Positions 1 to 64,000 of a stretch of DNA of 64,000 nucleotides are shown in pieces (the stretch's first letter is position 1; every line of letters starts with the position of its first letter). The stretch spans positions 1-64,000 of the forward strand of contig NW_004457644.1 of assembly GCF_000203815.1 (NCBI RefSeq), given 5' to 3'. The stretch is from Cavenderia fasciculata (Eukaryota; Evosea; Eumycetozoa; Acytosteliales; Cavenderiaceae). The notes under the pieces were generated by a model, which was not told the DNA's origin, ran no database searches, and saw only the letters and a list, made by a program, of their open reading frames with translations. The position numbers were made by a program, and so were the translations under genes.

Positions 1-158
1 TTTGATAACCAGCCACTTGTTCATAACCTTCTTCATCATTGAATGTCCATGGTTGCCATTTATCGAGAACTGGTAACCGAGTTGCTCGACACATAGCGAT
101 GTGCCAAGATAAGGAACACAACTATCACCGAATACACCAATACTTGAAGACCAGCTTG
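1..158 (-). pseudogene. serine carboxypeptidase (S10) fragment
   Basis: The reverse complement matches the part of the intact-looking carboxypeptidase gene (1462-3168) that encodes the active-site Asp region, the part corresponding to about 2785-2947. The match runs from the Leu-Val-Tyr-Ser-Gly-Asp segment to the Val-Ala-Gly-Tyr-Gln segment. It lacks six bases just after the Gly-Asp codons and has a further one-base disruption, so it is not translatable through. It may continue beyond the left edge of the window. It is closer in sequence to the fragment at 8041-8320 than to the main gene, suggesting both derive from another paralogue. Confidence 0.85.
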
Positions 159-341
159 TTTGTTTTTACATTGTTGTTTTCTTTTCTTTTTCTTTTCCAA
201 TTTCATTTCTTGTTTTTCTTTTGGATTTTCTTTGTAATCTTGTTTTCTAAATCTTTTGGATTTACGGGTGTCTCACCAACATCATTACTCGTAAGCTGGT
301 TCTCTTGATCCAATCAAGTTTCTTCGTTAACACCCGTCACT

Positions 342-1155
342 CTATGTGCTTGAAAGAATATTATGATTAAAGCTTTTGAATGCTCCACCAACTCCACTAC
401 CACTACCACTCGATGACGATGACCTGAATAAGACTGACTTATTGGATGATCTATATATCCTTGTGAAGTTGTCAACATTCTTCTTCATTTGGATGTGTGA
501 GTTGGTGTCTTGACCGATGACGTTGATGGTGATTCTGTAGACGCATCTAGAGATGGTACATAGATGGTCTGATACGGGAATCCTTAAACAATTCGTTAAC
601 GAATTGGTAATAGATGAACGACCCTAAGCAACTATAGTTGTTAAGGCAGTAACCCGAAACTGCGATTTCTTGGGTTGAGAATCTTGTTGGTTGACGTGGT
701 CTCTAATTCCTTGCATTGCTCAAAGAGTCTTTCGATCCATTTACATATTTATCAACATTCAGACAAGAGTGACTGTATCGGTCAAAGGTCGTGAATTGGT
801 TGTTGGCGTTGTACTCTCAGGTTTCTGTCAGCTTTGTAATTGGTACGTCTTGACTGACCTAGATTCTAATTTCATTTAAATGTGATAATCGTTCTAATTG
901 TTAGCAGGTTGTTGGTGGTGAATCATCTATTTATCTATCTATCTATATACATACGACATTGGATGCCCGTTTGAATAATGGGATACGACCGATACTTGGT
1001 TAGCCAAAGTCTTTGAACCATTCACATTCCTCTTTAAAATCAACTTCTTTGTTGTTGGTAAGTGGTTTTAGTTGTTGTTGTTGTTGTTGTTGTGAATACT
1101 CTACTTCTACTTCTTCTTCTGATGTGATCTTTGCTATTCCCAACAAATGCATCAT
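342..1155 (-). pseudogene. decayed multi-exon gene, unidentified
   Basis: Several adjacent minus-strand stretches read like dictyostelid coding sequence but are broken by stops and frame changes. An exon-like block from 1155 to 955 starts Met-Met-His-Leu-Leu, has an acidic stretch and a Gln8 tract, then reads KEECEWFKDFG followed by a TAA where translation would otherwise continue as PSIGRIPLFKRASNV. It ends at a good GTATGT donor. A matching AG acceptor is at 866-867 and the next exon reads NLGQSRRTNYKADRN. Further pieces include WIERLFEQCKELETTS and an open stretch (623-342) with RCVYRITINVIGQDTNSH, ending in a Ser/Gly-rich run. I do not recognise the family. The coherent exon-like order on one strand supports one dead gene rather than chance ORFs. 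Confidence 0.5.
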
Positions 1156-1461
1156 CAAATACACTCGGCTTGATTAATCTTTTTTGTATATGCTTCGAAA
1201 CATTTGCTAAACCTTTCTTTAAGCGTGTTGTTGTTGTATGAAGATCTTCATAAATAAATAAACAGATAAAAGAGATGAAGAATCATCTTTTGATCACGTA
1301 ATACATAAAAATAAATATCATAATTTTTTTGTTAAAATAAATATCATTTTTTTTAAAGGTCTGCTTGCATCAGTTCGCACAATTGTAAATATCTGTATAC
1401 ACATAGCTTTAAAGTAAACTTGTACAACAACAAAAGAGACAAGAGATAGAGAAGACAAGCG

Positions 1462-3168
1462 ATGGCTGTATCAGTAACAACGACGATTGTAGTTACATTG
1501 TTATTGATTGTTTGCATATCACTAGTGAATGTAGATGCATCTACTATCAATCCCATCACATCATTGCCGACATATGATAAAGCTATCAAAGGACAATACT
1601 CTGGGTACATCACTGTCGATAGTACAAAGCAATACTTTTATTGGTTCATTGAATCTGAAGCCAACTCAAAGGATCCCTCTCAGGATCCATTTATTATTTA
1701 TGTATGTGGAAAAAAAAAAATTTCTAATTAAATAATATTTATAGATACTTATACTCGTTTCTATTCATTTGATTGAATCAAACCAATCAAAATCGAATAG
1801 TTCCAAGGTGGTCCTGCGTGCTCAAGTATGCTAGGAGCATTAACTGAAAATGGATACTTTACAGTAATGAAAGACATAAAGAAAAGCGGGCAAGACAAAT
1901 TCTATATCGTTGAGAATAAATATAGTTGGTCTAAACTTGGACACGTCCTCTACATTGAAAGTCCAGCTGGTGTTGGATTCTCCTACAATGAAGATGGAAA
2001 CTATACAACTGGTGACACTCAAACCGCTGAAGATAATTTGGCTGTTGTCAAGGGTTTCTTTATTATTCCCAGATTATGCTTCTTCTCCTCTTTTTGTTGG
2101 TGGTGGTATGTTATTATGATATTAAATGTGTTCATATAGAGAGAGACAATGTTATTGTTTATTTGATATTAATTAATTTATTTATTATAATTTTTTTTAG
2201 AATCATATGCAGGACATTATATTCCACAAGTAGCACAATTAATGGTGCAAGATTCATCGATAAATATTCATGGTATTATGGCTGGTAATCCATCGTTTAA
2301 TTACACAACCGATGCACAATACTATTTACCATTTATGGCCGGACATGGATTATTGTCATACAGCGATTTCCAAAACTTGACCGACATTTGCCAAGGTTCA
2401 TTTTACCCAGGTACAGCTGAATGTAATGATGCAATCAACATATTGTCGACCAACTTTGATCTCATCAACCCATACAACATTTTGGAAGCTTGCAAGGGTG
2501 GAGGTCCCAGCAAAGGTGGAGCTTGTTTCACTGCCGATGCCTTTTCCTCTGAACTCAGACAATCCAACCCAGAGACGACAGTTGCCAAGAAAGATGTGTC
2601 TCAGGTATTTATCCCATGTCTCGATGAATCTGCCGTCACTGGCTATCTCCAGAGAAGTGATGTCATGAAACACCTTGGTGTCTCTGTCAGAAATATTGCT
2701 ACAGGTACATGGCAACCATGCTCGAGTGCCGTAAACTATACTCAATACCTCGAGAATATTCCACAAGACTACCAAACACTCCTCCAAGCCGGTCTTCACG
2801 TATTGGTGTACTCTGGTGATTTGGACAGTTGTGTCCCCTATCTTGGCACATCCTTGTGCGTTGAACAACTTGGTTACCCCATTCTCAATAAATGGCAACC
2901 ATGGACATTCAAGGATGAAGAAGGATTTGAACAAGTAGCTGGTTATCAAATTAGTTATGATTCTTCATCAGCTCATCCAAAGTCAACCCTGACTTATGCA
3001 ACTGTTAAAGGTGCTGGTCATGTATGTATTAAATTATTATCTAATTAATTTTTATATCATTAATTATTTCTTTTTAAAATATAGATGGTACCGCAATACA
3101 AACCAAAAGAATCATTATTATTGGTAACTCAATTCATTTCAAATTCATTGGGTATGGATTCACAATAA
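1462..3168 (+). CDS. secreted serine carboxypeptidase (peptidase S10) with a one-base frameshift
   Basis: Four exons: 1462-1701, 1801-2105, 2201-3021 and 3085-3168, with GTATGT donors and AG acceptors. Without the frameshift the product would be about 482 residues, normal for S10. A signal peptide covers about residues 1-26 (hydrophobic TLLLIVCISL, then NVDAS). Family motifs seen: the oxyanion segment FQGGPACSS across intron 1, the nucleophile motif GESYAGHYIPQVAQ across intron 2 (Ser about 183), Asp in YSGDLDSC (about 388), and the catalytic His in GAGHMVPQYKP (about 455) across intron 3. The whole triad is present. The expected reaction is removal of C-terminal residues in lysosome-like compartments or outside the cell. 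Oddity: exon 2 is 305 nt where 304 is needed. The frame slips near 2058-2066, after VVKGFF and before FPDYASSPLFVGG. This is either a genuine inactivating mutation or a sequence error. Confidence 0.87.
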
Positions 3169-3368
3169 ATATTTTGGCCCTTCTTTCCGCGATCAATCTA
3201 GGGAGAGAAGTGAATAATAAATAATGAATAATATTAAATAAATTAATTATTATATTAATCTATTTGAAACCTTTGGGTAAATAATAATAATAATAAGAAT
3301 AATATTAAATATTTATAATATTGATCTTGATCAATGAATTTACATCTTTAATTTCTGATATTTTAATT
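3169..3368. other. convergent intergenic spacer
   Basis: AT-rich spacer between the 3' ends of the carboxypeptidase gene (plus strand) and the nuclease-like gene (minus strand). It contains short AAT runs and AATAAA-like signals on both strands suitable for 3' end formation. No coding sequence is seen. Confidence 0.5.
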
Positions 3369-5848
3369 TCAACAATCTTCAAGATTGAATGTAATATTAC
3401 GGCGTGGTCGAGAGACGGGTGGAATAGCGGCATCAGTGACAGGTGTAGTAGCGACATTAGTGACGGGTGGAGTAGCGGCATCAGTGACGGGTGGAGTAGC
3501 GGCGTCATTGACTGAACCATCATCATTGGATGAAAAACCAAGTTTCTTGTATTTTAATTTCCAAGTTCCATCTGCTATTCTATCTAAAAATGATTGAGGG
3601 ACTTTGTTTTTGTCTTCATAGTCATCATCACTACTTTCGAAATCTTCGGGATTGAATGTAAGGCGTGGTCGAGAGACGGATGGAATAGCGGCATCAGTGA
3701 TAGGTGGAGTAGCGACATCAGTGAAAGGCATAGTAGTTTCATCATATTCTTCATCATAATCTTCATATTCTTCTTCCACTTCTCCATATTGATCATCTTC
3801 TAATTGTTCATCATGATAATGATATTCATAACCATCATAATCTTCATTTTCCTCTAATTCTCCATCTTGATCATAATCTTTCAATTGTTCATCATAATCT
3901 TCCAATTGTTCATCATCTTCTTCATGTTCATCTTCTTCCCCATCTTCGAATTCTTCTAAATCTTCATCGGTATCTTCTTCTTCATCTTCATCTTCATAAA
4001 CATCTTCATCATAATCTATTAATTGACCAACTTGATCATCTCCATCTTCCAGATCCTTGAAGTCCTTCATATACCATTTCATAAACTCTTTCTTTGGTGG
4101 CTGGTGAACCCAATTGTAATCGGTATGGTTTCTAGGAATAGTGATTATCTGTGTTCCAGATATATCCTTGATGCAATCCAATAGTTCGTTGTCCAAGCGA
4201 TATAAATTGGTGATCCAACTATGATGAATACGGATGAGAAGAATTCCGTTGTTCTTACAAAATTGATTTTTGACAAGGTCTCTTTGTCGTTGTCTCTCGA
4301 ATCCATCTGATGATTTGTTGAAAAAAAAGAAACTCTTTGCGTCAAAGTGTTGTTGACCATCAAATTCAATAATAACTTGATGGTTAACCAACTTGAAATC
4401 ATATCTAAGTCTATTGAGTGTGACTGGATTATGTTGTGTGGTGAATTGTATTTTATGGTGTTTCAAGTATTTTTCCACTCCCATCTCTCCATAAGAACTG
4501 GTTCTTTTACAATGAGTACATGGAAGGTACTCATATCTTGTGAGATGTTGGATTGAATGTGTGTTTAAGTGATTGAAACTACAAAAATAGTCGACCAATT
4601 GATAGATGGATTGGTATTCGAATTTAGGGTCGACCATCCTACCTTTATTCGACTCAACCCAGGAAACAACACTAGATGTTTTACTAATAGATGAAAAAAA
4701 TTAGTATAATAATTAATTTAATTAAATTTGAATAATATTTTCTTCTTACCCATCTTTGGTGCAAAACCTGCAAACAATTTTTCTTTTGTCTATGTAGTTC
4801 AAAATAATACTTTGGGTAACCCCCTTGTGGTTACTTTTGTTGCATTCAAACTTGCATATGTTTCTTTTACCTTTAACTGACTTTGGGTCGAGAGTACACC
4901 CTTTGTCAGCTACCCGTTGAACCCAGTCAATCTTGTTGGTTTCTAGACGGCACTTTTTACATGAGGTTGTAGCCCTTTGGATATCTTTAAATGATTTATC
5001 TTGGATGTGGCCATCTTCGCACATCATTTTGATTTTGCTGAGAAGAGCAGCAGTGATGTCTTTTTCATCCAACAGGGTATATCCCCTTTTCTCCAAAAGT
5101 TTTTGACGATACATTTTCTTTTCTTTTGGAGACTGTAAATTTTGTTTTGAGGACTTGATTGGTTTACGACTAGAATAAATAAATAAAAAGTTGGTTAATA
5201 TGTTTAATCCAGGTAGTTTTTTAAGAGTTGGTTTTAAAAAATACATACCCAAAATTGGTTTTACATGTGGCCACATGAGTACGTAAATTTTGGTTCGTTG
5301 AGCTAAAGGCATAAGTTCCTGTTACCCTCCATGTTGATTTGCAATGTGGACATTTAATGTTGTATATACCTCCATCCTTTTCAAGGGTCTCGAATCCATA
5401 TCCTTCAAAGTCGTCCTCATGCGAGTTATATTTACATTGTTTACAATCAACTGAAACTGCTTCTTTGTTTCTTGATAATTCATGTGTAGATTTTGAAATT
5501 TTATGTCCATTGGGGCATAATAAGTTAAAATCATCTTTGTTTGATATGTATTCTGAACCAGAATGTGTTTGGCAGTTATTTTTTTTGACAGTATTCAACA
5601 CTTTGACAGCCGATCCCTAATAAAAATAAAAAAATAAAAAATAAATAATTAATATGATGAAGTGATTGAAAGTAGAAACAAATCATTATGATAGATGATT
5701 TTTAAATACATACTTGTGCTCTTTTGTTAAAACGGAGTGTTTTATTCACTTTGATCTTGTAAACATTACTTTCTTGATTTTCAAAATCTAATTGTTTGAT
5801 CATTTTCAAAGATTGACCATTGAGTTGATAGTAATTGTATTGAGACAT
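3369..5848 (-). CDS. zinc-ribbon repeat protein with PD-(D/E)XK-like nuclease domain and acidic tail
   Basis: Assembled from four exons: 5848-5714, 5616-5249, 5169-4750 and 4683-3369. All junctions keep frame and use GTATGT or GTAAGA donors, giving 745 residues. The start at 5848 (MSQYNYYQLNG) is the only one that makes exon 1 open to the donor. Exons 2-4 carry repeated Cys/His pairs of treble-clef type: CPNGH...CKQC, CPHC...HVATC, CEDGH...CKKC, CKFEC...CRFC, then CTHC. A nuclease-like core follows: GE at about 373-374, YDFKL (Asp 403), IIEFDGQQHF (Glu 414, Asp 416, His 420), then RDLVKNQFCKNNGILLIRIH. This matches the general pattern of VSR/restriction-like endonuclease domains found behind zinc ribbons in phage and amoebal giant-virus proteins (family knowledge, not searched). 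A very acidic Asp/Glu segment and a Thr/Pro/Ala repeat tail close the protein. It probably acts on nucleic acid; the substrate is unknown. Confidence 0.75.
3432..3510. repeat. 24-bp coding minisatellite
   Basis: Three adjacent 24-bp units (3432-3455, 3456-3479, 3480-3503) and a partial fourth encode the repeated octapeptides TDAATPPV / TNVATTPV on the minus strand. A diverged second block of the same sequence lies at about 3660-3735, together with the flanking SRPR...TFN.ED segment. The 3' end of the nuclease-like gene has therefore been duplicated internally. Confidence 0.85.
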
Positions 5849-5864
5849 TGTATAAATGAAAATG

Positions 5865-6660
5865 GTGGAAATACGATATATTAAAAGAATTAATTGAGGT
5901 TGGGTGACTGGTAAATTTGAGATAATTTATCTATAAAGATACACTGATTTGGTAAAATGGAAATACAAATTGGCTGATTGTTGTGAAATTTGATATTTTT
6001 AAAGTGTAAATGGCAATGTCTAGATATAAATTTATTTAAAATGGATGAAACTGGGTGGATTTGAAAGGATAATGTTGAGTTTGAACTTTACAATGGATAA
6101 TTATAGGTTGATTGTCAAAAAATTATAGTTATTTAAAATGAACTAAATAGAGTTGAATGGATAGTGTGTAGATAAATGATTAAAAGGGATAGTTATAATA
6201 TACACAAAAGATAGAGAAATACAATGAATTGGTTAAGATACTGATTTGGAATAATAAATTACAAATTGGTTGATTGTTGTGAAAGTTGATAGTCCAATAA
6301 AATTGATCAGATAGAGTGAATGCAAATGGTTAGTGTTAAGACATAAATTTATGTCCAAATGTATTATTATTTACAATTGATTATAATAATAAACACAAAT
6401 GATATAATGAAAATGCAAATTGGTTGATTGTTGTGAAAGTTGATGTTAAATAGAGTGAATGTTGAGATATTAAACTACAAATGATAACAATACAAATAAT
6501 AGATATAATAGATATAAAATATAATAGATAATAGATAATAGATAATAGGTAACAGATACTATGATTGTTGTCTGATAGATAATAGATAGTGAGTGAGCGA
6601 GTGAGAGGGAGAGTGTATGTGATGTTCATTTTTTCCCTTTTTTTTAAATTTTTCAAGTTT
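5865..6660. repeat. AT-rich 5' flank with internal repeats, partly duplicated at 8530-8765
   Basis: This non-coding stretch upstream of the nuclease-like gene contains several diverged copies of a segment built around ATTGGTTGATTGTTGTGAAA, near 5970, 6260 and 6418. Its start and end blocks recur in order, shortened, at 8530-8765. The right part is a run of ATAGATA-type simple repeats. No gene is seen. Confidence 0.65.
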
Positions 6661-8040
6661 TAATAAATGTCAAAAAATAAATAATAGTGACCAGTTTGTA
6701 TAGACAGTAACTAACTTCCTTTACACTAGTACCAACACAGTATGTGTCTTTGAGATGATGGACAAGCCGACACTGTCATCTCAATCGCACCATTACAACA
6801 ACATGAGTATTTGAGCACACAATTGAATCATCAACTTTTTGGGATGGCAAGGTTTTCAATACTATAGAGAATAGAGGTCCTTTATCAATACTGATATACA
6901 TCATATACCATCAAAAGATCATAAAAGAAAACTCAACTATCTTTGTTGTAGTTAAACCACATCTGCAAATGGCTATCACCAACTATCCAATTTTTTTTCT
7001 TTTTTTTGAACTTTTTGCAACCCATTTGTTGTGATCATGAACAAATTTTGCGATATTTGATTTCATTTTCTTCAATTCCATTAGTACTGATAGGATAAAA
7101 AAAGATAGAAAAGAGAAAGTAACTTAATAAGCATTCAACAGATACAATGAATAATCTTGTCAAAGTAATGACTATTGTCATTTAGAAAAGAAAGATCAAA
7201 TTGGTGCTATCAAAATAGTATCGAGACAAAACTTGATTCTCTTTGGGAAAGAACTCCTATATTTCATCGTGCACCTCTTTTCATTGTAATGAAACTACTA
7301 GACACTTTACTTGGATCATTGATGACACTATCACTCTAGCAGTAGTGTTAAACACCCACCAACAACCAACCACAACAAAATAACAGTAATAGTAACAACA
7401 ATAATAATAGTAATACTTATGATAATAGTAATAATAATGATAGAACTACTCTGTACAAGTAACATATCAAGATACTGTACAAAGGATCTCCCTTTGAAGG
7501 TTATCTTTTTCATTGGACAATGAAAACGATATATTTGGCAAATATGACTATCCAATAGAAAGTGTGTATCTAGAGGACAGTGGTTGTATTTATACATATC
7601 TTTCAAAAATCAAGTCATGGTCGGAAGCTGTCCATTTTATGTAATACAACCATTGATCATTCTCTCACCTATTCTCAATGGATGCATTAAAGAGTGCCGT
7701 TTTTGAAGTCGATTAAATTGGCATTTGTGTGAAATCAATTTGGCTCTAGACATCATTGTTTGGTTGCTATTGGTTTCAACAATCGTATAAATCGTAGTAA
7801 TTTTTGTCAACTTAACCAATTTACACTTTCCAAACTATACGAAACTTCAATCTGTGCAACATTTTTAAAGACCAACCAAATAACATATTTCTTGGCCAAC
7901 TCGTACACTTTGAACCACACTTGATCATCTATCAAGCTCTTATTTGTCAAATTGAGTGATTACAAGACTATACCAAGTTGCTCCACACACAGCTCAACAA
8001 TTTCAAGACTATACCTAGGTAGTGAAAATTTTAGAGACTA
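6661..8040. other. no intact gene; short coding-like remnants on the minus strand
   Basis: No ORF here is convincing. On the minus strand a few short stretches have amoebal coding character but stops and shifts between them: about 7930-7820 (WFKVYELAKKYVIWLVF), about 7680-7600 (ENDQWLYYIKWTASDHD) and about 7560-7490 (LPNISFSLSNEKDNLQ). They may be a decayed gene. I cannot name it. Confidence 0.35.
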
Positions 8041-8320
8041 ATGTACAGTAATTTCCAAAACTTGACCGACATTTGCCAAGGTTCATTCTACCCAGGAAAT
8101 GATGTCATCAACTAATTAGTTCGACCTTATCAACCCCTTACAATATTTTGGTGTACTCTGGTGATTTGGACAGTTGTGTCCCCTATCTTGGCACATTGCT
8201 GTGTGTGGAGCAACTTGGTTACCAGATCTCGAAAAATGGTAACCATGGACATTCAATGATGAAGAAGGTTATGAACAAGTGGCTGGTTATCAAATTAGTT
8301 ATGATTCCTCGTTAGTTGTG
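8041..8320 (+). pseudogene. serine carboxypeptidase fragment with internal deletion
   Basis: Bases 8047-8150 match exon 3 of the S10 gene (QNLTDICQGSFYPG region). The sequence then jumps to the segment encoding the active-site Asp (VYSGDLDSCVPYLGT), skipping several hundred bases that include the QPCSSAVNYTQYL part. The deletion point lies in a shared short TTTTGG/TTGGTG context, consistent with a microhomology deletion. The match ends after ISYDSS at about 8310. It contains in-frame stops and has no start. Confidence 0.88.
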
Positions 8321-8529
8321 ACACACGGACAAGTGGTTGATGCAATGATTACCAAAACACTTGGTCCTTCTTTATTTCTTCATCAATATAATACATAATC
8401 TGATAAATAATTATAGTATAACAATAATAATATTTGTTGATTAATCAATTTCCTTTCCAAGGTCCCACTTTTATAATCTATAAATTGGAATATATCTGTA
8501 TGGTTGGTGTCTTGGATATTACAAATTGT

Positions 8530-8765
8530 GGAAATATCATAAATTAAAAGGATTGAAGTTGAGTGACTGGTGAATTTTGAGATAATTTACAATACAAATG
8601 GTATAATAAATTACAGGTTGTTTGATTGTTGATATTTATTTAAAATTATCCAGTGAATGAATAGTGTTGCAGATATAACTTTACAATGGATAGCCGTGAA
8701 ATTTGATAGTTGAATAAAATGAATTCAATGAATGTTGAGATATTAAACTACAAATGATAACAATA
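8530..8765. repeat. dispersed duplicate of the 5865-6490 flank
   Basis: Matches in order the beginning of the 5865-6490 block (the GTTGAGTGACTGGTGAATTT region) and its end (ATGTTGAGATATTAAACTAC), with the middle shortened. It is non-coding. Confidence 0.65.
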
Positions 8766-8820
8766 GATGGATGATTAACTAATATTTGATTATATGAAAA
8801 GTGAAGTCAATAAAGAATCT

Positions 8821-9196
8821 AAAATATGTTACTACAATAGATTTTGTAAAGCCGCTACTGGCATCTGCTTTCATATCGACACTGCCATGTTATAGAGATG
8901 ATTCATTGTATCATCCATGGGCTCAATATTGCATGCTGAAACATTGACAAAGAATTCAACAATACAATGAATCATCTCTATAACATGGCAGTGTCGATTG
9001 TTGGATTTGACTTGATCCGTATATTGGTTGTACCATCCCTTGTCTTACTTTTGATATGATACACCATTATATATTGGATCAATATCTTCTTTGTATCACT
9101 CTCTCTATACTCTATCTTTAAATCATTACATATAGCAGCCACTTTTTGTTTACTCTGACTTGATAACTCTTCTTCTGTATATATTCTCTTGTTATC

Positions 9197-9237
<41 letters not shown>

Positions 9238-9412
9238 CAGTATCTTGATTATTATTATCATTACTACTATTATCATTATCATTACTATTACTATTATTAT
9301 TCTTTTGTTCATTATTTCTATCTTGAGCTACTATTATTAACTATTTGATCGATGATGTATGATTTTATATTCTTTCAGTGATTGTATCTAGTTAGATCTA
9401 ATACTTGACATA
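8821..9412 (-). pseudogene. N-terminal fragment of the SAP/F-box/LRR family
   Basis: Minus-strand remains of the multigene family that fills 13.5-46 kb. The end of SAP-like motif 1, a Gln tract from TTG repeats (about 9198-9238), SAP-like motif 2 (ICNDLKIEYRESDTKK) and IQYIMVY are present. The sequence then skips to the QHAM.YRDDSLY segment, so the F-box-like part is deleted. A short piece of the same segment also occurs on the plus strand at 8877-8930. At about 9412 family sequence stops abruptly and carboxypeptidase intron sequence begins. Confidence 0.85.
8877..8996. repeat. perfect 34-bp inverted repeat
   Basis: Arms 8877-8910 and 8963-8996 are perfect reverse complements of 34 bp around a 52-bp spacer. 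Each arm carries the family segment encoding YRDDSLY (start of arm CGACACTGCCATG), so this is a local inverted duplication of gene-family DNA rather than a transposon end. Confidence 0.95.
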
Positions 9413-9414
9413 TT

Positions 9415-9814
9415 CGATTTTGATTGGTTTGATTCAATCAAATGAATAGGAACGGGTATAAGTATATCTAAATAAATAATTATGTTTTAGCTGGATTTTG
9501 ATTGGTTTGATTCAATCAAACGAATAGGAACGGGTATAAGTATATCTAAATAAATAATTATGTTTTTTTTTTTTTTTTTTCCATACATAAATTATAAATG
9601 GATCCTGAGAGGGATCCTTTGAGTTGGCTTCAGATTCAATGAACCAATAGAAGTATTGCTTAGTGTCTACTGTGATGTATCCAGAGTATTGTCCCTTGAT
9701 AGCTTTATCATATGTTGGCAACGATGTGATGGGATTGATGGTCGATGCATCATTCACTTGTATGCATATAAGCAATAACAATGTGACGACAATCGTTACT
9801 ACTGATATAGCCAT
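9415..9814 (-). pseudogene. carboxypeptidase exon 1 with a duplicated intron fragment
   Basis: Exon 1 of an S10 carboxypeptidase paralogue is intact from 9814 to 9587 (76 codons). It encodes a signal peptide (VVTLLLLICIQ) and STINPITSLPTYDKA, and ends at a GTATGG donor exactly where intron 1 of the gene at 1462 begins. Downstream, intron-1-like sequence occurs twice in tandem (9494-9566 and 9415-9488, about 73 bp each). There is no exon 2: the sequence runs straight into the gene-family fragment. It is a truncated gene copy. Confidence 0.88.
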
Positions 9815-10554
9815 CGGTTGTCTTCTATCTGTTTTGATGTATAAGTATACTTAAAAGTAATAAAGATACTTTAGGATCACCTGATCATGAACTGACGATA
9901 GCGGTTAAAAATGCTGTTAAAAAAATTCAAAAATTGCGTGTTCAGATTTTTATATTTATCTAACGGCTATGATAAAAAGAACTTGCTTCTTCTACCGAAA
10001 TGGTAGAGAGCTGCTCAATAGAGCAATTGATAGTAAGTAGTATTACCATGTATTCATCAGTCGCGAGTTCTAGTCTCTTGGTTTTGATAAATAAATAATT
10101 AAATAAGCCAGACAATAAAGGATTAGCAGATCTATCTTTTAATCAGATTGGGATTAACACCTAACGACCCAAGATCTATTCGAAAAGTGTTCTTGGTTGG
10201 TAGTTGGTTGGGTTATGGGCGTCTTATGATGGGAGTAGCCCTTAATTAATTAATTTAACCTAAACGACGAGACGACAACCTCCTACTTTGAAAAATAAAA
10301 AATCTGTTTTGGGATGGGTGATCTAAACAATGATCAAGTATCTGCAGTTACCATCAAGTGAGAGAAGGGGGTTGGTTCTGCTATTGTTATCCTTTCGTTT
10401 TTAAATGTGCACTCTAAATTAATTAACTTGTGATTTCTTTCTTTCTTTGATGACTTGTGCAAGCCATTCTAGCAAGATACCAAAAGCCATGTTCTTTTAA
10501 TTCAATTGAAATCAATCATACTATCTAGTTAGAAAAAAGAAGAAAGAGATAATT
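9815..10554. other. intergenic region, no gene seen
   Basis: Contains the 5' flank of the truncated carboxypeptidase exon and the upstream region of the LRR-IPT gene. A segment at about 10000-10080 has box-like similarity to a tRNA (GGTAGAG and GTTCTAGTC), but stems could not be closed convincingly. Nothing else is recognisable. Confidence 0.4.
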
Positions 10555-13379
10555 ATGAAATATATATTTGTATTATTATTTGTATTGTGTTACTTTGCAC
10601 ATTCTATCCATTCACAAAGTTTGGATGCACCTGAACGTATGTACAAAATTGTTGAATCACATGATTGTTTTACTTATATTTAATTTCCTCTCTTTACTTT
10701 CCTCTAAAGAGACTGCACTTCAAGAGATAAGTGTAGCATTTGGTTGGAATTGGAATCTAACTGACCCTTGGTAAGATTTATAAATATAACTTTGTCTCTG
10801 CTCTGAGACTGTTCTATTTTTATCCAACATAAAAAAAAAAAACAAAAAGTGGTGATCTCTTGTAATATTAATATTAAATGTTCTCTTATTATCTCATTGT
10901 TATAAATATATAAATCTTTAGTGGAGTGAATAGATTATTTTGGGTATGTTCAAAAGATCAATTACATCTTACAACCCTAGTACTACCAGGTAGCAAGACG
11001 AATGAAGGTGTATTACCAAGCAGCTTGGCAAACTTTAAGAGTTTGACCTATCTCGGTGTCAATCGTTACTATGGTCTTTGGGGACCAAACTATAACATGT
11101 ATATCCCAGAGTCTTATTGGTCAACTATTGGTGATAAGGTTAACTTGTCTCAAATGTATGTATATACATAAATATCATTCACAACAACGACAACACCTTG
11201 ATCTGACTAGAAACTAACATAACAAATTTGATTTAAATGAATTATAGTACATGTGAAAATAATTGTATTCAATCATTCCCTAGTAATCTTGGAGCTGGGT
11301 TTCCAACTGCTTTAGAGAATGTGTATGTAATGAATGAATGAATGAATGAATGAATGAATGAATGATATTCAGACTTTATTTTACTTACATTACTCTCTTT
11401 CTTTTTCTTTAGATTTTTTGCATATTTAAATGTTCAAGTACCATCAAGTATATTTAGTTCAACGGTTAAATATTTTCATATATTTAATGCTAGTACTGGA
11501 TTATTCCCATTGCCAGAGTTACAAACCACATCGTCACCGATCGTTAAATTGGGGTTTGGAGTAGACGCAACAATTCCATCGAGTTGGACAGGTTTTAAGA
11601 ATATGACTGCGTTGTGGTTGTATAAAAACACACCCTCTGCATTTACATTTAATTCTTTTGACCAGTTTCCAGGACTAGTGTACTTGCAAATATCAAACTA
11701 TGCTGCCAACCCTACCCAATCACCCTTCCCATCGAGTATATTGTCCAGTACCACTCTGTCACAAATCTCCATCAGTGGTAATACATTTACATCTACCAAT
11801 CCTGCACTAGACGTAACCACAACCAAAATCAATAATATTGAAATTGAAAAGGCTCCAACTTTATTTAAAACATTTACGAGTTCAGCTGCCCCATATGCCT
11901 ATGTTCGTTCTCAACAACAAGCCCTAGTCAATTGGTTCTCTTGGAAAGGATCAAGTAGTTCTGGTTATACTCCTTCAATTGGTAGATTTAATATTTATGA
12001 TGGTTCAAGTAAAATGTATGTAACAATCAAACAAACAAACAATTATTTAATTTAATTAATTTTTTTTTAATTTTTGCTCAAGTGATTTATCAAATAATAA
12101 TTTAACAGGGAATATACCATTACCAGTTAATGGAGTATTTGTTAAATCATTTTCATTGACACTTGATAATAACTTGTTGACTGGAGTGGTACCAGAAGAT
12201 TTTTGTGGTTTAGAGAGTGATGCAATTAGTGTCGCCTATAACAAGTTGGGAGGTGTGTTGCCTGATTGCTTTGCTTGTGAAATTGACAAGCTGTACAACA
12301 GGTTCCGTGGTAATAGTTTTACCAATTTTGTAGACAAGGGATCTGCACCTTCTAGTCTACAGGTCAACTGTACAAGCTTTGCCATTACTGGAGTGTCGTC
12401 TAATTTGATCCCTACCACTGGTGGATCGGTCACGGTTACTGGTACAAGTCTCGGTTGGACAGTTGGTGCTGCCAAGAATAATGTTCCAACTCCCCAGTTT
12501 ATCACTTTCAACACCAAATTGTACTTTAACGTTCCAAAGGGTATGGGTGTCAATATCACCTACCCATACCTATTCCATAACCAACGTCAGTCGTACAACT
12601 ATACATTCTCATACATGCCACCCAATATCACGGGTGCTACAGTCCAAAGTAACAATCTGTACATTCAAGGTAGCAATTTTGGAGAGTCGACTGGTATTAT
12701 CGTGACGAGTATTGCCAACAAGACAATCAGCTACATTTCAGTCAGTGACACTCAAATTCGTTATTCAACCAACCCACTTGGCACTACTGTGCTCACCGAC
12801 ACCATCTTTTGTGTTCGTCTCAACGTGTCTGGAAACTATGTCGAAAAGGTTCTAGATTATCTGACTGGTACACCACTCTTGGTCAAGCCCTATCCCAGTG
12901 TCAACTCGTCTGGTGGTGTTGTTACTTTTAATGCTTCGCATGTTGGTCATGATCCAACTCTTGTCTCCTTGTCCATCAATAATATTCCTTGTCCACTTAC
13001 CAAGCAAAATAATGGTATCTCCATCACTTGTCAAGTTCCTCCAGGGTCTGGTTCCGTCCCCATCTCCCTTAAAGTTTACAACTATACTTTTACCGATACT
13101 TTTACTTATAGTCAAAATAATGGTGGCAGTACAACAACAGCAACCAGTAGTCAAAGTACCTCCTCTACTACTACCACCGCCACCACCACTACATCTACAA
13201 CTGGAAATAATCCAACTACAACCAGCTCAACAACAACAACAATGACAACTACAAGTGATCCAACTAGTTCTACTACAACAACAACTACAACTGATGATTT
13301 CCCAAGTAATGCATCAACTACAACATGTTATTCTTTTGGATTTGGATTAATAATTTTGGTATTGTTCAATTTATTTTAA
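10555..13379 (+). CDS. secreted LRR and IPT/TIG-domain surface protein
   Basis: Six exons: 10555-10636, 10710-10770, 10922-11155, 11248-11322, 11413-12015 and 12083-13379, all in phase, giving 783 residues. The start MKYIFVLLFVLCYF is a signal peptide ending near HSIHSQ. Residues about 29-57 resemble an LRR N-terminal cap (WNWNLTDPCG...WVCS) as in plant receptor-like proteins. Leucine-rich repeats follow to about residue 410, including IDLSNNNLTGNIPLP and DNNLLTGVVPEDFCGL. Immunoglobulin-like IPT/TIG units start near residue 452 (ITGVSSNLIPTTGGSVTVTG), with related units further on (ITGATVQSNNLYIQGSNFG; PYPSVNSSGG). A Thr/Ser-rich stalk (about 698-758) and a short hydrophobic C-terminus (LIILVLFNLF) suggest a GPI- or membrane-anchored cell-surface protein. 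Many NxT/NxS sites fit. A role in adhesion or recognition is inference. Confidence 0.88.
11328..11364. repeat. AATG microsatellite in intron 4 of the LRR-IPT gene
   Basis: About nine tandem AATG units directly after the GTATGT donor. This is simple repeat only. Confidence 0.95.
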
Positions 13380-13464
13380 TTAATATTTAATTTATTTAAT
13401 TTATTTAATTTTTAATAAATTTTTCATTTTGAATTGTATTTATTGGTTAGAAAGAAAAAGGGGA

Positions 13465-15374
13465 TACAAAGAATTCAAAAGTGATTTAATGTCTGTTTGA
13501 GGATGGATGACAAAGGTATGAATGGAAGGGTTGGCTTGGAGAAACTCAATTGCTTTGTCTTGATTTTAGGAATAGGAATGGGATGTCAGTTTGGTGAATC
13601 GATGGTTCGAGACTATAAACTTGGTTGATTCATTCATATCACCAACAATGATGTGTTTGATATTTGGGAATTGTTGTAAAAGTAATGGTTGGGAACTTTC
13701 TTCCAGTCGAATGGTTTCTAGCGATTGTTTGAGTGTATTGCTTGCATGTCGAGCCAAAAATGGTAGTTGTGGTCTCAAGTGAGATGGAAGTATCAGTTTG
13801 ACAAGTGGTATTTCCATCGTTGAAATAAATTGTTGTAAGATGTTACTATCTCGACAAATGAAACCATCAAGATTTAGTTTTCTCAGGTTGTTGAATGGAA
13901 ATTGTTTGTTGATGGTTGGTAGGATTGACATTTTGATGCTCTTGGCATTTTGTAGACGTTCCAGATCACAATTAGAAAGATTGTTTGTAACTGTTGATAT
14001 TGTTTCAATGGTTTTAAACAATTGATTGTTATTAAATATCTGTATTTGGTGTTGCCTTTTGATATTAAACTTTGTAAATAGTTTGTTAAATATAAATGAT
14101 CGAGTTGTCTTGGAGACGGTTGAAAACTTTGATAGTCTCAACCTGTAGATACTTTTGATGGTGTCTATCAAGTGGGATGAATAGAGAAGATCTATCAAAC
14201 CAACAATGATGAGGACAATTTGATTGAATGCTTTCAAAATCTTGATTTGATTTTAAAAGTATAATGTCTCGATTACTAAGATCTTTCTTTCCATTTGAAT
14301 TATGATACCATCTAATTATTGTACTATCACAATTACATCTATTCATACTATTCCATAATAATTTGATGATTTTGTAAATAATAATGTTTGGTAGTAGGAG
14401 TGGAATGTTATTATTATTATTATTAATGATATTACTATTATTATTACTATTTATATTATTAATGATTTGATTATTATGTTGATCATTTCTATAGAATATA
14501 TAATTTCTATCGTCTTGTCCAAGACACATATCCTTTGATGAATTAAAGTATATGTTTGATTGTAAGAGTTGTTGGTGTTGGACATCTGTCAAATTTCTTT
14601 TAGAATAAACAACTATTCTTGAAAGTTTGGATTGTTGATTGAGTTGATTACAAATCGTTGCAAGTGTTGCAAAATCAATCCTTTTAGATTTAATCTTAGA
14701 GTTGTAATATGTGGATTACTCTCTAAAAATCTACTATACATATCAGCATCACCATTTGAATATTTTGTGGTTGTCACTGTAGTTATTCTATCTGGCAGAA
14801 TAATGCTTGAAATCTCTTTACCATTTTCAAATTCAATGTGTACATGTCTTAGATTGGGTAGGTTCGTTCTTGGTGGCTGAACTTGTACTTGACTAGCGTG
14901 ATTACCGTTGTTTTGAAATAATGAATTGTATAATTTGACATCCAATTTGATAACTTGTAATGACTCTAGTACAATATCTTTTGCTTTTAATATGACTGAT
15001 GGATCATGAAAGAGTAACTTGGTCATTGGTCGATTCAAAGAGGGGACCAAATCTTCAATAGAATATCTATGGAATTGAGAGTCGATCGAGGTGAGACTCG
15101 TCAGTGCACCGAATTCAGGGTTTTGGTTTCCCAAATAAACAAGAGATTTAAGATTGGCAAGTTTTGAAAGTTTAACGAGGTTGACACTGGTTTTGTTTAA
15201 ATGATCAATTGTAACGTGTTCAATTGTCTTGACAAACCATGGTGGTGCATCAAGATACAATTGATTGTATGGTGGGAGGTAGATTCTATTTGCAACTTTG
15301 ATTCCATTGTACTGGTTGTTGATATGACTCCAAACTGATTTTTCAAACTTTTCTCTTGGCATCTTTTGAATCAA
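13465..15374 (-). pseudogene. SAP/F-box/LRR family copy A, 5' truncated and frameshifted
   Basis: Begins abruptly in the middle of a family gene (KMPREKFEKSVWSHIN at 15374), right behind the stop of copy B. Frames change near 14690 (within the IDFATLATICNQL region) and near 14155 (before KSIYRLRLSKFSTVS). A stop follows at 13566 after FTKLTSHSYS, and family similarity fades at about 13465 inside the last LRR. The N-terminal SAP motifs and first F-box-like region are absent. The first LRR region, Asn linker, second F-box-like region (LPNIIIYKIIKLLWNSMN) and CPHHCW motif are still readable. No functional product is expected. Confidence 0.9.
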
Positions 15375-15401
15375 ATGTTTGTTGTCATTTGTTGGCTATC
15401 T

Positions 15402-16496
15402 CTATCTTTTATAATGAGCAAATAATTTATCTTTCTTTGTGACAATTGATTGATTGAGTTGAGATTTTGGGTCAAAAAGTAAAGCAGGTTCAACGTCATA
15501 GTTACTATGATTAGCCAAAAAGTAAATGTTTTGTATGTGATCCAATCTATTGAAAATTGAGAACAACAAATGAGGGTCTGTTTGAAATTCAACGACCAAG
15601 GTATGGATGGAAGGGTTGGCGCGGAGAAACTCAATTGGTTGGTCAAGTTCAAAGGCATGGGTGGTCAGTTTGGTGAATCGATGGTTAAAGGCTAATGGAG
15701 TTGTGAAAAATTTTGATTGGTCCTTCTTTGCCTTTAAAATATGAGAAATGATGTGTTTGATATTTAGGAAAGTTGTAAAAGTAATGGATCTGAAGTTTCC
15801 TCCATATCCATGGTTTCGAGAGATTGCTTGAGTGTTGCAGTTGCATATTGAGCCAAAAATTGTAATACTGGTCTCAATTGAGACAGGGGGAGTGTCAGTT
15901 TGACAAGTGGTATTTCCAAAGTTGAAATGAATTGTTGCAGATCGTCTCGAAAACGTATACCATCAAGATTGAGTTTTCTAAGGTTGTTGAATGGAAATTC
16001 TGAAGAATCTTGGCTTGTTGTAGTCGTTTCATATCTAGATAACTTACATATTTAATCGATATTCTATCAATGGTTTTGATTATTTGATTGTCATTCAATT
16101 CAAGTTTACCAAACTTTGTAAAAAGATTGTTAAATACAAATGATCGAGTTGATTTGGAGATGGTCGATAACTTTGATAGTCTCAACTGATAGACACTTTT
16201 TAGATGGTGTCTATCAAGTGAGAGTGGGAGGTATAGAGCCGATCTATCAAACCAACAATGATGTGGACAATTTGATTGAATGCTTTCAAAATCTTGATTT
16301 GCTTTTAAAAGTAAAATGTTTCGCGGTATCCTCCACAACTTTCTTTCTTGTTGTGTATTGTTTGATTTTGAAATTGAATAATCACAATTACATCTATTCA
16401 TACTATTCCATAATAATTTGATGATTTTGAAAATAATAGTATTTGGCAGTGTTGGTAGTAGGAGTGAAGTAGTTGTTGAAATATTAATATTATTTA

Positions 16497-16550
<54 letters not shown>

Positions 16551-18300
16551 TAATATTATTAATGATTTGATTATTTTGTTGATCATTTCTATAAAATATA
16601 TATTTTCTATAGTCTTGTCCAAGAAACATATCCTTTGATGAATTAAAGTATACGTTTGATTGTTGGAGTTTTTGATGTTGCGTAACTGTCAAACTTCTAT
16701 TTGAATATACAACTATTCTTGAAAGATTTGATTGTTGTTGTTGTTGGAGTTGTTGACAAACATTTCCAAGTGTTGTAAAATTAATATTTTTATATTTTAA
16801 TCTTAGAGTTGTAATATGTGGATTATTCTCTAAAAATCTACAATACATATCCTCATTGCCATTCGAAAACTTTGTAGCTGTCACTGTCGTTACTCTATCT
16901 GGTAGAATAAATTCTACAATGTCTTTGTTACCATTTACAAATTCAATGTGTACATGTCTTAGATTGGGTAGGTTCGTTCTTGGTGGTTGGATTTGATTAT
17001 TGGTTTGAAGTAATGTTTTGTATGTATTGACATCCAATCTGATAACTTGTAATGACTGTAGTACAATATCTTTTGCTTTTAAAATGACCGATGGGCTATC
17101 AATGATTAACTTGGTCATTGGACGATCCAATGAGAGTACATAACAACCGATGTTATTGTCATTGCAATTGTCAGCAGTGATAGAGTTTAGACTCTTTAGT
17201 GAGCGGTAATCAGGGTGTTGACCCCCCAAGACCACAATCGATTTAAGATTGTCAAGTTGTGAAAGTTTAATGACACCTACGTTGATCCTGTTTAGTTCAC
17301 CAACTGTAACATGTTCAATCGACTTGACAAACCAAGGTGGTGCATCAAGATACAATTGGTTTGATGATGGGAGGTAGATTCTATTTACCAATTTGATTCC
17401 ATTGTTTTCATAACTGATATGACTCCAAATAGACTTTTCAAATGCTGCTCTTGAATCTCGATCTCGTGGTGGAGCAGTAAAATTACGAGAGATCGTAGTC
17501 GAGAGATGATGGAATACCTTTTTAGAGATGGTCAACATAGTCTGCTTCCATTGTATTTCGATGGGATGAAAACCACTTATTTCAATGTTGAAGTGAGCCC
17601 ATGGATGATACAATGAATAATCTCTATAGTACATTGCATGTTGTGGGAATCGTTGATTGTTGTCTTTAACTTGATCGATAAACTGACTGGTTTTAGAGTT
17701 TAATTGTTGACCGAGAATCTTGAATGGATAGCTTTCACTTGATGAGATAATCTTACGATTCATCTCGGTTTGTAGGTCTTGTAACTCTTTAGGATAGATA
17801 CAAGTACAATACTTTGCATCATTCCAAGCCTGTGTTAGAATACTCGAAATGATTGACCAAGGTAGCGAGTATCCACCACTCAACGATGTTGGTGTAACCT
17901 CTGTCTTTTGATATACCACTATATGCTGAATCAATATCTTCTTTATATCACTCTCTCTATACTCTATCTTTAAATCATTACATATACTAATGACTTTTTG
18001 TTTACTCAAACTTGATAACTCTTCTTTTGAATATATTTTCTCTCGATTATCATTACTATTATTACTATTACTATCATTACTATTATTACTAGTCTTAATA
18101 TTATTATTATTATTATTATTATCTCTATTATTATAATGATTAAGTATTTGATCGATGATGTATGGTTTTTTATCCTTTGCAGTGATTGTATCGATCTTTA
18201 AAGCTTGACATATTTCTATTAAATCATCTTTATATAATTGACCTAAACTACTCTTTGTTCGATATTCTACTATATCTTCTATATTAAACTTTCTTTTCAT
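15402..18300 (-). pseudogene. SAP/F-box/LRR family copy B, two frameshifts
   Basis: Starts normally (MKRKFNIEDIVEYRT) and is open for 801 codons through the first LRR half, a 20-odd Asn linker and the second F-box-like region. Near 16010 a deletion after AKILQ removes the SILPTINKQ segment and shifts frame. The remaining sequence still reads EFPFNNLRKLNLDG in another frame. A second shift lies near 15780, at the QFPNIKHII position (a TAA is met). The true family C-terminus (QSIVTKKDKLFAHYKR, stop 15404-15402) is present downstream. If both shifts are sequence errors the gene would be full length. Taken as written, a product would lack the last LRR region. Confidence 0.88.
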
Positions 18301-18510
18301 TCCTCTTTATTATTATTATTATAAATATATCTCTCGATTTGTACTCTTATCTTTGCGCAAGCACTTGATCATGTGATGTCTTTACGAAAAAACAAAATTT
18401 CAAAGAGACTCAAAAATAAATGCATGTTTGTTTTATATTGATTTTATAAATAGAGATATTTTTTGCATGGATTATCTTATTCAGGAATACATTTATTTAT
18501 TTATGGTTTT

Positions 18511-19647
18511 TTATTTGTTGATCTGTAATCCAAATCTCTTAAAATGAATAAATTGTTTATCTTTTTTAAAGACAACAACTTTTGAAAACATAGATTTGCA
18601 ATCTTGATGGTTAAAAATGGCTTCATGTTCCATTTCAAAACGATAATCGATATTATAGTAAATGTTTTTGATTTGATTGAACCCTTTGAAATGATCTAAA
18701 AACATTTCTATAAGAGTGGTATTGAGAATGACAAGAGTGTGGATAGAAGGGTTCCATTTGATAAAATCCATTAATTTATGTGGGTCAGTATGTGTTGTCA
18801 GTTTGGTGAACCGATGGTCCGAGACAAATGGTATTTCGAGGAGTGTTTCTTTATGATAAGCACTTAATCCAGCAAACATAATGATATGTTTGATATTTGG
18901 AAATGACTGTAAAAGAATTGGTTCCGAATTTACTTCCATATCCATGCATTCAAGTGATTGTTTGAGTGTTGAGCTTGCATGTTTAGCCAAATATGGTAGA
19001 ATTGGTCTAAATTGAGATGGGAGTGTCAATTTGACAAGTGGTATTTCCAATGTTGAAATGAATTGTTTCAACTTTTCATTTGATCGTACCTTGAGACCAT
19101 CAAGATTAAGTTTTCTAAGATTGATAAATGGACGTACTTTGTTGATGATTGGTATTTTTGTTAATTGGAGATTGGTTGCATCTTGCAGACGATCCAAATC
19201 ACCAGGTTTACTTGCCATGGTTGATATCTTTGTAATGGTTTTGATACATTGCTTTTCATTGAATTCAGATAATTGGTATTCTTTGATTTGGCCAAACTTT
19301 GTAAACAACTTTTTAAATACAAATGATCTAATAGATTTGGAAATGGTTGACAAGTTTGATAATCTTAATCGATAGATACTTTTTTGTGTAAAAGCAGAAC
19401 GCAATCTAAATGCTGGAATGTACAGAGAAGATCTATCAAACCAACCATGATGAGGACAATTTGATTGTATTGATTCAAATTCTCCATTTTCCTTTCCAAG
19501 TAGAATGTCTCGACTGGTCATTGTCTTTGAATCAAAATACCATTTTGAAATTGAATCATCACAATTACATTCATTCATACTATCCCATAATAATTTGATG
19601 ATATTGGAAATAATAATGTTTGATAATGTTGGAAGGAGAGGGGTTGA

Positions 19648-19690
<43 letters not shown>

Positions 19691-21435
19691 ATTTGATTAT
19701 TTTGTTGATCATTTCTATAAAATATATATTTTCTACTCTTTTTTAATGAACTCTTCTCCTTTGATGAATTAAAGTATATGTTTGATTGTTGGAGTTGTTG
19801 ATGTTCAATATCTGTCAAACTAGAATGAAAATAAACCATTATTCTTGAAAGTTTTGATTGTTTGAGTTGAAGTGGGATTTTTGCAATGGTTGTAAAATCA
19901 TCTCTGAATAATAATCTGAGACTTGTAATATTTGGATTGTTCTCTAAAAATCTTAAATAGGTATCTTCAACATTGTGTACTGACAATCTAGTCACTCTAG
20001 CTGTCAGTGTAGTTACTCTATCTGGTAAAATAAAGTCCATGGTGTCTTGTGTACCACTTTCAAACTTGATGTGTACATGTCTAAGATTTGGTAGGTTTCT
20101 TGGTGATGATGATTGTTGATCTTGACTAGTGTTGTTGTTTTGAAATATTTCCTTGTAAGCTATATCATCCAATCTAATAACTTGTAATGATTCTAGTACA
20201 ATATCCTTTGCTTTTAAAATGAATGATGGATTTGAAATGATAAGCTTTTTCATTGGACGATCCAATGACACTAACAACCTTTCCATGTAACTATTGCTCG
20301 AACTATCAATGGTAATAGATGTGAGATTCTTGAATGTTATGGCCATATCTTCAATATAATCGTATCCCAAGAATACAATTGATTTGAGGTTGACCAGTTT
20401 TGAAAGGTTTTTAACAAGTGGCTTAATGTTTTTATCCATAAAATCAAACGTTAGGTGTTCAATTGTTTTTGTAAACCATGGTGGTGCATCAAGATACACT
20501 TGATTCGATGATGGAACAAAGATTCTATTTGCAACTTTGATTCCATTGTATTCATTACTGATATGACTCCAAACCGATTGTTCAAATGCTACTCGAGGTA
20601 TCTCTTTTTCTCTTGTTGGAAGAGTAAAAGTACGAGGGATGGTAGTGGAGAGATGATGGAATACTTTCTTGGAGATGGTCAACATCGTCTGCTTCCATTG
20701 TATTTCAACGGGATTGAATACATATTTGTCAGTGTCAAAGAGTCTGAATTGGGCCCATGGATGATACAATGAATCATCTCTATAAAACATTGCATGTTGT
20801 GGACAGCGTTGATTGTTTGATTTGACTTGATCGATAAATTGACTGGTTTTAGAGTTGAATTGTTTGGCTAGAACCTTGAATGAGTATTCATCGTTTGACA
20901 AGATTAGTTTATGATTCAACTCTTTTTGTAGTTCTTGTAGCTCTTTAGGATAGATACAACAACAATACTTTGCATCATTCCAAGCACGAGTGAGAATACT
21001 CGCAATGATTGACCAAGGTAGCGAGTATCCACCACTCAACGATGTTGGTGTAACCTCTGTCTTTTGATATACCATTATATATTGTATCAATATCTTCTTT
21101 GTATCACTCTCTCTATACTCTATCTTTAAATCTTTACATATTGTAATGACTCTTTGTTTACTCAAACTTGATAACTCTTCTTCTGTATATATTCTCTTGT
21201 TATCTTGTTGTTGTTGTTGTTCTACTATATTACTAATACTATCATTACTATTATTATTATCTCTATTATTATAATGATTAAGTATTTGATCGATGATATA
21301 TGATTTAGTTTCCTTTTCATTGATTGCTATCTCTAACACTTGACATATTTCTAGTAAATCAGCTTTATACAACTGATTCAAACTACTCTTTGTTTGATAT
21401 TCATCAACATCCTCTATCTTAAACTTTCTTTTCAT
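18511..21435 (-). CDS. SAP/F-box/LRR family copy C, intact (974 aa)
   Basis: Single exon. Order of parts (copy C numbering): SAP-like motif 1 at about 15-52 (LNQLYKADLLEICQVLEI...KSYIIDQIL); Asn/Gln-rich spacer; SAP-like motif 2 at about 84-122 (LSKQRVITICKDLKI..RESDTKKILIQYI); F-box-like helix 1 at about 138-158 (SLPWSIIASILTRAWNDAKY) followed by CCC; CPQH near 219; LTISKKVFHHLSTTIPRTF; irregular leucine-rich region at about 318-560; poly-Asn linker near 588; F-box-like helix 2 at about 598-625 (LSNIIISNIIKLLWDSMN) with CNC; CPHHGWFDRSSLY near 665; STISKSIRSFVFKKLFTKF; second leucine-rich region at about 778-945. F-box/LRR proteins usually choose substrates for SCF ubiquitin ligases, and SAP motifs often bind DNA. 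Both roles are inference from weak resemblance. No family name is known to me. Confidence 0.88.
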
Positions 21436-21562
21436 TATCTCTCCCTTTATTTGTATCTGTATGTATTATTACTCTCTATCACTAAATAAAAAAAAAGAGA
21501 GGATGGTCACACTTGTTGAACAAGCTTTTTAAAGTTATTTTTATTTATTTAATTTATTTAAT

Positions 21563-24233
21563 TTATTGTTTGATTCTATTGAAAAGAATAAATAGTTTAC
21601 CTTTCTTTAAGATGGTTGATTGATTGAATTGATTATTATAAAGTGTAGAGTGTACCATCGGGCAACCTGGAGAAAGCATAAAGTAAATATTTTGAATGTG
21701 ATCCAACCCAGTGACAGAGTTGTTCCAACACGGTAGAGCGAAATTTGATAGAGTTGGAACACGAATGACAAGAGTGTGAATAGACTGGTTTGATCGAAGA
21801 AAATTAAATGATTTGTCCTTGTGATAGGTGGTCAGTTTGGTCAATCGATTAGAGACGAATGGGGTTTTGAGTATGCTTTGTGTTGATAGATCAGTAGACT
21901 CTGAAACAATGATGTGTTTGATATTTGGGAATTGTTTTAAGAGCGATAAATCTGAATCTTGTTTCACTTCCATTCTCTCCAATGATTGTTTGAGTGTTGG
22001 TCTTAGATGTCGAGCCAAAAATGGTAGTATTGGTTGCATGTAATGAGGAAGTATTAGTTTAACAAGTGGCATTTCCAACGTGGAAATGAATTGTGCCATC
22101 TCTATCTCAATATCGTCATGTTCAACCAATCCATTAAGATTAAGTTTTCTAAGATTGTTGAATGGATGTTGTTTGGTGATGATTGGTAATCGAGAGAAAC
22201 TTATGCTAGTGGCATCTTGTAGACGATCTATATCGCCTGATCTGGGATGCCCAATCGATATTCTTTTAATTGTTTTGATTAGTTGACTTTGTTTGAATTG
22301 TAATAATGGTGGTTTGGTTTCAGGAAACTTTGTAAATAATTTGTTAAATACAAATGACCGAATAGATTTTGAAATGGTTGACAACTTTGATAGTCTCAAC
22401 TGATAGACACTTTTTTGTTCGAATCTATTGAGAGAGGATGGGTATATAATCAATCGATCGAACCAACAATGGTGCGGACAATTTGATTGGATTGTTTCAA
22501 AATCAAAATTTGATTTTAAAAGTAGAATGTCTCTAGCAAGCCTACTCCTCTTTGGATCAAAAAATGATTTCACAATTGGAAAATCACAATTACATTGATC
22601 CATACTATTCCATAATAATTTGATGATTTTGTAAATAATTATGTTTGATAGCGTTGGAAGGAGTGGAGGGGTTGAATTATTATTATCGATCGTTGTGATA
22701 GAAGTATTTTTACTATTACTATTATTATTATTATTTATGTTATTATGAATGATTAGATTATTTTGTTGGTCATTTCTATAGAATATATATTTTCTTTCGG
22801 ATTGTCCAAGACTCAGATCTTTTGATGAATTAAAGTATAGATTTGATTGAATGAGTTTTTGATGTTGGATGTCTGACAAACCAATATTAGAATAAGCCAT
22901 TATTCTTGAAAGATTGGATTGTTGAAGATGACGAGAGATTGTTTCAATGGTTTCATAAACATTTCGGCATTGTATATTGTTCAATCTGATACTTGTGACA
23001 TGTTGATTATTCTCTAAAAATCTCCAATATAATTGATCTGTGGCTGTCGAAAACTTTGTAGCTGTCACTGTACATGTCTTAGATTTGGTAGGTTTCTTGG
23101 TGGTGACGATGATGATTGATCTTGACTCGTGTTATTGTTGTTGTTGTTTTGAAATATTTCCTTGCATACTATGGCATTCAATTTGATAACTTGTACCGAC
23201 TCTAGTACAATATCTTTTGCTTGCAATATGGCCGATGGATTGGAAAAGATAAGCTTTCTCATTGGACGATCCAATGACCTGACCAATTCTTCAATGTATT
23301 CACCATTGGTGAATTCACTGTCAATAGAGATGGTGGTGAGATGTCTGAGCGCAGTGACAGAAGGATACCTGGACCCAAAGAATGTAATCGATTGGAGATT
23401 GACAAACTTTTCAAGGTTCTTGACAAGTGCATTATTGATTTTGTGGGTCGTTGATGCATCAAATGTTACGCGTTCTATCGACTTGACAAGCCAAGGTGGT
23501 GCATCAAGATACATTTGATTTGGTCCTGAAATATAGATTCTATTTGCAACTTTGATTCCATTGTATTGATTGTTGATATGATTCCAAACTGATTTTTCAA
23601 ATACTGCTCTTTGCATAGCTTGGTCTCTCTCTGGTAGAGTAAAAGTACGAGGTATTGTAGTGGAGAGATGATGGAATACTTTCTTGGAGATGGTCAACAT
23701 AGTCTGCTTCCATTGTACTAGAATTAGATAGATATTGTTTACCGATGAATTAGCCCATGGATGATACAATGAATCATCTCTATAGTACATTGCATGTTGT
23801 GGGCAGTGTTGATTGTTGGATTTGACTTGTTCCGTAAATTGACCGATTTTAGAGTTGTATTGTTTGCCGAGAATATGGAATGTATAGCTATCTCTGTAAA
23901 CGTTCCAATTCAACTCTCTCTGTAGTTGTATTTGCTCTTTAGGATAGATACAAGTACAATACTTTGCATCATTCCAAGCCTGTGTGAGAATACTCGCAAT
24001 GATTGACCAAGGTAACGAGTATCCACCACTCAACGATTTTGGTTTAACCTCTGTCTTTTGATGTACCAATATATATTGAATCAATATCTTCTTTGTATCT
24101 TTTTCTCTATACTCTATCTTTAAATCATCACATATACGACTGACTCTGTATTTGTTAAGACCTAATAACTCTTGTTCTGTGTATATTCTATTCTTCTCTT
24201 TTTCTAGTTGTTCTAAATAAGCATCACCATCAC

Positions 24234-24287
<54 letters not shown>

Positions 24288-24468
24288 TATTATTATTATT
24301 ATTATAATGACTAACTATTTGATTGATGATGAATGTTTTTGTAACACCATCATTGATTGCGATCTCTAACGCTCTACATATTTGTATTAAATCAGCTTTA
24401 TATAATTGATTCAAACTACTAAATGTTTGATATTCGTCAACATCTTCTGCTTTAAACTTTCTTTTCAT
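21563..24468 (-). pseudogene. SAP/F-box/LRR family copy D, deletion with frameshift
   Basis: The N-terminal half (24468-23065) is open: MKRKFKAEDVDEYQT, a long Asn tract between the SAP-like motifs, the F-box-like region, CPQHAMYYRDDSLYHPW, and LRR region 1 up to RNLPNLRHV. There, relative to other copies, about 25 codons (the FILPDRV segment) are missing. The join lies between two similar short stretches (GTACA / CAGTGACAG) and puts the rest out of frame. The second half (23068-21563) is open in the shifted frame, from VTATKFSTA to the family C-terminus (STILKKGKLFILFNRIKQ). Two separate half-proteins are conceivable but unsupported. Confidence 0.88.
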
Positions 24469-24733
24469 TCTCTCGCATTATTATCTTTTATCTCTATCTC
24501 TAGATTCTCTGTATTAGTCCTGATAAAAATGAAATGAACAAAGATCGCAGCAGTGGGCAAAAAATAAATGAAAAAACATTTTCTAAAAACATACTTCAAA
24601 TAATTTGATTGACCATTAAAGATAAAGTTGTAGATTACAGTTGAATGATTATTATTATTATAATTAATTATTTATTTATTTTTTGTTTGTTTTTGTTGTT
24701 TTTGTTGTTGTATTCAATTTTCTAATGAATAAA

Positions 24734-25730
24734 TTAGTCTATTTCTCTTTTTAAGATGGTTGATTGATTGAATCGATGGTTATATAGGTCAGGTCGATCT
24801 GTTGGTTTGAAATGATGAGAAAGCATAAAATAAATGTTTTTAACGTGATCCAATTGTTTACCAGTTTCCCAATTTGGTCCAACTGAAACAAGATTGGTTT
24901 GGCGAATGACAAGCGTATGAATCGATGGGTTGGATCGGAGGAAATTCATTGAATGATGTAATGGATCTGAATCTTCATGGTTTCAAGTGATTGTTTGACT
25001 GTTGCAGTTGTATATATAACCAAAAAGGGTAGAATTGGTTTCTGAGAAGGAAGTATAAGTTTGACAAGTGGTATTTCCAACGTTGAAATAAATTGCACCA
25101 TATGACTCTGCATTTTCAATGCATCAAGATGAATCTTTCGTAGATTTATAAATGAATTGTTGATGATGGTTGTTGGTATGAATCATTACATATTGCGACA
25201 TAGATTCTATTTGTAACTTTGATTCCATTGAATTGATTGTTGATATGACTCCAAATAGAATTTTCAAATACTGCTCGTTGCACCTCATGATCTCTCTGTG
25301 GTAGAGAAAAAGTACGAGAGATGGTAGTTGAGAGATGATGGAATACCTTTTTGGAGATGGTCAACCTAGTCTTCTTCCATTTTACGAGTATGAGATCGAT
25401 ATCACTATGTAACCTTGAGTGAGCCCATGGATGATACAATGAATCATCTCTATAGTACATTGCATGTTGTGGGCATCGTTGATTATTTTCTTTTGCTTCA
25501 CTACCTAGTATCTCTTGAAGCAACTTTTTATCTCTAATTCTATTACTATTGCTATTACTATTATAATGATTAAGTATCTGATCGATGATGAATGGTTTAG
25601 TTTCCTTTTCAGTGATTGTATCGATCTTTAACGCTTGACATATTTCTTTTAAATCAGTTTTATATAATTGACCTAAACTACTCTTTGTTTGATATTCATC
25701 TATATCTTCTATCTTAAACTTTCTTTTCAT
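24734..25730 (-). pseudogene. SAP/F-box/LRR family copy E, gutted
   Basis: Starts at 25730 (MKRKFKIEDIDEYQT); the open frame to 25823 is upstream extension. SAP-like motif 1 is intact. A deletion then joins the Asn-rich spacer to KENNQRCPQHAM, removing SAP motif 2 and F-box-like region 1. After NRIYV at about 25195 another deletion jumps to the last LRR region (about 25145-24734: LRKIHLDAL, FISTLEIPLVKL, SLETM), with a further small deletion near 24955. The real family C-terminus (NQSTILKREID) is reached. About two thirds of the gene is missing. Confidence 0.9.
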
Positions 25731-25868
25731 TACTATTATTATTATTATTTCTCTCTTTAATATTTGTATCTTTGAGTAAATGACGCCTGTGAATCTTGAA
25801 AGGCGTGTGTTCTTGTTGATCAAAAAAAAACAAAAAAAAACTCCAAGTTAGACGCGATGATTATTTAT

Positions 25869-27052
25869 TTATTTTAATTTATTTATTTGATTGTTGATCA
25901 GTGATTCAAATCTCTTTAAATGAATGAATAGTTTACCTTTCTTTAAGATGGTCGATTGATTGAATCGATTTTTATCAATGATAGTAAACATTGATGGCAA
26001 ACGAGAATCAACCATAAAATAAAAGGTTTTGATATGATCCAATCCATCGACATTTGGTTTGGTACCATGTGGTTGAATGACTGGGTAATGAATGAATGTA
26101 CTTGGAGGAATGTTAATGACAAGTGTATGAATAGACGGGTTGGCAATGAGGAAATCAATTGCTATCTCTTTGTCATAGGTGGTTAGTTTGGTCAATCCGC
26201 TAGAGACAAATGGTGTTTTGAAGATACTTCCTTCTTTTCGTTGACTATTATATGGTTCCAAAACAATGAGGTGTTTGAGATTTTTGAATTTTTTTAATAT
26301 AGATGGATCTGAATCTTCATCTACTTCAAGTGTTTCGAGTGATTGTTTAATTGTATAACTTGCATAATGAGCCAAAAATGATAGTGATGGTTTGGTGTAG
26401 TCTGGAAGTATCAGTTTGACCAATGGTATTGATAACATGCGAAGAAATTCTGTCAACTTTTTTTCATCAAATTCAAACAATGCACCAAGATTAAGTTTTC
26501 TAAGATTGTTGAATGTATTTGGATGTGTCAAAGTTGGTAGTATAACGAATTGAATGTTTGTTGCATCTTGTAGACGTTGTAAATCTTCGTTTCGACTTGC
26601 ACCAGTTGATATTCTTTTAATTGTTTTGATGAATGGTTTGTTATTGAAATCCAATAATTGATCTTTTGTTATGATTTGACCAAACTTTGTAAATAGATTT
26701 TCAAATACAAAAGATCGAGTTGATTTAGAAATGATTGATAACTTTGATAGTCTCAAATGATAGATACTTTTTGATTTAAATGTATTGATGGCTGATGCAT
26801 AGAAAATAGATGATCTATCAACCCAACCATGATGAGGACAATTTGATTGAATGGTTTTAAAACCTACTTTTGATTTTAAAAGTAGACAATCTCGTTTGGC
26901 ATTTGAACTATAATATGATGATGTCTTGGAGTTAGAGTATAATTTCGCAATTGAGTCATCACAATTACATCTATTGATACTATTCCATAATAATTTGATG
27001 ATTTGATTAATAATATGATTTGGTAATGTTGGTAATAAAGGAGGTGTTGAAA

Positions 27053-27136
<84 letters not shown>

Positions 27137-28869
27137 TTATATTATTAATGATTTGATTATTATGTTGATCATTTCTATAAAATATATATTTTCTTTCTTT
27201 GTCCAATACTCATATCCTTTGATGAATTAAAGTATAGATTTGATTGTATGAGTTGTTGATGTTGCGTAACTGTTAGACACATCTCTGATTGAGCCATTAT
27301 TCTTGAAAGATTCGATTGTCGAAGACGATTAGATATTGTTTCAATCATTTTGAACATCTCCCTTTGAAATACAAATGTTAATCTTAGACTTTTGACATGT
27401 GGATTACTCTCTAGAAATCTCCAATACAATTCTTCCGTGGCTGTCGAAGCCTTTGTAGCTGTCACTGTCTTGACTCTATCTGGTAGAAAGTTGGTACAAT
27501 TGTCATTGGCACCCCCTAAAAATAGGATATGTACATGTCTTAGTTTGGGTAGCATTGTTGTCGTTTTGTTTTGAAATAATTTGTTGCAAGTCTTGACATC
27601 CAATCTGACAACTTGTAAAGACCCAAGTACAATATCTTTTACTTTTAAAATCTCTAAAGGAATGGCAAAGAGTAACTTTTTCATTGGACGATCCAATGAC
27701 TTGATCAATTCTTCAGTGTGGTGGCCACTAAAGTCACAGTCCAAAGAGATGGAGGTGAGATTCTTAAATGTCGAGATGGATGGATTATTGTATCCGTAGA
27801 ATACAATCGATTGGAGGTTGTCTAGTTTTTCAAGGTTATTGACAAGTGTCATATTACTTTTGTTTATATTAGATGCAAATGTAACATGTTCAATTGTCTT
27901 GACAAACCATGGTGGTGCATCAAGATACACTTGATTGGATGGTGGAACATAGATTCTATTTGCAACTTTGATTCCATTGTATTGGTTGTTGATATGACTC
28001 CAAACTGACTTTTCAAATGCTGGTCGAGGTGTACCTTGATCTTTTAGTGGAAGAGTAAAAGTACGAGAGATTGTAGTTGAGAGATGATGGAATACCTTTT
28101 TGGAGATGGTCAGCATCGACAGCTTCCATTGTACTTCGGTTAGATGGATATCACTGTTTAAATGCATTGATTGAGCCCATGGATGATACAATGAATCATC
28201 TCTATAGTACATTGCATGTTGTGGACAGCGTTGATTGTTGGATTTGGTTAGATCTGTAAACTGACTGGTTTTAGAGTTGAATTGTTTGGCAAGAATATTG
28301 AATGAACAGGCATCACTTGAGGAGGTTAAATAACGATTTAGAATCAGTTGTAAATCTAGTACCGATTGATGATAGATACAAGTACAATACTTTGCATCAT
28401 TCCAAGCCTGTGTGAGAATACGAGCGATGATTACCCAAGGTAACGAGTATCCACCACTCAACGATGATGGTGTATCTCTAGTCTTTTGATGTACCATTAT
28501 ATATTGAATCAATGTCTTTTTTAAATCTGACTCTCTATACTCTATCTTTAAATCTTTGCATATTAAACCAATTTTTTTCTTGCTCAAACTTGATAACTCT
28601 TCTTCTGTATATATTATATTTTTCTCTTGTTGTTGTTGTTCTATCTCTGCATCGTCACCACCATCTTTATCAATTTGATTACTATTATTATTATTATTAT
28701 TATAATGATTAACTATTTGATCGATGATGAACGGTTTAGTTTCCTTTGTATTGATTGTACTGATCTCTAAAGCTTGACATATTTGTATTAAATCAGCTTT
28801 ATACAACTGATTCAAACTACTCTTTGTTTGATATTCATCTATATCCTCTATCTTAAACTTTCTTTTCAT
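25869..28869 (-). pseudogene. SAP/F-box/LRR family copy F, single frameshift
   Basis: All family parts are present over 3.0 kb: both SAP-like motifs, F-box-like region 1 (SLPWVIIARILTQAWNDAKY, CTC), CPQH, LRR 1, a very long Asn linker (AAT/ATT run at about 27053-27124), F-box-like region 2 (LPNHIINQIIKLLWNSINR), CPHHGW and LRR 2. The only break is a one-base shift at about 27190, within the A-rich GGACAAAGAAAGAAAA stretch just before YIFYRNDQ. The two open parts (28869-27175 and 27206-25869) overlap there. A sequencing error in a homopolymer-like context is a realistic alternative to a true pseudogene. Confidence 0.85.
27053..27124. repeat. ATT/AAT microsatellite, poly-Asn linker of copy F
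   Basis: About 24 tandem ATT units (plus strand) encode the Asn linker between the two halves of copy F. Equivalent shorter runs sit in the same place in the other copies (about 16496-16553, 19647-19686, 38697-38740). A separate run at about 24233-24305 lies between the SAP-like motifs of copy D. Length varies strongly from copy to copy. Confidence 0.95.
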
Positions 28870-29035
28870 TATTATATTATCTGGGTTTGTAATAATAATT
28901 ATGAATAATATTGAAGAGTGATGTTAAATACATGAAGAGTATTAATAATTTTTAAAAAAAAAAAAATGGCGGGAGTTATCCAAAGCACTTTGTTTGAAGA
29001 GACAATTTTAAAGATAGAGAGAGATAAAAAGAATA

Positions 29036-30290
29036 ATGAAAAGAAAGTTTAAGATAGAAGATATAGATGAATATCAAACAAAGAGTAGTTTAGGTCAATT
29101 ATATAAAGATGATTTAAAAGAAATATGTCAAGTGTGAGACACATCAACAACTCATACAATCAAACGTATACTTTAATTCATCAAAGGATATGAGCTTCAG
29201 ACATTCGAATAGAAAATATATATTCTATAGAAATGATCAACAAAATAATCAAATCATTAATAATAATAATTTCAACAAATAATTCAACTCATGCTTTGAC
29301 AACTGTATTACCAACATTATCAAACATTATTATTAATCAAATCATCAAATTATTATGGAATAGTATCAATAGATGTAATTGTGATAGTCCGTTTACTAGA
29401 TTTTATCCCATTTCAAAGTTGATGACAAATCGAGGCTTTTTACTTCGAAAAATTAATGGAAAATTTGAAAGAATTCAATCAAATTGTCCACATCATGGTT
29501 GGGTTGATATATCCTCTCTATACGTCACATCATCTCGTGTTACGTCCTCTCTCCATGGATTCTCACAAAAAAGTATCTATCGATTGAGATTATCAAAGTT
29601 GTCAATCATTTCTAAATCAACTCGATCATTTGTATTGAACAAACTAATGACAAAGTTTGGTCCTACCGAAAACCAAGGACAATTGTTGGAATTCAATGAC
29701 AAACCATTCATCAAAAAAATTAAAAGATTATCGACCACCATTGCAAATCCAGTTTATTCATTGATTTTGGATACCAAACCAAATCAACTGACTATCCCGG
29801 ATCTTTTTAAAGATATAAAGAGCATCAAACTACCAACCATTCAAATCAACATAGATTTTCCATTCAAAAATCCTAAAAAGTTTCATATTGATTATCTGAT
29901 CAATGATGGTGATACTTACAGCTTGCAACTAACACTTCCACCTCTCTTGGTCCCAAAACTCCTATTTTTGGCTAAACATGCAAGTTCAACAATCAAACTA
30001 TCACTAGAAAGTATTGAAGTGGATGATGGTTCAGATCCATTACTTTTACAACTATTCCCAAATATCAAACACATCATTGTGCAAATGACTAGAAATGAAA
30101 GCTTTTTCAGAACACCATTAGTCTCTAACCATCAATTCACCAAACTGAACATCTATTCTGATTCCCTAGATGATTTGGATACTTCAATTAAATTTCTCCA
30201 ATTCAATCCATCGATCCATACACTTGTCGTTCATTCCATTATTGCTATAACATCGCTTTTTTTATATCTTTATTATTATTATTTAAAAAT
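29036..30290 (+). pseudogene. SAP/F-box/LRR family copy G, inverted and internally deleted
   Basis: The only sizeable family copy on the plus strand. It starts with a normal family start at 29036 (MKRKFKIEDIDEYQT). After about 32 codons, at IC-QV, it hits a TGA and joins directly to sequence from the centre of the gene (LIQSNVYFNSSKDM region), losing both SAP-to-LRR1 parts. From 29233 a 359-codon frame is open. It covers F-box-like region 2 (LSNIIINQIIKLLWNSINR), CPHHGW and LRR 2 (LFPNIKHIIVQM, NPSIHTLVVHS), then runs into unrelated sequence at about 30240. A truncated one-half protein could be made from ATG 29233, but that start lies inside the former linker. Divergent from copy F, with a 166-bp spacer between starts. 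Confidence 0.82.
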
Positions 30291-30292
30291 AT

Positions 30293-30456
30293 CTATCTTT
30301 TACAATGAATGAATAATTTATCTTTCTTTAAGATGTTGAATTGATTGAATGGTAATTTGTGGTCAAAAAGTGAAGTATGGTCGATTCCATAGAAACGAGG
30401 AGAAACCAAAAAGTATATGTTTTGGATTTGATCCAACTTGATGACAGCTTGCAAAA
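30293..30456 (-). pseudogene. SAP/F-box/LRR family C-terminal fragment
   Basis: About 54 codons on the minus strand, ending at a TAG (30295-30293), match the extreme C-terminus of the family: AVIKLDQIQNIYFLVSPRF, then FNILKKDKLFIHCKR. It faces the 3' end of inverted copy G. Copy G and this fragment could be the two sides of an inversion breakpoint. Confidence 0.85.
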
Positions 30457-30538
30457 GTATGGGAATTTAAACTTATTCAATTTTAATAGAGTAAAAAACA
30501 GATTGTTTTCCCATTGTAATATTTATTTTTTACATAAT

Positions 30539-33430
30539 CTATCTCTTATAATGAACAAATATGCTATCTTTTTTTGTGATAATTGATTGATGTGTGAATG
30601 GATATTTGGTGTCAAAAAGTGAATAACGATCATAGTCAATTAGATTGGGATCAACTAAATAATAAATGTTTTTGATATGGTCCAACTCAATGACAGCAGA
30701 TTTCAATAGATATTTACTGCCAATTTGAGAATGAACGACAAACGTATGAATGGATGGGTTGGATTTGAGAAACTCAATTGACTTGTCAATATTTGATGAA
30801 TAGGTGCGGATGGATAGTTTGGTGAATCGATGGTGAGAGACTAAAAGGGTTGTGTAAAATGATGGTTTGTCATGATCCACATTCTCAATAATGATGTGTT
30901 TGATGTTTGGGAATTGTTGTAAAAGTGAGGAATCTGAACCCTCCCCGACTTGAATGTTTTCCAATGATTTTTTGAGTGTTTCAGTTGCATGTTTGGCCAA
31001 AAATGATAGCATTGGATTCACATCGAGTGGAAGTATCAGTTTGACAAGTGGTAATTCCAACTTTGAAATGAATTGTGACAGTTGGTTGTTTATGTCACGA
31101 TATAGTAAATCAGCAAGATTAAGTTTTCTAAGGTTGTTGTATGGGAATTGATTGTTGATGGTTGGTATGACTGCCAGTTGGATACTCTTGGCTTGTTGTA
31201 GTCGTTCCAGATGGAGAGGTGTTCTTTCAGTACAAGATATTCTTTTAGTAGTTTTAAATAATTGTTCGTTTTTGGAATAAAATAATTGATGGTGGGATTG
31301 GATTGGACCAAACTTTGTAAATAACCTTTTAAATACAAATGATCGGGTTGATTTTGAAATAGTTGACAATGCTGATAGTCTCACCCTGTAGATACTCTTT
31401 TGATGGTGTCTCACAAGTGAAAGTGATAGATATATACTAGATCTATTTACCCAGCAATGATATGGGCAATTTGATTGGATTGTTTCAAAATCTTGATTTG
31501 ATTTTAAAAGAAGAATGTCTCGATTAGAAACTGTCTGATTAGAATACCAACTCATAATCGAAATATCACAATTACATATATTCATACTATTCCATAATAA
31601 TTTGATGATTTTGTAAATAATAATGTTTGGTAGTGTTGGTAATATATTATTGTTTTTATCATTATTATTATCAATATTTCTATTTATATTATTATTAATG
31701 ATTTGATTATTATGTTGATCATTTCTATAGAATATATATTTTTTAAACTCTTGTCCAATACTCATATCCTTTGATGAATTAAAGTATACGTTTGATTGAA
31801 TGAGTTGTTGGTGTTGAATATTTGTCAAACTTCTTTTAGAATAAACCATGATTCTTGATAGTTTTGATTGTTTGAGTTGGGTACTAATGGTTCCAAGTGT
31901 TGTAAAATTAGCTTGGTTGTATGTCAATCTTAAATTTGTAATATGTGGATTATTCTCTAAAAATCTACGACAAATTTCTTCATTGCAATTTGAATATGTT
32001 GTTGTAGCTGTCACTGTCGTTACTCTATCTGGTAAAATAAAGTCTACAATTTCTATGTTTGATATGTCCAATCTGACATGTACATGTCTTAGATTGGGTA
32101 GTTTACTTGATGGTGACTTTTGATCTTGACAAGTGTTGTTGTTTTGAAATAATTCAATGTAAGTTTTGGTATCCAATCTGATAACTTGTAATGATTCTAG
32201 TACAATATCTTTTGCTTTTAAAATGACTGATGGATGAGAAAAGAGTAACTTGGTCATTGGACGATCCAATGATTGTATCAATACATCAACCGCTTTGGTA
32301 TGGAAATGAGTGTCAATGGTGATAGAGGTGAGATTCTTTAGTGTGTCAAATTCAGGGTTTTGGGCTGCCATGAATACAAGGGATCTGAGATTGACTAGTT
32401 TGGAAAGTTTAATGAGATTGATACTGGTTTTGTGTAATTCATCAATGGTAACATGTTCAATCGACTTTGTAAACCAAGGTGGTGCATCAAGATACACTTG
32501 ATTGGATGGTGGAATATAGATTCTATTTGCAACTTTGATTCCATTGTACTGGTTGTTGATATGATTCCAAACTGATTTTTCAAATGCTGCTCTTGGCATC
32601 TTTTTATGATTTGATGGAATACTAAAAGTACGAGAGACAGTGGTCGAGAGATGATGGAATATCTTTTTGGAGATGGTCAACATCGACTGCTTCCATTGTA
32701 TTTGAATAGGGTCCAATTGTTCATGGTCGAGGTTGAAATGAGGCCACGGATGATTCAATGAATCATCTCTATAGTACATTGCATGTTGTGGGCAGTGTTG
32801 GTTGTTGGATTTGACTTGATCTGTAAATTGCCCGATTTTAGAGTTGAATTGTATACCCAGAAATTTGAATGAATAGGTCTCGTTTGATGAAAATAGCTTA
32901 CAATTCAAATCCTTTTGTAAATCCAGAAACTCTTGAGGATAGATACAAGTACAATACTTTGCATCATTCCAAGCCTGTGTAAGAATTCTCGAAATGATTG
33001 ACCAAGGTAGCGAGTATCCACCACTCAATGATGATGGTGTAACCTCTGTCTTTTGATATACCATTATATATTGAATCAATGTCTTTTTTGTATCACTCTC
33101 TCTATACTCTATCTTTAAATCTTTACATATACCAACGACTCTTTGTTTACTACGACTCAATAACTCTTCTTCTGTATAAATTCTCTTGTTATCTTGTTGT
33201 TGTTGTTGTTCTTTATCATCACTATCACTATCTATTTGATTATTATTATTATTATTATTATTATAATGATAAAGTATTTGATCTATGATGTATGATTTAG
33301 TTTCCTTTGTATTGATCGTATCGATCTTTAACACTTGACATATTTGTATTAAATCAGTTTTATATAATTGACCTAAACTACTCTTTGTTTGATATTCATC
33401 AACATCTTCAATCTTAAACTTTCTTTTCAT
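30539..33430 (-). CDS. SAP/F-box/LRR family copy H, intact (963 aa)
   Basis: Single open exon from MKRKFKIEDVDEYQT to SIFVHYKR. Same layout as copy C: two SAP-like motifs (LYKTDLIQICQVLKI and SKQRVVGICKDLKI), F-box-like region 1 (SLPWSIISRILTQAWNDAKY, CTC), CPQHAMYYRDDSLNHPW, LTISKKIFHHLSTTV, LRR 1, a shorter mixed Asn linker, F-box-like region 2 (LPNIIIYKIIKLLWNSMN, CNC), CPYHCWVNRSSIY, STISKSTRSFVFKRLFTKF, LRR 2. In this copy the second Cys/His motif reads CPYH and the preceding RDDSLY segment has Asn for Tyr. The start sits after a short CT-rich (plus-strand) leader, as in the other intact copies. Function not known. Confidence 0.88.
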   Translation of the reverse strand: MKRKFKIEDVDEYQTKSSLGQLYKTDLIQICQVLKIDTINTKETKSYIIDQILYHYNNNNNNNNQIDSDSDDKEQQQQQDNKRIYTEEELLSRSKQRVVGICKDLKIEYRESDTKKTLIQYIMVYQKTEVTPSSLSGGYSLPWSIISRILTQAWNDAKYCTCIYPQEFLDLQKDLNCKLFSSNETYSFKFLGIQFNSKIGQFTDQVKSNNQHCPQHAMYYRDDSLNHPWPHFNLDHEQLDPIQIQWKQSMLTISKKIFHHLSTTVSRTFSIPSNHKKMPRAAFEKSVWNHINNQYNGIKVANRIYIPPSNQVYLDAPPWFTKSIEHVTIDELHKTSINLIKLSKLVNLRSLVFMAAQNPEFDTLKNLTSITIDTHFHTKAVDVLIQSLDRPMTKLLFSHPSVILKAKDIVLESLQVIRLDTKTYIELFQNNNTCQDQKSPSSKLPNLRHVHVRLDISNIEIVDFILPDRVTTVTATTTYSNCNEEICRRFLENNPHITNLRLTYNQANFTTLGTISTQLKQSKLSRIMVYSKRSLTNIQHQQLIQSNVYFNSSKDMSIGQEFKKYIFYRNDQHNNQIINNNINRNIDNNNDKNNNILPTLPNIIIYKIIKLLWNSMNICNCDISIMSWYSNQTVSNRDILLLKSNQDFETIQSNCPYHCWVNRSSIYLSLSLVRHHQKSIYRVRLSALSTISKSTRSFVFKRLFTKFGPIQSHHQLFYSKNEQLFKTTKRISCTERTPLHLERLQQAKSIQLAVIPTINNQFPYNNLRKLNLADLLYRDINNQLSQFISKLELPLVKLILPLDVNPMLSFLAKHATETLKKSLENIQVGEGSDSSLLQQFPNIKHIIIENVDHDKPSFYTTLLVSHHRFTKLSIRTYSSNIDKSIEFLKSNPSIHTFVVHSQIGSKYLLKSAVIELDHIKNIYYLVDPNLIDYDRYSLFDTKYPFTHQSIITKKDSIFVHYKR

Positions 33431-33558
33431 TATTCCTATTTGTATCTGTATTTATCTCTATCTCTCAAATATTTTTGATGTTGAAGCTCTACTTTTGTAT
33501 AGTCGTGAAGGGAAAAACTTTTTTGTATATTCAAAAAAAAAAAAATATATAATATAAT

Positions 33559-36206
33559 TTATTCATTATTAATGTCTGTGAATATGTTATTCACATTCAA
33601 CTGAATAAATTTTTTATCTTTCTTTAAGACAACTGATTTGCAGAATGATTGGTTGAAATAAAGAGAACCAGCATAGTAAATATTTTTAATATGCTTCAAC
33701 TGTCCAATGCTTTCAAAAACAGTATAGTTAGCAAATTGGATGACAATGGTATGGATAGACTGATTGGCGCAGAGAAAATCGATCAAATACGGGCGTGGTT
33801 TGCCATAGGTTGTCAGTTTGGTGAATCGATGGTTGTAAACAAATGGTGTTCTGAAAAAGGTTGTCAGGGGTGGCTCAGATTCGAATCCAAACTTAAAAAT
33901 GAGGTGTTTGATATTTGGGAATTGTTGTAATTGCAATTGATCTGAATCTCTTTCCACATTCATTCTCTCGAGTGATTGTTTGAGTGTTGAACTTGCATGT
34001 TTAGCCAAAAATGGTAGCATTGGTCCCAAGTGAGATGGGAGTATCAGTTTGACAAGTGGTAATTCCAATTTTTCCAAGTCTATTTTGTCAACTAGAAACT
34101 TGGGTTCCTTTACACTATCAAGATTAAGTTTTCTAAGGTTGGTGAATGGATGTAGTTTGTTGATGGTTGGTAATTCTGAAAACTGGATGCCCTTCAATTT
34201 GATGGTCTTGGCTTGTTGGAGAAGTTCCATATCGATTGGAATTGTTTCAATAGTTGATATTTTTTTAATTGTTTTGATAAATGGTTTTTGATATATTTCC
34301 AATATTTGATTGACCAAACTTTGTAAATAACTTTTCAAATATAAATGATCGAGTTGTCTTGGAGATGGTTGAAAACTTTGATAATCTTAATTGATAGATA
34401 CTTTTTTGTGTAAAAGTAGATATATTTTGAAATACTGGTAGGTATAGAGATGATCTATCAACCCAACCATGATGAGGACAATTTGATTGAATGCTTTCAA
34501 AATCTTGATTTGATTTTAAAAGTAGACAGTCTCTATGAGTCATTGTCTTTGAATATAATTTTGCAAATGAATCATCACAATTACATTCGTTCATACCATT
34601 CCATAATAATTGGATGATTTTGTAAATAATATTGTTTGGTAGTGTTGGTAATAAAATTGTTGTCGTATAATTATTATTATTATTATTTATATTATTATTA
34701 TTATTATTAATGATTTGATTATTATGTTTATCATTTCTATAGAATATATATTTTCTATTCGAATGTCTGAAGCTCATATCCTTTGATGAATTAAAGTATA
34801 CGTTTGATTGTATGAGTTGTTGATGTTGGACTGTTAAAGCATAATCAGAATAAACCACTATTCTTGACAACCTTGATTGTTTGAGAAGTGTGGAAATGAT
34901 TCCAATCGTTTGAAAATCACAATCCACTATGATACTTGTAATATGTGGATTATTCTCGAAAAATCTACTATATTTGTCTTCGTAACATGTGCTCATCTTT
35001 GAGGCTGACAATTTAGATATTCTAGATGGTAGAATATAGTCTTTAATTCCTCGACTTTGTGTATACTGAATGTGTACATGTCTTAGATTGGATAGGTTTC
35101 TTGGTGATGATGGTCGTTCTTGACTGGTGTTTTGGAATAACAACATGTATAATTTGTCATCCAAACAGATAACTTGTAATGATTCTAGTACAATATCTTT
35201 TGCCTTTAAAATGACTGATGGATCTTGAGGTAGGAGTAGCCTTTTCATTGGACGATCCAAAGAGTCGACTAGTTCCTCGAGACCTTCTCTGAGTAATTCC
35301 ATAGTGATTGAGGTGAGATTCTTTAGTGGACCGATGTTTGGGTATTGGTCTCCAAAATAGACAATTGATTTGAGATGGACGAGTTTTGAAAGGTTATTCA
35401 AAAGTGGTCTAGGTGGTAATGAATCAAGTGTAACGTGTTCAATTGACTTTGTAAACCAAGGCGGCGCATCAAGATACACTTGATTGGATGATAGAACACA
35501 GATTCTATTTGCAATTTTGATTCCATTGTATTCATTACTGATATGACTCCATATTGATGTTTCATACTCTGCTCTTTCAGCTGCTTTGAATTTTCCTCCC
35601 CAAGGAAGAGCAAAAGTACGAGGTATTGTAGTTGAGAGATGATGGAATACCTTTTTGGAGATGGTCGGCATCGTCTGCTTCCATTGTGTTTCTTCTATAG
35701 CTACTCCAAACATACTGTAGTGAGCCCAAGGATGATATAACGAATCATCTCTATAGTACATTGCATGTTGTGGGCAGTGTTGATTGTTGGATTTGACTTG
35801 TTCGATGAACTGACCGATTTTAGAGTTGAATTGTTTACCCAGAAAATTGAATGAATACGGTTCCCTTGTATTTAGTTGATTAAATTTTCTTTGTAGGTCT
35901 TGAAACTCTTGAGGATAGATACAAGTACAATACTTTGCATCATTCCAAGCACGAGTGAGAATACTCGCAATGATTGACCAAGGTAACGAGTATCCACCAC
36001 TCAACGATGATGGTGCCACTCTATTCTTTTGATATACCATTATATATTGAACCAGTGTTGTCTATGTATGACTCTCTCTATACTCTATCTTTAAATCATT
36101 ACATATTGTAATGACTTTTTGTTTATTAATACGTAACTCTTGCTCTGTATATATTCTATTAATGTTATCTTGTTGTTGTTCTATATTATCATCATCTTTT
36201 TGACTA

Positions 36207-36237
<31 letters not shown>

Positions 36238-36412
36238 TATAATGATTAAGTATTTGATCTAAGATGTATGGTTTATTATCATCTTGATTGATTGCGATCT
36301 CTAACACTTGACATATTTCAATCAAGTCATCTTTATATAATTGCTTCAAACTACTGTATGTTTGATAGTCATCTATATCTTCTATATAGAACTTTCTTTT
36401 TATTCCTCTCAT
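33559..36412 (-). pseudogene. SAP/F-box/LRR family copy I, two frameshifts and altered start
   Basis: At the usual start position the ATG is ATA, so the first usable start is three codons upstream (MRGIKRKFYIEDIDDYQT at 36412). The frame breaks at about 36060 just after IEYRESHT, in the end of SAP-like motif 2. It resumes as LVQYIMVYQKNRVAP and is open to about 34265 through F-box-like region 1, LRR 1, the linker, F-box-like region 2 and KLFTKFGQ. A second shift at about 34310 precedes QKPFIKTIKKIST, and LRR 2 is open to 33559. Part of this copy (34730-34826) is identical over 97 bp to inverted copy G. Confidence 0.88.
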
Positions 36413-36540
36413 CTCTATATCTCTATCTCTTGTATCTGTATTTGATCAAATATTTAAAATGAAAGAAAGAAGGACGAGAGATCGCTAAGCTTGTCTTTAG
36501 ATTATTTTTTATTGGATTTAACTAGTTTTATTTTTTATCA

Positions 36541-36630
36541 ATTGAGAACTTGTACAGACTTGAGAACAATATTGTTGGCTTGCAAAATGAGTGATGGATA
36601 TGGCAAGAGTAACTTGGTCATTGGACGGTA
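36541..36630 (-). pseudogene. short SAP/F-box/LRR family fragment
   Basis: About 29 codons on the minus strand read RPMTKLLLPYPSLILQANNI followed by VLKSVQVLN and a stop. They match the middle of LRR region 1 (DRPMTKLL..PSVILKAKDIVLESLQVI) of the full copies. The rest of 36413-36870 shows no gene. Confidence 0.8.
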
Positions 36631-36870
36631 TGCACATCATGTCACATCTTGTATTTGACTATTAATACTAACACCATCTGTTTATTCATCAAGACACATT
36701 ACTTTATAAAGAAAAGATTCATTGATAATCAAAAGAATAAGTTAATGGCTGGATCAACATCATCTAATTTATAATAATAACAATAATAATAATATAGGCA
36801 AACAATACAATACTCGATTATTTATATGTACAAACATTTTGGTATAGAGTGATTATTCTATTCTATTCTT

Positions 36871-37112
36871 TTACTTCTTGTTGATATCACTCTTACCACC
36901 CAATTTATTGATTAGTTTAGTTTCTTTTATGATGATATCATGTGATAATGCTTTACACATGTCATAGATGGTTAGACTTGCAACCGATGCACCTGTCAAT
37001 GCTTCCATCTCCACTCCAGTCTTTCCACTACAAGACACTGTACAATCGACTTGAACGTGAGTCTTGTCGACAATGTTAATGTCAAATGTACACGATTCAA
37101 TGATCGCACCAA
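36871..37112 (-). pseudogene. moaC: molybdopterin biosynthesis MoaC C-terminal fragment
   Basis: About 75 uninterrupted codons end at TAA (36873-36871). They contain the MoaC hallmark [20 protein letters not shown] followed by [23 protein letters not shown]. MoaC (MOCS1B) with MoaA makes cyclic pyranopterin monophosphate, the first step of molybdenum cofactor synthesis. No start or N-terminal half is present: upstream, at about 37112, the sequence changes into gene-family-like DNA. The fragment therefore looks like a piece of a real gene carried into, or left behind in, this rearranged cluster. A last exon whose other exons lie elsewhere is not excluded, but no acceptor-linked upstream exon was found nearby. 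Confidence 0.8.
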
Positions 37113-37524
37113 ATGTTCCAAAGCGCCAAGATAGAGGCGGTCGATAGAGTCAATGACAATTGAGGTGATGTTATTTGGGTACTGAAATAAATCAAGCTTG
37201 AGTGCCCTGTCAACTGAATGGATGTCAAGTTGGGAAGGGTTGAGAGTGTCTTTGAAAGAACCTGAGAGTTTGGTTGGTCATTGAACTTGAAAGCAGTTAC
37301 ACTTTCAATACTGTCTTTGATATTCTGTGGTGCCAATCATTCCAAAAACATGGAATAAACAACCTCTTTACATTCTTGATTCCATTGAACTCTTTTTTGA
37401 TGTGACTCCAAATTGATTGCTCATAAATGACTTGTTCTGTCTCTGAAGTAGAATCATCAAGATTTCTTGAACACTTTGAAATGCGTAGATCTCTTGGCTG
37501 TGTAGAGATTTTTTTTCTTGTCAA
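37113..37524 (-). pseudogene. diverged SAP/F-box/LRR family fragment
   Basis: A minus-strand piece reads IYEQSIWSHIKKEFNGIKNV..LFIPCFW, the counterpart of FEKSVWSHINNQYNGIKVANRIYIP. In another frame it continues APQNIKDSIESVTAFKF...LPNLTSIQLTG, the counterpart of APPWFVKSIEHVT and the first LRR. It is more diverged than the other copies, so it may come from a different subfamily. Confidence 0.65.
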
Positions 37525-37563
37525 AAAACCACGTGGTTTTCAAAGAAGGTCAAAGCATGAGAT

Positions 37564-37565
37564 AT

Positions 37566-37604
<39 letters not shown>

Positions 37605-37606
37605 TT
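37564..37606. repeat. ATTT microsatellite
   Basis: About ten tandem ATTT units in the short spacer between the diverged fragment and the 3' end of copy J. Confidence 0.95.
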
Positions 37607-37608
37607 GA

Positions 37609-38697
37609 TCAAACTATCTGTCTCTTGTAATGAACAAATATTTGATCTTTTTTTTGGACATTTGATTGTGAGAATGGATATTTCGGGTGGAAAAGTGAAT
37701 CGCGATCAATTTCATAGAAACTAGGACAAACTAAATAGTAAATATTTTGGATATGATGCAATCCGTGGACAGTTTCCAAAAACAATTTAATGTCTGTTAA
37801 ATAATGAACGACAAAGGTATGGATCGATGGGTTGGCGCGGAGAAAATCAATTGATTCGTTGACGTAATAGGAATGGATAGTTAACTTGGTGAATCGGTGG
37901 TTAAAGGCTAATGGTCGAGTTGAAAAAAATGTTGGTGGTGTGTTTTGACTCATATAACCAACAATGATGTGTTTGATATTTGGGAATTGTTGTAAAAGTA
38001 ATGGATCGGAATCTTCTTCCAATTGAATGGTTTCGAGTGATTGCTTGATTGTTGAACTTGCATGTTGAGCCAAAAAGGGTAGTGCTGGTCTCACGAAAAG
38101 TGGAAGTATCAGTTTGACAAGTGGTAATTCCAATGTTGAAATAAATTGTAGTATGTTACAGTCTCGACTCTGTATATCACCAATATTAAGTTTTCTAAGA
38201 TTGTTGAATGGAAATTGATTGGTGATGGTTGGTAGGATTGTCAATCGAATGGTCTTGGCATCTTGTAGAGGTTGCATATCGACAGGTGTACTAGTAATCG
38301 ATATTCTTTTAATTGTTTTGATTAATTGATTTTCATTGAGCCATTTCAACTTTGTAAATAATTTGTTAAATATAAATGATCGAGTTGATTTGGAGATGGT
38401 TGACAAATTTGTAAATCTCAAACTGTAGATACTTTGTTGTGGGTATCTTTTAAGAAAGAGCGGGGTGTATAGAGAAGATCTATCAAACCAACAATGAAGT
38501 GGACAATTTGATTGAATGCTTTCAAAATCTTGATTTGATTTTAAAAGTATAATGTCTCGTTTGGTAAGAGTCAACTCTCTCTTGTTTGTTAAATCGTAAC
38601 ATCTAACAATTGAATCATCACAATTACATCTATTCATACTATTCCATAATAATTTGATGATTTTAAATATAATATTAGTTGGTAGTGTTGGTAATAG

Positions 38698-38743
<46 letters not shown>

Positions 38744-40470
38744 ATTTGATTATTTTGTTGATCATTTATATAAAATATATATTTTCTATAGTCTTGTCCA
38801 AAACTCGAACTTTTTGATGAATTAAAGTATAGATTTGATTGTAAGAGTTGTTGATGTTGGATTTTTGTCAAGCTACTATCATAATGAATCATTATTCTTG
38901 AAAGATTGGATAGTGTGAGCTGATCACAAATGGTTCCAAATGTTGTTAGGTTAGAACTGCTGTATGCCATTCTTAGAGATGTAATATGTGGATTATTTTC
39001 TAAAAATCTCGATAATATATCCTCGTTGCCATATGCATAAGATGTTGTATTTGACAATGTAGTGACTGTGTATGGTAGAATAATGTCTGTAATGTCTTTG
39101 ATAGTTCTTTCAAATTGAATGTGTACATGTCTTAGATTGGGTAGATTTCTTGATGATGTTTTGTTTTGAAATAATTCCTTGTATGTCTTGACATCCAGTT
39201 TGATAACTTGTACCGACTCTAGTACAATATCTTTTGCTTTTAAAATGGCTGATGGAGTTCCAAGGAGTAACTTCGTCATTGGACGATCCAATGACTCGAC
39301 AAAATCTTCAATGGCATTGACAAAGAATTGAGAGTCAATAGAGATAGAGGTGAGATTCTTTAGTGTTCCTAATTCAGGCTTTTGGTGTCCCAAGAGTGCA
39401 ATTGATTTGAGATTGACTAGTTGTGATAGCTTACTGGGCTTGACAGTTGTTAATTCATAGAGTGTAACGTGTTCAATTGTCTTTGTAAACCATGGTGGTG
39501 CATCAAGATACACTTGATTTGAATGTGGAACATAGATTCTATTTGCAACTTTAATTCCATTGTACTGGTTGTTGATATGACTCCAAACTGACTTTTCAAA
39601 TACTGCTCGAGGTGCACCTTGATCTTTTAGTGGAAGAGTAAAAGTACGAGAGATCGTAGTCGAGAGATGATGGAATACCTTTTTGGAGATGGTCAACATC
39701 GACTGCTTCCACTGTATTTCGATGGGATGCAATTCTCTTTGTCCAAAGCTGAAATGAGCCCAAGGATGATACAATGAATCATCTCTATAATGCATTGCAT
39801 GTTGTGGGCATCGTTGATTGTTGTCTTTAACTTGTTCTGTATAATGACCGATTTTAGAGTTGAATTGTATACCTAGAACTTTTACTGAATAGGTATCATT
39901 TGATAGATGTATCTTCTGATTAAACTCTCTCTGTAGTTCTAATAACTCTTTAGGATAGATACAAGTACAATACTTTGCATCATTCCAAGCCTGTGTGAGA
40001 ATACTCGCAATGATTGACCAAGGTAACGAGTATCCACCACTCAACGATGATGGTGTAACCTCTGTCTTTTGATATACCATTATATATTGTATTAACATCT
40101 TCTTTGTATCACTCTCTCTATACTCTATCTTTAAATCATTACATATAGCAGCCACTTTTTGTTTACTACGACTTGATAACTCTTCTTCTGTATATATTCT
40201 TTTGTTATCTTGTTGTTGTTGTTGTTGTTCAGTATCTTGATTATTATTATCATTATTATTACTACTATTATCATTATCATTATTATTACTATTATTACGA
40301 TTATAATGATTAAGTATTTGATCGATGATATATGATTTAGTTTCCTTTTCAGTGATTGTATCAATCTCTAACACTTTACATATTTCTATTAAATCAGCTT
40401 TATACAACTGATTCAAACTACTCTTTGTTTGATATTCATCTATATCTTCTATCTTAAACTTTCTTTTCAT
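37609..40470 (-). CDS. SAP/F-box/LRR family copy J, intact (953 aa)
   Basis: Start chosen at 40470 (MKRKFKIEDIDEYQT), matching all other copies. The frame is open a further 35 codons upstream, but that extension is a hydrophobic/basic stretch not shared by relatives. Parts in order: SAP-like motif 1 (LYKADLIEICKVLEI), a long Asn/Gln spacer, SAP-like motif 2 (SKQKVAAICNDLKI), F-box-like region 1 with CTC, CPQHAMHYRDDSLYHPW, ISKKVFHHLSTTISRTF, LRR 1, Asn linker, F-box-like region 2 (LPTNIIFKIIKLLWNSMN, CNC), CPLHCWFDRSSLY, SKSTRSFIFNKLFTKL, LRR 2, and a C-terminus IFVHYKRQIV. Purine-rich leader before the ATG. Single exon. Function not known. Confidence 0.88.
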
Positions 40471-40631
40471 TATTATCCTTTTATCTCTCTCTCTCTCTAT
40501 TTTGTATCTGTATAATTGATATTTTAAAAAGTAGAATTCTCTCTGACATAGGTGGTGACAAAAAAAAAAAAACAATAGAAAGGATAATTTACATTTATTT
40601 ATTTATTATTATTTATTGTTTTTGATGTGAT

Positions 40632-43559
40632 TCAATTCTCTTTCTTTAAATGAATAAATAGGTTATCTTTCTTTACAACCATTGCTTTAGAAAACATAGA
40701 TTGGCATGGATGGGAATAAATATCGTCATGTTGCAATTGAAAATTAGAAAAATCAATCAAATAGTAAATGTTTTGGATATGATGCAACTTGTTGATATGG
40801 TCCAAAAAATATTTAATCCAAGTTGTATTATTGGTAATCACTAATGTGCGAATAGACTGCTTTGATAAGAGAAAATCAATTGATTTTTGTGGATCCGCCA
40901 GAGTTGTCAGTTTGGTGAATCGGTGGTTCGAAACAAACGGCGTTGTGAGAAAGGTGGAAGGATTGTTTTGATTTTTCTTCTTAATTGATACATCCATTAC
41001 AATGATATGTTTGATATTTTGGAATGGTTCCAAGTGAATGGGATTAGAGTTGACTTCTACTTGAATACTTTCCAGTGATTGTTTGAGTGTTGCACTTGCA
41101 TGTTTAGCTAAAAATGGTAGTATTGGTCTCAAGTTGAGTGGAAGTGTCAGTTTGACAAGTGGTATTTCCAACATTTCAATGAATTGTTGTAAACTTTCTA
41201 TAGATTGTACCTGGAGATTAGAAAGATTAAGCTTTCTAAGATTGTTGAAAGGATGATGTTTGGTTATGGTTGGTATGCTTGGCAATTGAATGGTGTTGGC
41301 TTGTTGTAGAAGATCCAGCTGTTCATCTGAACTTACAAAGGTTGATATTCTTTTAATGGTTTTGACAAATGGTTTGAATTTGAATGCAAATAATGGTTGT
41401 GTACCAAACTTTGTAAATAACTTTTCAAATACAAATGATCGAGTTGACTTGGAGATGGTCGACAACTTTGATAGTCTCAACTGATAGATACTTTTTTGTG
41501 TGTTATAAAGAGAGAGTGGGAGGTACAAAGAAGATCTATCAAACCAACCATGATGAGGACAATTTGATTGAATCGATTCAAAATCTATATTTGATTTTAA
41601 AAGTAAAATGTCTCGATTGGTACGATTTGTTTTGTACTGCCCCCTAGAAATTAAACCATCACAATTACATCTATTCATACTATTCCATAATAATTTGATG
41701 ATTTGATTAATAATAATGTTTGGTAATAAAGGAGTAGTTGAACAATCATTATTAAATATTGTTGGATTATTATTATTATTATTGAGAGTCGTGGTATTAT
41801 TATTAATGATTTGATTATGTTGTTGATCATTTCTGTAGAATATATATTTTTTAAACTCTTGTCCAAGACTCATATCCTTTGATGCATTTAAGTATATGTT
41901 TGATTGTATGAGTTGTTGATGTTGGATATCTGTCAAACTTTTTTGAGAATAAACCATGATTCTTGATAGTTTGGATTGTTGTTTGAGTTGATTACCAATG
42001 GTTTCAAGTATTTCAAAATTAAATACTATTTTAGATGTTAATCTTAGAGAAGTAATATGTGGATTAATCTCTAAAAATCTCCAATATATATCCTCATTGC
42101 CATATGGATAGTTTGAATTGGACAGTGTAGTGACTGTATCTGGTAGAATAAAGTTGGTAATATCTTTTTCATCTATAAATTCAATGTGTACATGTCTTAG
42201 ATTGGGTAGGTTTCTTGGTGATGATTGTTTGTCTTGGTCTTGACCAGCACCGGTGTTTTTAAATAATGCCATGTGTGTGTCGACATCCAATCTGATAACT
42301 TGTAATGATTCTATCACAATATCTTTTGCTTTTAAAATGACCGATGGATAAGCTAAAAGTAACTTGGTCATTGGACGATCCAATGTCATGACCAAATCTT
42401 GTTCAATGGCTTGTTCATAGAACTGAGAGTCAATGGTGATAGAGGTGAGATTCTTTAGTGTTCCTAATTCAGGATCTTGGTGTCCCAAGAGTGCAATTGA
42501 TTTTAGATTGACTAGTTGTGAAATATTACTGTGATTGAAAGTGGTTAAATCATAGAGTGTAACATGTTCAATTGACTTTGCAAACCATGGTGGTGCATCA
42601 AGATACACTTGATTTGAATGTGGAAGATAGATTCTATTTGCAACTTTGATTCCATTGTACTGGTTGTTGATATGACTCCAAACTGATTTTTCAAACTTTT
42701 CTCTTGGCATCTTGTTTTCATCGTTTAATGGGAAAGTAAAAGTACGAGAGATTGTAGTGGATAGATGATGGAATACTTTCTTGGAGATGGTCAACATCGT
42801 CTGCTTCCATTGTATTTCAATGGGTTTGAATTCACTTAACTCAATGTCAAAATGAGCCCATGGATGATACAATGAATCATCTCTATAGTACATTGCATGT
42901 TGTGGGCAGTGTTGGTTGTTGGATTTGACTTGTTCTGTATATTGACCGATTTTAGAGTTGAATTGTTGACCGAGAATCTTGAATGAATAGGTATCTCTTG
43001 ATGCCTCTATTTTACAATCTAAATCTGTTTGTAGATCTTGTAAACCATTAGGATAGATACAAGTACAATACTTTGCATCATTCCAAGCACGAGTGAGAAT
43101 ACTCGCAATGATTGACCAAGGTAACGAGTATCCACCACTCAATGATGTTGGTGTAACCTCTGTCTTTTGATATACCATTATATATTGTATTAACGTCTTA
43201 TTTGTATCACTCTCTCTGTACTCGATCTTTAAATCTTTACATATATTAATGAGTCTTTTTTTAATACAGCTTGATAACTCTTTATCTGTATATATTCTCT
43301 TGTTATCTTGTTGTTGCTGTTTATCTGCATCCTGATTATTATTATTATTACTATTACTGTTATTATTATTCCTATTATTATTATTATTATTATAATGATT
43401 AAGTATTTGATCGATGATGTATGTTTTTGTATCATCATCATTGATTGTATCTATCTTTAACACTTGACATATTTGTAGTAAATCAGTTTTATACAACTGA
43501 TTCAAACTACTCTTTGTTTGATATTCATCTATATCTTCTATCTTAAACTTGCTTTTCAT
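40632..43559 (-). CDS. SAP/F-box/LRR family copy K, intact (975 aa)
   Basis: Single open exon from MKSKFKIEDIDEYQT to LFIHLKKEN. It differs from the consensus start (MKRKFK) by one residue. Both SAP-like motifs (LYKTDLLQICQVLKI; IKKRLINICKDLKI), F-box-like region 1 (SLPWSIIASILTRAWNDAKY, CTC), CPQHAMYYRDDSLYHPW, LTISKKVFHHLSTTISRTF, LRR 1, a linker of mixed Asn/Thr, F-box-like region 2 (LPNIIINQIIKLLWNSMN, CNC), CPHHGWFDRSSLY, SKSTRSFVFEKLFTKF and LRR 2 are all present. LRR 2 has a lysine/asparagine insert (VSIKKKNQNN) not seen in the others. Function not known. Confidence 0.88.
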   Translation of the reverse strand: MKSKFKIEDIDEYQTKSSLNQLYKTDLLQICQVLKIDTINDDDTKTYIIDQILNHYNNNNNNRNNNNSNSNNNNNQDADKQQQQDNKRIYTDKELSSCIKKRLINICKDLKIEYRESDTNKTLIQYIMVYQKTEVTPTSLSGGYSLPWSIIASILTRAWNDAKYCTCIYPNGLQDLQTDLDCKIEASRDTYSFKILGQQFNSKIGQYTEQVKSNNQHCPQHAMYYRDDSLYHPWAHFDIELSEFKPIEIQWKQTMLTISKKVFHHLSTTISRTFTFPLNDENKMPREKFEKSVWSHINNQYNGIKVANRIYLPHSNQVYLDAPPWFAKSIEHVTLYDLTTFNHSNISQLVNLKSIALLGHQDPELGTLKNLTSITIDSQFYEQAIEQDLVMTLDRPMTKLLLAYPSVILKAKDIVIESLQVIRLDVDTHMALFKNTGAGQDQDKQSSPRNLPNLRHVHIEFIDEKDITNFILPDTVTTLSNSNYPYGNEDIYWRFLEINPHITSLRLTSKIVFNFEILETIGNQLKQQSKLSRIMVYSQKSLTDIQHQQLIQSNIYLNASKDMSLGQEFKKYIFYRNDQQHNQIINNNTTTLNNNNNNPTIFNNDCSTTPLLPNIIINQIIKLLWNSMNRCNCDGLISRGQYKTNRTNRDILLLKSNIDFESIQSNCPHHGWFDRSSLYLPLSLYNTQKSIYQLRLSKLSTISKSTRSFVFEKLFTKFGTQPLFAFKFKPFVKTIKRISTFVSSDEQLDLLQQANTIQLPSIPTITKHHPFNNLRKLNLSNLQVQSIESLQQFIEMLEIPLVKLTLPLNLRPILPFLAKHASATLKQSLESIQVEVNSNPIHLEPFQNIKHIIVMDVSIKKKNQNNPSTFLTTPFVSNHRFTKLTTLADPQKSIDFLLSKQSIRTLVITNNTTWIKYFLDHINKLHHIQNIYYLIDFSNFQLQHDDIYSHPCQSMFSKAMVVKKDNLFIHLKKEN

Positions 43560-43774
43560 CTCTTTCTTTTATCTCTCTCTCTCTCTCTCTATCTTTGTAT
43601 CTATCTGTAACCCAAGACGTTTGTGATACTAAAAGTGGTTATGAAAATAACTAAGTAAGAAGTCAAGATAATTTATTTATTTATTTTAAATTTAATTTAA
43701 TTTTATTTGTTTATACCTTGTCATAGGCTACCTACCTACCTATCTGTACTTTAAGAATCCTTGTGTAGGACGAG

Positions 43775-46034
43775 TTATTTTGTAGTGTTCAAATACAAAA
43801 GATCTTGTTGCCTTTGATATGGTTGACAATTTTGCTGAAAGAGATGATTACGATTGTGTCGACGGATATCAGAATAAGACAATGGGAGGTACATAATAGA
43901 TCTATCCGACCAACAATGATATTTACAATTTGATTGAATGGTTGATTCAAAATCTCCATTTGTCTTTGCAAGTAGAATATCGCTACTTGATAAAGACTTT
44001 GAATAAGCAACCAAATGATCATCACAATTACATTGATTCATACTAGTCCATAGCAATTTGATGATTTGATTGATTATATGATTTGGTAATGTTGGTAATA
44101 TTATATTATTATTATTATTATTATTGGTGATATTATTATTATTATTTGTTGTTGTTGTAATTATTTCAATATTATTAATGATTTGATTATTTTGTTGACC
44201 ATTTCTATAGAATATAAATTTTCTAGTCTTTTGTCTTGGACCTATATCCTTTGATGAATTAAAATATAGGTTTGATTGTATTAGTTGTTTATGTTGAATA
44301 GTTGTTAAAGCATAATCAGAATGCACCATGATTCTTGAGAGTTTAGATTGTTTGAGAAGTGGAGGGATTTTTCCAATCGTTTCAAACATTTTAAGATAAG
44401 TAGTCATTTTACCAATAGCTCTAAACCCATCATGAAACTTGAGTCGCAGACTTGTGATGTGTGGATTCTTTTCTAAAAACTCTCCATAAATAGTCTCCTC
44501 TCCTTTGGGAATATAATCATGGTCTGAAAAAAATCCAAATGATCCAACGTCTACACACTTTACCACTGACACTGTAGTGATTGTATCTGGTAGAATAAAG
44601 TCTGTGATGTGTTTGTTGGCTCTTTCATCTCTGTATTGTATTGTATTGGGGTTAAAGTGTACATGTCTTAGATTTGGTAGGTTTCTTGGTGACTGTTGTT
44701 GTTGTTGTTGTTGTTGTTGACTAGTGTTGTTGTTGTTGTTTTGAAATAATCCCTTGTATGTATTGACATCCAAACTGATAACTTGTACCGACTCTAGTAC
44801 AATATCTCTTGCTTTTAATATGGCTGACGGATAAAACATGAGTAACTTGGTGATTGGACGATCCAATGACTCGACCAATTCTTCAATGTAATCAAGGTCG
44901 TATTGGTGTTCAACTGAAATCGAGGTGAGATGATTAAATGTTTCGACTTCAAGATAATCATAACCCAAGAGCACAATTGATTTGAGGTTGACTAGTTTTA
45001 AAAGGTTGTCGAAAAATGAATTACTCTTGCATTTGTCGAGGGCATTTTCTTCAAATGTTAAGTGTTCAATCGACTTTATAAACCATGGTGGTGCATCAAG
45101 ATACACTTGATTTGAATGTGGAATATAGATTCTATTTGCAACTTTAATTCCATTGTATTGGTTGTTGATATGATTCCAAACTGATTGTTCAAATGCTGCT
45201 CTTGGCATCTTTTGATCATTTGTTGGTATTCTAAAAGTACGAGGTATTGTAGTGGAGAGATGATGGAATACCTTTTTGGAGATGGTCAGCATCGTCTGCT
45301 TCCATTGTACTTCAATGGGTTGGAATTCTCTTTGTCAAAAGCTGAAATGAGCCCAAGGATGATACAATGAATCATCTCTATAAAACATTGCATGTTGTGG
45401 GCATCGTTGATTGTTGGATTTGACTTGATCTGTATATTGACCGATTTTAGAGTTGAATTGTTTACCGATAATTTGAAAGATCACGGGTGCGTTTGTTAAA
45501 TGTAGTCTACTACTAACCTCCTCTTGTAGATCTTGTACCTCTTTAGGATAGATACAAGTACAATACTTTGCATCATTCCAAGCCTGTGTGAGAATACTAG
45601 CAATGATTGACCAGGGTAACGAGTATCCACCACTCAATGATGATGGTGTAACCTCTGTCTTTTGATACACCATTATATATTGAATCAATAAATATCTTCT
45701 TTGTATCACTCTCTCTATACTCTATCTTTAAATCTTTACATATTGTAATGACTCTTTGTTTATTCAAACTTGATAACTCTTCTTCTGTATATATTCTCTT
45801 GTTATCTTGTTGTTGTTGTTCAGTATCTTGATTATTATTATTATTACTATTATTATTACTTTTACTATAATGATTAAGTATTTGATCGATGATATATGAT
45901 TTTATATCCTTTGCAGTGATTGTATCTATCTCTAACGCTCTACATATTTCTATTAAATCAGCTTTATACAACTAATTCAAACTACTCTTTGTTTGATATT
46001 CATCTATATCTTCTATCTTAAACTTTCTTTTCAT
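43775..46034 (-). pseudogene. SAP/F-box/LRR family copy L, multiple stops and 3' truncation
   Basis: The family start is present at 46034, but a TAG replaces the Gln codon of SSLNQLYKADL at about 45974. A 4-bp insertion near 45690 (KKIFIDSIYNG instead of KKILIQYIM) shifts frame. A TGA lies at about 45334 in HFSF*QREFQP, where copy J has Gly. The part 45292-43775 is open from MLTISKKVFHHLST through LRR 1, the linker and F-box-like region 2. It then shifts after SDIRRH and stops within SKSTRSFVF. LRR 2 is absent. Four independent lesions make this a clear pseudogene. It is the first (5'-most) member of the minus-strand array. Confidence 0.92.
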
Positions 46035-46253
46035 TATTATTACTATTATTATTATCCTTTATTTATTACTTTATCTAATTATTATTATGAAGATACAACC
46101 AACCAAACCTCTCTCATACTTTTTCTTTTTTTATTATTTTTATTTAAATTTAATATCCATGCTTTGGTATTTATTTTAGGGTTGTGAATGACTATTGTAC
46201 AATTGATTAATATTATTATAATGGATAGAATGAATGAATTGAAATAGATCCGA

Positions 46254-46496
46254 TTACCATTTTCCCCAGAAATAGGGTCCAGCAGAGGAGTTACTTTGAG
46301 GTAGGATCGCTGGAGCCGTGGTGGTAGTTGTCACTGCCATTGTATAATTTATGTTTTGATTTGATTCATATGGACCAACTGCAGTTGATATCAACGACGA
46401 AGATGATGACAATTGTTGGTTCTTGATCATATGATGAATGGACTGTCCACCATTAAGTTTTGAAAGAATATCTAGATTCAATAAAATGACAACAAT

Positions 46497-46563
<67 letters not shown>

Positions 46564-46632
46564 TTGTTAGAATGAAATGTGTACACAATTAAATATTATT
46601 TGTAATATATATATTGCCATACCAAATATCAT
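46254..46632 (-). CDS. small Ser/Thr-rich protein with 10-nt first exon (member 1)
   Basis: Exon 1 is 46632-46623 (ATGATATTTG), exon 2 is 46471-46254, and the intron starts GTATGG. The product is 75 residues: MIFDILSKLNGGQS..., a Ser run, a Thr run, and a tail GPYFWGKW. Members at 48152-48426 and 50270-50541 have the same gene build: Met, hydrophobic, Phe plus one base in exon 1, then a (S)LSK motif early in exon 2, and a short aromatic tail ending in Trp. This resembles the very small developmentally regulated dictyostelid hssA/2C/7E-type proteins (family knowledge, tentative). The sequence just upstream of the ATG (TTTTAAAAATG) is shared with member 2. Function unknown. Confidence 0.75.
46497..46562. 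repeat. ATAG microsatellite
   Basis: About 16 tandem ATAG units inside the intron of the small gene at 46254-46632. Confidence 0.97.
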
Positions 46633-47264
46633 TTTTAAAAGATTTAAATTACTAGTAGTTTGTTGAGTACAATTGATTTGTTGGAGTTTTTAAAATGTAT
46701 TGTAACGATCAATCAATCCCGAGTTATTTATACCTAGGCATGGCGGGATGATCGATCTGACTGATTCACTAATTCCCTTAAAAACAACAAGTTGTGTGTG
46801 TTTGTTTTTAAAACTGTTTGTGTGTGTGATTGCAATCAATCAATCAATCAAGGAAGGAGGTCACGCACATATACATATATATAATTGTTTGTATCATCAT
46901 CTACAAACCAATTAATATCTGTTTAAACATTTGAATTAATGAGGAGGAGGAGGAGGAGGAGGATGAGGATGAGGAGGGTTGACAGATTGATTGATTGATG
47001 TTCAACATACATACATACAGCAGAGAAAGAAAATTGAGGAGCCCCCTCTTCTCTTTGTGTTCAGTATATTCCATCCATCTCTTGCTTTACTCTTTTTTGA
47101 TGATGATTCTATATAGTAAATGTTGATCATGTGATGATTAGGATGCATGATGTGATAACATGTTGAAGAAAGGTTTAAATTGATATATATTGTACGTACT
47201 TTTGCATTTGTTGTTGTCTACCTACTACCATGTAGATACAACAACAACAACAAGTACATCCAGA

Positions 47265-47347
47265 AAAAGGAATACCTCAAGCAACGTCAAAAGAAAAAAG
47301 ATTAAACAAATGATCTCTCTTGGTCTATTACTTGAGGTATTCCTTTT
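47265..47347. repeat. 17-bp perfect inverted repeat
   Basis: Arms 47265-47281 (AAAAGGAATACCTCAAG) and 47331-47347 are perfect reverse complements with a 49-bp loop. This could fold as an RNA hairpin. No other evidence of a non-coding RNA gene. Confidence 0.9.
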
Positions 47348-47648
47348 GATCGCGATGGCACACTATAGTAGTAGGAGGAGTAGGAGGAGTAGGAGGAGTA
47401 GGAGTTGGTTTGGAATTTAATTGAGCCATTTTATTATTCTTTTTTTTTGATATGTATGGTTGTTGTTGCTGTTGGGATACGTATGATCATTAATCCAATT
47501 TCCTTATTTGGATCTGCTCATATCTCTCTTTTTATAACTATACTTTGATAATAATGACATTTAAGCCTAGTTGTAACATGGAAGGCTGCAACCAGACTGT
47601 TGATGGTCAGGTCGTACAAGAAAAAAAAAACAAAAAAAAACAAAAAAA

Positions 47649-47752
47649 AAAACGATTGATCTAATGGAGGAAAACAAAGCACTAAGAGAAGACAACTACA
47701 CTCCAACAATTCTAAAAACAACAACTCTTCTTCCTCCCCAATCAATCGTTTT
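47649..47752. repeat. interrupted inverted repeat
   Basis: Arms AAAACGATTGAT (47649-47660) and ATCAATCGTTTT (47741-47752) pair perfectly. After a short mismatch the inner GGAGGAA / TTCCTCC also pair, giving a 12 + 7 bp stem. Confidence 0.85.
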
Positions 47753-48151
47753 CTTCATCTTATCAGACACTACTCGAGTACAGGTTGACACTTCCTTGTA
47801 GCTCTGCTCGCGAGTTCCTTCATAACTCTTGTATTGATTTCTCGTATCAACACAATCCATAGTTTTTTTTTTTTTTTGGATTTATTTAGAATATTGAGTA
47901 ACGAGTTCACGTGGAGCTAGCTAATTCTATAACATCAATACTTCTTCATATGAAATTATTTTAATAAATCATGTCTAAACAAAAATTAATAGGAACGATT
48001 TTAAAGTAATGGTGCCGATTTATTGGATAAAATGAAATGATAAATAGTAGTAGTAGTATTCGATTAGTATTAATGATTGAATTATTGAATGAGTAGGTAG
48101 GTAGGAGAGGGATTGATCGAAACGGACAGTTCGTGGCGTAGGTTAGGTGGT

Positions 48152-48426
48152 TTACCATTTTCCCCAATATGGTTTGGCAAAGGCAACATTATTCTCTGCC
48201 TGGATACCGATGCTACCAGCACCACCACCGCAGGTATTCATAGAACTATGATGACCACCACTACTACGACTGGATGATAATGATTCTTTCATCATAAATG
48301 AAAAGTTGGATCCGAGTTTGGAAAGGGATGCTAAAAAAAAATATAATAACAAAGGTTAGAATTATATTTATTAATAGTATTAAGGATTAATAATAATATT
48401 TATATTTTATGCATACCAAACAACAT
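48152..48426 (-). CDS. small Ser/Gly-rich protein with 10-nt first exon (member 2)
   Basis: Exon 1 is 48426-48417 (ATGTTGTTTG) and exon 2 is 48330-48152. The intron runs from GTATGC to a T-rich AG. The product is 62 residues: MLFASLSKLGSNFSFMMKES, a Ser run, a CGGGAGSIG segment, then NNVAFAKPYWGKW. The early MLFASLSKLG and the Gly-rich centre are reminiscent of hssA/2C/7E-type dictyostelid small proteins (tentative). The tail is nearly identical in character to member 1 (WGKW). No membrane segment or signal peptide is obvious. The same splice position in all three members supports the gene model. Confidence 0.8.
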
Positions 48427-50269
48427 TTTTAAAGATTTAGATATTTTAGCTATTTTAGAATTGTTAAATTAAGAAATTATTATTGATTTGATTTGATTTG
48501 ATGAATTTAAAAACATAATTCTTTTTTAATTGATTATTTTATACTTACTCTTTTCTAATTAGCATTTCAATTGATTAGCATTTCAAATTGATGATGTCGG
48601 TTATTTAAACAATATAATTAGATTGTTGGAAATCATCTATAGATTATCATTAGAATGTATACTTTGCATTTAATAGATTGTTTAGCATTTGTTTGTAAAT
48701 CAAAATCAAAAGGTATTTGATTCTATCATTATAATGATAAATGAGATGCACTGCTAATCAATAATAAAGGTGGATGTGGAAGATGAGTGTGTTGTGTCAG
48801 CTGACATCACCCATATATCTATATCATTTTTCAATAATATCTAATGTTAAGTAGTTGAGTGGGGGGTGGGTGGTAAATGGTAGTGTAGGGGTAGGTACCA
48901 TGTGTGGGTGTGTCAAAACATCGTTTTAGCATTACGATTCTTCTTAATTCTACCCATAAATCGTATTCATCAAAATATATATCACGAGGTGTCTCAAACC
49001 AACCCGATCATTTTGATTCAACTGATCGTATTTAAATATATATAAAAAGTGCACAGAAATTGGAATGACCTCGAGGTCCATCCCAAAGTCCTTTAAACCA
49101 TTGGTCTTTCATTGTCTCATTGTTTAATCCTAAATAATAATTAATCTATATTTATATAATAGTAATAGTAATAGTAATAAAACAATGAGTTAATTAATTA
49201 TTATCAATGATTCTTTGTTGTAGTTGTAAAATAATATTAAATATTATATAAATATAGATCGGTAAATACTTACCTGAATTTCATAGGAGTGAGAACTATG
49301 GTTGATTGATTGCTTTCTTTGTTTAAATAATTATTGATTGCATGATTGATGAATTGAATTTTAAATTTGTTGCAAAGTTGTTCCAATTTATACTAATCGA
49401 TTAGTATAGGAATGCTAAATTATATCTGAATATACACATTGCCCATTTAGTATAATCCGATGAATGCCGATCAATAAGTGTAACTAAAAACAATCGATTC
49501 ATTGTAAATAGAATAATACCAAATTACATTAAATTTTGATGGTTGAGTATTACCAGTACTGGGAATTCAACTAGACTTGATTCTCCAATATCTATTGATG
49601 AAATGAGTGTCTATCGTCATCACACGCTCTCCTCTCTTGACCCAACCACAATATTATTATTTGTAGGTATACCAGTCCAAAGTAAAAGACCTACTTTAAT
49701 TTTTAAAAAAACGGGAAAAGAGTCAATGATTAGAGAATCTAGTCCGTCTGTTTGATAGATGATGATGGCATACATCATACCCTTTGACGGCACACAGTTA
49801 TATTAATTGATTGAAACCAAAAAGGTAGACGGGAATTAAAATGGTTGATGTCAACATGTTAGAGATTGTTTTGATGGAATGTTATGTGTATTGTTTCCAT
49901 CAAACAACATAACCACACACACTTTTAAATCTATAAAACAATCATCCGATTGATTGTTTGGCAAAAGCATCTAATCGTATCTATCCATGTTGTTGTCATG
50001 TGTAGAGTGAAACAATAGCAAGCTTCAAGATAATCCATTCATGTTGACAACAACACCAGGATTACACTCATTCGATTGATTGGTTGATATTGATTGGTAT
50101 GATCATCAGGTGTCCTAAACCTAGCTTGTCACCGTGATTAGTAATACTATTTAAATGAACTATATTATTTCTAAATATATTCATCCACTACTTCATTACT
50201 AAATTAATATATTTACTCGATTCCAACTCCTATCCTATTTATTATAACCTATAAATTAAAATTAAAAAC
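48427..50269. other. intergenic region; possible tiny spliced gene at 49040-49285
   Basis: Upstream flank of member 2 and flank of member 3. At 49136-49040 on the minus strand an exon-like stretch reads GLNNETMKDQWFKGLWDGPR followed by GHSNF, preceded by an AG acceptor. A good GTAAGT donor lies at about 49272. No in-frame start could be joined across that intron, so this remains a hint only. A plus-strand frame at 49543-49755 has no ATG start or recognisable motif. Confidence 0.35.
48558..48586. promoter_or_regulatory. paired direct repeat upstream of small gene member 2
   Basis: ATTAGCATTTCAA occurs twice with a 16-bp period (48558-48570 and 48574-48586), about 130-160 bp upstream of the member 2 start codon. 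A related TTTAGCATTTG lies further up. This is a candidate transcription factor site pair; the factor is unknown. Confidence 0.4.
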
Positions 50270-50541
50270 ATGTTATTTGGTATGTTATACTATTGATGAT
50301 AATATATATATCACATACCTCTATATTTATTGATCAGATCCTAACCAATCTACTTCTTTTTTAAATTTAAAATAAATTATTAGTTGCTCTATCTAAATCC
50401 ATAATGATGCAGAATCTATCATTGTCAACATCTACTACTACTACCACCTCATCCACACACTATAATGTATTGACACCATCAACCAATCAATCTTTTAATC
50501 AAGTGTCGATCTTTTCCAAACCACTTTGGAGTCGTTGGTAA
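50270..50541 (+). CDS. small Ser/Thr-rich protein with 10-nt first exon (member 3)
   Basis: Too short to be found as a plain ORF. Exon 1 is 50270-50279 (ATGTTATTTG), the intron starts GTATGT and ends TTATTAG, and exon 2 is 50384-50541. The product is 55 residues: MLFVALSKSIMMQNLSLST, a run of Thr, then NVLTPSTNQSFNQVSIF and the tail SKPLWSRW followed by TAA. Exon 1 length and phase, the LSK motif and the K/R-W tail match the two minus-strand members at 46.4 and 48.3 kb. It is therefore the third gene of a small cluster, in opposite orientation. Function unknown. Confidence 0.75.
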
Positions 50542-51456
50542 TAACCAAAGACACCCCCTCCCTATAAACTAATCTTAATACAACTACTATCGAATCAAAT
50601 GAATGATACATGTCAACATCAATCATTGTGTATGTGTATGTTATGCTACCGCTGCATGCAGAGCCAACCAACCCTTGTAAATATTTTAATCTCGAACCGA
50701 CTCGCGCTCTCTCTATCAGCTGCTACGTCCACTCCACTCTATAATAATATATCTATAATAATACTATATTATTACTATTGATTGTAAATAAACAACATCC
50801 TTGTATATACTCTATATAGTCTTCATTATTCTTATTAATCTTATACTAGTTTGATTATATCTCTATCTCACAATAATCTGTGAAGCCAATAAGAATTTCG
50901 GGTTTGTACTAACTTCAACCTTTACGATTATTTTTATTTTATTTATTTTAATCCCTTCACAGCTAGCCTGGGTGTGAGATTCTATTATTATTATATTATA
51001 TTAATATTCATTGAGACGATGAATTAATGAGTGAACAGAATAATTCTCAGAGTACTCTGAGATGAACAATCAATCAATACAATTGATCTCTGGGGCACCC
51101 GAATCCCATCGGTCTGTAAAGATCTTTAAATATCGGTCTCCTAACATTGTAGTTATGAGAATCATGTTGTTTATGCCATTCATTCATCACCGCGGCGAAG
51201 TTTGTTGATACCACAACGAGAGAGCGGAGGACTGGCCCTAAGCCGACTTAAGCCTGGTCTTGGGATAAAAATCGATTTTTAAAATATTATTTATGATTTT
51301 TTTTGGGATCCGTGTCTCCTCGGAGCACCTCTGCTCTCCCAATGCCACTCTACTTTAAAAGTCTCTCCTCCTCTCACCTGATCATTATTTATTATTTGTA
51401 CTACCTCTTTTTTTATTACTACGACTATTATTTATCTTTTTCAAAAAAAAACAATC
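50542..51456. other. intergenic region upstream of the secreted protein gene
   Basis: No gene seen. An 18-bp perfect palindrome (TCTCAGAGTACTCTGAGA, 51045-51062) lies about 400 bp upstream of the next start codon. A more GC-rich patch follows at about 51190-51260. The last 80 bp before the start are T-rich then A-rich, typical of dictyostelid promoters. Confidence 0.4.
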
Positions 51457-52200
51457 ATGATGATTAAACAACAATTGATTGCTGTATTTTTAATCCTTGC
51501 TGTTGTCTTTGCAGGCTCAGCTGATGCTGCTACATTCAAGCTCAACTCTAGATCCTCTGCTAGATTGAGTGTTACCTCTGCCAAGGATTTCGGTGAATTC
51601 TTGTTAGGTTTTATTGAAGGTTTAGAAGTATGTAATAAGAATTTCGACAGAATCCGATCAATCAATAAAAATCACATATTAATTCTTATTTCTTATTTCT
51701 AATTGTAGATTTCAACATCATCACATTCACGTGCATGTATTGCCGATACTACTAGATCAGTTAGTGAATTTGTATCAGCCTATGAAGAAATCTCAAAGGG
51801 TTTCTCTGAAAAGTCAGCTCATACCCTTGGCGCCGGTTTCAAGGTGATGGGTGAAGCTTTGCTCGAAGTACCAATCTTGTGGCAAGAATGTGATATCTCT
51901 GGTTTCATCTCTGAAATCAAGGGTCTCGCAAGCAAGCTCGAAGAAGGTGCTGGAGGTGTCTTGGATGTCATCATCAAGGAAGCCATCAACATTTTCCATC
52001 ACGGTCACGATTTGACCTCTGATTTCCATGGTGCCATCGCCGACGAAAAGTCTCACAATTGGTCTGGTTTCGGTGTCAACGTCGTATGTATCAAATAACT
52101 TTGATAGTAATAATAATAATTATACACATTAAAAACAAAATATTAACTATGATTTATCTAATTTTAGGGTAAGATTGTTGGAGTTCTTTTGAAGGATTAA
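51457..52200 (+). CDS. small secreted protein, unknown function (192 aa)
   Basis: Three exons: 51457-51627, 51709-52083 and 52168-52200, all phase-0 junctions with GTATGT donors. Signal peptide at residues 1-24 (MMIKQQLIAVFLILAVVFAG, then SADA). The mature part begins ATFKLNSRSSARLSVTSAKD, has Cys in HSRACIADTTRS and WQECDISGF, amphipathic helices (ISEIKGLASKLEEGAGGV), a His/Asp-rich HHGHD segment, and ends VGKIVGVLLKD from the last mini exon. The overall pattern, an all-helical secreted protein with a W-x-x-C motif, is familiar from uncharacterised amoebal extracellular proteins, but I cannot name the family. Codon use is biased toward C-ending codons (AAG, ATC, GGT), suggesting high expression. 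Confidence 0.85.
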
Positions 52201-52583
52201 ATTTAATTGTTGTTTTGACAACAAACAAACAAACAACCTATCTCTCTATTTATTGATTATTGAAATAAATAAATCCCCTTTGTTGGAATCTGTCACTCAT
52301 GAGATTCCTTCAACAAAGATCATAATCCCCTCTTTGTAATTTAATATTGTAACCTTTATAAAAATTATAATTATCGTGTAACTTTTGAATTTGAAGAGGC
52401 AAAAACTTGATAAGATCGACCTTTGAAGATTCATTCATTCATCATATTAATATAGAAAGTGAAGTCAAGTGTACAGATATAGAATAACATATATTATATA
52501 CATATAGAGATATACATTATTGTAAATTATGAATAATAGTTTATAGGTCTAGGAAGGAAGGAGTACGATAGTTATAGAGTAGA
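52201..52583. other. spacer between secreted protein gene and SAGA-subunit gene
   Basis: Contains the 3' end signals of the upstream gene (AATAAATAAAT), an imperfect inverted pair TTTGTTGGAATCTGTCACTC / GAGATTCCTTCAACAAAG (about 52280-52317) that could form a hairpin, and the promoter of the next gene. Confidence 0.45.
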
Positions 52584-53327
52584 ATGAATCCATCAAATGG
52601 TATGTTTTTTATGATTGATATTGATTAATAGAATGAAGATGGTTGGTATTAATGTGTTTGTTGTTGTTACAGATACAATAGAATCATCATCACCAAAATC
52701 AACAATGATCAGTCCTTCATTGGAAAGATCGCCAAAAGATACGCCAGTCAATATGATACCGGCTGGTGCAATGATGGGTTTGGCAAAGTCATCGTCATCA
52801 TCGACATCGTCGAATGTATCTGGAGGTGGAGGTGGTAGTAGTAGGGACAATAGTAGAGAGAATAGTAGATCGAGAAATGAACCACCTTCATCATCATCAC
52901 AAAGATCGGCTACATCAACGACGACATCAGGTGGAGGTGGAGGTGCACGACCACAACAACAACAGCAACAACAACAACAACAACCTGAAAGAAGAAGAGA
53001 TAGTAGAGAAAGAGAAAGATTGTCAAAGGATAATATTGGTGGTGGAAGAGGAGACAGAGATAGAGACCGCGATAGAGACAGAGATAGGGATAGAGGAGAC
53101 CCACGTGACAGAGACAGAGATCGCGATAGAGACAGAGATAGAGGAGACCCACGTGACAGAGGAGGAGATCCACGTGACAGAGATAGAGATGCCAGGGATA
53201 GAGAAAGAGATAATAGAGAGCAGCGTGACAGAGGATCTCTGACTACATCTGGCACGGGAAGTGCATTATCCAGCCCCACTTTAATGGGAGGGTTGAGTAG
53301 CAGCAATTCGTCCATACCTCCTCCTCC

Positions 53328-53358
<31 letters not shown>

Positions 53359-56083
53359 CTACAGACTGCAGGGGGAGGAGGTGGATCATTGTCATCGTCA
53401 ACATCATCACTCAAGATGAGCAAGGAAATAGACAAGCCAAAGGATACTACTTCTACTACTTCTACTTCTTCTACAACGACTGCTGCTGGAAAGCGGTCAC
53501 CACGTGAAGGAGACCGTGATCGTGATAGAGATAGAGACAGAGACCGTGAAAGAGACCGTGATAGAGATCGTGATAGAGACCGTGACAGAGACAGAGACAG
53601 AGATCGTGATAGAGATAGAGACCGCGATAGAGACAGAGATCGCGATAGAGACAGGGATCGCGAAAGAGACCGTGACAGAGACCGTGATAGAGATAGAGAT
53701 CGCGACAGAGACAGAGATAGAGATGGCAGAGGTGGTGGTCGTGACAGAGATAGAGACCGTGACAGAGACAGACGGGATGGTGGTCGAGACAGTCGAGACC
53801 GACGAGGAGGAGGAGACAGAGATCGCGACAGAGACAGGGATCCACGTGATCGAGACAGAGACCCTCGGGACCGTGACAGAGATAGAGACAGAGACCGCGA
53901 CAATCGAGATAGAGATCGCGGCGATACTCGGTCAGGTGGAGGTGGTGGAGGTGGTAAACCTGGATCATCATCAACATCCGGGTCATCATCAACCATATCA
54001 AAATCATTTTCATCTTCGAATATTGGTAAACAAGGAGGTGGAGGAGGAGGGTTGCATTCCTCTTCTTCATCATCTTTCAATAATAATAATAATAATAACA
54101 AACAATCACAATTTAACAAAAAAAACAATAATGTATCAAACAACAAAAAGAAAAGACAAAGAAAGAACCGGTTGGCAAGACATCGACAAAAACAACAACA
54201 AAGACAGAACCACCATGACAACAACCATGGCAGTAGTGATGAAAGTAACACATCATCATCGTCATCGTCATCGTCATCATCAGAGGATGAAGACTCGTCG
54301 TATGGTTCGTCGTCGTCGTCGTCCAACTCGTATTCTTCGGGTAGTGAGGAAGGGTCGTCTAGCCAGAGCAACAGCGATAGCGATAATGGTGGAAGCAGTG
54401 ATGGTGACTCGAGTGGGTCAGAGGATGGTAGCTCCAACAGTGGCAGTGACAGCGATAGCGATCAAGATGACCGTGCATTGGTCAGTGGTCTCCAAACTCG
54501 ACGAAAACTAATCAAAAAGATTACCAAAGAAAATGCACCACCTCCACCACCATCATCCACTATTTCCAAAGAATCGTCGACACCACCACCACCATCATCA
54601 TCATCAGTCTCTGCAACATCAACACCAACATTACCAATTGAAAAGATGGATAATAATAGTTTTAAAGATCAACCTGCCAAACCAACCAATATTTTAAATG
54701 TTAAATCATCTGCAATATCATCATCATCATCGTCATCTGTGGCACCATCAACAAGTGTAGCACAACAACCACCTCCAACAGCAACGGTAACAACTACAAC
54801 ATCTACATCTACAACATCAACACCAATTACATCACCATCAAAAAGTAAAAAGGGTCAAGTCACCAAATCAAAAGTAGAAAAAGTGATGGTGGTTGAAGAA
54901 AAAGATTCTAAAATGAATATTGATACTACAAGTACTAGCAGTAGTAGTAGTGGTCAATCACCTGTAAACACAAAAACAAATAGTAGTAATAATAATAATA
55001 GTTTGGATGATGAAGATGAAGAATTGGATTTATCAGATCAAGAGAATAGAAAGACTTTCCAAGATGAAATGGCATATGAAATTTATACAGATATATTGGA
55101 CGAAGTATTATTAGATCTTTATTTTGAAGTTCATAAAAATTTACATTTTACTTCAAAATTAAATAATAACGGTAATAATAATAATAATAATAATAGTAAT
55201 GGTAGTAATGGTAAATATATTATATATTATAAAAACAACAATATTAATATTTTATTAATTTATTATTTTTTTTTTAGAAATAATTAAAAGACCAGGAGTT
55301 GATATTTATGGACAAGTATCAAAGAATCAAACAGATACATTTGAATGTGTTAGATGTGAATCATCGGTTATTTCATCAAGATATGCACCACATCTTGAGA
55401 AGTGTATGGGTATTGGTAGAACTACAAGATCAACAAGAAACAAACAAAATAATGAATTATTGACAACTCTCTATGGTAAAGGTAGTGGAAATAATCATAA
55501 TGAAGTTGAAAAAAGTATGTCAATCAATCAATTATTATTGGATAATTATTGGATGAATTATTAATTAATTAATTATTATTATTTCAGATATGTCACCATA
55601 TGTTTCAGAAGATTCAGATGAAGATTATGATCCACGTGGTGGTAAAGGTGCAACAAAAAGAAAGGTTAAAAGTAAGAAATAAAGAAAAAACAAAAAAATA
55701 ATAATATTTAATATTTATTAATTAATTTATTTATTTCTTTCTACATAGAACAAACTTATTCATTAGATTCAATTAAAGCATTACCATACGATAAAATTCA
55801 AGCAATATTAAAGAGAATGTGTGGAGTGGTATCAAGCAATACAGGTAAACTGTGTGCCAAGACGTTAAAGTGTCCTCAACATACAGAAGAGCAGAGAGAC
55901 GAGGTTCGATTAAAGTTGCAAAAATCAGCCACTCGTAAACCTGGTAGTGGAAGACCAAGAAAATATCCACTCCCAACACAATCATCATCTGGCAACGATG
56001 ATCAAGATCTTTCATCAAGTGAATTTGTAGATGTAGAAGGTGATGAAAATGAAAGGAGTTTAAAACGAAATAAATACTCTTAA
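52584..56083 (+). CDS. SAGA deubiquitinase-module subunit, ATXN7L3/Sgf11-like, with large Arg-Asp-rich insert
   Basis: Five exons: 52584-52599, 52673-55210, 55278-55514, 55588-55671 and 55749-56083; 1069 residues. Exon 1 encodes only MNPSN plus one base. A low-complexity N-terminal 800 residues contain Gly, Ser and Gln runs and two long alternating Arg-Asp blocks (DRDRDRDR), then a Ser/Asp stretch. The conserved part is C-terminal: the helix DEMAYEIYTDILDEVLLDLY (about 803-822), followed by FEVHKNLHF, matching the Sgf11 N-helix; the Sgf11 zinc finger FECVRC...RYAPHLEKCMGIGR (Cys875, Cys878, His890, Cys894); and an SCA7-type motif MCGVVSSNTGKLCAKTLKCP (about 982-1001), with His1003. Human ATXN7L3 has the same finger plus SCA7 order. 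It anchors the Ubp8/USP22 module to nucleosomes for histone H2B deubiquitination. The Arg-Asp insert is unusual, as RD repeats are typical of RNA-processing factors. Confidence 0.9.
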
Positions 56084-56160
56084 TTTTTTGTGATTCACAA
56101 ATTTTTTCCAAAGCTGTACTCTTTTTAGTTTTTTTTTTTAAAAGTAACTATAGAATAATA

Positions 56161-56601
56161 ATGTCTGAATTATCTCAAGCATCCAAAATTATAACAAATA
56201 GTGCACTTAGAGAAGAAGAAAAGAATCAATGTAGAGACTACTTAAAGTCTGACCATGATGAAGCACCTTTTATCATTATCAAACAAGTCATTTTGTTGTT
56301 TAATGAGTTTCAAATAATCAACGATTGTACAGAAAAGGAAGATTTCCTTGCCATGCTCAAGGTACTACTTGACTCACCAAAGGACTTTTGTTGTTTGAAC
56401 TCGGTTGTTGCATTTGGCACATCCAAGATGATCGATATTGCTTCATCTCCAAAACTTGGCAAACAACACTCCAACACCTTTCACCACCACGATATAATTG
56501 TTTTAGTGAGAATTTATCTCTTTCTCTTTAGCAACTACTTTATAAATACATTATGCGAGTTAATAGGTCATGGCTTGTGTGAGATGAATAATTTGTTGTA
56601 G
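56161..56601 (+). CDS. hypothetical protein, 146 aa
   Basis: Single exon starting 77 bp after the SAGA-subunit stop, with an A/T-rich leader before the ATG. The product starts MSELSQASKIITNSALREEE and is predicted mostly helical, with EAPFIIIKQVILLFNEFQII and a hydrophobic segment near the C-terminus (VRIYLFLFSNYFINTLCELI). It has several Cys (CC at about 78) and no known motif that I can recognise. Convergent with the next gene: stops are only about 28 bp apart. The final third could alternatively be read-through of an unspliced intron, since the LFLFSNYF part resembles intron translation, but no GT donor with good context was seen. Confidence 0.6.
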   Translation: MSELSQASKIITNSALREEEKNQCRDYLKSDHDEAPFIIIKQVILLFNEFQIINDCTEKEDFLAMLKVLLDSPKDFCCLNSVVAFGTSKMIDIASSPKLGKQHSNTFHHHDIIVLVRIYLFLFSNYFINTLCELIGHGLCEMNNLL

Positions 56602-56628
56602 GTTTTAAATTTATTAATATTTAATTTC

Positions 56629-57363
56629 TTATAACCATCTTGAAAGACCTCTTCCCAATAGATAAGTTTTTACTTCATCATCGGTACATGGATCATCAAT
56701 AATAGATGATTGATAGGTGGGATGAAGATCATCACGGTACAGTGAAACGATCGAGTAGGTAGGAGCACCACCACCAGATACTGGTGTCTTTACCAATCCA
56801 TAGACCAATAATGTTTGATTAATGGTATATTGGCCAACACCTACTGTCACGCCTTTAGAGACAGATGTTTCATCAGGAATGTTGGTTGCATAACCTGGGA
56901 ATTTATGTTTGATGAAATGTAGAGATTCACATCTTGCAATAGGACCAGGTTCAATTCTATATCCAGGTGCAAATCCTGTTTTATAGGTGACCGATATAGT
57001 TTGATTCGATGTAGAATTTACATTTTGAACAAATCTATTATAAACTCCAATTGGTTTGATTTTAACATTAAATCCTCCTTCAACATAGGTAACTTCGAAA
57101 TTTGTAGACTTTCAAAAAAAATTAGAGTTTAAAATTACAAATTTAAATAATATTTTCAGAGTAATACTTACAGTTATAACCATCTGGTCAATTGGGTTCT
57201 TTGATTTAAGGTTCAAATCAACACCATAGTCAGATGAAACTACTAAACTATTTTCAATATCAAATTTTTGATTTGTTTGATTCTTTTTCTTTTCATCATC
57301 ATGTTGATGGTGTTGTTTTAAAGGAATAATATTGTCTGTTTCAACTTGTCCTCTTTGTTGCAT
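56629..57363 (-). CDS. hypothetical protein, 223 aa, beta-rich
   Basis: Two exons: 57363-57172 (64 codons) and 57108-56629, joined in phase 0 by a GTAAGT donor and a GAAAG acceptor. The N-terminus is hydrophilic (MQQRGQVETDNIIPLKQHHQ, then HDDEKKKNQ). From residue 35 on, alternating hydrophobic patterns suggest beta strands: VVSSDYGVDLNLKS, FEVTYVEGGFNVKIKPIGVY, QTISVTYKTGFAPGYRIEPG, VTVGVGQYTINQTLLVYGLV, and YSIVSLYRDDLHP. No signal peptide or membrane segment. The family is not recognised; a lectin-like or jelly-roll fold is only a guess. Its 5' end faces the large gene at 58175 across about 0.8 kb. Confidence 0.75.
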
Positions 57364-58174
57364 TTTTCTTGTTTGAATAATAATTATAATTATTATAATA
57401 GTAATTACTTATTACAAAATAATAATAATAATAATGATGGTCAGCAAAACAAAGAAAGAACACATTTGTTTATAAATACAATATTAAATATTTAAAAGTA
57501 AAGTAGCTGGCGTGTGTAAATTGAATGTTGCAATATTAGTGGGGGGTTCCAACTACGGGAGGGGCCACCATTTTACAAATTTGTTTGAAGTTCAAACAAA
57601 CTATTAATTAATTATGTAACTTTAAAAAAAATATCAGATTAAAATAGAGGAAGGAATAATAATATTTATTATTTTTGGGGACATGTCTCCTCCAAAGCTT
57701 CAAAACTCAAGAAAAAAAATAAATAAAAAAAATAAAAAATAAAAAATAAAATTAATTAAAAGTTTTTTTTTTCACTGTCCGCTGAACCTCGTCTCTTAGT
57801 ATCTAAGTACCTGTCTGTCTGACTGTTCACTCTACAAAACCATACTATTAAAAGAACAAGTCTTTTTAAAACTATTAGTAGTAGTAACAGCAACAACAAC
57901 AACATAAATAACAATAATACAATTATAATAATCATAAGAGATTGATTGTTAACACAAACAAGCAAACAAACAAACAAACCACACTCCCCTAACAACAACA
58001 ACAACCCTATAAGTCGTTTTATTTCATTAGTTAGTTAGTTAGTTAATCACCTCCCTTATGAGAGATAGATAAATATAGAAATAGAGAATATCATTAGAGA
58101 CGACGACGACGACAACAACAACAAAGACGACAACTTATAAACTACTACTACTTGTTGAGTAGTCAAAGGGTGTG
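57364..58174. other. divergent promoter region
   Basis: Lies between the starts of the 223-aa gene (minus strand) and the large BEACH-like gene (plus strand). It contains poly-A/T tracts, a short GC-richer patch (GGGGGGTTCC at about 57541), AAACAAAC and CAACAA runs, and a GACGACGAC/AACAAC-rich leader directly upstream of the large gene. No coding sequence is seen. Confidence 0.5.
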
Positions 58175-61100
58175 ATGGTCATGGAATCATTTAAAAATAC
58201 ATTACGTACTAAATGGACGAAACACATTACAGCTAGAAGGATTAGAGGTCTATGGAGTGACTATCAGAGATCTTCAGAGGCAAAGTATGTTGCTGTCATT
58301 GTTGTCATTGTTATTATGTTTAAACTAACAAATCAATCTCTCTCTCTCTCTCTCTTTAATCGTTAAATGTTACAGGGATCCAATCATGAAACAAAAATTA
58401 AATATCTTTTTAGACTCTTTTCAAGATGGATACAAAGAATTGATGGATTCAACAGCAGGTCAAATCAAACCAATCGATTTGGATAAAATATATGGTGATT
58501 GTTCTGATATTCTAGTATCTCTATTAGAGTTGGTTGAAAAAGAATCATCAAACGACAATAACAACAATACCAATAATAATAATAATAATAGTAATAATAA
58601 TGTTATAGATGGGATATTAATAAACAAATCACTTGGAGTAATAGAATTAATTTTACATGTATGTACCAAAAAGAATGAAAATATATTTATTTATTTATCT
58701 AACCTTTCTCTTATTTATTCTCTAATTAGGACGAAAAATATAAAGTAGTTGTTAAAGATACAATTGGATTAGTTGCTAAAATATTGGGATTATTGGATAC
58801 TGTTGAATCGGTTGATAGCAAGAAACTAGTACTTCGAATTATCAGTTCGATTGGTGAAAATACAGAGATTAAATTAGAGATTGGTAGATTACAAGGTTTC
58901 AAGAAACTCCTTTCCCTCATGAACTCTGAACGTGAATTGACACTCGATGTACTACGTACAACCAAACAATTCTTGGATCTTAAACAATTGGTAAATGATG
59001 AGGAACTTTTAATTAATATGAAGAAATCTTCTTCAATGTCTTCTATTAGTGGTATGTAAAGTGAAAGAGAGAGAGAAAAGACAAATGATTAAAAGGTGGT
59101 TTCTATATAATTACTTACTTTTGTTTTTTTTTAGAATTTGCAAGACATAAAATTGGTACAGCTGTTAGTGAAGGATTTAAAGTGATTGTTGGAGAATTCC
59201 AAAAGGTATTTTCACCAAATGATATGATTCCTCGGAAAATGTCAATGGAAAAGGCAATCATGATGGGTGGAACGGATATGTTGGGTGCGATGGACGGATC
59301 GTTCATTCCAAGTTATGATATCCTCGAGTTGGAGTGGACGACAATGTCTGCTATGGCTGCCGAAGGAGGTCGAGGTTTAGATCAAGACATTGATTTACAA
59401 ACTCAATTACAAAGATTACAACAACAATTACAAAAACAACAACTACAACAGCAACAGCAACAACAACAACAATCATCACAATCACAACAATCTGTACAAC
59501 AACAACAACAACAACAATCGCAATCACTTACCAGTAGTAATAATAATAACGCATCATCAACTGGAGAACAACAAACACTTTCAACATCATCATCTTCTTC
59601 AACGGGAAGTATGTCATTGTCAGCATCATCATTACCAGTATTCAATGAAGATGAAATATTAAAAGAGTTTATGAGAACACAAGAAGCACTAAGCTCGCTT
59701 CTCACAGGTCTCAAGGAAGCCAGTCGACAAGATTCTACGACACCTCTTGTACAGTTGGATATTCTCGAAACCATATGCAAGCTACTATACAATAGCAAAA
59801 AGAATCAGGTAGAGTTTGCAAAGTTGGATGGATACCAGACACTCTTTACACTCTTTGACAATAGTCAGTGTGGTGCCATCAAGGATTTTTCATCGGCCGA
59901 AGGAAAGGATTTCCTCGAAGATATATTTGGATTGATCTTTATCATGGTTTTAGATGGTAGCAAGAATAGACGTATCAACAATCCAGATGCCCTTCAATTT
60001 TTATTTAATATTTTAGAAGACAACAACAATAATAATAGTAACAATAATTCACCAACTACTCAGAATAGTAGTAGTATTAATTCATCATTAATTGAAGTTA
60101 AATTACAAGCTCTAACTTGTATACAAGATTTAATATCAGTCAATCCTTTAAATATTGTAAATATTAAATATGTTGGAGGTATTGAAAAATTATTTAATTT
60201 ATTATTAGATATTTTTAAGGTATGAAAAAACAAAAATTAATCAAATCAAAACAATAGGAAATAATCAATCTAATATTTTTTCAATTTAGGATAAATCAAA
60301 AGAAGAAGAATTTTTATCAAGTGAAAAGAATTCAACCAAATTATTATTGGCAACTAGTGAATTAATATTATATCTTGGTGTATTATTTAGTAAATACAAT
60401 TGTGATGTATTCAAAAAATACATTTCATTATTGTCAAGTAAACCTCCGCTCTATAATACTTTACAATCTTTAATAGTTCAATCTTCAATCACTTTATTAT
60501 CTGATATTGTTTATCACAAGGTAAATTAAAAAAAAACCAAAACAAAAAGAAATAATTTATTAATTAATTTTTTTAGACATCAATTGATAATAATATGATA
60601 CCAATATTTATGAAAATAATAGAAAATTATCAAGATCAATTATATGATACCATTCATTTAATTAAAAGTAGTAATATAAATAGTGATGAAGATATTGAAA
60701 ATGATCATTCACCAATACAAGGCGGTAGCAATACTGCTGCTGCCACTTCTACTTTTACAAATGATGATCATGAAATGGAAGTTGAAATGTCTCAAGAAAA
60801 AGTAAACTATATGATTAAAAATCAAGATTTATATGAAAAGAAATCTTCAATTGTTGATAGAATACTTTTAATGTTGGAATTGACAATAATGTATATAAAA
60901 TGTAATGTATAAAAAAAATAACAAAAACAAAATATTATTTTAATCTAATTGATTTATTAATTTTAATTTTTTAGATTGTGAAGGATCATTAAAAGAATTT
61001 ATATCAAATCAAGAATATATTAAAATATTTGTATCACTTGCAAAGATTGAATTTGATCAAGAGACTAGTGAAATATCGGATTTATGTTTTTGGATGATCA

Positions 61101-64000
61101 ACAAGATTGTGGAATTGGAACCAGCACCACATGCAACCGTTGGTATGTTGGTGAGTCTGTTGGATGATGCATCATTGTCAAATAGTCGTCGTGAAAAACT
61201 GTGCTATGCCATTGCCGACATGATGCATTACTATAATGGTGACCAACAACTCTTGGCAACCAACCTGCAAGGAGACGATGAAGAGTCGCGGTTGTTGCGG
61301 TCATTGATCAACCGCAACTTATTGAAAATTAAGTTCCAAGAGTATGGTGGATTAAACTCATTGATCAATATTGTTAGGAGTGGAGGACAACATGCTGAAG
61401 ACTTGATGAAAGGGTCAATGCAGTCTGCGTCTTCGGCGTCATTGTCGTCTTCGACATTGTCACCGACACTACTCGTGTACTCAGCGTTGGTTGCATTGTG
61501 CGAGGTGTGTTACAACTGCGAGGAGAATCGGTCGATTGTCGACATGATGGGATTCATGAAGATATCGAGTCTGATCAAGAGCTCGCATATTGTTGTCGAC
61601 GAATACTTGTTCCAGCTGTTTGCAGAGCTGGCCATGAACAACAATGTGTTGATTCGTGCACAACGCGACTATCTGCAAAACACATTCTCGGGACGTGTCA
61701 TGTCGGTCATCTCCAATATTGAAGATCCTCAACCACAGTTTACCTGCATCCTACCACACTCGAAGCGTCAAGTCGACGTTGTCTCGTACAAGTCAACCGA
61801 TGTCGTCAAACGATCCGTCCACAACAACACCATGACCACCACCACCACCACCACGACAACCACCACCATCATCACTGAAACAAATGGTGGGTTGTATGGC
61901 GATGAAATCAATCTTGGTGATGATAACATTGACTTTAATAATACTCATAGTCCACAACATCAACGTAAAATTAGTAATGGTCAAATTCCAACTATCAATC
62001 AACCACCAAAATCAAATCAAATTAAATCAAATATGAATCAAGGTCATCACAATCATCAACATAGTCATCATAGTCATCAAAACAAACAAACATCAACTTT
62101 AAAACCAACATCATCATATAAACCAACAAATAATATTAATAATAATAATAATAATAATTTCCAACAACAAGGTACAGGAATAATTAGAGTACCAAGTTTT
62201 AGAAATTTATTTAATGGAACTAGAAGAAATAGTATTGGATCATGGGCAGGTTCATTTGATGATATGTATGGTATTTATCAACAACAATATCCTTCCAACA
62301 ACAATAACAACGAATATAATAATAATAATTATATTGAAACGATTAGCGATACAATGAGTAATGCTAGTAGTGGAAGTGGAACTGGTGGAAGAAGATTTAT
62401 GAATAGTAGTAACAACTCTGCTTCTCATATGAATCTACTACCATCGATTGCCATTGATGACAAGGAAACCATCTATTCGTATACTGTACTTGGTAGAACA
62501 CGTATTCGTTCACCAGAAGCAGCTCTCATGCTGATTGACTTGCTCCCACAATCACCAGCAATGATTCAACAACACAATCTCGTCTTGTTGATGAAGATCC
62601 TAGAATCGAATCCACAAAACAAAAAGATGATGTGTGCAGCACAAGGATTGAAATTCCTACTCTACCTGTCACACCAGTCACCAGAGGAAACGCAATCCTA
62701 CTATAGTCGACTGATCGTCATTCTCGGTCTCTACGATATCTCACCGTCCGAAGTTCGATTGTTGTTTGATTTGGCTTGTTTCCCATCATTTGAATCTCAT
62801 CCACAATTGGAATCATTTGATCGTGAACAACAACAACCTCAACAACAACAACAACAACAATTGACATCATCCAAATCAAGAAAACAAGAGTTACAAATGC
62901 AGGTGTTGTATGTAATTGGTACGTTGACCGAAAGAAAGACACCTCCACTCTACTTTAACTTTGATGGGTTTGACAGTTCAATCAAGATTGGTCAAATTGA
63001 CAAGTTCCCATCGATTCGTACTGGATACACCTTTTCGTGTTGGATCAAGACCAACTACTTTATGAGTGAAGAGTTTGGACTGTTTTCGTGGCAAGATATG
63101 AGCGATAATAGCATCTTTGAGGTGTATTTCAAGTCACTGGGAAGAACCAGTGCCGGTGCACCGGTTGGCGACCAAAACAAGCGTACATTGTGCATGCAAG
63201 CACGAAACTATCCGTCACCACCCGAGACATTTTGTTTTGACAAGTTTGCATTCTCAGAGTGTGGCAGTTGGCATCACATTGTATTGACACAGAGCAAGAC
63301 CAAGATATCTCTGTTTGTCGACGGCAAGTTTGTGCAACACCACTCTACCAACAACTACCCACGTGTCATTACCAAGGACAAGCCTATCCAAGGATGTATT
63401 GGTAAACGTCTCTACACGCCATCAAGTGCCAACAACTCTGCATCGAATCTATCGCAATTGTTGCACACTGGCAATGGCAGTACACCAACCTCTGCACACA
63501 GCTCCTTTAACAATCTACCATCATTGCACGAGCTTGAAGAATTACAGTTACAACAACAGACTCTTGGCTACTTTTGTGGTCAAATGGGTACGATTCACTT
63601 TTTCGAAGGTATTTGGGAAGCACCTTCATGCCACAAGGTGTACAGTCGTGGTAATCTTTACAACAATTCGTACAAGGCCATTGGTATTGAAAACAAGGAA
63701 TTCTTGGTCATCAAACCACAAGCATCTCCAAATGGTTATATCGAACCTTTATTAAATGCAGCTGCCGCATTGTCAATGTCTGGTGAAATCACCAATCCCA
63801 ACACTGTCGTATCAGTATTAAAGGAATCAATTGGTAATTTACCTTCTCCTCCAACAAATAATAATATTATTGTTCCACCACCTACTGGACCATCATCGAC
63901 CTCCTCCTCTAATAATAATAATGTTATATCTTCACCTCCATCATCACCAACAATGCCAAGAAATTCATCATTTGGTAAAGATCAATTAAATCCAATCGTC
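58175..64000 (+). CDS. large BEACH/Lvs-like protein, N-terminal part (incomplete at right edge)
   Basis: Seven exons are visible: 58175-58284, 58376-58658, 58730-59051, 59135-60219, 60290-60520, 60577-60901, and 60975 open to the window end. All are in phase, giving more than 1,790 residues. The start MVMESFKNTLRTKWTKH is preceded by a CAA-rich leader. The first 1,100 residues look like helical armadillo-type repeats (KIGTAVSEGFKVIVGEFQKV; LVQLDILETICKLLYNSKKN), with Gln, Ser and Asn runs inserted. The part encoded at about 62,940-63,420 resembles the concanavalin-A-like (LamG-type) domain found upstream of PH-BEACH in neurobeachin/WDFY/LYST-type proteins: YFNFDGFDSSIKIGQIDKF, RTGYTFSCWIKTNYF, CGSWHHIVLTQSKTKISLFV, and DGKFVQHH. 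Dictyostelids have several such lvs genes with roles in cytokinesis and endolysosomal traffic. The BEACH and WD40 parts would lie beyond the window, so the assignment is inference. Confidence 0.78.

Follow-up and report, generated by a model that had tools for sequence, protein, structure and literature searches.

A partly decayed tandem array of genes for SAP, F-box-like and leucine-rich repeat proteins with putative zinc sites in Cavenderia fasciculata

Introduction

What do the tandemly repeated genes at the start of contig NW_004457644.1 of Cavenderia fasciculata (assembly GCF_000203815.1) encode, and how are they evolving? The window analysed here is the first 64,000 nucleotides of this contig. 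An earlier note had described intronless genes whose products combine two SAP-like motifs with two F-box-like helices and two leucine-rich regions (LRR1 and LRR2), and had proposed ubiquitin-ligase adaptors that diversify as immune-type or allorecognition families do. The decay of the array, the spread of the family through the genome and the paired C-x-C...C-P-x-H motifs described below were all absent from that note.

Results

Organization of the array

A tblastn search with copy K (37609-40470) as the probe identified 13 related units, remnants counted, across positions 13458-46034. All lie on the minus strand except for one inverted, rearranged unit (29036-30270, plus strand), in agreement with the earlier description of about a dozen related genes, nearly all head-to-tail. 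Four of the 13 units are uninterrupted single open reading frames (ORFs), all on the minus strand: Unit 3 (B; 18511-21435, 974 aa), Unit 8 (H; 30539-33430, 963 aa), Unit 11 (the reference copy K; 37609-40470, 953 aa) and Unit 12 (L; 40632-43559, 975 aa). Identity to K is 64-67% in the other three. Four ORFs of 953-975 codons with this level of identity, and with pairwise dN/dS of 0.49-0.59, exclude a chance origin of the array. Introns are not needed to read the four intact window copies, which to this extent are intronless as described. In some relatives elsewhere in the genome the SAP motif is in frame but 5' of the first ATG, which leaves room for introns or alternative starts in those genes.

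The other nine units are frameshifted, stopped, truncated or remnants, as assembled, and are on the minus strand unless indicated. Unit 1 (13458-15461) is a broken copy without the SAP part, covering K residues 253-904 in several frames with stops. Unit 2 (A; 15405-18300) has an 801-aa ORF from the SAP part to the second F-box-like segment, with frame breaks in LRR2. Two ORFs (467 and 445 aa) make up Unit 4 (D + C; 21563-24468), with a break near K residues 454-475, and Unit 5 (24743-25730) is a degenerate remnant. The 564-aa ORF of Unit 6 (F; 25911-28869) is the N-half, and its C-half lies in a different frame. Unit 7, the inverted unit, includes K residues 1-33, 539-574 and 583-894, and its last part (K residues 894-950) is on the minus strand at 30296-30466. 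Unit 9 (J; 33601-36403) has a stop within SAP2 and a frame break within the second half, Unit 10 (36544-37434) consists of two short remnants, and Unit 13 (M; 43788-46034) has frame shifts and stops and ends inside the second F-box-like segment. An outlying copy fragment around SAP2 was found at 9050-9418 (minus strand, K as probe). An intron was considered for the break in Unit 2, the unit checked; successive frames there overlap, or are separated, by just a few bases, which makes a frameshift likelier. A TIG protein is encoded near the array at 12543-13379.

Members of the family are spread over about 44 sites and 16 of the 21 contigs of the host genome, with 40 pieces of at least 2 kb outside the array. 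The seven window copies placed in a tree form a clade of their own. The array may well have radiated at this locus, its copies duplicating and then decaying. No relatives were found in viral contigs and prokaryote genomes with a single protein query, a search that covers close relatives.

Protein architecture

The window proteins have the order SAP, SAP, F-box-like, LRR, F-box-like, LRR. The N- and C-halves can be aligned in a single register; against the N-half of K, identity is 22-29% in the ten C-half rows. The family was compared in an alignment of 24 rows (4 window copies and 20 relative ORFs of at least 700 aa from 18 regions; shorter ORFs were left out) and in one of 26 rows (7 window and 19 relative stretches). 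The domain order given earlier stands, although its parts are unequally supported: SAP1 and the LRRs are clear, whereas SAP2 is marginal and the F-box-like matches are weak, at the expected places. As the earlier note had claimed, no named family with this order was found in the literature searched or in Pfam scans.

SAP1 (K residues 14-57; 40300-40431, minus strand) is predicted to be a SAP motif and fits the SAP helix-loop-helix sequence profile. Seven window copies matched a profile of own-genome SAPs with a probability of 89% (E 2.3e-6; reached by 0 of 40 shuffles), and relatives' motifs, 12 picked by eye from 21 N-termini, did so with 93.5% (0 of 40). The SAP2-like segment (K residues 96-136; 40063-40185, minus strand) is a marginal match (17%, reached by 1 of 40). 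Helices are modelled at both SAP1 (block pLDDT 66-78) and SAP2 (53-79). The Pfam SAP model PF02037 gave no match above its cut-off, with five single copies and then with the 26 aligned members, and none of the 20 own-genome PF02037 places, compared by eye, is inside the family. The sole SAP-type Pfam match was to SAP_new25 (PF18953; best E 0.0094, 16 bits against a cut-off of 26.3).

Both leucine-rich regions (K residues 331-571 at 38758-39480 and 740-953 at 37612-38253, minus strand) contain repeating LxxLxLxx strand-helix units. An AlphaFold2 (AF2) model of K, built on 12 window sequences, is good only in the SAP and LRR parts, with strand-helix repeats reaching a block pLDDT of 87 in LRR1 and 90 in LRR2. 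Single members matched Pfam LRR families (best E 0.00025). The best three Foldseek matches of this LRR-dominated model, counted for the LRRs only, were COI1 chains (E 3.8e-8 to 3.0e-5; TM-scores of 0.25-0.26 by target); internalin, TLR8 and NLR chains were also among the matches. A PDB sequence search with K returned one chance-level match (E 2.2), and the 26-member profile returned 19, mostly LRR proteins (best E 0.0052).

Each half carries a C-x-C...C-P-x-H motif between F-box-like helix 1 and helix 2/3, which provides four conserved Cys/His ligands of the CCCH type. In K these are C168-x-C170 ... C221-P-x-H224 (39799-39969, minus strand) and C615-x-C617 ... C656-P-x-H659 (38494-38628, minus strand). 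Among ungapped rows, the ligand columns of site 1 are conserved in 22/22, 22/22 and 24/24 (Cys) and 24/24 (His), and all four of site 2 in 24/24. No other Cys columns reach 70% of the 24 members; the next best are at 15/24 and 16/24, and each protein has about ten further Cys. In Unit 2 one Cys of the first site is lost (FPQH). The motif is absent from the 25 own-genome F-boxes compared. This conservation suggests two putative zinc sites per protein.

F-box-like segments

In K the first F-box-like segment (residues 144-286; 39613-40041, minus strand) consists of an LPWxII helix, the insert and an SK helix; the second comprises residues 591-711 (38338-38700, minus strand). In an unanchored scan, the 24-row alignment was compared with a profile built from 25 own-genome Pfam F-boxes. 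The nine best of 56 alignment windows (45 columns each) all lay where helix 1 or helix 2/3 is expected, in both halves, with helix 1 on template columns 7-31 and helix 2/3 on 27-43. Joined two-helix profiles of either half scored above 60 of 60 shuffles against the F-box profile; LRR control segments were reached by 9-17 of 60, and N-half helix 2/3 alone by 2 or 3 of 60. This shuffle test is lenient, as two N-half segments also exceeded 60 of 60 against the SAP profile (6-7 columns, lower scores). Extraction of the helix elements retained the 42 of 48 possible elements that fitted the pattern; six were not included.

The hhalign probabilities are low, at 2.5-25.5% for joined and segment profiles and at most 22.7% in the unanchored scan. 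Part of one joined N-half alignment is out of register, placing CxC and W rather than the SK helix on F-box helix 2. In the same run the C-half alignment of the joined profile was limited to helix 1. Joined alignments in the correct register came from a run with helix 2/3 anchored on [SCN][KR]. For the F-box motif order, LP-x-x-[IL] in helix 1 followed by L-x-x-[VI]-[SC]-K in helix 2/3, the best windows fall at the corresponding F-box columns, but with probabilities of no more than 25.5%. Helix 1 and helix 2/3 are 54-110 residues apart, counted from the first Cys. The 25 families listed, out of 27, for the 26 members include neither Pfam F-box model (PF00646 or PF12937), and none of 65 own-genome PF12937 places, compared by eye, falls inside the family. 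Structure prediction, which the earlier note had called for, modelled the SAP and LRR parts well but gave the F-box region no resolved fold: block pLDDT is 22-53 in the model of K, and a model of the C-half segment from 18 window sequences has helices at 7-20, 85-92 and 97-110, among others, with a mean pLDDT of 41.

Selection

The intact copies are under purifying selection. Pairwise dN/dS among the four is 0.49-0.59 (bootstrap limits 0.41-0.73), and point estimates are below 1 in 15 of 15 segments, including LRR1 (0.63) and LRR2 (0.56). One LRR1 window reached 0.99 in a nine-copy comparison. Strands are the usual recognition face of LRRs, and here they are the least variable class in both regions: mean entropy is 0.77 for strand, 1.12 for helix and 1.22 for loop in LRR1, and 0.94, 1.45 and 1.19, respectively, in LRR2. 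By dN/dS per segment and entropy per class, we found no positive selection in the LRRs. These values speak against the earlier suggestion that the family diversifies as immune or allorecognition receptors do.

Discussion

A role as ubiquitin-ligase adaptors is plausible from the sequences. There is, in our estimation, about an even chance that the intact copies are substrate receptors of SCF-type (Skp1/cullin-1) ubiquitin ligases, built from a duplicated, zinc-stapled F-box-like/LRR unit. In such a receptor the C-x-C...C-P-x-H zinc site would pin the insert and close the helices into a Skp1-binding face, and the leucine-rich region that follows each F-box-like segment would hold the substrate. 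With the whole unit present twice, a single chain may have two Skp1-binding modules, or an active module and a structural one. A receptor carrying two F-boxes would be unusual, which counts against the SCF-receptor reading. The N-terminal SAP might hold the receptor on DNA or on chromatin, or act as a helical tether for protein binding. A bolder and rather doubtful proposal is that the family is a new zinc-stapled F-box class, with an obligate CxC...CPxH between the Skp1-binding helices, joined in duplicate to LRRs and also to a SAP, that would supply bivalent DNA-tethered ubiquitin-ligase receptors and would have expanded to about 40 sites in one dictyostelid genome.

The proteins could instead be SAP-tethered zinc/LRR scaffolds that organise chromatin or nucleic-acid-bound proteins and have no ubiquitin role. 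The LP and SK helices would then cap the LRR, CxC...CPxH would stabilise the cap, and the likeness to F-boxes would be superficial. We regard this as unlikely, yet it accommodates much of the evidence: SAP1 and the LRRs are the best-supported parts, F-box support is weak and Pfam-negative, and the most conserved feature is a metal-type site that the compared F-boxes lack. Against it, the nine best-scoring places of the F-box scan are the F-box-like helices of both halves, and the LRR-dominated model finds its closest fold matches in F-box/LRR receptor chains. The preponderance of interrupted units and remnants (9 of 13), with one inverted, would suit an array that is for the most part a relic in decay, with the working members of the family elsewhere in the genome. 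This is improbable, as four copies are open over 953-975 codons, the highest upper bootstrap limit of dN/dS is 0.73, and some breaks are possibly assembly errors.

Tandem arrays, duplication with decay and a large expansion are also what would be expected of an immune-type or allorecognition set, in which LRRs diversify under selection, recognise foreign proteins and deliver them for proteasomal degradation. The LRR1 window at 0.99 adds to this, and positive selection at a few sites is possible, given that four copies are intact. We nevertheless consider such a set improbable, although slightly less so than a relic, given that point estimates of dN/dS are below 1 in every segment and that strand positions vary least among the LRR classes. 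Tgr/IPT allorecognition proteins have IPT/TIG domains, and TIG is not among the 25 of 27 Pfam families listed for the 26 members. Nematode F-box genes, which also count in favour of an immune-type set, have been proposed to function in resistance to pathogens (PMC5041008, in extract).

If the SCF-receptor reading is true, a metal-site variant of the F-box would help to explain why profile searches miss protist receptors, and the family would be an instance of two F-box/LRR units carried on a single receptor chain that also bears a chromatin-type tether. With eight conserved ligand positions to mutate, this reading is open to a direct test.

Among known systems, the dictyostelid FNIP-repeat family (OG5_126643) is likewise a very large LRR family (PMC4334915 and PMC9525666, in extract) and in D. 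discoideum it has been connected with F-box proteins (PMC9485057, in extract). It differs in its repeat, as the 25 listed of 27 Pfam families for the 26 members of the array family do not include FNIP (PF05725). Those listed of the 193 own-genome FNIP places lie outside the family pieces; one group is directly upstream of a member on C18. The Caenorhabditis F-box A2 family resembles the array family in having a small DNA-binding-type fold, a helix-turn-helix, added to a multicopy F-box family, and in its reported signatures of purifying selection, although the fold is a transposase helix-turn-helix rather than SAP and the lineage is another (PMC12062965, in extract). The extract gives this helix-turn-helix no role in transcriptional regulation and suggests a protein-interaction platform, hence our caution in reading SAP as DNA-binding.

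F-box/LRR receptors of SCF ligases (FBXL and COI1/TIR1-type) share the arrangement of F-box-like helices followed by LRRs, and COI1 provides the best structural matches of the LRR-dominated model. Unlike them, the array family is below the Pfam F-box cut-off, has the CxC...CPxH insert between helix 1 and helix 2/3, duplicates the unit and adds an N-terminal SAP. The divergent Skp1 interactors of Dictyostelium (PMC9485057) differ in that neither zinc nor SAP occurs in the main text of the paper that describes them. They are alike in being F-box-like only when inserts are allowed and in often having LRRs: in the extract of that paper, an F-box-like sequence is predicted in 38 of the 92 proteins of the D. 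discoideum Skp1 interactome once insertions are tolerated between the three helices, and 24 of these 38 have receptor-like domains, most of the predicted ones being LRRs.

The array and its relatives in the genome

Related units run from 13458 to 46034, as identified by minus-strand ORFs and tblastn with reference copy K (37609-40470, (-); 953 aa). The tandem array described in the earlier note is thus a run of 13 related units, remnants included, but nine of these are broken, truncated or reduced, and one is inverted and rearranged (29036-30270, (+), tblastn with K). The four uninterrupted units are B (18511-21435), H (30539-33430), K and L (40632-43559), all (-). B, H and L share 64-67% identity with K. 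As dN/dS between pairs of these four is 0.49-0.59 (bootstrap limits 0.41 to 0.73), we conclude that their products are, or until recently were, functional proteins.

In the host genome (31.0 Mb, 21 contigs; the window is C16:1-64000), the merged union of six protein searches places at least 95 pieces of the family at no fewer than 44 sites on 16 contigs. Excluding the window array leaves at least 84 pieces, of which at least 40 measure 2 kb or more. Multi-piece sites number at least 19, and in 15 of the 19 every piece has the same strand orientation. Sites C1:1269414, C1:1600232 and C15:345841, each backed by a single short match (E 1.7e-6 to 4.2e-4), may be foreign to the family. A tree built from an alignment of 26 members places the seven window copies used in one clade (support 100/100) on a long stem, so the array arose at its present locus; two further rows, on very long branches, are placed with uncertainty.

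Adjoining the array is a gene for an IPT/TIG-domain protein (12543-13379, (+); Pfam E 1.1e-5) whose tail is rich in Ser/Thr and whose C-terminus is hydrophobic; the ORF just upstream (11603-12055, (+)) has no Pfam match. Two ORFs next to each other were also identified at 3369-4637 (-) and 4746-5312 (-): one matches DUF2726 weakly and below threshold (E 0.0006) and has long acidic repeats, the other is without a Pfam match; by eye, this locus may encode a nuclease-like core. A serine carboxypeptidase sequence (2242-3048, (+); Peptidase_S10 E 1.9e-41) matches the second part of the Pfam model alone, and is therefore a fragment or exon. Long ORFs of an RD/SR-type repeat gene occur on both strands at 52593-55287 (GC about 42%), where a Pfam search of the plus-strand reading gave no match.

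Protein architecture

The window copies encode, from N- to C-terminus, SAP1, an Asn/Gln-rich linker, SAP2, F-box-like segment 1, LRR1, an Asn-rich linker, F-box-like segment 2 and LRR2. Of the order proposed in the earlier note (two SAP-like, two F-box-like and two LRR parts), SAP1, the duplication and the LRRs are supported, SAP2 is marginal, and the F-box is Pfam-negative with a low-probability profile match.

SAP1 of seven window copies matched 15 same-genome SAP domains with 89% probability (E 2.3e-6; 0/40 shuffles), and the motifs of 12 relatives, picked by eye from 21 N-termini, reached 93.5%. SAP2 reached 17%, a score attained by 1/40 shuffles. The Pfam cut-off for SAP was missed by the family members scanned, none of the 20 PF02037 places of this genome lies in the family on comparison by eye, and the motif is absent from the inspected N-terminal stretch of several of the 21 relatives. 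In four relatives' regions (L012, L015, L017 and L022) a SAP-like motif lies in frame, 5' of the main ORF's first ATG, which suggests an alternative start or an intron.

The N- and C-halves, each an F-box-like plus LRR unit, can be aligned in a single register. They share the pattern L-P-x-x-I-I-x-x-I ... C-x-C - x(22-62) - C-x-x-H, followed by a helix with S-K or a close variant (42 elements of a 24-row alignment of four window copies and 20 relative ORFs of at least 700 aa; 6 of 48 possible elements fall outside the pattern used). The distance between the first Cys and the beginning of helix 2/3 is 72-110 residues for N-halves, against 54-72 for C-halves. Numbered without Met (protein numbering is +1), putative ligands C167 and C169 occur in 22/22 ungapped rows, C220 and H223 in 24/24, and C614, C616, C655 and H658 each in 24/24. 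No other cysteine column of this alignment reaches 70%; the next best, C303 (15/24) and C715 (16/24), occupy equivalent places just beyond the two F-box-like segments. About 10 further cysteines are present per protein. Broken copy A (15405-18300, (-)) has lost one ligand.

Against a profile of 25 Pfam F-boxes from the same genome, the top nine scores of an unanchored scan (56 windows of 45 columns) all fell at helix 1 (K 54-184, 569-640; template columns 7-31) or helix 2/3 places (K 228-299, 655-706; columns 27-43). Joined helix profiles of either half scored above 60/60 shuffles; a second run anchored helix 2/3 on [SCN][KR]. Probabilities were at most 25.5% throughout, and Pfam F-box cut-offs were missed by the family members scanned; none of the 65 PF12937 places of this genome lies in the family on comparison by eye. 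For N-half helix 2/3 alone, 2 or 3 of the 60 shuffles scored as high. In the first run, the joined N-half alignment paired F-box helix 2 with CxC plus W instead of the SK helix, and the joined C-half alignment covered helix 1 alone. When scored with the SAP profile, two N-half segments likewise beat 60/60 shuffles, at lower scores spanning 6-7 columns; thus, the shuffle test is lenient. LRR control segments gave no signal against the F-box profile (9-17 of 60 shuffles reach them).

An AF2 model of K, built from 12 window sequences, has mean pLDDT 56, with SAP blocks at most 79, LRR blocks up to 87-90 and F-box-like blocks 22-53; the C-half F-box-like segment modeled separately has mean pLDDT 41. 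The top Foldseek matches of the K model are three COI1 chains (E 3.8e-8, 4.4e-6, 3.0e-5), followed by an internalin variant, the last with E < 0.001. Chains of ubiquitin-ligase entries 4i6j, 6wcq and 8cdj, which we take to be FBXL-type or SKP2 receptors, occur at E 0.0041-0.015 amid internalins, TLR8 and NLRs. The low TM-scores reflect the several domains and loose parts of the model.

Selection and possible function

The earlier note proposed immune- or allorecognition-style diversification. Point estimates of dN/dS among the four intact copies are below 1 in 15/15 segments (LRR1 0.63, LRR2 0.56, F-box-like helices 0.30-0.55, SAP 0.35-0.41, second-site insert 0.75, Asn/Gln linker 0.94). In a nine-copy N-half comparison, the linker window (1.48) alone exceeds 1, and one LRR1 window is at 0.99. 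Across 12 window rows, broken copies included, LRR strands are the least variable LRR class; their non-hydrophobic residues (mean entropy 0.75 and 1.08) likewise vary less than non-hydrophobic helix residues (1.23 and 1.59) and loops (1.31 and 1.30). These values speak against such diversification, although at a few sites it is compatible with the data.

The likeliest reading, held with middling confidence, is that the intact copies are SCF-type receptors. The F-box-like helices would bind Skp1, the LRRs would bind substrate, the putative zinc site would keep the split F-box together and SAP would position the receptor. Conservation, duplication and the LRR/SAP class are established for the family; each binding step we infer.

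As the earlier note supposed, no SAP/F-box/LRR family is named for dictyostelids among the literature matches listed; individual copies may bear automatic names in gene databases such as dictyBase. C. fasciculata has 78 lineage-specific expansion families (PMC8535579); that article nowhere uses the terms F-box, leucine or SAP. The FNIP family has 55 members in D. fasciculatum versus 206-381 in three others (PMC4334915, Table 2), and, if that species is the host, the SAP/F-box-like/LRR family might occupy part of the FNIP niche. At L016 (C18:1556500-1561000), a diverged member (C18:1557860) has FNIP repeats (C18:1556628-1557152) immediately upstream on its own strand.

In the Caenorhabditis F-box A2 family, a DNA-binding-type fold is likewise joined onto F-box genes, and there it is proposed to broaden the range of protein substrates (PMC12062965); thus, SAP should be read as DNA-binding with caution. 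In a Dictyostelium Skp1 interactome of 92 proteins, 38 are reported to have F-box-like sequences if inserts separating the helices are tolerated; receptor-like domains occur in 24 of the 38, and LRRs make up most predicted receptor domains (PMC9485057). Given these insert-tolerant Skp1 interactors, a split F-box is acceptable in the Dictyostelium group.
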